64,000 nucleotides of DNA from Lethocerus indicus (taxonomy: Eukaryota > Arthropoda > Insecta > Hemiptera > Belostomatidae): contig JACDQD010000004.1 in the NCBI GenBank assembly GCA_019843655.1, positions 12,214,001 through 12,278,000 of the forward strand, given 5' to 3'. Both the position numbers and the translations under genes were made by a program. Position 1 is the stretch's first letter. Each line of letters opens with the position of its first letter. Under the pieces are notes generated by a model. That model saw nothing but the letters and a program-made list of their open reading frames with translations. It was not told the origin of the DNA and did not search any database. Of the stretch, positions 1 to 64,000 are shown one piece after another.

Positions 1-660
1 TATTTTTTCTTAAATTTTATTACCTTAATAAACAAAACTGTTGTTATTATTTATATGCCAATTCAGAGTGGATAGGTTTCTTGTCAGTAGCCAAGGGAAT
101 GGCACTTGTCAAATGTTTTTTCCACATCAAACCTTCTATAGGTACCAGAAATGTACATGCACAATAGGGGTTTGCTCTTTAAGCACCAGAACTGTGCCTA
201 CAGCAATAGTTTTATGTTGTGCTGATTTAGTATGCACAGTGGTGCAACAGAGATAAATATACCACGCTTGACACATAGAAATTATTTGGGTCATTGAGCC
301 CAGTACAAAATACATTTGGTCTAAATATAAACTGATACCATGTGGTAACTTCATCTAAGATATATTTCCTGTAGAGTAGGATGAGTGGTGTTCGTATTAA
401 GGACATGCACTGATGCAAGAGGATGATCTATAGAGGTACTTTATATTTAAAGTATATGTTAGCTTTCTACATTATCTCCATATATGTTCCTTCCTTGACC
501 TCCATTCCTATATTTCTTATATTATTTATTAATTATTGTCCTTTTGTTGTGATGATTTGTTCGTTAATAGAGAAATAAGTCTTGTATTTTTTTGGTAGTT
601 AAGCTGAGTACCTCTCAAAACAGATATTAAATTCTCTTATTAGTCTCCAATAGATATTTC
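1..660. repeat. CpG-poor AT-rich patch, possible old repeat
   Basis: Only about three CpG dinucleotides are visible in this stretch, whereas the sequence just downstream (from about 680) has CpG at a normal rate. Short open frames at 41-256 (+) and 136-354 (-) overlap and resemble nothing known. A local loss of CpG in a CpG-rich background suggests a methylated and decayed transposable-element remnant, but no terminal repeats, target-site duplication or coding relic is visible. It may equally be ordinary low-GC intron. Confidence 0.25.
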
Positions 661-3600
661 CTTTAATTGCTTTCTCTAGAGGTGGAGCGCGTTGATCCCT
701 CTTGTCACCTTAATGTTGATAAATTACCACTTTCTTTAACATTTCATTAACACAGTGAATAGCTGAGGGTTAAACTGTCCCTTCCATTACTGGAGGCGAA
801 ACTGGGGTATGAAAAGTAAACGATTAGGTTGCCCAGGCAACACGAATCAATGCTCTGGAAATACAATATGCTCTGTTCATGAGTTATTCAAGTTTGAATG
901 TTCCATCTTATATAAAGTCAGACGTTATGCATTAGTGATAACTATTTAGTCATTTCTATAAATTCCCTTCCGTGTGTGAATATGAATAAGGTATTTTTTA
1001 TTTACGAAAATGAGAGCGGTTTTTATAGTAAAATGGTTTGAAAGTGGGGTAATAATACTGAATGGTTAGGTTAAAAAATGAACAAGTCTTAAGCTTTAAG
1101 ATCCTAGTTCAGTGCTCTTGATGGTATCATTGGGTTCGTTAACCAGAACGAGGTACCCTGAACTGCACGTAGTTTTTGTAGTTTATTAGCTAATATAATG
1201 AATCTTTCTTTAATTTCTCGTTGTGATAAACTAAAACTTGAAATTTTCTGTTTCTTCGCTTTCAATTTTTGAGTTGTTTAGACAGAGCTTTCGATTTCTC
1301 TCGAGACCCACATTAAATTTGTGGTTTTTTCGACTGTATTTAACCTTCCTTATCCCGTGTAATCTTCATTTCGTCACACTCTAGTTGAAACGTGAAGAGG
1401 AGGAAGTTTTCCTAAAAAAAACTCCAAGGTAGTGGCTATATTCGGGCTATATGAATAATGCATGTGAAAAAATATTTCGAAAATTCAAACTCATGAACCT
1501 CTTCTTCATCATAATCTCTTCAACAGAATGCAGGTTGATTTAGCAAAGTAAAATGCATGAATAATAAAGGCATTTCAATATAAATATAAAACATATCTAA
1601 ATGTATTTTTTCTCTCTTGTTTGGTCCTGTCGACTGGTTTGGTCGATTGGTCTTCTGGCCATCGTCTTGGGAATTATTAGACTGTTAGTAGGGTTTAAGT
1701 TACTTGGGCTTGACTGCTCCCGCTGAAACTTCTTCTGGTCTAGAACGGGACTTTTAAATCGTTAGCCTTAATGATTTTATGAAGGAGTACAGTTTGCAGG
1801 GACTGGATTTTAAAGGAGTTTGAGAGGAGACGACTTTGTGGATCCCCACAATTTTACCTACAAGCTAGGCGTCAGAACCATAGACAGTTCTCAAACATTT
1901 GTATAATTTATTAAGAAAACTGTTGGTCAATTATCGAATGGACAAAACTAGATCAAGTATGAAACCTGAAGCCTCGTAGTCGGTTTCGTCGAAAAACAAA
2001 TACATATTCATTTGTTCTAAAATAGGCCCATTATTGAACATTCTACGTTAAAATTCTCGAACCGAAGGGCGCTCTAGGAAGGAATGCAAACAATAACTAT
2101 GCAAAAGGACATTTAGAAAGAAAAATACGAATTTAATTTTCATGTATTCAGTTTGATAAGTGGGAACTGTCACGTGGGATTTTTGTTCCTGACAATGGCT
2201 TTTCAAGGGGGGGGGGGAATGTTAATGAGAAATTTATAACGTCACTTCGTTTTGTTGGTACTCCTGTCTCCATTCTCTTATTTGGTCAAATGCTTGACTT
2301 ATTTTTGATGTTACAAGCCATACAAAATTGCAGCAATGAACATCTAAGAAGAATGAAAAACTTATTTTCGAACTTATTACTGTGTATTATTAATGTCTGG
2401 TTGATTTTGAGGACCAGATAGGTCGGAGCCGGTCATCCTGCGACCACTCTAAAAATATGCAAATCGATTGTGAAGAAATTTCTTGGTCGCGAGCCCCAAA
2501 GCTCTCTGTATAAAACCTGAGTTTTATGTAAAATGTCGTCCGATAATATGCGGTCAGTTGACTGGGTCCAGGTTAAATATAGAAGGTTTCGTTCGGATGG
2601 GCTGCAACAGTTTCCGATGTGACATAAACCGCTTCGTGCCTCAGGTTTTTATTATTTGGGTTGGGTGCGCGTGTGTGTTTCATGTTGTTAGTGATGTCAG
2701 GCGTGTCGGGGATATTTTTCCTGCGTGAATCCTAAGGATCGACTTTGGGCTTACTTTATATTCGTATTCCATTTGGTTTTATTCTAATTTTCATACCTTT
2801 CACCGATTCGTGTTCGTTCTCTCTGCATCCAAGTCAATGGATTAATGTTTCATACTAATAAACCATCGTGTATTGGGATGATCCAGTTTGATTACAGGCA
2901 TAATTTGGTTGTGTGCAGTGGTGCGTGCTTTTATTTTTTGAAACGATATAGTTCTTCCCAAAGTACTATCGGATATAAAACAATTTAAATGGCCTTGTTC
3001 AATATGAAACGAAATGAACGAATTTAACACTTTGATAATTCTAAGTTTATTTTCCCTTTTATTGTATCTTAATTTTTTAATAAATAAGGTCTTCGGGGGT
3101 ATAAAGGTATTGTAGAAATAATCATGCGGCCGACTCCGATTGTCACTAAAATGATCGATTAAAGACTTAATTGTATCCAACAAGGAGATAATTTCGAGTA
3201 CTCTGTTCATTTATAATACGTTAGAATCGAAAAGAAATTCTTTCCCATCCGTATCTTTCAAATCCATATTCCTATTATTAAACAGTAAAACATAAATTGA
3301 GAAAAGCTTATGTATAAGAAACGCAGGTCAGATTATTTTCAGTTTAAGATGCAATCAACCTAAACTGCTTCTCCAATACGGAAGAACCGTTACGTTGGTT
3401 CGCAGCTGAAATTGTGGGAATAGTTCCTCATCCTAGGCCTCTGGGAATTGAGTCCGTTCCTTGAGACTTCTGCTTCTCAAGACGTAGTGTCATTGGGTGA
3501 TACTCGGGTCGATGATAGGATTGACCTCATAGTCTCATGTCCGATGGAAACTTGTCTCCTCCCTACTACGATATATTCAATGCTTAACAGTAATATTCAA

Positions 3601-6600
3601 TATTTTACACACCCACCCCCGGTGGTAGCACAAGTTGAAAAACTTTGATACACACATTTAATTGAACTAATAAAAAATATCTATTAGATATCTATTTATA
3701 TGTTCACATGGCCTTGACCCATTCCAGGTATGTGATTTCCCAGGCAACGTTTAGTTGTTTCAGTCGGTTAGGGGAACTTAGAGTGACAAAAAATATGTGG
3801 TTCTTTTTTTTCTTGACACACTACTTACGTAAGCGTTGACGATAATAGCCGCGTCCTCGACGGGTCCTTGAGATGTACTTTTCACCGGCCTTGGTCAGTT
3901 TTCTTATTGTACCGTCCATTGTGCGTCCCTCTTCGTCCTTCCGTCTTCGTGTTATTCGTCGACCGCCCGCTGGCCATTCTTAACCAAGCGACGGATTTCT
4001 ACTTACACCCTGTTGAATCTGTGATGGCCTTCTCCAGAAGAATACTCGACCGACTCTACCATGAGAGATTTACACGAAACCCGACACGCTTTGTGGATGC
4101 AGTCCGGTACTGATCCCTTGTATTTTTTCGAGCTGTATAAAGAAAAATGTTAAGCTATTTTAAAGGTTTTAACTTGACTTCTTCAGCGGATGGGATTAAT
4201 CGCATAAAAATATTGTGTTTGTGGACTTAAGTACCGCTCTCCATTCCCTTGAGTACTATTCAATATTAATGAAAGCTTTATTAAGTGTAAAAATTATAAC
4301 CAATTATGAGAACCACAGTACCGATATAATTAAAACTGACTCTAAGATGCCTTTGGTGCTCTTTTCAAGTGTGCTGACGTTTTGACTCTCAGGGCTCTTG
4401 TAATAGGCATCAGATGCTTAATATGGAATTTATATGGGGTCCTTTGGATCCATTATGTGGCCTGTTGAATTAATAGGACACCATTTAGTCAGCTTGTCAG
4501 GGACCGGAATCATTGATTAACGTTGTCGCCTCTTCCCTTGATTTCGAATCCGGCCCATCACTCTGCTTTAACTGCGCTGTGAAAATGTGCCAAACGTACA
4601 GTATTCATTAAATTAAGTGTTGCAGTAAAACTTTTCTAACCTTCGGTTAGATCGTGTAATAGTGTGAAGTAATAAATATACGATTATATATAATAATATA
4701 ATTAATGTTATGAACGATAATAATAAGAACAACAGAGTAACAAATATTTTTATTGTAGTGAACGCGAGAAGGTTTCAGCGACCAAAATTTGAATTATCGG
4801 CATCTAACATCCGGTAAGATCGCGTAATAATCTGTGGAGAACTCCTTATCTGTCAAGGTCCGACCCTTATATTCCGATTCTTATATATAGGAGTTCTGAA
4901 ACGCCGGAAGCAGGAACACACGTAGGGGAGCTCTACTGGGGAACGGAACAGGCCTTCCCATTGGAATCCGCTTCGAATTATTCTGTAAAAACATAAAGAT
5001 TCTCGAACAGATAGGGGTTCAACAACCTGCTAACAGAGATCCCCCCACAATATTACGTGATTTTACCGGTTAATTCTGGTCGCGGAATCCATCCTCTCTT
5101 TCATTCATTTTGTTTAGTTTTTAGTTTGTTACTCTGTCGCTTTTAAACATAACTTGAAGTTCTTTTAAATAATTCGGAGTAGTGTAGAAAAAGAAATTGT
5201 TTGTAACTGTAACTCTGTGAAAAGAAAGAAATACATGAAGTTAAAACTCCTATTGGGCTTTGGGTTGCTTGCTAATTGCCTTCCTTGTTGGCTTTTAAGG
5301 AAAGAATTCTTTGAAGTGCTTTTAATTCTAGTTATCCGAAATAGAATTTGGGGAGCTTTTGGAATTAAAACTTTCAACAGTCCTGCAATGTTGTTGCCAT
5401 TCTGTTATTTCTTCTGCGTAGTATTGAATTATCTTGTTAAATTCTTGGTTTAAAGGAATTAAAGAGTGGCGTGTGTGTTACCGCTATTTTCTCCTCAAGA
5501 GTTTTGGATTTATTGTCAAGGAGTTACAACTTCTCACTGTCTATTTAGTACTTGAAACGATACAGAGCTTAGTAATAACTACAGAAGTCCTCTTACGCTC
5601 TTTCGCAGGGTTTGAAAACGAGCTGTTCCGAGCTTATGCTCAATCCCTGGATGAGGTTTCATGACGGGTCTGTAACAGCTTTCTCTTTAATGTAGGCTCC
5701 TCTTTAATGTTTGAAACTAAATCTATACACCGGGGTGGTATAACAGACCCTGAAGCTGTTTGCGCTGCATATATAAATAAGAGGGGAAATCTATAGAGCT
5801 CGTCGAGACCTTGTCATGTTGGCTTCGCATTTTGAAATATGCTGCCATGAAAATTGGAGGTTTTGCCGTTTAACGTTGCTTGTCGTTCTGTAGGGTTATT
5901 ACTATGTTTCAATTATATGATTCTGTATATCCATTTAAATAGATGCCTATTCACGTAGTGGCCTGATCGGGATACCCCAGTGTTGATAGGTCACTCGAGT
6001 ATTTTCGCTTTCTTCAGCGGAACGAACAGTAGCATCGGCCTCGCTTACGTCCTGAGGATAAGTTCAGCACCTGTCCCTCCTGAAAAAGCGCGCAGAGCCC
6101 ACGCTTTCGGAGCTGGCGACTGGAACGAGGTCACTCTTGGAAGCCGCTTCTCCGGTCCCCTTCCATCAGTTGAAACAAACATTGACAGTTAGAACGAGAG
6201 AATATTCATCCGCGGGATTGTGCGTGGGGTTCTTGTGTGTATGCATGTCTTGTAAGCATGTGTGCGACGATAGCTTCTCATAGCGAACGATTACCTACGA
6301 TCTGAAAAGACAAACACCATACTTGGAATTGAAAGCGAATTACGTACTTATTTTTGAATATGCAAAAACAATATAAATTTCCGCCTTTTCTATTCTTGGC
6401 TAGATGATATTTATCGCCGGATTAGTTGCGCGATGCATTTCCGCTTCCAATGACGTGTTAGGGATTGTACTTCTGTACATATTCACATGTTCATTATTCT
6501 GTTAAGAATGTTAGAATGTAAAATTCATGACCTACTACTTGAAAAAGACCGAATTATTCAGCTGGATAAACAGATTGATATTGGGTCTCTATTCACATAA

Positions 6601-9600
6601 TAACTGTTGTTTGTGTGATACCAAGCAGAAATTACACCGCGCGTTATGGATACAGTGCTGATGGTCCTACGCTCTCGCTGTTGGGAGTTTCACCTGACCG
6701 CAATCTTAATTCCAAATGCTTCACCATTAGGTTTAGTACTCGAAGGTAGCGAAACCTTAATATTTCGTCGTCATATTATTGTGCCCGTACCCGAAATTAT
6801 CTCAGTTAATTTTATTTTGCTTTTCTTTTTTAAGTTCATCTTCAGTTTTAATTATAACTTTTTTAAAAAGGCTGTTCTTATCGAACTCTGATAATTTCAG
6901 AAGAATTCCGAACGTTTCAGAAAGAAGGGTTCCCTAATTGAACATTTTATCGGAGAAGGCTTTCGCTTTTTGGTGTTCTTATTTACAAAGAAATATAAGC
7001 GTACCTTAAATTTTCCTCCGGTGTAATTTTATTACGTTTTTAAATTGGATTTTTTCACAGAATTCCCCGAAATCATATTGCAGGAGAAAATAAAACGTAT
7101 TCAGTATCAGAAATACCATCAATGTGTGGTGGATTCTTTTTTCAAAAGATCACCTTAGTTATCGCGTTATAAGCGCACTTTCAGTAAATATAATTAAAAA
7201 AATGTAGTTGACTTACTTTAAAGGAAAAAAGTTCCTATAAAGAAATATACATGAGTTTCTCGTCAACCGATTCAAGTAATTTATATTGCAATTGTTATCT
7301 TATGGTCTAGCTTTGGGTTTGTGAAATGAGAATTTCTGCTGCAGAAGGAATGTTCTAACTCCTACCAAACTCAATCTTTACAAATCAATCCTTCGTAAAA
7401 TAGTTAACGCCCCACCATATGTTTCTAACCGCACGATCAATTCCGATTTGAAAGTCCCACTATCTACTGAGGGCTGGAGCACAAGTACAATCAGTGGGTG
7501 GATTCTCCAACAAAAGCACATTTCATAGTGTCATCTCATCGCTCTGTCATTAGATATAATTATAAAAATTGTAGTTGTGACATAGAATAAAAAGAAAAAA
7601 TGAAGGAACGCGTATTCAAGAGTCTATTCGTTGTGGAGTAACGAGGTTTCAGATAAGTAGTCCACTCCTATGCGAAACGGTGTCAAGGAAACTTATCCCT
7701 AGCTTCCTGAATGCAAAGTGAAGTTTTCAACAACATAAAGTAAATTTACCGCCAGGTAAATTTATATTTGCTTTAGAAGTTTGAGCGATTAAAAGCTAGA
7801 GCGTTGGAGCATTAAATTTCCTCTTACAGATGGGTGAGGTATAAGCATTTGTTAAATGGTTTTGGCTCTTTCTTAAGGTTATTATTACTTTCAACGGTGG
7901 CTGTAAAAATAAAAGCTATTTTTATATCCAAATCGATTTTACATTTACTACTGCCTTCCTACTAAAATATTACATTAGGCCATTAGATCAAAACGCGTTT
8001 CTGCTGCCAGTAACCTGCTCCTGACAGAATAAAGAATTCATCTGCGTATAACGAATTATTCGAATGATTGAACTTGAATATACTCCTCTAGTCGTCAGTT
8101 AATAGTTGTAATTGAATGGAAATGTCGGATAATCCGACTAGTTTTTAGTCCATCCAACGAAAAAAAGGTCGACAGAGCGAGGAGAAAATAAAATCACAGT
8201 AGTGGGGATGTTGAAAAGTGTCGCAAACGCAGATAGCCGAAAATAATTTGTGGCGCAAACAGATTCATCACCCATCAGTGCATTGACGCCTTCCGGGGTT
8301 GTCTCAGCGACCTCATTCGCTGTCGTTAGGCCCGAAACTTCCGCGTGGTCCCGAAACATTTTGTTACATGTTGAGCATGGTTTCTCAGTTTGATCAGTTC
8401 CCGGTATCGATATCACGGTGCATTCTTGTTTTCGCATGAGTCAGAATTTTTATTTATCTTGAGTCAGCCGCGCGGCCTCGTGAGTTTGGAACTGTGGGCG
8501 GATGACGGCAGGTCTCGCAAAATTGCGCAAAATTAGAGGCTCTAATCTCTCCAGTCCCGAATGACCGTCTACCGAATCCTCACTCGATAAGCTTTGTTAT
8601 CTAAATTCTGTTTCAAATTTATCTTTATCTTTTCCCCGAACAGAAAATGTTCGTATGTTCAACACTTACGGAGGAGATTAACGGCCACAGTTACCGTTGA
8701 ATTATACCTCGTGTTGAGTATGCTTTTGGCCCACAAAATATGTCGTGTTTACTTAACTTCTCATCTTCCTAAACGTATTATGAAGGCTTAGTGTTTTATT
8801 TCTTACTGTTCTTGAAGCTAGCATTAATCGAATTAGCTGAGTTCAACAATGGCCAGTATTGTTACGCGAACACCTGCGTGGACTCATGAATAAAACATAC
8901 TTTGTACACAATGTTGCACATAAAATAGTCCTAGTTTCAATCGTTAAGCTGAGAGGGGAGAAGACGTGAAAATATTTAATTGAACAAAAAATGTTTTACG
9001 TTCAAAACTGTAGATTATGCTTCAAATTCTGTTCAAAAAAATGTGCTCATCATACGTGCTAAAATTATGGACAAAAACAAAGCGTACGCGATAATAGATA
9101 GAACTTTATATTGATGAATCGTCGATTATATCCATAATTTCAGAGGGAACTGTGATGCGAATTTATGTTCTTAGATTTAAAATATATCGTTAATTCGTGG
9201 CAAATGGGACGAAAGGAAGTAGCAGGCTAGGGTAACTCCGTTTACCCGCCCTTTCCGATTTAACCACATCATAAATTCTCGTGACTGTTGCCTAAAATAG
9301 AATCCCCATTTCTCGACTCTTGTGTCTGGCTTATGGAGTGTTTTATTGATGTGTGCAGCCATAAGACCTCTTTGGCTGAGGTTTAGGTGGGGGGTAGCCG
9401 ACGATTTACAAATTTTTTCATAACTGTTAGACTCCTTATAAGGCCGGCCTCACTTCTACCCCAATACCTTTTGGTGCAGCTTGATAGAGTTTCGTCGTGT
9501 TGCCCGAGAAAGTGGCTAATGGATTTCATAACCGGTGATTCAGCCCAACAAAAGCTTTCAACGCTCCGAGGCACATGGTCGTATTAGGTAAAAAACACCG

Positions 9601-11067
9601 AGCATGTTATAATTCCGGTCGACTGGAAACATAAAGGTATACAGGTTATGATTATCTGTCTCCACTCACATATTCAGTTGTAAGCTAGCCATTTTAGTCT
9701 CTCGGCAATAGTAGCTGCTGTTACGCGCATGTCTCTTGCTTTCAACGGAAAGTATGTATATGTATATATAAAAGTATAATTATGATTATTTCCTCCTGGA
9801 ACAAAATAATAGCTTATGTTTGAAAGACTTCAGATAAATGAATCAAAATTGCACTTTCCTAATAGATCATGGTGCTTATGGCAGCAAATAAAAACATTAG
9901 TGAGTCTCAATTAAACAAAATTATTAATCCGTTTGTTCCTATTATTATTGTATTGTATATAGTTATTGTACATCGTACAGTCCAACCACCACATACGACC
10001 ACATTGTTGTTAGATTTTATATTTCGCTATCCGCATTATCTAGCTGATTAACACTAATGATAGTCCCTCTTGTCCGCCAAAGATATAGATAAGCATACCC
10101 ATGCAATACCATAAACTAGTTCGGTTTGGTACTACGCAATATATTATAGAATTTTTCTCTATACATTTAGCACAATTCAAATGGAATATCTAAGCAGGTT
10201 ATGCGTAAAGTTTGTTTATATATATATATATATTCTTTTAACGTGTTAAATTGCATTTTTCATCTGCCTTTCAGTATCATGTCGTTGTGACTAAAATATC
10301 TATAGTATCTTCCTTTCTAAAATAAATAGCTTGCACAATAAATTTTCAGTCAAGAAGGGTGGATGTTTAGTGAAGTACTGATATCTTTCGTATCGTCTAG
10401 AAAAGTCTCATCTTGTATTCAATGTCAGTTTTAAATTGTGTCCATTGTTTCTCTTTCACTTGTTTTCAAATTCTTCAGGAATTCCATTTCCCATTTGTAA
10501 TGACTACAAATTGCTGATATATCTTTGTGAGCTTTAACAAATGAAGCATCTCAAGAGAAACAGTTAAATACACTTTTACTTTTCCGCTATATGAATATTT
10601 ATAATAATGAGTAATTCCTATAACATTTCTGTAATAATATTTTTTCTTTATTATTTTTCTACCCAAGTTACTTTGCTTGTCAGTTATTAATGCTAAAATT
10701 GTAATGATCATTTCATATAAGGATTGCTCCATTCAGTTTGACGTCCGCATTCGTTATTTGCCCTGTGACTGGCAGGTACTGCCTGTGTTGTAGTTCGGTT
10801 TGTATTTGACGGAATGATTTAGCGCACTCACTCAATATTAACACAGACGAATGTTAGTCATTTGAATTTCTATTTATTGCATTTGTATTGAAACCATATT
10901 TTCGCATTACGGCCGGAATCATTAGGCCGCCTCTCCGCTGTTCATTCGGAGCATGTATAATTCCTAAAGTGAGTTTGGTGGTCTGCAAGGACCATGTTAT
11001 TATTTGGAATACCATAATTATTTTGACTTGTGTCTACGTTCTCTGATTCGGGGGTCTCTTGTTTCTG

Positions 11068-11093
11068 GGCTACTCTCCATCTTCAGTAGGTTT
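11068..11093 (+). repeat. Copy 1 of a diverged 26-nt direct repeat
   Basis: This 26-nt stretch matches 13391-13416 at 23 of 26 positions, with an uninterrupted core CCATCTTCAGTAG. The match extends weakly upstream. A pair this similar is unlikely by chance in 64 kb (rough expectation well below one), so both may be remnants of one low-copy repeat family. No longer alignment is apparent by eye. Confidence 0.4.
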
Positions 11094-13390
11094 AAAAATG
11101 GCAGCTAGGTGGGAGCGGTACAAGAAGAGACCGAAGAAGCGACCAGAGAGTGAAGATCACAATAATCTGTTACATAATAATTGCCAGCAAGGATGACTGG
11201 GGTGTATTCCGTGGGAAAGACAATATTATCTCAGTTACTTGATCGATGTGTGTTATTATTGTCTTTTTATTAGAAAGAAAAGATCTTTAAAGGAGGTCCT
11301 CAGATGGTTGATATTGCTGAAACGTTAGCTTTAAGTTAGGCTTCGGGATGACCTTAGGGCGCAGGTAGGTGCAGAGTTGGGAGGGTGAATGATCTTTCCA
11401 CCAAGGCCAAGGAGTGTGACGTTCTACGTTTATATTGTTACGTCACATCCCCCCCTTTGTTTTGAAAAATGATATTCCCCGTTTGCAGACAATATTAGGT
11501 CATAATGGTTTGAACGATTAGTTTTTTATTTCCGAAGTACTGAATACTTTTGTAAACGAAGATGTGAGCGCCGGGAAAGTTTCCTAACATAGATAAAACT
11601 TGATGGATAAGATATTCTCTTATCTATGAAATGTTGCAACATGTTTAATGATGTTTAATTTGATAACCCGTATTTATTTTTTTTTTAAATATACTGTATA
11701 AGATTGAATGTTATTCAATACAGAATATACACTGTATAATTTCTATGTTATCGTCGCGTATAACCAATGAACTGATAATAATAAGTTGTTGAAAATTTCA
11801 GTTGAATTAAAATTACAAAGCACCGAGCGGGTACATTTTCATTAAAATGCAAGGTCCCATTGGTTCTTTCCCGCTCCAGTTTGATTACAGGGCTTCGATT
11901 AGTTCTGCCTAAAGAACGCCCTCCATCGTCAAACAATCGATGATTTCACACATATTTCAGTTAATTCGCGATTTAATCTTCCGGATAAAATCGAAAAAAT
12001 ATAAATATAATTCACCTGTGATATGAATATAAGAGATTGAAAAATAAAACAAAGAAGAAGTCAAACATTTTGGGGCGCCCTAGCCTCGACTTTCTCTCCA
12101 ACTGGGTCACTGGCATATTACGAGTTATTGACAGTGGAATAAATTAGCTGAAGCTCCGCGATGAGCTCCGATTAGGCGCGTCACTTTAATTCACATGGGC
12201 CTAATGGCGGGTCCGAATTGATGGACAAGTCGAACATTTCATTGACTGAGGCTTTTTTTATTTTGGTGCAATCCTAATTTTTCCCAGTGTGGCAGTATTG
12301 AACGAGTGTTGATAAAGTGGGACTCACTTACCTATTTGATTATTGATTAGTTGATTATAGATTTTTTTAATAGAGCGAAATTCAATTGAGGAATCTATCG
12401 AGACCGAATTGTCCTCTGATTAATTCTTGAGGTTAGCGTGAAATATTGAAAGGGCAAGCGGCAGGTTGCAGATAAATGCCTGCATTGCTGTATTTCTCGT
12501 TCCTTTAGACGCAGTATTAAAAGTTCATTTCATTTTCCTACACTATTTCATTCCTAGTAGGATAATCAGTTAATCGAATTTATTTAAGGACTTATAATAA
12601 TACTTATAAATTTTTAAGATATTGCAGATTGAATTTTACCGCTTATGTCACCTTTCTTTGCTTTTTTATCTTAACTTTTAATGTTTACTGCTTTACGCAA
12701 GGATACAATTTTCATTTGGCAAGTGAATTAATTGACACGTGAATTTATGCCATAAAGATTTATTTCGTCCCTTGTTGACAAAATGTTGCCATCATAGAAC
12801 ATCTCCATAATCGATATCAGTATTTCGTTTTGTGATATCGTTCTCAAAAAACAAGTCTGCCAACAGTGTTTAAAATTAAGATTTTTAGAAAATTATAATG
12901 AAGATTATAGTCTCGAAATTTATTCGCCCTTCTTTTGAAGTAGTTATACTGTTTTCAAGTTTGTAACCATTAGAATAGTCCGGTACGGGCATTCCTTACT
13001 ATCAGCTCATTATGGCCGAAGAAGCGTAGTTCCATTTTCAAACCTATTAGGGCAATAGATTACCGTACTGAATCCGTTATCTAAAAAGACCACTTTGCTC
13101 AGGGGAATTAACTGGTCGATGTTTTTACCTACAGACAATAGAACAGCTTATTAAATGAAATATGATGAGCATTGCATGATACCCTGGGGACCCGTTTATC
13201 CAACTCTTCATTCGCCATTAAATCATTTAAAAATTCTGGTTACATGAGTTTTAATGTCCTCCTGAATATAAATGCACTGGGGATTATAAGTTAATATAAA
13301 GATTATCTCTACTCTATCTATATTGACTTGTTTTTTATATGCCATGGCCGTTTAGATCTTTCGCCTCCTCTGGCTGCTTTGGTTTAGACC

Positions 13391-13416
13391 GGCTGCTCGC
13401 CATCTTCAGTAGCTTT
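13391..13416 (+). repeat. Copy 2 of a diverged 26-nt direct repeat
   Basis: This matches 11068-11093 with three mismatches. A possible third, inverted relative at about 43408-43434 shares the 12-mer CTTCAGTAGCTT (on the minus strand) and some flanking bases, with an insertion. The parent element is unknown. Confidence 0.4.
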
Positions 13417-15060
13417 TCATCAGTTGTTTTTGCTATCGTGTAAAAAATAATTTATTAAAATGAGATTATTTTATTTCATTCAATCATGACAACAGTTACT
13501 TATTTACATAGGACATGAATAAACATAAGCTTTTCCGTTTATGTGGGTTCAGAATTTTACTTTTTTGAACAAAATCTAAAACGGACTGCCTTTTTATTAC
13601 TCAAAGGACGATTTGCTTTTTTAAAGATAAATCTAATCCTCGGCGCAAGGTTTAATTGCTTGAGATTGTGATAGCGCGCTATCTTATTCCGCGCACCTTA
13701 ACGTAACTGGGTGCAGTTTTTTTGGGATACAATTTAGTTCCTAGCTATTTCCTGGATGCGCCACGAATGACACGCATTAATTATTTAAATTATTAAATGA
13801 ATGAGATACCTAATGATCCTTTTGTATGGGTGATAAATCCGTTTAGGCGGTATTGAAAGCAAAACATTCACACACCACAAGACCGGTGAATGAACTAAAA
13901 AAACATGCATATCCATAAATCTAGAATTTTGAACCTCGCATCAAGTAACGGAGCTTCTCAACATACTGCTATATGATTTCGATTATAACGATTTACTGGT
14001 TCAGATATGAGACTGGTTTTGATTTGGATGGAGATATCCGTGCTAAGTACACATTACCATTTCATATGACACATTTCGTTACATTTTAGTGTATTTATCA
14101 CGGCCAAGAAGGATCTTATGCGTTGTTGAGTGAACAGTGGTTTTTGAACGGCGACTACCGTTTTAAATTGTCAACATATTGCGACACATCGTGGAACGGT
14201 ATGGCAAACAGTCTCGTAAATATCACGCTTTATAATATAAAGAGGACTTGTTTTGATAAACACGGTTTTGTTGACTTCTATGATTTTGTTTCGGCGAATA
14301 TATTGAGAAATATGTTCAGGAAATGTGAATTTGACCATGAAGTGTACATAGGGAGGCCTTCGCAGGACTACACTACGTTCATGTAACTGTTTCTTCTAGA
14401 TTTCCCAAATTAAAACATTGTATTGGCGGCCTTAGAGAAATAATTGAAAATTCTTTGGTCAATGTTATAAATGTGTTCATGAAATCGTGAATTTAATGAG
14501 GTAATCACGTAGGAAAATTTATCACGGCATTGGAGAGAGATGAGGGAAAGGAAATTGCAAATTAAAGATCTAAGCAACTAATTAGAGATAATAGTCTATT
14601 ACCATTATTATAGTTCGAAGTTAAGTACATTATCATAATTTCTTAGTAGGTTTGAAATTTAATCGTGAATATGTTACTGTTAAATATGTGTTAACTATTT
14701 AGCACATTTTAGTAAAATAATGTTTACATTACTCTTAAAGTTTTACATTTCACCTGAACCACGATCACAGAATTATGTGCGACTCTCCGGCTAAAAAAAA
14801 AAACGCTTACTTTATTGCTTGGCGTATTTTTGGAACGGGTCCCTGACTACTTTCTTCGAATTCGATGAATCTTAAAAACGTTACAGATTTAGCCTGTTGA
14901 AAGCTCTCGTGGTACAATTCTTATCCAAGCGGAAATCCAATTTAAATGCAACTGATTTCATATTATTTAATTAACAGGCCATAACAGACCAAATTCATTT
15001 TGTAAGGTCGACCCAGTATAGTTTTATTTCGAAGCGTGCTTTTCTGAAGACTGCTTTAGC

Positions 15061-15090
15061 TTATACCTGATTATGTTATACCTGATTGAC
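15061..15090 (+). repeat. 15-bp tandem duplication
   Basis: Two adjacent 15-nt units begin TTATACCTGATT; the first 12 bases are identical and the last three differ. This looks like a local replication-slippage duplication that has since diverged. Confidence 0.6.
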
Positions 15091-17327
15091 TGCTTTTATA
15101 TTTTTTACGTCTTTGACGTCTGTAGCGTTGAAATTACACGGGGAATGTTTGTTCGTTCGCAAGTTTAGTTGTCTTTTATAGTTAACTACGTAATGAATAG
15201 CGGAGCTGACCTTGCCATGAGGAATTTCTGGAATAGCCTGCGATCCGGTTGTGTGAGAATAGGACAGAAAAAATGCCCATTCTTGATCCTTGGGACCGCC
15301 GAGTACATATTTTAATCGGCACCTTTAATTGATTAACTTTAAATCTATTCAACTAGTTCAACACTTCTTCAGTTCTGTATGCAGGTTTCTGTTCGGTCTT
15401 CCTTGCACAGTCGTTTACCCCCCGGCGACGTATTGCGCCAAGTCCCATTAAATACCATACCTTTGACATGTGTTTCATTGTTTCTATAGATCTGATTGGT
15501 CGCCATAAGAAAGTAAGTATTGAAACACATTATATTCAAATAAATGGTACTTAATTTGTAATTATTGACTGTACAGATTATGTTATTGTAAAATATTCAA
15601 GTACTTAAAAATTATGTATATTTCATTTCAATAAAGTTTATGCGTTCGTTACGTTAATTTCCATCACCGCTTTCATCTTCCAATATTGTTGAATGCACAT
15701 TGTATTGTGCTGTATATTGTATAAATTAAAGATGTAAAATGTATACTCAATTTGATACCGTGTATTCCTGCTTACGATTTTGTAGCTTTTGCATTTAGCA
15801 CGAAATGTTCTTCCCTTACCGCGGAGGCTATTTCTGTTCTGTAGAATGGCTGAAGTGTGCACGAATATAGTCTCTTATTTTACGCCAACGATTTTGGAGG
15901 CGTATTTCTAAGTGCTCCTTTCTTTACCGTTCCCGAATTCTTTTTGTGCTTTAGTGTACGAGCGAGGAAACCAATGGAATATATTTTTGTCTTGATCTTG
16001 ATATACACCCTACCTTGTTGAAACTAAGGGGAGAAATTGCGCGAGTTGTTTCCTATCCTGTACACCGTCCGTAAGTACGAAGAGCGGTCACTCTGTCAAG
16101 GCCGAAATGTCGGGAGTTGTCGGAAAGCAACTAACGCGACGTCATCTCTGCGTTAGTCTCAGGAAGGAATAAAGTTGTGTGACCGGGCTTTAGTATATAA
16201 AGGTTGCGAGGGTATTATGGCCCGGTGTATGCTGTGGGCAGGAGGTGGGTACCGGCGGGGCTTTGACATGAAAGTCCTTGGAGCCCAACATCTGTTTTCT
16301 AGAATTGCGTGGCCGGCACGTGGGTTATGGGAGGGGGGGGTGATGGTTGGAGGAGGGCACGTTCGCTCTGAGTCACAGGCACACACACGGCTAAAACATC
16401 GCGAGAGCTAAATTTATCGCCCTGGCAAAATGTCTCATCCGCTGCATCCTCATTACACACAAACACCCCTCTGCCCATCCCCTGTAGTTTTCCACCGTTG
16501 CTGGTTGTTTTTCCGGCAATGATTTTCTATTTTAGAACCGCGGGACTATTCTTTCGCAGCGCATGTAGGTTGCGCAAGTTGCACACTTTGAATGTATAAA
16601 AGAACGAACAATTTTAGTGCAGCTGCATCTACAAGAAATCTCAATAACAAAACAGGAAAATATTTTTGTTTTAATTGGGAATAAATATTTATCATAGTGC
16701 ATTAAACCCAGTATAGGGACCAGTTATTAAACCTATTTTGAAAGGTGTCTTATAGCAATCTGGGAACTATTTCCATTGCGTGATAGAGCGACCGAGTGCT
16801 AAGTTTTTCCGATTGTTTTGAGCCTGACTGCTCGGGCTTTGAATAATGCCTGTTATTCGAGTTTGCGTACAAAAAAAGCCGAAGTAGAAAGGAAATTGCG
16901 CTGATTACGTGGACAAGGTTAGCTGAATAGGAGTTCCGCGATTACATTTGATCGCTGAGCAGTGGTAAACACTTATGGTTATGAATCACATAACCATCAT
17001 TATAAATTATTTTTTTTAAGATGATCAAATCTGTTTCAACCCTGTCCGTATTCGGTTTATTTTTACCGATTTTTCTTTCCTAATTACCGTTTTACTTATA
17101 ATAACGATGCCATGATTTTTAATGCATTAATCAATTGATACAGTGATTTTGATATTCTATAAAATGGGTGCTGACTCTATGCAGTAGGTATCGTGGATTC
17201 CTTAACAATGACTGAAGCATGACCTAGAAATGTCACGCCTCTCACTAGGCTTAGTATATGATTACTATGTATTATCAGTACTTAAACAAATGTGTTTTAC
17301 ACTTTCGAGGTCTACCATGACCTAAAA

Positions 17328-17328
<1 letters not shown>

Positions 17329-17380
<52 letters not shown>
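17329..17380 (+). repeat. (TA)26 microsatellite
   Basis: An uninterrupted 52-bp TA dinucleotide tract. It ends about 440 nt upstream of the first ratchet point, so in the sense pre-mRNA it would be a (UA)26 tract able to fold on itself. Its length is likely to be polymorphic and assembly-sensitive. Confidence 0.97.
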
Positions 17381-17383
<3 letters not shown>

Positions 17384-17797
17384 CTGTTGTTGAAAATAAA
17401 ATAATTATGCTTGGTGGTGGAGATTATTTTCAAAGTTTGCCTCTGGTTATGAATAGCCACCTATTCTTTCAAACCAGTACAAGTATTGTTAGTTATTCCA
17501 AAATGTAATTGAACGTTCGAAAATGAAAATATGAAAGTATATTTTAATGCCGAGTAATTATTGTTATGAATATGAATGAATTATTGTTTCATTATTATGA
17601 GGGGGGCGAGGTATGTTATGAGAGGTTTTTCCATTACCAGTGATTCTGAATTAGCCTTTAGGAAGAATTCCGAAATTGTGCAAACGCATTGAATAATTTA
17701 TGGCTGCATTAATTCATTCTTATCTCAATTCAGTTTTTTTCAATATAATGTTTAGAACAAATGTTGCCTTCTTTTAAGCAATAAAAATGTAATTACT

Positions 17798-17826
17798 TTA
17801 ATTAATTATTTCTGTTGCAGGTGAGT
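17798..17826 (+). promoter_or_regulatory. Recursive splice site (ratchet point) 1
   Basis: The junction TTTCTGTTGCAG|GTGAGT joins a 3' splice site ending at 17820 directly to a 5' splice site starting at 17821. Two yUnAy-type branch candidates (TTAAT, with branch A near 17801 or 17805) lie 15-19 nt upstream. In established recursive splicing, the upstream exon is first spliced to this AG, which rebuilds exon|GTGAGT, and the rebuilt donor then splices onward, leaving no exon sequence. The second donor at 17868 supports initial recognition by exon definition. The motif and its + orientation are read directly from the sequence; use in splicing is inferred. Confidence 0.8.
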
Positions 17827-17867
17827 CCAGTTACTTATTTACGGCTTCCTTCAGCTAGTGTGACTAA
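17821..17867 (+). other. RS-exon 1 (47 nt, normally skipped) with downstream donor
   Basis: The stretch from the ratchet AG|GT to the next donor, TAA|GTAAGT at 17868-17873, is 47 nt. The downstream donor lacks the consensus G at -1, so it is weaker than the reconstituted CAG|GTGAGT, as expected if it serves recognition rather than final splicing. The length is not a multiple of three, so inclusion would shift the frame. The phase starting at the first base is open; the other two phases contain stops. Confidence 0.65.
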
Positions 17868-19504
17868 GTAAGTTTTTATTTTTCCGTATCTTTATTTGGA
17901 AATTTCTTTACACCGGTCCTTTTTTAGCTCCAGTTAATTATTAATTCGTATTTCACTGGGAAATTGGTGACTTTTTCCTTTATGTTCTCACATAGCCTTG
18001 TTACTTGAATTAGCTGGCTTCAGTGTGTGTGGGAAATTTTATCAATCAGACCCCTCTTGACATACTTTCACCTACTGAATCCACTCCTTAGAAGGAAAAC
18101 AGTTTGCCTGTGGAATTATCATAAGTTATTATCATAAACTTATGTTGGAATTGGTCTTGTGTATGGTATGTACTCAATAGCTACTCTTGAACCTCGTCAC
18201 TGTTGTAGATGCTATTGAGCAGATAACCCATCGCTGCTTCCCGTAGGCCCAAAGGAGTGATCTTCCTTATTATTCCGTATTATAGATTCCATTTTTAAAA
18301 TATTGTGGTTGAGAAGAATAATTGTTGGGAAAAATTCCACGCCCGATTGCGGTTTATTATTATGGCACGAAATGACTTCAGCCTTGCATCGTAATTTCCT
18401 TCAGACAAATTAGACTACAGCTGTCCGTCCCCCGGTCAAGAACTATCATTGATTTTAACGTCCCCCCTAATAGTTCGGCTTTATTGCTAGTGAGAAACCA
18501 GCACTTCTAAAATTCGATAAACCGCAAGGTCGTTCGGGGAGTTCCACTCGGTACGCTGGAATTTTAGTTTCTTCTTGGAATATGTATGACTCAGTTACGT
18601 TGGTCGAACTGTTTCCTCTTGCGTGAATAATTTTCAGGGTTGTCCTACCACACGCTGACTTTCTTGCTCCAATGGTGATGGAACGTTGAAATAGGGAAAA
18701 CGCTTCCTTCTGGAGACCCCGTATGGTTAGGAACTCGCCTTGGTGGCGTGAGGGCCACCGCCTTCCGAATCAGAGACAAATAGAATTCGTTATTAGTTCA
18801 ACAGTGTTTTTTCGCTTTTAAGAGCCAGTCAGTTCATATACGTAATTGCTAAGTCTTGAAGATTTAACGACATCCTTATATAGCTGGAACCGAGCGAGTC
18901 TTCGTCGGACTCCTTTCTACTCGCTGTCGAGACCCCTCGCCGGAGGGATACCTTAGTTTAAACTCGAGTATCCCACTATTAGTAGAGTGGTTAGTACTAT
19001 TAGTTCGTGAGGTTCAAATATTGCTATAAGAAACTAGAGTTTGGAGTGACCGCATGACAAATAAATGTCTCCTGCCAGTGCTGTGAAAAGCGGATCCTTT
19101 GATGTCGCACACAGAAGTTGTGAATGTGAAGTTGACACATTTCATTTGAACATAGTTACGAGTTTGGGAAGAGGTCTGGGATGTCTGTTGTTACTGTGAT
19201 GCACTCTGTTCCCCTCCACAACCCCATGGGTTATTTTAGTACAGCAGAATACCTTTATTCTCTTGTCAGTATAAAATTAAATTTTCATAGTGCTGTCCTC
19301 GACGCACATTGAGAGGAACAAAATTGCGCGTCAGACTTTCCGTTCAAATTCAAAGTGTTTAGAGTGAGGCTTTGGATTCGAGGCTTTCCTGGTGGCTCTC
19401 CAAATTATACAGGATTTGTTAATTTGAAATGAATAATTGAGTTGAGCTTATTACACTATGCTCATGAGAGAATAAGAAAAATGTCCGAACTAAACGACGC
19501 GATT

Positions 19505-19523
19505 TCTCATAATAATTATGAGA
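19505..19523. repeat. Inverted repeat, 9-bp arms, 1-nt centre
   Basis: TCTCATAAT and its exact reverse complement are separated by a single A. This may be a dimeric protein-binding site or chance in AT-rich DNA. Confidence 0.6.
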
Positions 19524-20179
19524 GGTATAAGCACCGATTGTAGTCGTATGTCTCGATCGATGAAAAAAAGGAAAGGTATATTTTTTTTATATTAGAATAT
19601 GGGATCTCGAGTTCTTATTAGGGCAAGTTTGAATCAGCAGATCAAAAGGTATGTCGTGTTTCCCCCCTTCGATTCTTCACGGTCGTTCCATCCATAATTA
19701 CTCCAAGTGACAGATGTTTCGTTACGAAATTACTCTCTAGAAAACCTAGTTACCTCGGCAATAGGACCTAGGAAACTGGAGAATCCAGTTTTTATATCCA
19801 GTACCTAGCGTCACTTACACAATCGTTTAAATACGTGAAAAAATGTTTAAACTTAATGTGAAATCACAGCCACTACTCAATAAAACGCGCAGGGAAATGT
19901 TCACCCCTCAAGAGGGGTTCAATGAGAGCAGGCGCAATTGAAGAGGAATTTCGGTGATGGGGTCGTAGCATAGTTTGTGGGGTTAGAGGGACGCGGAGTG
20001 AGCACTGTGAATTACAAATCAGGTTTAATTAATGCGATTTTCGCTAGAGAAAAAAAGTACCCGTATTAGTCTGTGTGCGTGTAGCTTTAATTTTGTTAAA
20101 ATAAAAATAATTAGCCAGATTAGCGTGACATACACAGTGCTAACAGCCAGATGTGAATCCGGAAAGTGATGTTTAGAAA

Positions 20180-20560
20180 AGTGTGCTATGACGATTGGGC
20201 AAGAGAACGGTCGTCGGTCAGGGTGTTCTTGGTTCTGGCCGTGTATGGGCATGGCCCCCGCCCCCTCCCTCTACGCGTGACCTCGCCACACTGACTGCTT
20301 TCCTATTTCGGAAAAATCTTCCTCCCCTCCGCCTCAGGCAAATGCACAAAAGCGCTCCTCCCCCCCCCCATTATCGAGGGAATAAACCACCTTTGTTGAA
20401 CTCCTTTTGGTCTGGTTATGGAAAAACGCTTTACTCCCGCCCGATATCGGGCCGTACTGGGAATGGCGTCATCGCGATTGGACGGTGAAATTGGGTTGAA
20501 TATATTCCGTTTCTTCGCCGCAGCGGTGCGTTGAAATTGTCTCGGGAAATTGTGGGGGCC
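20180..20560. other. GC-richer island, function unknown
   Basis: This stretch is clearly richer in G, C and CpG than its surroundings and includes C-rich tracts near 20255-20270 and a 10-base C run at 20360-20369. A 97-codon open frame (20195-20488, +) is Pro-rich and low-complexity, and looks like a by-product of composition. The island could be a conserved regulatory element, an internal promoter or a non-coding exon. No TATA, initiator or splice pattern decides between these. Confidence 0.25.
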
Positions 20561-21896
20561 GACCGTATAACTGTCTATCGTAGGTTTTTTTTATTATTTT
20601 TAAACCGTAGTTTTCCATTCGGTTTGTCGTGTCCTTGGTATGTAGCTGTTAATGTGAGATCGGGCCGTGGGGGTTACACGAGTACACCTTTGGTGCCTCG
20701 TGCTGGGTATGAAGGTGGGGGAGGGATTACTCATGTTTATTTATTTAACCAGATCATAAGTAAGTAATTCTCCAAATTATGAATATTCCCCGGACATATT
20801 AGAAAACGGAACCGGTTGTTGTTATTGTCCCACCGAATATTCGTTAAAGACCATTTTTCTTCGTTTATAACTAAAAGTGCTCTGTCCTTGTACCGCCACG
20901 TGGGGGCTTCCCCGTTATCTTGAGTACGATGGTGGAGGGAACCAATCAGGAGGTAAAACACCGAATTTTATTAGTCTGATTGCGGGTAAAGTTATCTACG
21001 AGTGCAAGTTTGAGTAATTAATCTCTTCAGGACAGGATTCTTCAGATGGGATTTTCCTTCATTTGATATTTGAATTCAGTTCAATCTACATTTCTTTTTC
21101 TCTCATTTTCGAGGAATTACGTATAAAATTGTTTTCAGAAGCTACTGTATATTATGATACCAATATTTGGTGTCTTACTCCTTTCTGTTGGATTAAGTAA
21201 ACAGTCAGTAAACTTTAATAACTTTCTCTGTTATTTAGTGAGTGAATATTGCCTTATAAGTCCTGAATACATAAACTGTGTCTCCCGCTGAAAGGTCAGG
21301 GTTCACAACCTATGACACTTAACGCTTGCCCTCAAATTTGTATTGCAAATCACTCAATGTGAGTTGCGTAGGATAAAACAATCAAATATTGATTATTGCA
21401 GAAGGAGAATATTTATGTCTGCTGTCTCAGTCTCGTAATACACGGGTTCGAGAACATAGCTGAGCTTGAGAATTTAAGATCTATAATCGGTTACAATAAT
21501 AAAATAGGTTAAAACCAACATCATTATTTTTGTAAAAAATCAACCAAAACAAATTTTAAGAGAAGAATGTTTCGTCGATTTTACTGTCCTAAACGAGTTG
21601 TGTCCAAATCTACTAACTGAGCTTAGAACTACCTTTTGTTGAAGAATCGGTAAAAAATTCAAGTATAAATGGTCTGGTATAAACATTTGATTCTAATCAG
21701 TATATTGGGGTTTAGCCTTCAATTACTAATTTCACATGATAAAAACTTAGTTAACTTTCCATTCAGATCAGGAATAGCGTTAATGTCGGTCTCTCCTAGT
21801 CTTTACGTCTGTGCAGTATTTGATCAACAAAGGTCCTTCACAATCATTCGAGCACTCGAAAATAGTAAGGGCTCCTTTATAAGGACTTTATTAGTT

Positions 21897-21916
21897 CGTG
21901 TATGCATGCATACACG
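21897..21916. repeat. Perfect 20-bp palindrome
   Basis: CGTGTATGCATGCATACACG equals its own reverse complement over 20 bp, with two overlapping ATGCAT cores at its centre. It could bind a symmetric dimer or extrude a short cruciform. No function is known. Confidence 0.85.
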
Positions 21917-22971
21917 TCATGAATGCAGGGTTAATTACACAAAGGGGGTCAGGTTCGTTAGTGAATAGTAATTTATAAACTTGTCTTTCGCAATTCGACT
22001 TTCCACTAATCCCGGTCTTGTAAATTAAACTTAATTCGAACATTTGTCTTTGTATTTGAAATTTTGACTTTTTGTCCAATACGGTTTTGGCTTATTGGTC
22101 ACAAGTCAATAATAATGGAATTTAAAAAACTCACTACAGTCTATATATCTTGTACGTAAAACGGTGATATTTTATCAGATTGATTAGATCAACGTGTTTC
22201 ATACGCGCGTTATACAACTAAATCAATTAGACATTAAATAAAGATTGTAAAAGAATCTAGGTCGAGTCTCTTTTTACATGTCGCCTATATTTCCATCGCA
22301 TGCACCGATAATTCCCACCTGGCTCTGCTTCCAAAATATTGCTGAATGTTGTGTAACGTCCCTGAAGTGCGACAACTGGCTCCCGGGCCTATTTTTAATA
22401 TTAAACAGACACCTTTCCCCTCTGTTTATTTTCTATTTATAAATCAAAGCCAGTTTCACCACCGGTCAATGCCAGGGGCTCATTATTTGCCGATGCCAAG
22501 GCCGACGATTCCACTTCCCTTTACTCAAATTATTTCATTAATTTTCGCATTCTGATATCGGGTATTTACTACCCCTAACTTTTTAATATGAATTGATGCG
22601 TCGCTATTTTTTCGTCCAGAGTTTAAATTTTACAGGGAATCATCATTGAATAACGATAATTAAACCGTAATCCACTGATAACAGCTAAATAAACACAGGA
22701 TATGTTATTATCTTCCGCGATCTGTAGCACCCATTCATTCCTATACGAGAGAATTTACTCTTGCTATCTGGGGGTTTTACGAAACACCCGGAAAATGCTT
22801 TAAAAGCGGTAAGGCGGTTGTTTAATTTCGTCTATCGAGGTCGAGGGAAAATTGAGAGTGCCGTGTCGAAAGGGTGGACCAGTGCTATAGCTGTTGACGA
22901 TTGGCCTAATCATCATGTTGAGACGATACGTCTATAATTGTCTGAGCACTTAGTGTTGAAAGGTTTTGCCC

Positions 22972-22989
22972 GGGGGGGGGGGGAGGGGG
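22972..22989 (+). repeat. G-run (12 G, A, 5 G)
   Basis: An almost pure G tract of 18 bases, in the sense orientation of the presumed intron. It is prone to length variation and sequencing error, and could contribute to a G-quadruplex in RNA or DNA. Confidence 0.9.
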
Positions 22990-24639
22990 CCACCTGCCAG
23001 TACGTTGCTCCCTGTTCCCCTATTCGGGGCCCCCAGTTTATTAATATAATGCATTCGGATTGATAATGCCATACTGTGAGAAGCGGATTCAACAATTGCT
23101 GCCATGCATTTGTTTAGATCTATTTGTAAATTTATTAGTAATTTTATTATTTCCCGCCCAAAAAATTTTACATCTAATTTTTCCTACACTTTCTTCTTCA
23201 TTTTTATAAATCCTCATTACTACGAGATGAAAATAACTTTTGTACCGACTTGCTGGTAGAATTATTTGCAGTGTTAGTAATTCTGTTCGAATATTAACAT
23301 GATATACAAATTGTCGAGTAGTTTAAGCGTATGTTCGACTTATGATGAACGAGTCCTTGAGGTATTTACGAAGTTTTTTCACTAATAAGTAGTGGCAATT
23401 TATATTTATAATGTTTTACCTGTTCTCTTCCCAATGCTTGCATAACAAACTACAATATTTTGTTAAAATTTTGAAAATAACCTTTTAATCGATCGGGGTT
23501 CTAAAATTCTTTATCTCTTTTCTATCCACAGGTATAAATGTGTGAGGTATTTTATTTTTCCCTTGTCTTTATGTTTGATGACAACAGTGTCTTAATGTTT
23601 GGTAAATATTTTAAAATAATTATGTAATCATTCAATAATAATTCTCTCTCAGGCGTTCACTGAAGTGGGCGTATTTGTTAATTCATTTCGCGAACCCACA
23701 AATGTTTTGACCACAAACACATGAATGAGTTTGACGCTCGATTCGTCATATATCACTGACACGAAACAATTTGCTTGGCTTTGATTTATGGAAGTCAAAG
23801 AATTTCGCCTCACATGACGGCGTGAGTTTGAAAGGTCAATAAGTGTGAAATTATTCAGTGACGCGCGGTGACTGAATGCTCAGTTGTATTCTTAACTACC
23901 ACATCATTAATCCGGAATTTTTTTTTAATTTCGAATAACCGCAATGGCGTTAACATAGGCTACACTTTCCGATAAGTATTGTTATTATCGACGCTTGTTT
24001 AAATTAAATATTACGTCGTGCATTATGAATTCCCGGTTTGCTCACATTCATATAGCCTGCTATTCAAATATGGCTCTGGTTTGAGAACTTAATCCTAATT
24101 TCTTCTATTGGTTTTGCATCTTATGTTTATTGTTGGGAATGTATAGCCTGTATAGCATTAAACGTAACACGTCCCTGTACAATTATTGTGAACAATCTGT
24201 GCATACAGTATCTCTTCTGTCGGGCTTGTGGTGTCATGCTAGCCTTCACTAAATTGACCCGGTGTTGAACCACCCAGAACCTAATTCTCGGACCTGTATA
24301 TCATTCCGAAACGATGAGGACAGAAACAGTCAATGTCAAATGACAATGTACAATGCGTAGTGATTGACATATAAAGATGTATAATTATTGGATCTTTAAA
24401 GTAATTAATTTTCATGTTTTTCACTTTTCTCCCTTACCCATATTGACGATGGGTCGATGGGGTTCGCGGTGAACTGAAAAATCGAAATAACGGCGACTCC
24501 TTCAGAGAAATCGACGCCATTTGGTTCTCAAAATAGTTAAGCTTCCCACCACCATAGGCAGCACTCACTAGACCCTCTCAACTGAAATTTAACGTAGTTT
24601 CAGTTGTAGGTTTCCCGGATTATTTTTGGATTCACTTCA

Positions 24640-25640
24640 CTTCAACGTTTCTTTAATATTAAAATCTTGAAAAAACAAATCATTAAGTCTAGTCAGCCTA
24701 CATTTAATTCCAATTTTAAAATAGTTCTCATTTTCTTTAATTCTTTACTTAAGGATAAAAATGGAAATTGATTTTGAAATATTGTGTTTTAAATCGTGCC
24801 ATAGCTTGCAGCATTATATTTACATTCATTTTCAGAATATATTGAATAAGCAGTGGTTTATACAAACTAGAGACTTTGAAATTTTGAAAGTTTTTAGAGT
24901 AAATGAGTCTCACAATCACTTGTCTTAGTCTCCCAGAACTATTAGGTGAATGTTTTTACCTCATTTTGATTTAATTACTGTGCTAGGAAAATGAAAAGTA
25001 ATAAGTATATAAATATACATTAAGTATATTATATACTAATGACTTTTATATTTATAATAAATTCTGTTTTTCATTGAATATGATAGTGCTGATTGCACTT
25101 TCATTAAAATTATGTGCTAATGTCAGATTACTCTTGGTATTTAAAATCATTTACTGTAGAAAAATTAATTTAAGATTTTAAATCAGTGCTGTGGCATTTC
25201 AGAAGGGCTTATTATTTTATCTCAATTTCTGTAGATAGGCAAAACAGTTTCAGATGTTTTGTGTTGCCCCACAGAATGTTTCCTTGGGATAGGAAGAAAA
25301 TTTGCTTATTTCAAAAGAAAACTTTTTTCTTCTTGGAAATGTGTTCTTTATTAGTGCCTATCCCACTTACTTGAATTGATTAGAGATTATTTACCTAAAT
25401 ATAAAAACCCATTTTTATTAGTATTTGCCGTCAGTTAAAGGAATTGAAATATGATCATAAAATTCGCACACAGTTAGTACTGAGAGTATAAAGTGCAGAC
25501 AGTTATTAAAATCTCCAAGAGTTATTACAAAACAGATCTGAATGAACTTGTGCCAACTGCAATTATATACAACCGTAGTACAATATATATAAAAAGAAGC
25601 ATTATTTTAAATGCTTGCTTCTGTAAGTTGATTTATGTTG
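24640..25640. repeat. CpG-depleted patch, probable decayed repeat
   Basis: About 1 kb of sequence contains only around half a dozen CpGs, while neighbouring stretches contain several per 100 bp. AT content is also raised. The contrast suggests different origin or methylation history, typical of an old transposable-element insertion. No ends, target-site duplication or coding relic is identifiable. The open frame at 25186-25374 (+) resembles nothing known. Confidence 0.3.
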
Positions 25641-26219
25641 GGCGAAGAAGGTCATGAAAAATGATTTATCTATTTCGGACAGAGTATATATCTATCGTAA
25701 TATGGAGGTTTATTCCGGTGGGACTCCTATACTATAGCTTTATTTTAGACATGAAAGAAGCCTGCCGTTTAGGTCTCGCCGGAGGGGATCGTAAAAGTTT
25801 TACGAGCTGATCATTACACCTTTATTGTTGTACATCCTTTCAAGTTGCTTTTAAAGTTACTATCCTTAAACTGGAACCTAGTGTTACAACGTTATTATGT
25901 TTCAATTCCTGTGAAAAGTTAGTCCGTTTATGACAGGTTTTAATTACTACCTACTTTTTTTTTATTATGCCGCGATATCTTTTTCATTTGGATAATAACC
26001 CAGTAAATGTTAAATTAAAAATTATTGTTAAATGACATTTGCGGTTCGTTACATCGTGTTCAGTGAGAGGTACTAGTGACATGAAAGAAATAATTTGATA
26101 CAGCATAACATAACTGGGCGACTTTAAAAAAAGTTATGACCGATCAACGACGTGGATGGTTTTTATTCAACCCATTGTTTTTAATGGTAAATGAAGAATA
26201 ACATTTAATGTGAGCAATG

Positions 26220-26760
26220 TCGTTTATTTGTTGCGTATAACTCTGTATAGCACACGTGTTATTTGTTGGTTTGTAATTGTTCCGTGTGCTGTAAGCTGGA
26301 CCCTTGGGGGGTCAGAGAGTGACCCGGGATAGTAAACTCGAAGAGAGACGAAATTATTGTTTGACGATAAAATAACATTATCCGGGCGAGGTAACGGCCT
26401 GTAGCCCAACAGCGTGTTTCTGTTGAGAGCCGCGGCCTTGTATAATAATGAGATGAAAGGGACGAAAGTAACCAATTTGTGACCCGAAGTTGTGTATATT
26501 GTGTTGAGCGGACTTCTGGCAAGGTACAAAATTGGCCTGCTTGGGGCCTCATTAGGGCTATTAATCGGGGTGTATATAACGCGTTGGGTTGAGGAAAGAA
26601 GCAATTAATTTGGGGGAGAAAAATCCGTGAGCGTTTCTCCCCCCGGGCATCCCAGCGAAAATGTTCGACCCTCGTCTTGTAATTAAGGGGCAGAAAAAAA
26701 TATACATTTTCGTTGGACGAAACATATTTATTTCCTGTTAAAACGCAGCACACTTTATTT
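26220..26760. other. Stop-poor GC-richer block
   Basis: Two overlapping minus-strand frames, at 26259-26753 (164 codons) and 26224-26604 (126 codons), stay open together. In this AT-rich background a 164-codon run is mildly unusual, but local GC enrichment lowers stop frequency in all frames and explains much of it. The predicted peptides have no recognisable domain or periodicity. A conserved non-coding element is as likely as an exon. I do not call a gene. Confidence 0.25.
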
Positions 26761-29559
26761 CATGTAAAAAAAATTTCGAAAAAGTAAAATGAAAAAATAA
26801 ATTCGCTGCTGATTGTGAACAATGTACTCGTAGTTATGATCAGAATTTACAAATTTACAGCAAAATATAAACTGTATCGAATTGTATTCCCCGCCTTGGG
26901 TTAGTTATGATCAACATTTTTAATTATAGTGAAACGTATCCGCGGAAATTTTCAGTTCCACATTTCTCATTGCATTCGCGACATTTGAATCATGAAAAAT
27001 AGCTCACCTCTAATTAATGTAAATTACAATCTGCAGTTTTCATGCGCCTGATGAGTACCACCAGTCCCATATTTCTGCCTTTCATATTTATGCGATTAAA
27101 ATATACAATAACAAATGACCAAAAATGAATTAGTTTCAGAAATCGATAAATACATCGGAGGAGAGAAAAAATAAAAGTTTTATATTCTAGTCTTATTAAA
27201 GAAATAAGCTACTCCCCCTTTCATTAGAAATAAGTCATTCGCATAATTATTGTTAGCTATTGTCGCATTTATAGCAAGATGGGGCAAATTAATGAATTTC
27301 ATTCATAACATAGTTACCGTCTGGAATGATTATATTTTGGCCCATATAAGTATTTTAGGAATGACAATACTGTTAACGTAAATAAATATATTCTTACAAT
27401 ATATAGTCTCGCATATTGCGGTATAATACTGGAAGTAATTTTAACCTATTTCATAGTGCATCTTTAACAATCAGTGATATTTTAAAAGTTCACAATTATA
27501 TTTTTTTCATCTCTGAAATTTCGTATTGTTTTAAAAACAAGTTGTTTACTAATAACCGACGTATTATTCGTGGCAGATTTCCTTTTGTGCTTCTAATTTG
27601 AGTAGTATAAAACAGTTTCAGAGGTTGGGGCTCTCGCCGCTAGAAATCGCTAATCGGCTTAACTCTGCAAGAATATGTGAGCGGTTAAATTCAGAAATTG
27701 ACACTCGGCATGTGAATATTTATCGGTTTATTTTTCCATTGTTCGGAAGGTTAATTATAGCGGCTTATATTATTATCGAGACCACCATCATTACGCCATT
27801 AATATTCCCATTACTTTCGTTGACTCGGCTCTTCTTCGGCGCTTCTCCTACATTATTGTATTTCGCCGGCATACTTATACTGCACCGCTTTACTAACTTA
27901 GATTACAGTGACAATAAACAGATAGTGTTTCAACAGAGGATCTAATTAGGAACAGAACCATCACTAGTGATTATATTACTACCCTTCGCAGTCATCGTCA
28001 AAAAAATTTTAAACAAAAAACGTAAAATAATTATTTACCTTTATATTGTTTAACTAGACGTACCCATTAGTGGTAGACATTTTGTGATGTCAACGGAGCA
28101 TCGGGTTTCATGGCGGGGCGACTATTTTTGACCAATATGATCCTGCTCTCGGCCAACTTGTAGTCTCGTTCTGAGAATTTGCCGGACGAGTTCTTCAGAC
28201 GTATGAAGAGTTTTTATTGGACAGTCGAGAGGGAATCGAGGATTCGAGAATGTCTGAACTTCTTGGAATGTAGGGCTGACCATGGCCGCCGTTTCCGCAA
28301 ATACTAGATTGAAATATTTTCATCTTATTTCCCAATAAAGTTGTGATGCGAGAACTTCATGGAACGTTTATTCTTTACTGAAATATATAAGAAGAATTAC
28401 ATTTAATTTAAAAATAATGTACATTTTTTATGTTTATCGATCTTTTATTTATTGTAATTGTAAAAATATTGAATATCCGATGTGAGTCCACCAACCAATC
28501 ACCCCCCCTGCTCAGAATTTATAATATCGTCCTCCATAACTTAGTATTACTGAGGTAGGGGCCTGTTTTAGTCCCTGACTATCAATAGTACCAATCCTAT
28601 ATTCCATATTGAAAGTTACTGTAACAGTTGTGGTTAGAACTGATTACAATAATACTGACATGGTGATTCATCACCAGCTGTGTTGAATTATTACCTCACT
28701 ATATTGCAGAGGGAATGGAATATGGGTCTGTGAAATCGGAAGATCGCTAGAGAAATTATTGGATCCTTTTTAGGTTCTGCTTGTCCTCAGAGGCTTGTTA
28801 TATTTACAGACGAGTAATCACGGTTGATTTTGTTCTCTTATTTTAAGAAAGGGTCGTTAGCCTCGAGCTCTTCTCAGTTGAGTGCCATTGGATCGTTTTT
28901 TACTATATTTATATGGCAGTGGATCAATTTGTTTTCCGTTGTATCCATGGTTTTATATATATGTGACTCAATAGCTGAGCATAAACTTTTTTATTTTAAC
29001 TTTATTTTTTTTTGTACAATCAACTATTACTAGTTATAGGTACAATGGCGGTAGTTTGGCTGGTTTGACTTGTTTCGCTTGAAAAATACGCCATCCAGTG
29101 ATGGTACTTTTGACCTGTATCCGGCCTGCAGAAGGTCTCGAGGTCAGTGGTTTATATTCCTATAAACGATAGGAATTTTTTTTATTGTATTTAGCGACAG
29201 TGCGCTTTTGATAACTGGAATCGACATTTGAAAGGAGAATCGCCCATTGGTAGTACTCGTGCTCCTGACCGTACTATTGTTAAATGGTGAGGAAATTACT
29301 TGGCCAGTATGATTTACAAGGATTGGATTTTATAGGACTTGGTTGACCTCCATAACTTCAAACTTTCGTGGGCCCCCGAAAATGTATCTTAAATTACTAA
29401 TCAAATATTACTGACGGTGGGTTGCTTTTCTTGCTTTCATACAAAATATCGATTATGGGCCCCAGTGTGCATATAATTTTTAAAAAATGCCTGCAAACTT
29501 TGTACCGCCTTAGCTCGGTTTTTCGAGGGATTCCGACCGGAGATGTCCTATTTTTGACT

Positions 29560-30300
29560 GTAAATGATATGACACGAACGTCGAGCAAGAGAAGGAGAGG
29601 TGTCTATTATTGGAATCGGGCGTCTCGTGACCTCGGGTCGCGGTCGCGGGTTCACAACCCCTGCTAAGGGCGTTGTCTCTTGTTGTCGTAGACGCTTTTC
29701 CACTCTTCTTATTGGCCGGCCCGAAAACGCCCTTGAATTGCGGGTTTCGTACCAGTGAGCTATGATCTCGGACGACAGTAATTTTTCTCCACGCCCGCAT
29801 TCTATATTTTAAGCACGGTATTTTTTTTCTAATATTTGCCGGTTTCCTGCTTGTAATATCCGTTTAATTCTGACGTGTTAATCTAATGTGTATCTTTCCT
29901 AATGAACGGTATTTCCTAAATATCATTTCTGCCCGTTACCGTCCAGAAGGCTCGCTCTCCCGACATGTATTTTCGACGGTCACGACTAATGCATGCCGGT
30001 CCGCATCATTATCATATTCATCACCCGAGCGCCCCCGGTCGTGGTTCCGTTAGCCATGTAAAAGGGCACTCACTACCCGTTGCCAAAATTTCGCGCTGAC
30101 GGTACTACGCTAATCGTCAGACAGTTCGAATTTACGGTAGAAGAAACAGTATTCCGACTGATCAGGTCCAGAGTTTAAAGGGTACACCGAGCTACGTCTA
30201 TTTAAAGCGGCTGCAGAACGGAACCGTTCCTGTGACAGCGACCGGTGCCCTTGACTCTCATACCCGTCAGCTTTGTTGTGGCCCTTTGAAGATCTATTTT
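29560..30300. other. GC- and CpG-richer block, possible regulatory element
   Basis: This block is CpG-dense compared with its flanks. It includes an A-box-like stretch (TTAGCTCGG near 29510, just upstream) and a B-box-like GGTTCACAACCC near 29648, but they are about 135 bp apart, too far for a tRNA. Overlapping open frames on both strands (29422-29667 + and 29510-29800 -) follow from composition. It may be a conserved enhancer or a degraded tRNA-derived repeat. Confidence 0.2.
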
Positions 30301-30892
30301 CAGTTTATTGACATTGATCCAGGTTGCGGTCGTGCCATAAACAAGTTTTCAAGTTCGTTCGAAGCGTTTTAAAGCTTGGTACGCGGGCTCTGCGAGTGTG
30401 TTAGCGGGTTTATGAAAAGAACCGGTTTCGGCCTAACGTCATAGTCACAGTATCTAAATATATGGGTTGATAATCATATAAACGTTTATGTTTACCGGGG
30501 ACGGAGCGTTACTGGATTAATTAGGCACATTTCGTTCACAAAACAATTAACAAATACTTTTGAAATTATTCTACTATTTATATTACTATAGTCCGTTTTT
30601 TTTATTAACCTTCGTATTCATTGTTGCCGTCACATAAATAATAACGATATAAGGTGGTTTATGTTGTGAAGTGAATCGTTATTCTAGCATGGTGAACGTT
30701 TAACCAGAGACTAGCAACTAAATACAATTGCTAGGGGCACAATAAGCGCGGTTCTAACTCACTGAATCCGCCAGGGATTCTAGAAACGCGAGTCTGACCT
30801 CTTGACATGTGAAGACTGAAGGGCTGATTGAGTCCTAGCGTTTATAGTAATTGCCGATTGTAGCGGTCTGGTGGTTCTGATGGGCTGTCATC

Positions 30893-30908
30893 CACGTGCA
30901 TGCACGTG
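30893..30908. promoter_or_regulatory. Palindromic double E-box CACGTG-CATG-CACGTG
   Basis: Two perfect CACGTG hexamers are 10 bp apart (one helical turn) within a 16-bp perfect palindrome. CACGTG is the canonical site for bHLH and bHLH-PAS dimers such as Myc/Max, MITF-type and CLOCK/CYCLE. Two sites on one DNA face would favour cooperative binding. An enhancer role is inference. Confidence 0.4.
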
Positions 30909-31430
30909 CCAGCCTTTTTATTGTCGATTCAGCCAAAACTATCAGCTTAACCTACTTTTAAAGTCAATGAACAAATGAATACTACATTATTTTTGTAAAT
31001 ATGAAATATGTGACTTCCCGTAAAAAAAGAGAAATCCGTCAGAAAATATGAATGCTGTGAATTAAATGCCACACTATAAAAATAATATTTGGTGTTCGTA
31101 GTTTTTCAAGTTATTTAAATTACGAATAAAATTCGTCTTCTAATAATTATTATTAAGTGTACCTTAATAATGGGACAGGGATAGGGCGCTGTTCTCGGAA
31201 ACAAGGAAAAATATCCTTAACGAAAATAAGCAGGGGGAAAACTACGGGGGGAAGAATGAGCCCACGATGAAAAGGAAATAAATTTGTTCAGACCTCAATT
31301 TAAAAGAAAAAAAACAGTCGCCAATCAGTTTAGGAGCAAAACTTTCACTAATGCTAAACTGACGAGAGAATGTACTAAAAAAGAAGCAAAAATCTTAATG
31401 GATTTGTGATAAATAAAATTTTACATTACC

Positions 31431-31449
31431 TGTGTGTGTGTGTGTGTGT
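31431..31449 (+). repeat. (TG)9 microsatellite
   Basis: A short uninterrupted TG tract, followed by ACACGTACATACA. Confidence 0.9.
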
Positions 31450-32552
31450 ACACGTACATACATTACTTAAAGAGGCCAGAGAATTTTAGCAAGTGAATTA
31501 GTCGCGAATGAACCATCTGGCGAAGTAAACAAGTTTTTAGGCTTCTAGTTGATTGAGATTAAATCAGCCGACTGCGGTCCTGAAAGACCTCTTCTGATTT
31601 GGACCTCTGTGTGCCTGTTGAGTGCGTGCTTGTGTGTGTGTGGGATATTTGCAATGTTGCAATAGACGTTGATGCTTGTTAATAGTTTTTATGCGCATAT
31701 TTTATTTCGTTCCATGAAATTTACCTAGGGTTATTTTTACCGTTTTTACTTCCACCGAAAGTTTGATATTTGAAGATTGATTTGATTTTCTGAATAAATG
31801 CATACATATCGCTTTAAGTTTGTCGTCCATAACTGTTTGTCGTATTACACGTTGTGTACTCTGAAAAGTCCCTTATTTAAATATTACATTTTATTTTTAT
31901 AATGATTATATTTGTATCACAGTTCATTTCGTCTCAGGAAATTATCTGAAAATTGTGCGCATAATTGTAAATATAATTAGAATACATTATTATAATTATA
32001 TTCTTAATTATTTATATTGTATGTTTATTTTTACTCTAATTTTTAAATTACCTCCTTACCTTGAAACTCGTATGGGATGATCGTTGTAGTATTTTCGATA
32101 GAGGGTGGATCGTATATATTCATTGTTAAGTTTGTTGAACAAACAAACAGTTGGCATGGCCGGAAGACAAGATTAGGAACGTACACCGGTACAGCTCTTT
32201 ACAACTGGTAGCGATAGTAAAGCAAATAGAAGTCGGGGCCAAGGATGCACAGTTAACATTCAACCAAACATTAAAACTTTGATTGCACGCGTACTTTCGG
32301 ATCAATTTATAAGTTCTCAAATATATAGTACTAGCATCATTATCTTAATTATATTTAAATATTTATGAGAGAGAAACGAAAAAAAAATTGATTTTATTAT
32401 TTATATTGATATTTTATTATTTATTCATTTATTCACAGTTAATACATCTCTTACTTTCACCTATTCACATTAGTTACGTTTTTTATAATAGGTTGCAATA
32501 TAAGATAAGTTCTACGGGAAATCACCATTTTCTCCTCATTATTGGAGAATAT

Positions 32553-32668
<116 letters not shown>

Positions 32669-35433
32669 CCTTTGGCCTCGGTCATGGCACGTGGGGTGTA
32701 ATCAATATTATTAATTAAGTTTCGCTGGTGGAACTTAATAATTATAGCTTGAAGAGCTTTTAATGTAACGTTCGGGAAAATGTTCAGCAATTAACTTGAA
32801 ATTAATAAATCGAATGCAGGAATCTTAAATTATGTCACAATATCTTCCCCGTCTCGAATAATTAACATTGTGTACACATTATAATTGAAATGAGTGTACG
32901 TTAGGTACTGTGTGTAGGAAGGCATGAATTGCGGTCCAGTCGGTAGATACTCGAATACATTTTTTAGATTATGATTTTCTCCATTTACTAGGATTAATCC
33001 GTCCCCCACGATATACTTTGTCACTTATACCCGGACGTCGTGTTCCCAAATTCAATTAGTAAAAGCAAATTCGTTGGGTTTAAGCAGGCCTCAAGGGCCG
33101 GTCAGAAGAATACAGTCTGAAAACTGACATGACTTTCTGAATTAGAGGAATCTCCTGGAAGTAATGTTAAGGGAAGCTGTAATTATTCGAAGAATGCAAT
33201 GCATCTGTGTCTCACTGAGGCTGAATAAAATGTAACGAGTGGCTAATTGCGGGGGGAAGGTCACAAGAGCTCGCGTGGACTTTTATCCCAGTCCCTGTCA
33301 ACCTTGACTCTTTCAAGTGAAATAAAGTATGAGCTTTACTTCGGCTCGTAGTTTTATTCCTTTAAATTATTTCTTTTCCTCGAATAACTGCGAATATTAA
33401 TTTATTCATTTAATAAAGATTTTCAAGAAGTACTAGGAACAGATTTCAATTTCCAAGGATAGTGCTTGAAAAGATGTGAAAATGGCTACTCAAGTTGTTA
33501 CTATGTTGCCATTTTGCAAGACTTACGTACTTACTCTATTCCTACCTTCAGATGGGTGCATTATTGTCGGTCATTGTTAAATGTTTTGGTTAATATAATT
33601 CTCTTTAAAATATATTCATCACGCGGTCAGCGGTTTTGTGAACATACTTCTTACTTGCCTGCATTTTCCACTATTCAGTCGAAAGTAATCCAGTTTAACT
33701 AGATTTTTTTGCAAGGCATGGTGTATAAATAGCTATCTTTCGGCTTTTGACACCCTTTTCAAATAGAGTTAAGCGATGAAATAAAAAAAAATCTTCAATC
33801 TATTCCTAAAATTCCGATCATATGGAAATGAATATTTTGCTCAGTGCAATAAGTAAAATTGCCTTATCTACTGGGCACCCGCCTGCACGCGGTACAAAGT
33901 ATTTATAGCATTAATGATACTGAAGGTCGGTTGTTATTTCCTCTCAAACCTCTCAATGTTATTTCAATCAGTATGTTAAGCATAACAACTCAAACGCTAA
34001 CCCCCGGTGCTTGCTACGATGATTTATTGTAAAACATTATTCTACTATAGGACTTTCGCTAACCATAAAACATACAAGTTCCCCTTCGTTAAGTTTTATC
34101 CTTTAAGCTTAATTAAATTGTTGTCATATCAAATTTATTTGTCGGGTAGAAATAAAATATCACGTTAAAACGGGTTATTTTCGGGACACTAGTTTTTCAG
34201 TTTGTTTCGTGCGAACATTAATATCTTGCACAAAATTACAAGTATTGGCTGTAATAGGCTTATTGTGTGAAGACTACGGTAACCGTTGGGAACAAGTCAT
34301 GGCTACTCCGTATACCTAGGACCTCTCCCCCACTCCAGAAGGGCGGTATTCTGCCTCAGAGAGGGCATCTTGTTTTCCATTGGCTGGTATTGCAGTATTC
34401 ACCCCTCCAATAACGGGTCGGATTTACCCTACTTCTGAGGTGGTGGTGGTAGTACTAGTAGTATTAGACATGTCGTCGGCCATTTCTTGAATATAAGATT
34501 TACAAGCACCATTTCCATATTTACATTTTTATGTTTTTCTTGTATCGATCATTGGCTTATAAACAAATTTGTCAGTCATTGTTTCGCGCAATACTAGTTA
34601 ATCTGAAATTTAAAAAAAAAACGGGCCTCCTTCGTTAATCGTATTTGTCTACGATGTGTTATCCTGGATTAAATTGCAGGTGCGAGCTGATTGCTGGCAT
34701 GCGGACGACTTTAATTAACACAATAAAATTCCACACCAACTTTCGTACAAACATCCTTCCTATACTCTTGCCAAATCCTAACGTAAAACCGGTTATGCGA
34801 GACTAGCCTATGTTTTTAATTCTTGACCGCGGATCGTGTCGGCATCCTGCCTAAAATCACAGAGCGTAAAGAAAAATGAAATAAACTGGCTTTTTTCCAG
34901 CAGTATAAATTGTACTCTCCGTTGTCTCATATCCAACATTATTGTCAGTTGTAGATTTTTAAAGCTTAATACAATACTGCGGCAGTTATGGTTTTCTTTT
35001 TCTCGGATATTTATGAAACATATCATGGGCAGATTGGCAGATGTGCTGCACTTCATGCATATACAGTATAGAGCAAATTACCTCACATAATTAATTGATT
35101 TAGTAAGGGGGACAATGAATTACAATTAAATTTGTTCCAAATGAATTGCGGCATTGAAATTCATTATAATATTGCCAACAATCCTCGGGGCGATGTTTTA
35201 TTATTCTGCTTATAGTAATTAGGACACCATTGTATTTTAATAAAGAATTCAGTATCTTAATAATGTTGATTTCATATATAAATCTGACCCCCTAACGGTT
35301 TGGTGTACTGAATTTTCGTATTGGGCTTACCTTATTGGCTTTTAGCATGCACCTGATTGTAATTATGTTGCTTATTATAGAGACAAAAAGAATTTTTTTT
35401 AAATAATCGTCTATTTCACACGTGTAAAAATAA

Positions 35434-35464
35434 CTGATAATGCTATGTTTTGTTTCAGGTAAGT
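35434..35464 (+). promoter_or_regulatory. Recursive splice site (ratchet point) 2
   Basis: The junction TGTTTTGTTTCAG|GTAAGT has its AG ending at 35458 and a 5' splice site of perfect consensus (CAG|GTAAGT) starting at 35459. A CTGAT branch candidate at 35434-35438 places the branch A 21 nt before the junction, in the normal range. The T-rich tract between them is short but nearly pure. It lies 17,638 nt downstream of ratchet point 1, in the same orientation. This is one of the two strongest sites of the set. Function is inferred from the known recursive-splicing architecture. Confidence 0.85.
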
Positions 35465-35510
35465 TAGCTGCGCTGACGAATTTGGTAGCTGTAAATATGC
35501 GGTGTGCCGC
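35459..35510 (+). other. RS-exon 2 (52 nt, normally skipped) with downstream donor
   Basis: This runs from the ratchet GT to a second donor, CGC|GTGAGT at 35511-35516. The second donor is weaker than the regenerated CAG|GTAAGT. At roughly half G+C the segment is richer than its flanks, as real exons in AT-rich introns often are. Two phases meet stops at once (TAA and TAG within the donor motif); the third is open. At 52 nt it is not a multiple of three, so retention would usually shift the frame. Confidence 0.7.
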
Positions 35511-37550
35511 GTGAGTAGATTTTTATTTTTCATTTTTGGAACAATTTTTAGTTATTCCTTATGTTATCGGGTGATTCCCAGAAGCCATTAATGGATACAT
35601 TTCATTATGGAATTGCGGAAAACAGTAAAAGTACATTATATATTCGGTTATAATTATTTCTAAAAGAATAATGAAATAATTTCTTGTAATTTCATAGTTA
35701 GACCGTACCGAATCTATCGTACCATTGAAACGCCTATCTAAAAGAGAAGATGATTTTCTCCCCCAATATTGCTTCGCGGGTTCGGTTTCTTTAAATAATG
35801 GGCTTAGACTTGTAATTTCCGTCAAGCATTAAACAATGCGCACTGATATATTTGAGATGTAAACCGCATCTCCGGCCTTATGATCTTAATAATACTATAT
35901 ACTGTGCGGACATCGATGTCGACATATTTATTTTGTTCGCGCATGCAACCAGAAAGGAAATGTAGCTGGGTCCTTACAACATCTCCAGGGTGTATGTTAT
36001 TAATAATACATGGCTCAATAATACGTCCCACTGTGCAGATGAGTATTCGGCAATCTGACAGTTATTGCTTAACGAAAATATATTTCCCATCAATAATTCC
36101 GAATCCTAATTTAGAACGGATTTCGTAAAGGTCAGGGCCTTAAAATGATACCTACCTTGAATTGTTAATATCATTTTATTAGATATAGCAAGAACAAATG
36201 ATTTTTTTTCAGTTTCGGTCGATGGCAGGTACTTGTTAGTTTATTGGACAATATCTGCTACATTTTCTCATTCCCCAAGTAGTTTAATTCTAAATTTTAA
36301 TGTCGTGTTTGGCATTATTCGTGTTAAGGAAACGATAAGCGTATGAACAGGTTATCTGTTGTCGAATATTTCATCTATTGTATAATGCTATAACTGACAA
36401 TCCATTTTGTTTCATGAAACATTCCGTATTAAGGATATCTATTCCCAAAACAAATTACGTCTAGTCGACTGTTTTGAAACTGAACTCTGCAACCAGCCTT
36501 GAACTCTGGAGTTCTTTGAGTGCAATACGCTTCGCATACAAATGAACCATTCTTAATAAAAAAAAGCCTGGCATGCACCTGATTGCATTCCTCCAACATA
36601 TAAACCCTATTATACTTTTTAAAGTCCGCATCTTTCTTCCGTCAAGCGAATGGACTTTTTCATTGTATTATTTAAAAGTATTACTCTTGTCATTCGGCAA
36701 ATCCCATAAGTTGATTAGATCGGATCAAATTCTCAACCGTATTATTAAGCCAACCGTAAAATAACACTAATTTACGATGTATTAAAGTCAACACATGGAG
36801 TGTAACCTCAGATTTTATGACCAGTAATTTTTAGCCGTGATCTACTTAGTGTCAGTTGAAGACTTTTCTATGTGTCTGACGCACAACTTCGCTTAAATTA
36901 TACACTATAAATTATTTCGACGGTAGTGTACTGGTAAAAAATGTACTTTAATTACAAAATTGACACCCATACCTAATGGTGGTGTCCTTACCGGCGTGTG
37001 CGTTAATGGATTATCGAGGGCATTAATTATGTTATAAATGGCTTATTGATACCTAATTTAGAGACGTGTGAACAAATAAAACTGAAAATTAAACCCGACT
37101 TCTCCTTTTTTACTCAGTAATCCAGAAAAAATGATTATTACTGTAGAAATTGTTAACATTTTCCTCTCAGAATTTTATCGGAATTAATTAATAACGTGGG
37201 AGTCGGCCCCACTTCTACTCTTGAGCGCAAAATGCACAAATAATAATATATTTTCTGTATTTAAAAAAAATCATCGCATATTCTAATTTAAGTTTCCTTG
37301 GAATCTTGTATTGCATGAATTAAACATGACATCGAGCTTAACCCAGTCAGCTTGCAGTAGATCTTTAAACCCTAGAAAAAATGGTTAGTATGCTTACTTA
37401 AAGAGCTTATATGTTTCAGAAATGCCCAATATGAAGGGTTGTAGCCATTTGAACCAATTATTTAATAATTTAATAACCGAACCACACAAAAATTTACTAA
37501 AGAAAATGTTATTTCCCGCCACTGTTTTTTTTCCAAATTTTACATGACAG

Positions 37551-37601
37551 TTGGACGTACCAAATTATTTCGATAATAAATACGTTTTGGCCTTTGTGGA
37601 G
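37551..37601 (+). other. Candidate 51-nt microexon
   Basis: A T-rich acceptor (an 8-base T run, then CC, then TTTTACATGACAG ending at 37550) is followed 51 nt later by the donor GGAG|GTGAGT at 37602. The 51 nt are open in two phases, one of which would encode 17 residues beginning LDVPNYFDNK. The length is a multiple of three, so the host frame would be kept. It does not match any microexon I recognise. The pyrimidine tract is interrupted, and pseudo-exons of this quality occur in large introns, so this is a weak candidate. Confidence 0.25.
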
Positions 37602-38110
37602 GTGAGTTAATAGGATATATTGTTTGATGTGTTAGAAATGCCGGTGGTAGCGGTTACGGCAATTCGGCATTGACCTCCAAGTCTAGGCTCTAGCGGTGTG
37701 CGTAGAGTAAGGTCAATTATCTGTCTGTCTCTCCGTCGGCCCAATATCTTCTCCCACGTGTTTCGCCCCAGGGCCAGGGGAAAGTCGGACAACCGCTTCC
37801 CAACTCAGCCCTGAAGTCTGAATATCGTTATTGATCCGCGTTCAATCCTAACCCAACCTCTAATAACGGGCCGTTTCTCCTATTAGAAACTTATCGCCGG
37901 GCTTTTGGCCGGACCCGAATTTTTCCAGTGAACTAGGAGAAAACGAGAATGTGACGAAAGCGGTTTTCCACAAAATTTAAGAAATTTAAGATAACGGTCA
38001 AGGCCGTTGGTTTTCATCACGTCCATTGGATCTAGAATTTCCTGAAGGCGGAGGCGTCGCGACAAAGGTTCAACGAACTCTGTTACTGCGTCCCACTTCG
38101 CGATTAAATT
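37600..38110. other. GC-richer block, function unknown
   Basis: CpG-dense compared with flanks, with short overlapping open frames on the minus strand (37607-37792 and 37883-38122) and no domain. It may be a conserved non-coding element. It begins just at the donor of the candidate microexon. Confidence 0.2.
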
Positions 38111-39779
38111 CTGGCGTGCCAACCACCAATGATGGGCGTCCCTCCGAATTACGAATTTGTATTAATTAACGTTATTAATTTGGGTTGGACCGTAATGAAA
38201 TTACCGATATGAAAATGTCACGTATAATATTATTGATACGTTCGAGTTTGTATCCGGGCGTAGTCAGACGTGCCGGAGAGATTTCTATCCCTTTCTCCAT
38301 GGTTGCCAACTTTCGCGGTTTTACTTTTTCCGCTAAAATATACAGTTTATCACGCATTTTGAGGGGTTGGAAATGCATTCCTTAGGCTTCGTGACAATTT
38401 GTTGGATATGACAACGAGTCAACCCTACAAGCGTCCAATGAACACTTAATTTTACAAATGTTTTCAGTAGAGTAACATAATGGATTGTGACCATCTAATT
38501 CTATATGCATTTGTTCGCAATAAATATTTAACGATTAACTATTCCTCTGTAAGAGGATCTGAAATTAAGTTTCATTCAGTCTCTATGGTATCTTATTTGG
38601 ACCTAACCTTATACACCTGTCGCGTCATGACGGCTTCATTCATTAGGACTGTCTAAACGTACTTCGCTCATAAAATGAATCACTGTGACATTACAGCCTC
38701 TTATCGTTAACTGCGTTCTATAATATTTTAAACCATTTTAAATTCTTCGATTATTAATGTGTTCGACGATTAATACGAGATTGAACATTACACATCAAAA
38801 ACGTTAAAAAATGAAGTGCCGTCTTGACTATCATGAGCAGCGTTGCGTCGTCTATTAATTATGCCATTAGCGATCCAATATATCTACTCAACAGTGGGCT
38901 GTATAGAAATTGGATGACTTTTCTATCGTTGATTAGGTCGTTAAGATAAGGTTGTTAACGTGGTGTTTTCATCATGAGACAGCTTACAGTCAAGAATATC
39001 AAGAAAGCGATAGAGTCGAATTGGCATTTAGAGGGGCACAGAGGACAAAAGATTAATTAGATTATTTAGATAATATTCCTGCATACCTACCTTATTATTT
39101 CATGAATATTTCTAAACATTGCAGCAGATCAAAGTTTTCTTCTGGGGGTCGATAAAATAATCATATTTTAAATATTTACATATTTAATACTGAATATTAC
39201 TTATTAAGAGTTCTGTAGCTTGTTAATTCTGACCCTGAAGCAGTAGCTCTCCCTCATTTTCATATTATTTTTATTAAACACAAAAATAGTTGAAATACTC
39301 GGCGCATTATTAATATTCCTTATTAGTATCGACACTGTTCGGTTAGAGCTTAAAATTGGAATGTTTTACGTATCTCTGGCTCACCTCGGCCCAGTTACCT
39401 AGATCATTCTCACTTCATGTTTTGGGTGAATCTATCTGTTTTTATCAGTCCCCGCCTCCGTTTTGTATGGTATTAATTCTGAACCATCCAGGCCAAAAAG
39501 GAAATGTGTTTAGGCGAAGAGACGGGGGAAGGCAATATCGGGTCAAATAAATTCATCCTGGTCACCGGTAGGGATCATTTTTACATAACGGAGTCGGGAC
39601 CATCAGCTCATTGTTTACTGTCAAGAGCATCAATTTCTATTCTATAGACTTGAGTTTAACGTGAGGAGCCGATATGGTGTATTGGGAGTTATATAGCGGG
39701 ATAAAGCTAAGATTCTCGATTTACTCTTGGTATTCCGAATTCCAAGTGCGGCGAAGGTAACGCTGAAAACGTTATGGTA

Positions 39780-40170
39780 GGGTTGGCAGTCCTGGTGGTC
39801 ATGGTGGGGGGGTGGCGGTGTCGGCGCGCGGCTCAGTAAGTGTTTCGACTCCGTTCAGTCTATTGCTCGGCCTAATACGGGAAGACGCTCACCGTATTCC
39901 TCTCACTTCTTCCGACATATCACCGGTTCGTGAAGTTTTTCCGGGGGTGCGAAAAAAAAAGACAGAACAGGAAGAGTAGGCGTAACGGCAGTGGGTATGG
40001 AGCCGGCCGGAGCGGCTTACCTGAGGGGTTTGCCTCCGATCGTGACATGGGTGCGTCTCACCAAGACAGCGGCCACACGGCAGGTAAAACCACTGGGAAT
40101 GACAGCCACACCTCGGGCCAAGTAGTAGCGATATTTTCGCTGGATAAAAGGTGTCATCTCGTGTTACCAC
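39780..40170. other. GC-rich island with donor-like motifs on both strands
   Basis: The GC-richest block noticed in the window, with several G runs (7 G at 39806-39812) and high CpG. A + strand donor-like GGCAG|GTAAAA lies near 40082 and a minus-strand donor-like CAG|GTAAGC near 40019, but neither has a convincing partner acceptor. The overlapping open frames 39889-40170 (-) and 39930-40193 (+) are mutually exclusive and look compositional. Options are a CpG-rich regulatory element, an internal promoter or a non-coding exon. Confidence 0.25.
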
Positions 40171-40559
40171 ATCAATGTACGCGTATGTTGTAAAGTTAGA
40201 CGTTCCCAGTGGTGCTTACCTGTTTGTTATGTTGTGTTCTGTTCTTTCAGTGTGTTGTTTTCGATTTATTTTTGGTCGGTGGATAAAGGGATAATAAAAA
40301 AAGATATGGAACGATCTATGGCTGTGTGTTATATTTTCTGATTCCGTCATTTCGCCAATCACGATGGTAGTACACTCCGGAAGAGGTGTGGTTGAATTCA
40401 GTGGACCGAATTTAATACTGGACCTTATTAATTGATATTAGACTGCATTCGGATTAGTTGTCGTAACGGAGCACTGATGTATGCGTCATTTTTCACTTCA
40501 CCCTACCATTGGGAGGGAGCATAATGCAATTCTAGTCCATTGTAAGCTTATCCGTCACT

Positions 40560-40870
40560 CCCTATTCGCGGTTTGGCTAATTAATTGGGCGATATATTCT
40601 TCCCCCACGCGGCGTGTGTCGTATGAGAACTGTATTTTGTAAGGGTCGTGAAAAATGTCCGGCGAAAAAAGAGGGAACGGCTTTAAGAGGATGCCAAACC
40701 GGTCCCGTCCGCCGCTGTCCTCTTTTATGCAGGAACTGTCGTGCACATCCGCCAGTTTGCAGGACGCATCAAGTATACGCCGGTCGACCACCGGTGGTCT
40801 CCTACTTATCTATTGTCGTCCGTAGCAATTGGCTAACATCGGAACTAGACGATTGCTATAGGCCCGGTTT
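40560..40870. other. GC-richer block
   Basis: A CpG-dense block with opposed open frames (40555-40791 - and 40614-40877 +). No recognisable motif. It is a candidate conserved non-coding element only. Confidence 0.15.
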
Positions 40871-42105
40871 AAATTAGCGAAAGAAGCACCGGCCCTATTG
40901 ATCCCCCCGTCTTTGCTGTCGTCAAGTGAAAATTGTTAACTCTAAACCATCGTAACCGATTATCACCGGCTGGCATTTTAATCACAGAATAACTTGGAAT
41001 CTTCTAAAAAGGAGCATTGCGTGGTTGTACTGTCTGAACCTTTCTTAAAATAACTATAAAATTGAATCTTATTTCGTAACATATATTCCTATTTGCAATA
41101 GACGACGAGAGCAGCTAAGGTATTGGTCTAATTCAAGTTTGGCGTTCTGCTCCATAAAAACTGCTCTCCACTAAAAAATGCAGATATAAGGTTGCCGCTC
41201 TCAATACAAGTGGTGAGATGCCCATACATAATGAGATTAGGTTTGGGAGGATTATTGGAAGTGGAACACTTACATAATTCGCTGGTAGTTAGGAATCTAT
41301 TAGAATGATGCGGTCTCTAATCCTCGGTCTGGCGACTGGCCGATTATCGCTTCAAATGAAAATATGAATAGCTTCTTGAGCAGTTCGCATGATTCCATTA
41401 CACTCGGCGTAAATAATTATATTTGCGTTGAGATATATTTAATAAGTTCTTCCTCGATAACGTAGTATTTCTTCCTTACATTCCAGACAAGCTGTATTTC
41501 CGTTTGAACTAACTTCTTAAATATAAATTAATTCGACGGTATAACTCTAGGAGTTATTCTAGCCTTCGCTGTGAGTTATCTACCGTCGATAGTAGTTTAT
41601 CATATTTTGTCGGTGTACAGGATCATAAAACCTGCAAATAACTTAAACATTAAACTGTCCGTCCGTGACTACTAACGGAAATCGGCACACGTCCAGAACC
41701 GATTTTACGTTCTATGTTACCTCGATCGGCCTATTCAAAACGGTAGCCGGTGGCGGAGTTCAGCATTCGGGTCCGGTTAATATATTGACTATTATGCGAT
41801 CATTGTGGCACTTGACCGAAATAACCATGAAATTACATTTTCTACGGATCTTCCCCGTGTAACTCCTCCCGTTTCAACTAACTGAATTGACGTAGGTGGA
41901 TTTACACTTTATAATTAAGGGCAAAATCGACTGTAGAAATTGTAGAAATGTAATTATTTCGTAAGCAATAGATAAGGCATAACAGGCCAACAAAGGAGTT
42001 CAGCGGTCCGCTATTGTTTAAAATTGTTATCAGGGTTTACGGGGATTTAATCGTTTGTATTCGGTTTGAGTTAAATAGAAATTTAAGAATATCTGAAGGC
42101 TAGAC

Positions 42106-42125
42106 TTCTGGAAATATTTCCAGAA
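42106..42125. promoter_or_regulatory. Perfect 20-bp palindrome of TTCnnGAA units
   Basis: TTCTGGAAATATTTCCAGAA is a perfect palindrome containing TTCTGGAA and TTCCAGAA, followed at once by ATATTTCGGAA. TTCnnGAA is the tail-to-tail heat-shock-element arrangement and resembles STAT half-site pairs (TTCnnnGAA). Dense inverted units suggest a dimer or trimer binding site. The role is inferred. Confidence 0.45.
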
Positions 42126-42860
42126 ATATTTCGGAATCCATAGCCGACTGAGAAATAAACGACGGATACAAATTTCCCAAATCCAGTCCAACCGTCAAAT
42201 CGTGGAGATTTGAAATGCGTTCTAAGTACATGAAATAATTATATTTTGTCGGACCATTTGGGTAGCTTATGATATATGCTGTCTTTCAAATAACACTATG
42301 TATTCCAACATCCTGAACCAATCCGATACATGTTCAGATTTCATACGACCGTGGAATATTTCCCCCCCTCCTTTTCTTCTTATTAACTCCTGTAATATGT
42401 AAGGATTGTATATCCCCTTAAAATATAAGTGATATCGGCATATGAACTCTTTCTATTCATAACCAGCATTATGCAGAACCTCGATCTGATATGAGATGGT
42501 TTTTTATATTTGTCGGTAGTGTATAAATTACTGAGATCAAATGAAAATACCAAAATTGTACATATTCATTTTTTTGAAACGAGTACAATAGGACCTTATT
42601 CAATTTAATTAATAAGCACGCTCTATTTTCTGGGCTCTGTGGAACGGGGAAGGGGCTTTCAGCTCCATCCTGCAGGAACGTTCAGCTCCTGCTTTCCTGG
42701 GAGTTTAAATGTAAGCTATTAGGTGTCCCTGGGGTTATTATGAAATGGAAAAAGATATTAAGAACAACTGGATTTGGGTGCCTGGTTTTCCTGTTTCTCT
42801 AGAGATTGCTCTTCTCTTGCTTGCCGGTGAGCTGTTGTATCACGTATTCTCCTTTCACTT

Positions 42861-43050
42861 CTAGAAATTCTTGCCAAGTAATTGTATTGCCCGGTTCTCA
42901 GCAAAATCATGAATTTGAAGTTCTCTTTCCAAATCTTTTTCTAACCCATTGATGCAGTCTCAAAGCTGGACCGATGGTGAATATTCCTCCTGTGCCTGAC
43001 ATACCATCTTCTTGAGCTTGAGGTTTTCTGTGTTCTCCTTGCTTGAGCTC
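42861..43050 (-). pseudogene. Decayed coding-like relic (coiled-coil-like)
   Basis: On the minus strand, one frame reads as a charged, Leu/Glu/Lys-rich segment, for example NGLEKDLERELQIHDFAENR, broken by one internal stop near 42960 and ending at a stop at 42861-42863. A neighbouring frame continues in similar style as LEVKGEYVIQQLTGKQEK, suggesting a frameshift. The surrounding 42605-43090 is CpG-poor relative to sequence on its right, consistent with an inserted old element or a processed pseudogene. The parent protein is not recognised and the resemblance to a coiled coil could be chance. Confidence 0.3.
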
Positions 43051-45338
43051 TTGTGTTTCAATTTATGTTTCTAACTCGCTTTTCTTTTACTTACTCATTA
43101 AGTATGTTCACCTGCGCTCAAGGACCGGGCACGATTTGTTTTTTATCGGAGTTAACTACTGTGAAACCGTGCGCTGTAATTTCATGCACGGGATAATTTT
43201 GGTAGACGGTTAAAAATAAAAAGTTACGTTCCGGTTTATCGACCCATCAAGGTGAATTCGACCGGGCCAGGACGTCAGTAATGATATACTGAAGTCGCCG
43301 GTACCCATGGGCACCATACATTCGTATAAAATGAAATAAACAATACAAAACTTCTATGGCGATTTGAATCTATGAAGCTAACCGGTTGTGAAAAATTGAA
43401 CTTTCAGCGAAGCTACTGAAGAGCAGTGGGCAAGTGGCCCGAGGTCGAATAGCCTATCAGTCTAATAATGCCCGCATCTAGGGTCCCCGGCGGGAGGGTG
43501 GCTTCGCTTGCACTTTTCATCTAAGAATGAGCTTGCTAAGATCTACTCGTACTTGCGCAAAAAGGAAAATGTAATTTGAAGTTAGATCCTTGAATAGAAT
43601 AGCGGGAGACTTCTTCTTCAAGACTATTATTTTAGATCAGAGGCTTCCTTTAACCGTTTTACACCCGACACGTAGACAGGGTACATGCTGATGATTTTGA
43701 ACATTCTCTTCTTGACTACTGAGGACTTATCCTTAGGTGCCATGCAAACAGTCTCGTTTCTCATGATTCTTTATCGAGATGCAAAACCCCTTTTCAGCGT
43801 TGTTTAAAAGGGAATAAAACTAGTATATTTACTCTAAATATTTTTCAGTCTCTATTGTCGACCATTTATTAAAGGGTACCCAAATACTATTTTTGTAGGT
43901 AAAAATCTATTTTCTCACTCTCCTTGCATACAGAGTTTCTGTTTCGGTTATGTATTCATTCAATGCGACTAGATTTTGACCTCCTTTCTACGTTCGGATG
44001 CTGTTATGTTAACTTATTGTTTTCATTAATATATAAATAAGAATGAATAAAAAATAAACCGGAGTCCGCGCATGAAATTGACTAGTCCGATGGACGGTAT
44101 CAATAATTCGTTTCCACCGGTCGCATAATAGAATCCTACCATATACTAATAATGTAGGCGGTCCGTGTCGTTTATGCCCCATCAGCCGTCCTTTTTAGTC
44201 CTCGATTTTACTCCTCCCTAACTCGCTTTTAATAACTGTTCTACAGTTCAGAGTAATACTGAATAACAGGGCACAATTTTACGCTATAACTGCACATGCT
44301 TCACCTTAGCACGATGAAAATCGCGTTATTATCAATCCAAAGGACAGCGCATAATATACTTCGAAGCTCAGTGCGCTATACAAAAGTATGGATTGAAAAA
44401 TAATTCAAAAAATTAAAACACTGTAAGTAGATTTTCCGCTCGAAAGATTTCATATGTTTTGTAATATATAAAAAAACAGTTTAACTCAGATCGGCAGTTT
44501 GATTACAATTAGGTATGTAGGTAGGATTTCAGTTGTGAAATTTAAACGCTTGCAGATATATTATGCAATCCCCAAAATGTGAATGTCTCGAGTTGGAAAT
44601 TGTACGCAAATTGATAAGCAATTACACGTTTCAGTCAAATGTTATGTTCGCCATATGCCTTATTCTGTGTCTGTTAGTTTTTTTTATTAATTAATTATTA
44701 ATTTTATTAATTATTATTTTAGTTATTTTTAAATAATGTAGAATTTTAGTTACCGCCATAATCCGCTATGTACATCGGAATCACACGAGAACGTCAATTA
44801 GTAGCATTGGTAGTGGCATTTCACCTTTGGAAACTGAAAAGTACGAAATTTCTTATCATAAACTGGGTGCTGTTATTTTGATTTATTTTCGAGGAACAGA
44901 GATGGGGAGTGAATCGTGTTTATTAGAAAACGCGGCTTTCTTGAAAGCGGTTGTGGGCGAGTTTGCGGAGACCGGTTTTCACCGTAGGTGTGGTGGTTAA
45001 ATACAAAAAATAAATTATCTGCAACTCACGAATCGAACGACGATTATATACCACTTTGGCGTTTTTATTTGAGAAATCATTTTAATTTATGAAAATTTTT
45101 CTTCCCCTTTAATTATTAGTTCGGATTACGATTCGGATTTAGGCATACCAAACTTTCCTATTGAACAGATAAATTTGGCCTCCTGATAAACTCATCCAAT
45201 AATGGATTCGATGACCCATAATTGAATAAATTTTTAAAACCCACGAAAACAGTTGTAATTGATTTGTACTGATTTATTAACTATTTAAGAGTTTCATTAA
45301 AAAACATTTACATAAAATTAAAGTTCTCATCCATACAA

Positions 45339-45393
45339 CATGAACATGAAGTATAAGGATCCATGAAGTATATATCCATGAACAATAAGGATG
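45339..45393 (+). repeat. Degenerate short tandem repeat, about 17-bp unit
   Basis: A partial unit CATGAA is followed by CATGAAGTATAAGGATC, CATGAAGTATATATC and CATGAACAATAAGGATG. Three and a bit diverged copies indicate a decayed minisatellite. Confidence 0.6.
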
Positions 45394-46639
45394 TTATGAA
45401 ACAGTTTTAAAACGTCCCGCCAGCGGTTCAAGATTTCATTGGCGTACCTAATTCTCCTTTGGATTTCGATTAATACACCTTGCGTTGTAATAATTTATAA
45501 AATATAACATGAATTAAAAATACACGTGTGTATTTGACCATAACTGCAAGTTAGTCTTTGATAGCCAATTAATATGTTGTTTTGACATATTAATTTTACT
45601 AGTTGAGATTTACTATTTGTTAATGTCAGTCTAAATTAATCCCCATCTCCGAGCCTAAGGCTGTAAATTGCGTTTCCACCTTTAATTATCGATAAAACTG
45701 TTTTAATCAATTTATTGGTGCTGTGAATTATGGCACTGAAATATTACCCGACTCGTCGCTTCGGAGGTCGGCGGGTTTTTTTCACATTTCCAAATGGTGC
45801 CACACAAATTGTTACGCGAATTCTGATGTTACTCGTGTCTTATAATATGATTTGAAATAACAACGTACATGACCAGAAGAAGTACGAGACGGGAAGAGGC
45901 GAAAATAAGCCGGGATATATTTCATCCATAAACATATTTCATGTATAAGCAATGTCGCAGCATTAAAGAATAACGTACTTGAAAATGAAAAACTTCGTGA
46001 AATTGGGTTGAGAAAAATTAAACCTTACTTTATAAGGTATACATTAAGCTGAGGGATCGTTAAAGAAAGCATATAGTTTCATATCTCTGAATCAAATCCA
46101 AGATGTTATCAGGAAGCGTATAATTAAATATTCGATAATACACTATAGTATTGCTATCCCCAAGTTACTGTGACTACATTTGGGACTCTTGTTTGTAATT
46201 CTGCATTAAACGGTACCTCCTGATAAATAACAGTTCTATATCCGGCTACTTCCTACACAGAGAGTGAGAGAGAGAGTATAGGATTTCCTCTGTATCTAGT
46301 CGGTTTTGTCTCGCTGGTAATAAAATTGATAAGTCCTATAGCCGGTCTCTTTCAGTATCAGCGCTCCCTCCTCTCAATACACAAGTAACCGTTTCGCGGT
46401 TACCTGGTCCATGTTGTTTGCGCTCGAGCTCAGGCATATTCAATATGGGCAATATAGATATAGGAATCTGCCCGTAGTATAAAATTTGGAATTTATTCCA
46501 ACATTTTTAGGTATTTGCTTTTTCCCGATAGTTTATCTGTACACTCAGCATAAGAGCTAATGGAAGGCGTATTTTCAGTGGTTAAGGTAATAGCACTTAT
46601 AGGTGTCTGTAGGTTCTTTATTTTTTAAGCTAGCATAAT

Positions 46640-47400
46640 TGGTTCAAAGTTTTATTAATTATACACACCTGAAATAACAACAATATTATTTGTTTAATTT
46701 ATTTTAAGATTTTTTTCTGTTTTTCTTTTTTAATGTAATGTTTTTTACATGAAATAAACCAACGTTCTGAAATTATATGTACATTATTTTGATTATAATC
46801 TACCTAACATACTTATAAAATAAATGTCATAAATTTCTCTGCACATACCTTCAAAATGGCAGTAAAATGTGTATAATATCTTATCAAGGCAAACTATTGG
46901 AGCCGCAGTTCTAGTAAATTGCTATTTAGAAATTGTTAAGTTTTACGCATTGTTCAGGCTTGGGAAGCACAGCATTTTGGGTTGAAATAGTGTTATTTAT
47001 TATTTGTTATTTATGGTTAGTTTACTATACGTAAATATTCGTATACTCTTTCCATTCTGGTCTTTCAGCTGATATGCTCAATTTCATAAAAGGCACGCAG
47101 TTCACCATGCACCAGTAAGGATGTAGCAGTTTTCGTTCTCTTTCTTGTCGTACATATACTTGCTTCTTACTTTCTTTTCCATGTCTTCTATAATGGGACT
47201 TTATTGGGTTATACATAAATCCACTTCTAATCAATGAGAATTTGAATTACCTTGAACGCTTCAAAAGATGAGGTACAGTAATTTTATGACACCTGTACTT
47301 TTTGAAATTTGTAACTGATGATCTTTTGAAAAACAAAATACAAAAAACAAAACAAAATAGTAATAAATTCTCCGAACGTATTCAGCCTGTTCGAAATCAT
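46640..47400. repeat. CpG-poor AT-rich patch with A-rich end
   Basis: Few CpGs compared with neighbours, and an A-rich run (47331-47360) at one end that could be a decayed poly(A) tail of a + strand retro-insertion. A minus-strand open frame at 47025-47234 is Lys/Arg/Tyr-rich and unrecognised. No target-site duplication could be assigned by eye. Confidence 0.25.
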
Positions 47401-49999
47401 GGATAGATAGTTGAAAAAGTCCTTAAATAAATTTTTCTATACCGATTTAGATCCGACTATAATTTACTATCTTTGTTAAGAGCTGTTGTTATCACCGCTG
47501 ATTTATACGTACATAGTTGCTATGAAATTGGAGGTATGGACGGGTAGTTGGGAATGAGCGGATGAAATGATGAAGGGCTTGGATAGGCGTTTTGTTTTGA
47601 ACTCTGAATTCGCATAGCTGGTGCTTACTCGCGGCCTTCAAAGCGTCCACGTGTTTGGCTGTCGCCATATTTGCATGGCTGTCGTTACCCGCAGCCCACG
47701 CCATTTCAAGTTCACCACTTCATTTACCCCGCTAATTTTCCAACTTTATTGATTGGTTTTGGACGTCTTTAATTACGAATTTCAAAAATTGGCGCACTGT
47801 CGTTTTATAACCAGGTACACTGAAGTCAGTTTGTTGGAAATGATATGTATTAATACCTAATTCAATTTGAATTGTCCCGCACAAATAACACTCATTTTAT
47901 AAAATCATTGGGGTTCTGAGACTAGTTTATCCTCAAGTATTGACTTCAGATTAATGTAATGCTTGTCCATTCGTTTGTATATTAAGTAGCCCTTATGATT
48001 AAGCGTCGTTTAGTCCCTGAATCCTAGGTCGGGACGACTAATGTGTTCGATTTACGAACAACTGACTTCATGCAGATGTGTGTATCATGTTACTACTCAG
48101 TTTTATCTGTGCAGTTTTTGAGAAATATTTATTTTCAACATCATTTATGGTAAAAGCTACTAAGGAAAACATGCCAGATTTCATTCATTTGAATATTAAA
48201 TCCCTGGTCCACTCAAAACCCCGTTGTGCAGCGTTGTAGAGCGCATGGAGATCGACCCGTCCCACTTGATGTACCGTCTACAGGGATATAGGGTTTCTTA
48301 TTTTATCCAAGTTGACTTCCGAGCGTTTTATCGTCTTTTAATGTTTAAATAAACCCGGTTGTATATCCGTTGGCAGCATTTTTTTGGTTGTAATTTCGTT
48401 TTCTTCGGTTTCTTTAACGTGCCAGTTGACCCCGTCACTTTGCATCTTGCCATCCGCTCCATTTTGCTAATATTGATTTGAATAGTCCATACGCTATCCA
48501 TTACAGTCTTCTAAGCTTCGATCAGCCTTGTTTCGATGGTTTTTCTGCATTCGGAGCAGTTACGTATACGCATGAAATTGAACGAAAACTGTGGTGTTTC
48601 ATTGCCTTTATTTCGTCAGCAATTCAAAACACTCCCCGAAGGACATTATCTCTTGTATTTATTTCCTTTTTTAAAAACCACACTGGCCTTCCAGTTATTG
48701 ACACGACGCGAAGTAATTGTCGTAATTGAAGGAGACAAATTTTATTTGTTCTTGCACAAAAGCAAACCGCAGTTCTAAGTATTGAATAATTGGCATCCAT
48801 AATGTTGCGAAAAATGGCATATATTCAAATAAATTACAGATAACATATTTTTCTTCAGTGGGTCAGTTCTGAAGCCTTTATACAACATTACAGTATTCCC
48901 ATTGCAGTTTTCATGTTGTAATTCTACATTTATGCTTTATTTATAATTTATAATAAAGTAATCCAATAAATGTTTGATATACTAATAACTATATTGAATG
49001 AAAGTTGGATAATCGTTTTTATAATTATGATCATATAATTAAGAACAGAAAAAAGAACAATAAGTAACTGTTGCTATTTATCATCATGCTAATCATTGAG
49101 AAAGACCCGATTGGAAAGAACGTAGTGACAAATTCGGGAAATCACATTGATGTGAAATGGAGTGAGTCAGGTGGCGATTTACATTACATATTTATTTAAT
49201 GGAAATTTATAATTCATTTGTTCTATTTATTATTATTTATCTGTAAAATTAGGAGGGGTTGGGCGTCTCTGAATGCCTCAGATTATACCGGTGTAAACGA
49301 CAAGAGCATTTCCCTGAGAAATTAATTAATATCTGCCACCTCTGTCGCTAGACGGTTGTTCGATTCCATTAATTCACGTGCCTATACCGGAATTTACTGG
49401 CAAATGTCTTCCATAATCATCTTCAGGGTTCTTGGTTTCGTACTAAACACCTACCTTACGTAGGTCCAGATCCAAGGATCTGGAAGGAATTACAGTGGGG
49501 TGAACGCCCGAACAAAGTTCGAAAGAAAATTCCATTGTAATAAGTAATGCATAAATTTATTCTCAAAAACTGAATAACATATAATTATTTGGTAAATTAA
49601 TTTATATGAAGGAAATTTTTTACTAGCGATAACTAGTAACTAATATCAAATATTAACTAGTAATCAAAATCATTGAATAAATGTTCTTAACGTACCTGTC
49701 CTGCAATTTATTGACACTTTTATTTAATTTTGGATATAGAAAATTGTTTTTTGTGACGCTGCTTCTTATATAGATTTGGATTACGGAAATGGCCGGCGGT
49801 AAAACTAAATTTGATAGATTTCCCTTAAGAAACACTCCCTAATCGGTCATTTAGGGCTTTAAATTTTTCCTTTTACCAACCGTTGATATATATGCAGGCT
49901 GTCTCTGGAGGAGGAATCGGTAATCCTGTTAGGTTTAATTGGGCGGAGTTGGAGTCCTTTGTCTAGCTTCGGTTGGAATAATTTGCCAATTAGTATTAT

Positions 50000-50420
50000 T
50001 TGTCCAGTGAAACCTTATTGGCTTCCGGCGCTGTGAGCCCTTCCCCCTGCCGGGAGTCAACGACCGATGCCTCAGCTTCCCTTTCAATAAAGTGGAGCCC
50101 CCCTCGGCTCCTGTAATAATAACGCTGGGAAAATCCCGAAAAAAACATTTGTTTCAGCGCGTTAATTGGCTGTTCAGTTTCGTTTTCCGGAAATGTTTTT
50201 TCCCCGAGGTGTTTTGCCCCGAGTTTTAATTAGCGCAAACATATACGTCAGCGTTTGTCCAATTTTATCACTTTATCCAATAGATATTTAAATTCAAAAT
50301 ATGTGCACGAAATTGAATTCCACTGTTAATTAGGGTATTGTTTGAATCCGTTTCCATCTTTCGCGGTAAGTGGAACCGCTTGCACTTTCTGTCGCAGTTT
50401 ATTGCTAGGGGGAATGGTAA
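50000..50420. other. GC-richer block, candidate conserved non-coding element
   Basis: This is richer in G+C than its flanks and contains homeodomain-type cores (TTAATTGG near 50163, TTAATTAGCG near 50227) next to CpG-rich words. A donor-like GCG|GTAAGT near 50366 has no good acceptor close upstream. An enhancer role is conjecture. Confidence 0.2.
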
Positions 50421-53400
50421 AGGATTTGTTAGCGGTCGATTGGTCCAGAGATTCCAGATCTCATGTATAATGAGAGTAGTTGGGCGATGAGGGGAAATTG
50501 GAGCAAAATTCTGACATTGCTGACAATAATCTTACCAATCCGCGAAAGAAATACGAGTTTACTTTTCCTGTTATAATGATTACAAGTAATAATGCCATTG
50601 GATATTTATTCTCTTGGAAGTTCTGTAATACTTTAATTTAATTGGCTTTAATACTTTGCCTTTTGAAATGGCCAAAATTATTCTGTCGTCCTACCTGTTG
50701 GGAGCGTTGGCAGCGGGTGCATGATTCCTGCATCGAATTTCGCTGTCGGGTGATTTCAGTCTGTAACAAATTGATATTCTGTGATAGCCTGGTTTTATTT
50801 ATCTATCACCTGTCCGTTGATCAGATGATTATCAGGAAATTCACTTCTTACTCGAGCCACCCATTCTTACCCCTGCGGTACTCACCTGCCAGGACGTCAG
50901 TGTCCTGAATTAGTCACTTGCCTCAGCTTTAAGTGTATTTCCATGTTCGACTGGAGAATCCTATTGATTTTTTTAGTGGCCCTACAATATTCATTCGCGA
51001 CGGACCCGTTGTGTGTCATCGATGTCAACTCACCTTCCCGAGGAGAGAAGCTAAGCGGCGAACTGAATTTATGTGATAATGCTGGTCCGTTAGAGAGCAC
51101 CACAAAATGATAATCATTAATCATAATCGATAATGATAACGTATAATCATTATGCATTCTCGTCACTCGTATAGTTATCTGCCTACTAGTCGCTCGCCTG
51201 GTTCTTGGATACTATAATGGCTTTGGACGCCTGTTGAGCATCCTGTAATTACTGTACTTACGTACAGTATCCCGAAATTACCTGCCATGATAACCTTAGG
51301 AGTCGAAAGACGTTGATATATTATTTATGGTTTCTAGAGTAAATGTTTACACCATTTATATTTCTTATTCGTGTATAACATTTTCGTCTGCATTCCATGC
51401 GAATTGTGTTTTTAATAGCGCGGCGTGCTGTAGCTTCAAAAATATCTTGTAATCGTCCCAACCCCCCCCGTTTCATCGTAACACCCCGATTTTAAATACA
51501 GAACTGGGCGCTTGCTCTGTTTAGGGGCAGCCACCTGTAACCATCGGCCTAGACAGTGAAACAGAACAGTGAGATATCGGCCACAAATATAACTGCTGCC
51601 TCTGTATATTTGGCTCCCGCACATAATTATTGTACGCCCCTTATACTGTTCGTTGAATTCGGAATTTTAGTGAATAATACCGGTTATAAATACTGTTTTA
51701 AATTTTCTTAATTACAAATCAACTTTCGAAATATATTTGTATGTTTATAGTCCATTCCAGAAATCCAGAACATACCGGTTTTTTTTAATTGATATAAAAC
51801 AATAACGTATTGCACCTGTGTAATCTTATGAATTGGTTCAATAGATATTCTATCATTTCACTTATAACGTTTTAGTCTAATGATTAAATATGGAAAATGG
51901 AGCTTGCTTTTAGGAAATTACCCTCCTGTTGAACCGGTAATATCGACCTGAAAAATTATTTTTGTTCGAGATATCATTTCATTAATAATTAATCACCATT
52001 CTGTTTGTACACATTCCTCTTCCAATTTGAAATTAACCCGTTAAAAATCTGTTATTCTTATATTCAAAAACCACTATATCAAAAAGCATGAATAATTTTT
52101 AAAATTTGTTGCTTTGTATATAGCTCTTCTACAAGATCTCGTTAGTAATTGGGATATCGTTGTAACAGCTGGGAATTTAACATTGACTACCGTGATGTAA
52201 TATAAAGAATTTGATACCACTGTAGGCGCCTATTTGATTCAAGGTGTATAAATAAAATCTCAATGCCAACTGTCCCAGTGTCAAGTGCGCCCAAAATTAG
52301 GAACGCTATAAATTCGATTCAGTTATGGTTTTTTGTGTATAGCGATTCGTTTTTTGCATGTACGTCGTTTTGTAGTGAAATCATATCATTCAATTGATAC
52401 TGCTAAATTTGAATCGCCAAAACAGAAAGAATATTAACAGGAATCGAGGGACGGACAAGATAAAGGGAATTCCTATAAGCGATTTTAATCGTTTGAAGCT
52501 GTCTTAAAAAATTTTTAGTAAAATCGGGCAATAATATTGGAAGAGTGTTCGACATTTACATCGACAGTATTATGCGGCTTTGCTCAGTGACTGTGTGGTA
52601 ATAAAAACCCGTAGTAGTTCAGGTTCTTCTCCCTATAAAGAATTTTGTTATTTCTTGAATTTGTATTATCACGATTTTATTATAACATCTCTATATTTTT
52701 ATTATATTGGCATGCGCCATTTCTTCATCAACTTGTTTACACCCATTAATCGCTTAAATTGGGTATTACGCGCGTCTATAATTTTCAGTGGAATATGTTA
52801 TTACAGTAATGAATGTCCGTCAGTGGCGAACGTCTGGGGGTCCTTTCGTGTCATCCGGGAAGTCGTGCGGACTTAATGATCCCGGCTAAATAATCGTGTA
52901 GGCTAAATGATCAGTTTTACCAGGCTGATGACTTAATCGGCTACTAGATGCCTGTGTTATCGCTTTCTGTGAATTTGCAAGTTACCTTTACCATATTTGC
53001 ATCGCATCAATATACGCTTTTCTGAGTCAGGGTAAAATAACTTACATTCGGCTTTCGAATAATACCTATTCGTATAGTATTTTTCGTTCTGTAACAATGA
53101 TAGGAAGAATCCTTGCGATTTATCTTAATTATTCGAAGTTCTTATAATTTAAAATACTAATCGCGAATTTAATTACTATTGCTTTAATCGTTTTTCTATT
53201 TTCCTAAAACTAACTACTGTGATTTGGTTCGGTAATAAACGAATCTCCAGTTTTTAAGCTTTAAGTATACTCCGCCCGTATTTTCCTTGCTTTTTCGAAC
53301 CAAAAATGCAAATTGGAATTGTCATTGATGCTCAAAATGGTTCCAGTTACCTTGAAGTTTTGTCTGGCACTCACCGTTTTTTCCAGCCTCCTTTATTTCG

Positions 53401-55700
53401 TTGACTTCTTTCCTTTCCGTTGAGGTTAAACTGTGCAAATGTCCTGAAAACAGAGCACTACAATGCCCACCCAGCGGGGTGGTGGGAACCGATCCGCCTT
53501 GTGGACACGGCTTACTGCCAAAAGAAATAGAGTAGCCCTGTTAATCTCAGATCCGTGGCAAAAGAAAAGTCGGTCAGGTTCAACTCAGGTTTTAATGTAA
53601 GATTTACAAGTTGGCGCCTTTATAAGCTATGTCTGTAGTTACATATTTTTTTCGTTCGGTATAAAGAAAAATCCTATTCTTCGGAATAAATTGTTCACTT
53701 ACGCCTCTCCTAATCGATTGACTTGATTTGAAGAATGGCCATTCATTCCCGGGCGTGGTTTATTTCGGGAACAGAAGAAACGCTGGCAACTTATATTTTT
53801 TAATTACTTGGATTTAGCGTGTGACATAAAAATTGGATTAATATAGGTATATATAAAATTACTTGATTTTTTAATATCAATCAAATAACTTTAATATCAA
53901 TTTAAACACGCTAAGAAAATTTCTCTTTATTATATTTTATGTACCTTACCTTTTATATGATATTAATATATACCCTCTGTACATTAATGTATTATGAAAA
54001 CGGGGTTGCTCACACGTTTTAATGTTTAAACAAAATGCTCGCACCGTGTGGTTGATTTTAATATCATAGCACAGTAATTAGGTTTTGTTTGTTAATCGCT
54101 ACCTAAGGACGAACGATGAAAACCAAGACACTAAAATCTTTGGAAAAATGATTTCTAAGGACATGGTTACTTTTGTACAAGTTAAATTGATTTTGTCCCT
54201 ATAAAAAGCTCTTCTGTGATACACATTGAGCACTTACAATGTCGAATTAAATTTCCCTGTTATTTCCACTCAGTCTCGTACCGACGGATCTAAATGAAAG
54301 TCTACACAATCGTTTTTTAAAGTTGTGGTGAAGTGTAATGCAAAACTGGCGCTAGATATTATTATTCAATTACTGGTTTTAACTTGAGCAGGTTTTTTAG
54401 TCCTTCTTTACATCGAGATAATTAATTAAATCAAGAGAGCTCCATTAACCCTGTCATTGATCTAGGATACCGGCGCATAGTATAAAATGTCCGACCATTC
54501 AATTTTCGTTTATATCCTAAATTCAATTTCTGGTGAATGGTATTACCTCCCTTTTACCCAGTTACAATAACCCACAAGTGGTAACTAGGGACTAACACTA
54601 TTAATGTTATTGTTTAACCTTGGAATGTTAAATTCCTTTGCGAATTGTTTTGTTATTAAAATCGTAAATTTGAGAAATCCTTTCTTAAGGTCTGCTCCAA
54701 CACTTGATTCGATTAGTCTTTGTTTGAAAATAGAACCTTTGAATTGAAATTAATTCAAAATTCAGTTCATTATATAAAGCTAACGTTAAAAAAATACAAA
54801 ATTCCCATCTCAATAAATCCTTTAATTTACTTTTCTCGGGTTTATGCAGTTCAAAATATGTACTAATGTATTTGTAAAATTGGTATTGGTAAACAGTGCA
54901 TGAAACAATGACCTTTACTTAATAACCAATCCACTGGACTAACCTGTGCAGATGAATGGAATAATAAAGCCGTATTGGCAACTCACAAAGAATACGCCTG
55001 GTGAAATATTCCTGTTAGCTATAAAATCCCACGGAATCCATTACGACGTCGAAGGTATTAAATTTGGTAGTTCGCAATGTATAGCGAACAAGCGCTATAG
55101 TGAGTGCTTTGAAGTGTTGTCAATTTGTTTCTTTAATTTGTTCTTCCGAAGGTATGCCCTTTTGTAAAGTTTCCAATTACCTTTCTCCAAATTTGGCGAT
55201 TGTTCTCCTAGTAGTATACATAGTATTCTCTTCTTGAACTTGGGAGGTGTTCCGGGAAATACACCGGCTTAAAACTGTATGAGAATGTCCTTTGTCTACA
55301 TTCAATATTACTCGGTATATACACGTGGGATGCTGATGAGTTATTCCTCGAGTTACGTTTTACATATGTACCGACTGACTTCCTTTATAGCCGCCTCCGT
55401 GCTTTGTCTCAATTCGATTTTGTCTCGCCACGGCTTTTCCATTAAACCCGGCGACTCTTATATCTGGCGAGTTCTACCCGGAAACACCAAATAATAATAA
55501 TATCTGCGAAAATATATTTTACTTACACCCCGTATCCGGACAGTCGACGTTTCGTGACGACGGTTTTGCCAGCTCAATCAAAAAGTCAGGCTTTTCGCGT
55601 CGGGGAATTTCGTAATGGCCCCCTCCTTTTTTGTCTCTTTTTCCCGAATTAAAGATATGAATCATAAACAGTTTTCAAACCGGCTATCTCTGTTGTGGTC

Positions 55701-55716
55701 GGACCAGATCTGGTCC
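55701..55716. repeat. Perfect 16-bp palindrome
   Basis: GGACCAGATCTGGTCC is its own reverse complement. About one palindrome of this length is expected by chance in 64 kb, so taken alone it is unremarkable. Confidence 0.8.
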
Positions 55717-56975
55717 TAGATTTGCCGAATCCGCTCTGGTTCGGGGCGCGTTATTACCTAACCGGTCGTTAGAGCTACAGTTGAAGGCCGAGTGTTTCTA
55801 AACCCCCTCAATTATTAAGTTTTTTACCTGTGCCAAAATATTTTTCAAAAATACTTTTCATCTTCTTATTTCAATATATTAACATATATTCCCTCTTCTG
55901 TGTATAGTGTGTTTGCTGGTTTTACGAATTGAATTCTGACCTAACAATAGGTGCTATATTTTCTGAGAGGTGGCTCACCTTCTCCCGTCTTCCTTTTGCA
56001 GGTGATTCACTACTTTAATTTTCTACTATTTGTGAACTCTCCCGCTTCCTTCATGGTTTCTTTGATCCCAATCATACCGCAAGACATAAGATTGTCCGTA
56101 GAACTATGTTTTATATACCATATTAGCAATGGAGGACTAGCCCTCATTTCCGCCTAATGCCTCATCCGTCTGACTTCTTTAGCTTTCAAGCATGGTTAAT
56201 TCCTAAGTGCTTGCCGGGGTGTAATTTACTGTAATGTATCTGCGTGTAATTGTTCTGCAGGGTGTAGTTAATATGAACTGTGACCGTGGATTCGCAAAGC
56301 AACAGACACGGGTGCCTCTCCTGTGGGAGGTGGTAATTCAGGAAGGGGGTAGATCTACATAATACCCTAAGTGGGATTTAATAAAGTTGTTCCATAAATT
56401 AATTATTCGTGCGTTGAATTTCACTTGTTTTTCACATTGTGTTCAGATTAATTTGTTTTTCGCAGTCCTTTAATTGATTTCAAATACTTTATAATTTTGT
56501 TGATTCCTCGGCTCCAGTGTACATCGAAACTAGAAACGTTTTCATTTGAAATTTTCAGGTTGGTCCAGATTGATCCATTTATCTTAGTGGCAGTTACTAA
56601 TTATAACCAGATTGAAAATTGCTTCGCGTAAATGTTTACTTTCTCTTTGTTAAATCGACGGATGTCTTACGTCATTAGTCCTTATGCTACCCGTATGGAC
56701 TGCTTGCCGCTTTCATTCAGCCGTTAGATAGTTGTTATCTTGTTTAGTATAAGTTCCAAATGATTAAATTATAAAAAAAAAGTACAATGATGAAATACAT
56801 AACAATCCGGACGTCGATAGAGGCAAGCTCTACCTCACTCTCGTTTGGCATGGAATGTTGTCCTGCTGTATATATAGCACATTAAATTCTGCCATACTGC
56901 AAACATTATGTAATGCAGCATTAAAAACGGACGTATGAAAACTACGATCGTAAAAGAACGACTATCTGGTTATTA

Positions 56976-56997
56976 TATCAAAATATATATTTTGATA
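56976..56997. repeat. Perfect 22-bp palindrome
   Basis: The half-site TATCAAAATAT is followed directly by its reverse complement. TATCAAAA-type halves are A/T-rich, so composition helps, but this is the longest perfect gapless palindrome seen in the window. A second inverted repeat (9-bp arms, 2-nt loop) lies nearby at 57045-57064. Confidence 0.85.
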
Positions 56998-58571
56998 AAA
57001 GCCAAAATGGGTATTATATTCTATAAGTTCTGATCAGGGCTATAAATAAGGTTTCAACCTTATTGAGGTCAATACAATTTCGGAGAGAACATTTTCATTC
57101 ATAAATAAATGCGAATATGAAATATTTATCCAGTAATTTTTGGCATTATCCCAATCTCTCTACATTCAATGAAACCAGTTGTCGTTTTATAATATCCCGC
57201 ATCCCTAGCTTAATATCTTAATAAAGAGCCGAGACGTTATGTCCGATAGACGTTTTTGTCTTGGCTTAATTAAAAATAGTGTAACAACAGTTAAACATTT
57301 ACCAACTTACTATGCCAGGCAGAATTCATTCTCGAATACATCATAATTTTTGTTAATTTTCCCGCAAATGATTTCAGAATAGTAAAAACTATTTCATAAA
57401 ATAATGAAGTTTAAAATTAACATTTTTAATGAATAGTTATCATCTTTGTAATAAGTTTAATATCGACATTTTCAAAACGCTCGTGGTCTGTTATCTGTAG
57501 GTAAGCGGCTGCTCTGGAATGCACAGGCGATACTCTTGACGCGATAGGGCATTTGCGTTTAAATAATCGAGTGGAGGATATTTGCTGAAAAAATGTCTTC
57601 TGTGAGTTTCCCGAAGAATGAGAGGGCCCCAATTAATTATTAGAATGTCGTAAATTCATCGCGAATAAATTAACGGCCACGTTTCGGTTGAGTACATGAC
57701 TTGAAAACGTGTAATTGGTAGGCGTTAGGTTAAACACGTAACTGCATATTCCGGACAAATTTACGAGTTATTTACGAACAATTAAAATTTATGGCCGATA
57801 GGTGAGAATTAATGCAATGTTGATAATGTTCAAATTAATAAACGCGTGAATGTTTCCGTGAACAGAACTGGATATATTACCAGTTAGTACTTGTGCTATG
57901 GAATGGAACCCGAGCAGCAGCTGGTGAGGCTCGAGTTTTTCGCAGGTTTAGGACTTAACACCTGTCAGTACCAGCAGAAAGTTGAAATCTTCTGGCCCGC
58001 AACTGTCTTAGGTCCGGCTATAGCAACATCCGTATCCACATCCAAATTTTGAGCGTTGAGGTATAAAATTCTTACTCTTTCGGCTGGTAGTTGCGTTGTG
58101 GCCGAGAACATTGATGTAGATTAGGAATTACTGTTTTGTCATCTACCCGGGTTTTGATCATAACGATTCCTGTAGGGCGTGCTGTCCGACTTGCGTGTAG
58201 TCCAGTTATCACAGTGCTGATCCCATGGCCGGTATATAAGCACTATGCCTAAATTCCGATCAAGAAACCGACCAAATCAAGACTCCTTGTTTTGGACACT
58301 CCTTGTGTTGGTTTCTTACGACGTCTTTAACCCCACAGCACGAAATTATACATTCGGAACTACTGAAAGGAGTTGCAGTAGGACAGCCTGGTTTCTCTGC
58401 CTGCAGCAATTCGGTAACGGGTAATTACCCAGTTCATGAATTCTCTGGCGGATAGAGAAAGTTATTTGGGGTCGTTGAAAGAACGTTGAAGGTTGAGGAG
58501 AAGGATGTACGGGTTGGTTTTTTAATTTTCAAATTACAATTGGTAACTGGAAACCTGCTTTCTGTTGGGAC

Positions 58572-58589
58572 CCGGGGTTCGAACCCCGG
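58572..58589. repeat. 18-bp palindrome resembling a tRNA/SINE B box
   Basis: CCGGGGTTCGAACCCCGG is a perfect palindrome and contains GGTTCGAACC, matching the RNA polymerase III B-box consensus GGTTCRANNCC. The T-arm geometry is imperfect (one G-G pair) and no A box or acceptor stem is seen upstream, so it is not a tRNA gene. It could be the remnant of a tRNA-derived SINE. Confidence 0.4.
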
Positions 58590-58799
58590 CGACGGACCGA
58601 TTTTCCCTCGCGATTACTGCAATATTGGAGGTCGAATACCCACCTGGGCAAACTGTTTGGCAAAACACACTTGGTCGGCCTTCAATTCCGCATTCAGGAT
58701 CTTGCTCAAACCTTGCAAATTCTTTGCAAGCACTTACCTAAGCATTATCAGATTAATATTTCAGTGTGGCCACCGTATAATTATACATTGTAATTAATA

Positions 58800-59520
58800 T
58801 AAATTATTAATTACAGTTGACCACAACATACTGATCAAAATAAAATTTCCTCTGTCCTTGAATTTCGAACTTGTTTGGCTTTTCTGATTTGGATATAAAA
58901 AAATACAATTGTAACATTAGTTTTATCATGCCAGGACGAAAAATAAAGCAATAGTACTTATCACATGTAAGATGATTATTAAAAAATTTAAAAAGAAACA
59001 TTACTTTCTCTCATATTATATGTATATTCAAATATTTATCACTTCAAGGAATATCTCGGGATATTTAAAAGTCAGATTATTGCTCCTCCGCCACATTACT
59101 GATTTCATGATGACAAAATTCATCGTATCCAGTGATAAAACAGTATTCTAATATGTTTTTTCTTTTACATATATTCGTAGTGTTACTACTTTATTGAGTA
59201 TTTCATTTGTACTTAGACATTTTGGTCACCATGATAGTATTGTTCAGTTATTTTGATTTAGGAGAGACAAATTTATTCCTTATTATTCAGAATTATTCCA
59301 GGTCAACACGAAATACTCAAGATTTGAAAGGCAAAATAATCAAATAAAGAAGATTTGTTGCCCACTGTGGTCTTTTTAAGAAACATGGTTTGAAGTCCAA
59401 AAAAATGTTCGTTTATCTTTGTATTACTAAAATTGAAGGGTTCGTACTCAAGACTGGACAAAACTGTCAAGGTTTTGAAAAAGAAAAAAAATTCATCTAA
59501 TTTGACGATTAGGTGGTGCA
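58800..59520. repeat. CpG-poor AT-rich patch
   Basis: Fewer CpGs than its neighbours. The open frames (58807-59001 - and 59303-59521 -) are Phe/Lys-rich and unrecognised. It may be an old repeat or simply low-GC intron. Confidence 0.2.
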
Positions 59521-60849
59521 TTTAGGCTTCCTTTTTTTATTTATACTTAGAGGAAAACAGTCGTTACGATAAATTGTCGTTAACACACATTTGGACTCTG
59601 TGATTTATATTGCCGACGTCTAACAATCACGTTCTACTCTGCGTAATTCTTGTTTTTCTCACTATATACGGTATCAGGTGATTAATGTCTATATTTCTGT
59701 GCCTCGTAGCGAAATAACTGTCATTTTAAATTAGTCGTAAATAAGGTCCAGTTCTATATTTACTAACGTATGATCAAGCTAATGTCCATCAAATCCCTTT
59801 GACAATATGTATCAATTACCCAAAACGTTTAAATTGATTGCATTATTATCGCTTTTTGTCTGTACTAGTGGTGTTGCTTCTACTGGTTTTTGAATTACGT
59901 AATAATCAATTTCGGTGTGGGACCTTGGTAGTCCAAAAGTAGTATTGTAGTGTACTGTTACCGATTTTCAGTTCAGTTATTACCAAATGAGCGAAAGTTA
60001 CTAATGGTACATAATTGACAATACTAAATCCTACATTATATCTTGACATTATGCGTCTGACTGCTTTCATATGTGGGAGATGTTTCCGGAAACGAGATAT
60101 GTCGGGGAGCCATTCATAATAATGTTCCTTAGGCAACATAAACTTGATTAGGGTGCTTGAATGTCCATAGTAATAGAATATTATCGTGGGATAGGATTCA
60201 GTAGGTATTTTATGCGCGGAATTGATTTGTGGACATTGAAAAATTGTTTTAAAAGTTCATTTTCATTTGTAGTTGACTTCTCTTATCTGTCTTCCGCCGT
60301 CCCACATCTCTCTTTCTCTCGCTCCCTCTGGCATAGATATTATCACGATCGGCTGCATTTTTTTGGTATTTTTCATTCTTGTAGCCGACTGCAGGGAACG
60401 AGCTTCATCCAATTGTAATATTTGGTTAGAAACTTTTAAATTCTTTATTAATTCATAGTTTGGAATCACAATATCTGACAATCACAATTACAATTCCTAT
60501 TATAACATTGCGAAACAATACCATTTATTTGAAGTATGCACGTATCAATTTCGGTAATCGAAGGTTTAACTAAAACTTTCTCTGTTTGTGCATTTAACAC
60601 ACGGCCAAAACGACTGTAACGAGGATACTTTCCATTTACTAATTAGTAATTATGAACGGATAATTAACTGATTTCGTAGTCAACTGTTTTGTCATTTTTT
60701 TTATTAGTTTTGTGTCTTTTGTATTTCTATAATATTCTATTTTATTATTACTATTCCTTTTATAGATTTTTAAAAATTTTGATTTGTAATTTCTTATTCT
60801 ACAATGTATTGAATTTATAGTTTTAAATACGTCCGCAAGTAGTTGTTGT

Positions 60850-60884
60850 TACTAACTGGCTTTATGTTTCCGTTGCAGGTAAGT
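60850..60884 (+). promoter_or_regulatory. Recursive splice site (ratchet point) 3
   Basis: A perfect TACTAAC branch motif at 60850-60856 (branch A at 60855) is followed by a pyrimidine-rich tract and TTTCCGTTGCAG|GTAAGT, with the AG ending at 60878 and a full-consensus donor beginning at 60879. The branch-to-AG distance is 23 nt. It lies 25,420 nt beyond ratchet point 2, in the same orientation. By motif quality this is the best combined acceptor and donor in the window. Confidence 0.87.
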
Positions 60885-60929
60885 GCTGGCGTTGATTGAG
60901 GAACTAATGGTGAATGTGCTGTTTTAATT
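60879..60929 (+). other. RS-exon 3 (51 nt, normally skipped) with downstream donor
   Basis: The next donor, ATT|GTAAGT at 60930-60935, lies 51 nt after the ratchet junction, close to the 47 and 52 nt of the other two sites. It lacks G at -1 and is weaker than the regenerated CAG|GTAAGT. All three phases of the 51 nt contain stops, so inclusion in mRNA would be expected to give a nonsense-decay target. Confidence 0.7.
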
Positions 60930-60935
60930 GTAAGT

Positions 60936-63900
60936 CACATTTCTTACTCCATTATTCAAGAACAAATCAAATATTTAAACATATCCGTATTCATAAAACG
61001 TTTAGTACAGCATTTGGAAGACTATAGCCGTTATGTACGGCTACCTGTAGAGTGCGCAGTTGTCGCGCTGTTATGTCTCCTCACCAATCTGTTCTCTGGG
61101 TATAATTAGAAGCTTGTTGCAGCAAATGATTAATCTCGGTCCGAGGACGAGTATTTCGGTTCGCTAAATGTGAAGACATTGGTGAAAGTACGTTCGATTG
61201 GACTTTGCCGCCGGCTGGAAATGTCAACTATGCCTTACACCGCCCCTCTGGAAAACAATTATTTGTTCTTCCCAAACCAATTTTTTGTTCCCCTACATTT
61301 TGTATTTCATCAAGCTGTATGTATCGCTTCAGGGATATCGTGGTAGATAACAAAAAGTATCATTAATTAGAAGGACATGTATTGGTAAACGAGCTAAGTT
61401 TAGCCTCGGGTCGACAAGTTAACGCAGCGTCACTTTACCCACCAAGGTAATTTAGAGTTTAATAAATTAGAAACTATTTCCATCGCAAACAAACCAGATA
61501 TGTTATTTCCAATTACACCGTTATGTTGGTACGGTCGAGGTAGGTTTTTATCAAAATAGGACCAATTACATTGTGATAAACATAATCTGTTGGGTCCAAC
61601 ACGTTTCATCGAATTGGGTGGTAGAATTCACTTCTGTGAATTCAATTCAGTGGCTTCCTGGCGAAAATGGTTTCCGCACACTGGGCAATCAAAATAAACG
61701 TTTTATCGCTCCGATAATTTAATTTTATTGAAAAATGGACACTCATTCCATCCGGATATATGGCGGATATGGGAATCATTATAGATTTTTTAATTTCTCT
61801 TTATAAATAGGATTAAAATTTCGATCATAAACGTGATAATTTATTTGTTACTATGTATGGAGTATGATTATATTTATATCAAAGGATAGATTTATATCAG
61901 ATTCATCGTTTAGTGAATTTATATTAGTGTATTAGGCATTAGCCCAAGAGAAACAGTTTTTGAAAAGAATTTTTTTATTATTTTTTATATAGTTTTAAGT
62001 TGCCATTGTACAAAATATGTTATCATTAATACATATTTAGGTTGCTTATTAAATTTATTCTGCTGATAAAAGCCAATATTATATTGTTTGTCAAGTTAAA
62101 GAAGGTTTAGAGGTTGGCGACCCGTTAATAATATCTGCCTTTTCCCAGTTGGAATTGTTGTGAGCATGCTGGGAATTTTGTGCTTTGAAACTAGTCCAGG
62201 TCCACGTTTGTTATTCCAACCGGTACCAATAAGGGTGTATACATAAGCGGTACCTCATGGAGAACGTCTGTAGCTCTTCAAAAGCTCTTTATATTATAAA
62301 CTGCTCCTTCTCCAATAAAAATATCATCTTCTTTTAAAGGCTTTCTGGCAACCTTAGTAAGCTCTTTTGCACTTCTACAGTCACGTTACTACATTGAAAT
62401 ATAATGCTAGAGGTTTAAGCGGGTAGTGCTAGAGAAAAATGAAAAAGAAAACCGTGAATTCCATACAACATTCATGCGCTATACCCAAAAAACCTGAAAA
62501 AAGGATATTATTATCCTTAACAAAATTAACCGGCTTAACATCCTTAACATTAATATTATTATCGGGTGTTTCATGTAAAAGTAATTATACTGCCCATTTG
62601 ATGAAAATTATTCAATTTAAATTAAAGTATAATTAAAATTAAAGTGTCATTGTCATTTAAGAACTCATTATTTAAACTAACGCAATCCTCAGTCACCGTT
62701 ATCATTATATGATAAAGTCGTATGCATGATTGAAGGTCATTCAGAACTGCGTATTGTTTGGGTATTTATTAGAATTTCAATTCTTAATTGAGACCGACCA
62801 AAAGTAATGCGTCGGAACAGATTTAAAAACGAAAGTCAGATAAGAATATGTCTACGGTTTATTCAGAATATCGCCGGTTTAGTAGCCAGATTACGAACTT
62901 TAGACATATTCCCTTCTGTAGAAGGTTCAACGCTCTTTGTATTATTTTGGATTGGTGCCAATTTCTTAATATTTTCGTTCGCGCCTTCTGTTTACATCTA
63001 TACATTTCGGGCCCAACGTATTTGTACTTGCTGATAGTCCAGTATATTTTCAAACGCGTCTCTGTCAGAGAAAACTGTCTGCCCGTTGTGACAGAGATTT
63101 CGTTCGCCTGGAACTGCATTAGTTGACCCTACCCCCTCACTTCATTCTGTAATATAAGTTAGGCAGATGTCTTTAGTTTGAAAATGTTCTGTGGTTGAAA
63201 ATGTGTGAAATCGCTTCAAATTTTTCAAAATCACCTAAAACTTTTAAGTGATCATCACTTGTATCAGAAACTTGTGTTTGTATCGTATACATTTGTCTGT
63301 TCATAAATTTCAAGCATATTGTATATTTTCGTTGTATTTGAATTATTATTTGCATAAATATATTCCAAGTATTTATATAAGTATACTTAACTAATCAAAT
63401 AGCAACATTTCGCACTATTTTTCGAATTTTTCAAAATATTGAAATAAGAAATATATTACCATAGTTTCATTAATTACTTCCAAAGCTAACGTTCCGTATT
63501 TTTATTCTAAACCGAATAATTACCACAATAATAATATTCTAGAAGGTGCTACTCTTTTAAAGAATGTTTTAAAAATAATATTGATAGCGTACGTTATTCC
63601 TACATAATTTATAAGAATGAAAAAGGAAGTTATGGCGTAATCTTTCGTTTTGGAATGTAGGATTAAAGTTTTGTTTTCTTTATGTTTTTATACCTTTAAT
63701 TCAGAAGAATTAAAGGTACGTACACATGTACGTGTGTAAATGTACCTGCGTTTACTAGATAGTTTTTAAACAAAATTAAATTATCGGTAAAAATATATTT
63801 AAGATATGAAGTTTTTCAGGCAAGTTTATCTCCTTCCTTGACTCCTGGGTTAATGGCAGATTCTTTATTCGCGTCTAATTATTTATAGTCGTCTGTGGCA

Positions 63901-64000
63901 GGCCGTGCCAATTAGGCCAGTGCATGTGACATTTAATGAATAAATAAAGGTAGTTTCGAGTCTTGCCTAGCGTCGCACTTTGCCTTAGGCTTCCTTCATA
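60936..64000 (+). other. Intronic sequence after the third ratchet point
   Basis: No gene is supported. It contains a 65-codon open frame at 62439-62636 (see findings), overlapping open frames near 62807-63126 on both strands without domains, a hairpin at 63691-63718 and a GC-type ratchet-like motif at 63819. The next exon or ratchet point presumably lies beyond the window. Confidence 0.45.
63691..63718. repeat. Hairpin, 12-bp perfect stem and AGAA loop
   Basis: TACCTTTAATTC pairs perfectly with GAATTAAAGGTA across a 4-nt loop. It is too short for a microRNA precursor and has no adjoining T-run terminator context. The immediate right flank is rich in GTAC/ACGT words. Confidence 0.75.

Follow-up and report, generated by a model that had tools for sequence, protein, structure and literature searches.

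Three candidate ratchet points with cryptic RS-exons suggest stepwise removal of a very long + strand intron

Zero-nucleotide exons mediate the stepwise removal of introns. Three fused splice sites in the 64,000-nucleotide stretch of DNA analyzed here, which we call the window, raise the question of whether it belongs to an intron of this kind. The initial annotation had placed AG/GT junctions at 17820, 35458 and 60878, all on the + strand, and had described a pyrimidine-rich acceptor, a branch candidate and a fused GTRAGT donor for each. We found that these junctions are real and that all of the elements are present at all three sites. Read directly on the + strand, junction 1 (17820/17821) is TTATTTCTGTTGCAG/GTGAGT, junction 2 (35458/35459) is TATGTTTTGTTTCAG/GTAAGT and junction 3 (60878/60879) is TGTTTCCGTTGCAG/GTAAGT. 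When the 385 AGGT sites of both strands were scored with an approximate, untrained splice-site matrix, these junctions took ranks 1-3. The features of the three sites are as follows.

17798..17820, + strand: acceptor of ratchet point 1; ends in CAG after a pyrimidine-rich tract; branch candidate TTAAT, whose A lies about 20 nt upstream
17821..17826, + strand: donor GTGAGT of ratchet point 1, joined to the acceptor; score 9.2 in CAG context
17821..17867, + strand: cryptic RS-exon 1; length 47 nt, which shifts the frame (47 mod 3 = 2); two of the three frames contain stops
17868..17873, + strand: donor GTAAGT of RS-exon 1; A at -1, weak context, score 2.6
35434..35458, + strand: acceptor of ratchet point 2; ends in CAG after a T-rich tract; branch candidate CTGAT, whose A lies about 22 nt upstream
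35459..35464, + strand: donor GTAAGT of ratchet point 2
35459..35510, + strand: cryptic RS-exon 2; length 52 nt, which shifts the frame; two of the three frames contain stops
35511..35516, + strand: donor GTGAGT of RS-exon 2; C at -1, weak context
60850..60878, + strand: acceptor of ratchet point 3; ends in CAG after a pyrimidine-rich tract; branch candidate TACTAAC, whose A lies about 24 nt upstream
60879..60884, + strand: donor GTAAGT of ratchet point 3
60879..60929, + strand: cryptic RS-exon 3; length 51 nt, which keeps the frame; every frame contains stop codons
60930..60935, + strand: donor GTAAGT of RS-exon 3; T at -1, weak context
17821..35458, + strand: putative complete recursive segment, 17,638 nt, between junctions 1 and 2; use in RNA predicted
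35459..60878, + strand: putative complete recursive segment, 25,420 nt, between junctions 2 and 3; use in RNA predicted

At all three sites the branch candidate has its A about 20-24 nt upstream of the junction, and the stretch between the two is free of AG. Ratchet point 1 has a further TTAAT with its A about 16 nt upstream, and its next AG lies about 42 nt upstream of the junction. At ratchet point 3 the next AG is about 36 nt upstream, and the 60 nt upstream of ratchet point 2 contain no other AG.

Each of the ratchet sites is followed by a second GTRAGT donor, 47, 52 and 51 nt downstream, respectively. Of the YAG sites preceded by at least 9 pyrimidines in 13 positions, 305 lie on the + strand, and three of these, exactly the ratchet sites, have a GTRAGT 40-60 nt downstream; the equivalent on the - strand is found at 2 of 199 sites, neither of which then continues with GT. 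The overlap between fused sites and second-donor sites has P ~2e-7, in a test that was chosen with the data already seen. A GTRAGT 40-70 nt downstream has a base rate of 1.25% of sampled positions and occurs at 6 of the 199 + strand AGGT sites, the three ratchet sites included. The earlier description of sites with no intervening exon therefore holds for the fused acceptor and donor but is incomplete, since the downstream donor bounds a cryptic exon of 47, 52 or 51 nt at each site. Similarly, the term zero-nucleotide exon fits the mRNA outcome, but in their sequence the sites follow the cryptic-exon design of flies, where a fused acceptor/donor is combined with an RS-exon of roughly 50 nt (Drosophila; PMC8605326). 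Because all three sites carry a downstream RS-exon donor, the case for recursive splicing is stronger than the initial annotation knew.

We conclude that the window is probably the interior of a very long intron in an invertebrate (probably insect) gene transcribed on the + strand, with three intronic ratchet points like those of Drosophila, and that the motifs are best explained by stepwise (recursive) splicing along this strand. At each ratchet point the upstream exon would be joined to the CAG. Exon definition across the roughly 50-nt cryptic exon, which the second, weaker donor bounds, may aid recognition of this CAG, and the cryptic exon and the following segment would then be removed, leaving the mRNA without a trace. 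We infer this order of steps, like the use of the sites in RNA, from the motifs. The initial annotation put the intron at more than 64 kb; the three sites themselves demand a span of at least 43 kb, and provided that they share one intron, as we presume, its removal would take at least four steps.

The sites might instead be real but split among two or more + strand introns or genes, with fewer than four steps per intron, a possibility that we consider unlikely. Short exons without known domains could escape our search, and the + strand contains four acceptor/donor pairs that resemble exons and have an open frame; however, this is not above the four on the - strand, and the frame pieces searched contain no recognized domain. 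The top pair of the window (53514-53375) lies on the - strand, which we count against a + strand host. RS-exons are not in the list of pairs because this search demands strong donors. A six-frame Pfam scan (X at stops), covering 28 of the 30 frame pieces, recognized no coding domain; its four matches were all well under the cut-off (best E 0.1) and were taken as chance. The remaining two minus frame pieces gave nothing at E 0.1 against PDB sequences, the sole comparison made for them, and the longest ORF (26259-26759, - strand) had no relatives at E 0.001. Rfam (gathering threshold) and tRNA (bacterial settings) scans were empty. By acceptor/donor pairing and domain scans of the frame pieces, host exons were not found in the window.

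Alternatively, the 47-52 nt stretches could be ordinary short alternative exons that begin with GTRAGT by coincidence and enter some mRNAs, as do the expressed RS-exons m1 and m2 of Ultrabithorax (Ubx). Every site indeed has an acceptor and a donor 47-52 nt downstream, and RS-exon 3, at 51 nt, equals Ubx m1 in length (PMC8605326). In the same source (citing Hatton 1998), m1 and m2 likewise are RS-exons of a giant intron, about 51 nt long, whose 5' end carries a donor. The Ubx exons are coding, whereas those of the window are frame-shifting (47 and 52 nt) or have stops in every frame (RS-exon 3), and have weak donors; fly cryptic RS-exons are described as generally out of frame and spliced away (PMC8605326). 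None of the three downstream donors has G at -1, and with the approximate matrix their scores of 2.4-2.7 are far lower than the 8.3-9.2 of the ratchet donors. The missing G suggests that the ratchet donor should win the competition, and the scores fit the donor-competition model of PMC8605326. Taken together, these points make alternative exons very unlikely.

We also compared the sites with chance expectation. In Markov simulations, + strand sites scoring at least 8.6 occurred with a mean of 0.08 (order 2) or 0.0775 (order 4) per window, and no window contained three (0/400 for each order); the corresponding Poisson P for at least three sites is ~8e-5, at a threshold picked with the ratchet-site scores already seen. 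Under a strict rule (YAG/GTRAGT with at least 9 of 13 tract pyrimidines), the simulated means were 0.15 and 0.055 with a maximum of 2, and none of 800 simulated windows had a fused site that passed this rule and was followed by another donor after about 30-80 nt. The window itself has three strict sites on the + strand and none on the - strand, on which the pyrimidine counts of the three YAG/GTRAGT sites are 5, 6 and 8. If nothing is asked of the acceptor, the strands are equal, with four AGGTRAGT each, so the strand asymmetry rests on the acceptor half. This asymmetry is partly one of composition, since the T-rich + strand has more polypyrimidine-YAG sites generally (305 versus 199 at the same pyrimidine threshold). 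That the motifs merely resemble splice sites by chance and have no function, whether the DNA is intergenic or intronic, is favored by the abundance of GTRAGT (25 on +, 30 on -) and by the even AGGTRAGT counts, but is very unlikely given that no simulation reached three sites, that all strict sites share one strand and that all three have a correctly spaced second donor.

Of three further ratchet candidates on the + strand, all rejected because their donors are weaker, those at 3727 and 57500 have their second donor at a distance of 101 nt, and that at 56001 has no GTRAGT within 100 nt. A lesser fused candidate on the - strand, CAG/GTGAGT at 50886, scores 6.1 and has donor-like GTAAGA motifs just downstream; we count it against our explanation.

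When the + strand is divided into 4-kb bins, T outnumbers A in all 16 and G outnumbers C in 14, the latter skew being weak. An excess of T over A and of G over C is the direction of sense strands in transcribed regions. A minus-strand host was rejected, because strict fused sites are absent from that strand and the skew points to +. The CpG observed/expected ratio of the window is 1.09, with no depletion, whereas vertebrate genomes are CpG-depleted; a vertebrate source was rejected on this ground. The strand-skew literature, as excerpted (PMC10946897), is not decisive on direction, and the argument is not established for the source species.

The closest counterparts are the ratchet points of Drosophila (Burnette 2005, Duff 2015 and Joseph 2018, cited in PMC8605326; Pai 2018, PMC6110457), which have in common with our sites the fused YAG/GTRAGT, several co-oriented sites and a very long context without recognized coding domains. 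They also share a cryptic exon some 50 nt long that is bounded by a second donor, and their ratchet donor is likewise stronger than that of the RS-exon (PMC8605326). Fly segments average 9.1 kb, whereas those predicted here from the sequence are longer, 17.6 and 25.4 kb; both exceed the typical fly range of 9-15 kb (PMC6110457), which we count against our explanation. Vertebrate RS-exons in long genes likewise combine a ratchet acceptor/donor with a downstream RS-exon donor (Sibley 2015, cited in PMC8605326). The vertebrates listed in PMC2773006 show little strand enrichment of ratchet sites, with RP-site densities in introns >50 kb that are 0.9- to 1.5-fold those of the complementary strand. 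For such introns the same source gives RP-site densities 4.0-fold (bee), 8.0-fold (beetle) and 21.7-fold (fruit fly) those of the complementary strand, and a mosquito control of zero; we count these figures in favor of our explanation.

These sites extend a known process and offer a good sequence-only example; the mechanism is not new. If they are used, they would add one more multi-step recursive intron, and would show that raw sequence suffices to call ratchet points with RS-exons, by a search for fused sites that have another donor about 50 nt further on. Should the source not be a Drosophila species, all parts of the ratchet design would be preserved in it at all three sites (a fused site, a 47-52 nt cryptic exon and a losing RS-exon donor with a base other than G at -1), which leads us to the tentative and still doubtful suggestion that cryptic exons may be selected both for recognition and for losing. 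Were this true, a recognize-and-lose rule could find recursive introns from sequence alone in any insect genome. Sites of this kind, if used, would help to chart how broadly insects rely on recursive splicing for their very long introns.

We found three plus-strand junctions that fuse an acceptor directly to a donor, each with a branch candidate, at exactly the positions proposed in the initial annotation:

17820/17821, plus strand: site 1, read from the sequence as CAG/GTGAGT; branch candidate TTAAT, its A about 20 nt upstream
35458/35459, plus strand: site 2, read as CAG/GTAAGT; branch candidate CTGAT, its A about 22 nt upstream
60878/60879, plus strand: site 3, read as CAG/GTAAGT; branch candidate TACTAAC, its A about 24 nt upstream

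No AG lies between branch candidate and junction at any of these sites. TACTAAC by itself is not rare in the window (five on the plus strand, seven on the minus strand). Ranked with a generic, approximate acceptor-plus-donor matrix, sites 1 to 3 took ranks 1 to 3 among the 385 AGGT sites of both strands; rank 4 went to 56001 (plus strand), with a strong acceptor and a weak donor. The strict rule, YAG/GTRAGT plus 9 or more pyrimidines among the 13 tract positions, returned three sites on the plus strand and none on the minus strand. Because AGGTRAGT without the acceptor rule occurs four times on each strand, this asymmetry stems from the acceptor half.

Chance accounts poorly for the three fused sites. 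Across 400 order-2 and 400 order-4 Markov windows, with a score threshold chosen post hoc when the scores were already known, equally high-scoring plus-strand sites averaged 0.08 and 0.0775 per window, respectively (minus strand, 0.0375 and 0.0775), and no window of the 800 held three on the plus strand; the Poisson estimate for three or more, subject to the same post hoc threshold, is about 8e-5. Under the strict rule the simulated means were 0.15 (order-2) and 0.055 (order-4), with a maximum of 2.

According to PMC8605326, each Drosophila intronic ratchet point marks the start of a cryptic RS-exon some 50 nt long; a second donor bounds that exon downstream and normally loses to the ratchet donor. 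The initial annotation, which described acceptor and donor as fused with no exon between them, was incomplete: it overlooked a second GTRAGT 47, 52, and 51 nt downstream of sites 1, 2, and 3, respectively. This spacing is a test independent of the fused-site call. GTRAGT follows at 40-70 nt for 1.25% of sampled plus-strand positions and for 6 of 199 plus-strand AGGT sites, namely sites 1-3 and three others that end in AAG, not YAG. Among pyrimidine-rich YAG sites, those with GTRAGT 40-60 nt downstream number 3 of 305 on the plus strand, exactly sites 1-3, and 2 of 199 on the minus strand, neither with GT directly after. Simulated windows in which a second donor lay about 30-80 nt downstream of a strict plus-strand fused site numbered 0 of 800.

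The RS-exon donors score 2.4-2.7, and the base in front of them is A, C, and T, respectively, never G; the ratchet donors, scored after an exon ending in AAG or CAG, reach 8.3-9.2. These relative strengths fit the competition model of PMC8605326. Two of the three RS-exons (1 and 2) are frame-shifting in length, and every frame of RS-exon 3 (51 nt) contains stops. Closely downstream of RS-exon donors 1 and 2 (17868-17910 and 35511-35555, plus strand) lies TTTTTATTTTTC; a U-rich stretch behind a donor can aid U1 binding.

Weaker candidates occur on both strands:

50886 (50830-50930), minus strand: CAG/GTGAGT with a poor tract, scoring 6.1 and closely followed by GTAAGA motifs
57500 (57479-57607), plus strand: TAG/GTAAGC, with GTGAGT 101 nt downstream, at 57602
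3727 (3706-3840), plus strand: CAG/GTATGT, with GTAAGC 101 nt downstream
55980-56010, plus strand: very strong acceptor ACCTTCTCCCGTCTTCCTTTTGCAG, then weak GTGATT without a nearby GTRAGT

We counted the lesser minus-strand site 50886 against the plus-strand ratchet reading, and likewise the weaker plus-strand sites 3727 and 57500. Site 57500, 3.4 kb upstream of site 3, may be a fourth ratchet point that is weak or decaying, and 3727 is a weak candidate upstream of site 1.

The surrounding sequence is in keeping with a long non-coding region. Pfam gave no match near cut-offs for 28 of 30 six-frame pieces, nor did PDB sequences match the remaining two minus-strand pieces; Rfam and tRNA scans of the window were also negative, and no relative of its longest ORF was found. 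Exon-like acceptor/donor pairs are few (four per strand). The top pair on either strand, 53375-53514 (minus strand, 140 nt, one open frame), is a possible minus-strand exon, or chance. There were no dispersed repeats of at least 60 bases (16-base seeds) within the window and no transposon domain in the 28 Pfam-scanned pieces, by which measures the window appears repeat-poor. Pure TA arrays stand at 17329-17380 (26 copies) and within 32555-32665 (30.5 copies, with a TG array alongside). CpG observed/expected is 1.09, which speaks against a vertebrate source; vertebrate genomes are CpG-depleted. Of the 16 4-kb bins of the plus strand, all have more T than A and 14 have more G than C, a skew that is consistent with a single transcription direction and is only supportive.

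For introns >50 kb, PMC2773006 gives an RP-site density per 100 kb of 2.2 for fruit fly; mosquito, bee, and beetle lie at 0.5-1.0, the listed vertebrates at 0.08-0.14, and complementary strands at 0-0.12. Our 3 predicted ratchet sites per 64 kb are only loosely comparable because the scoring differs. The predicted recursive segments of 17.6 and 25.4 kb are longer than those of flies, typically 9-15 kb (PMC6110457).

We are confident in sites 1-3 as predicted ratchet points with cryptic RS-exons. On the sequence evidence they most likely lie within one very long intron that would be taken out in at least four steps, and published work establishes recursive splicing of this kind as known biology.
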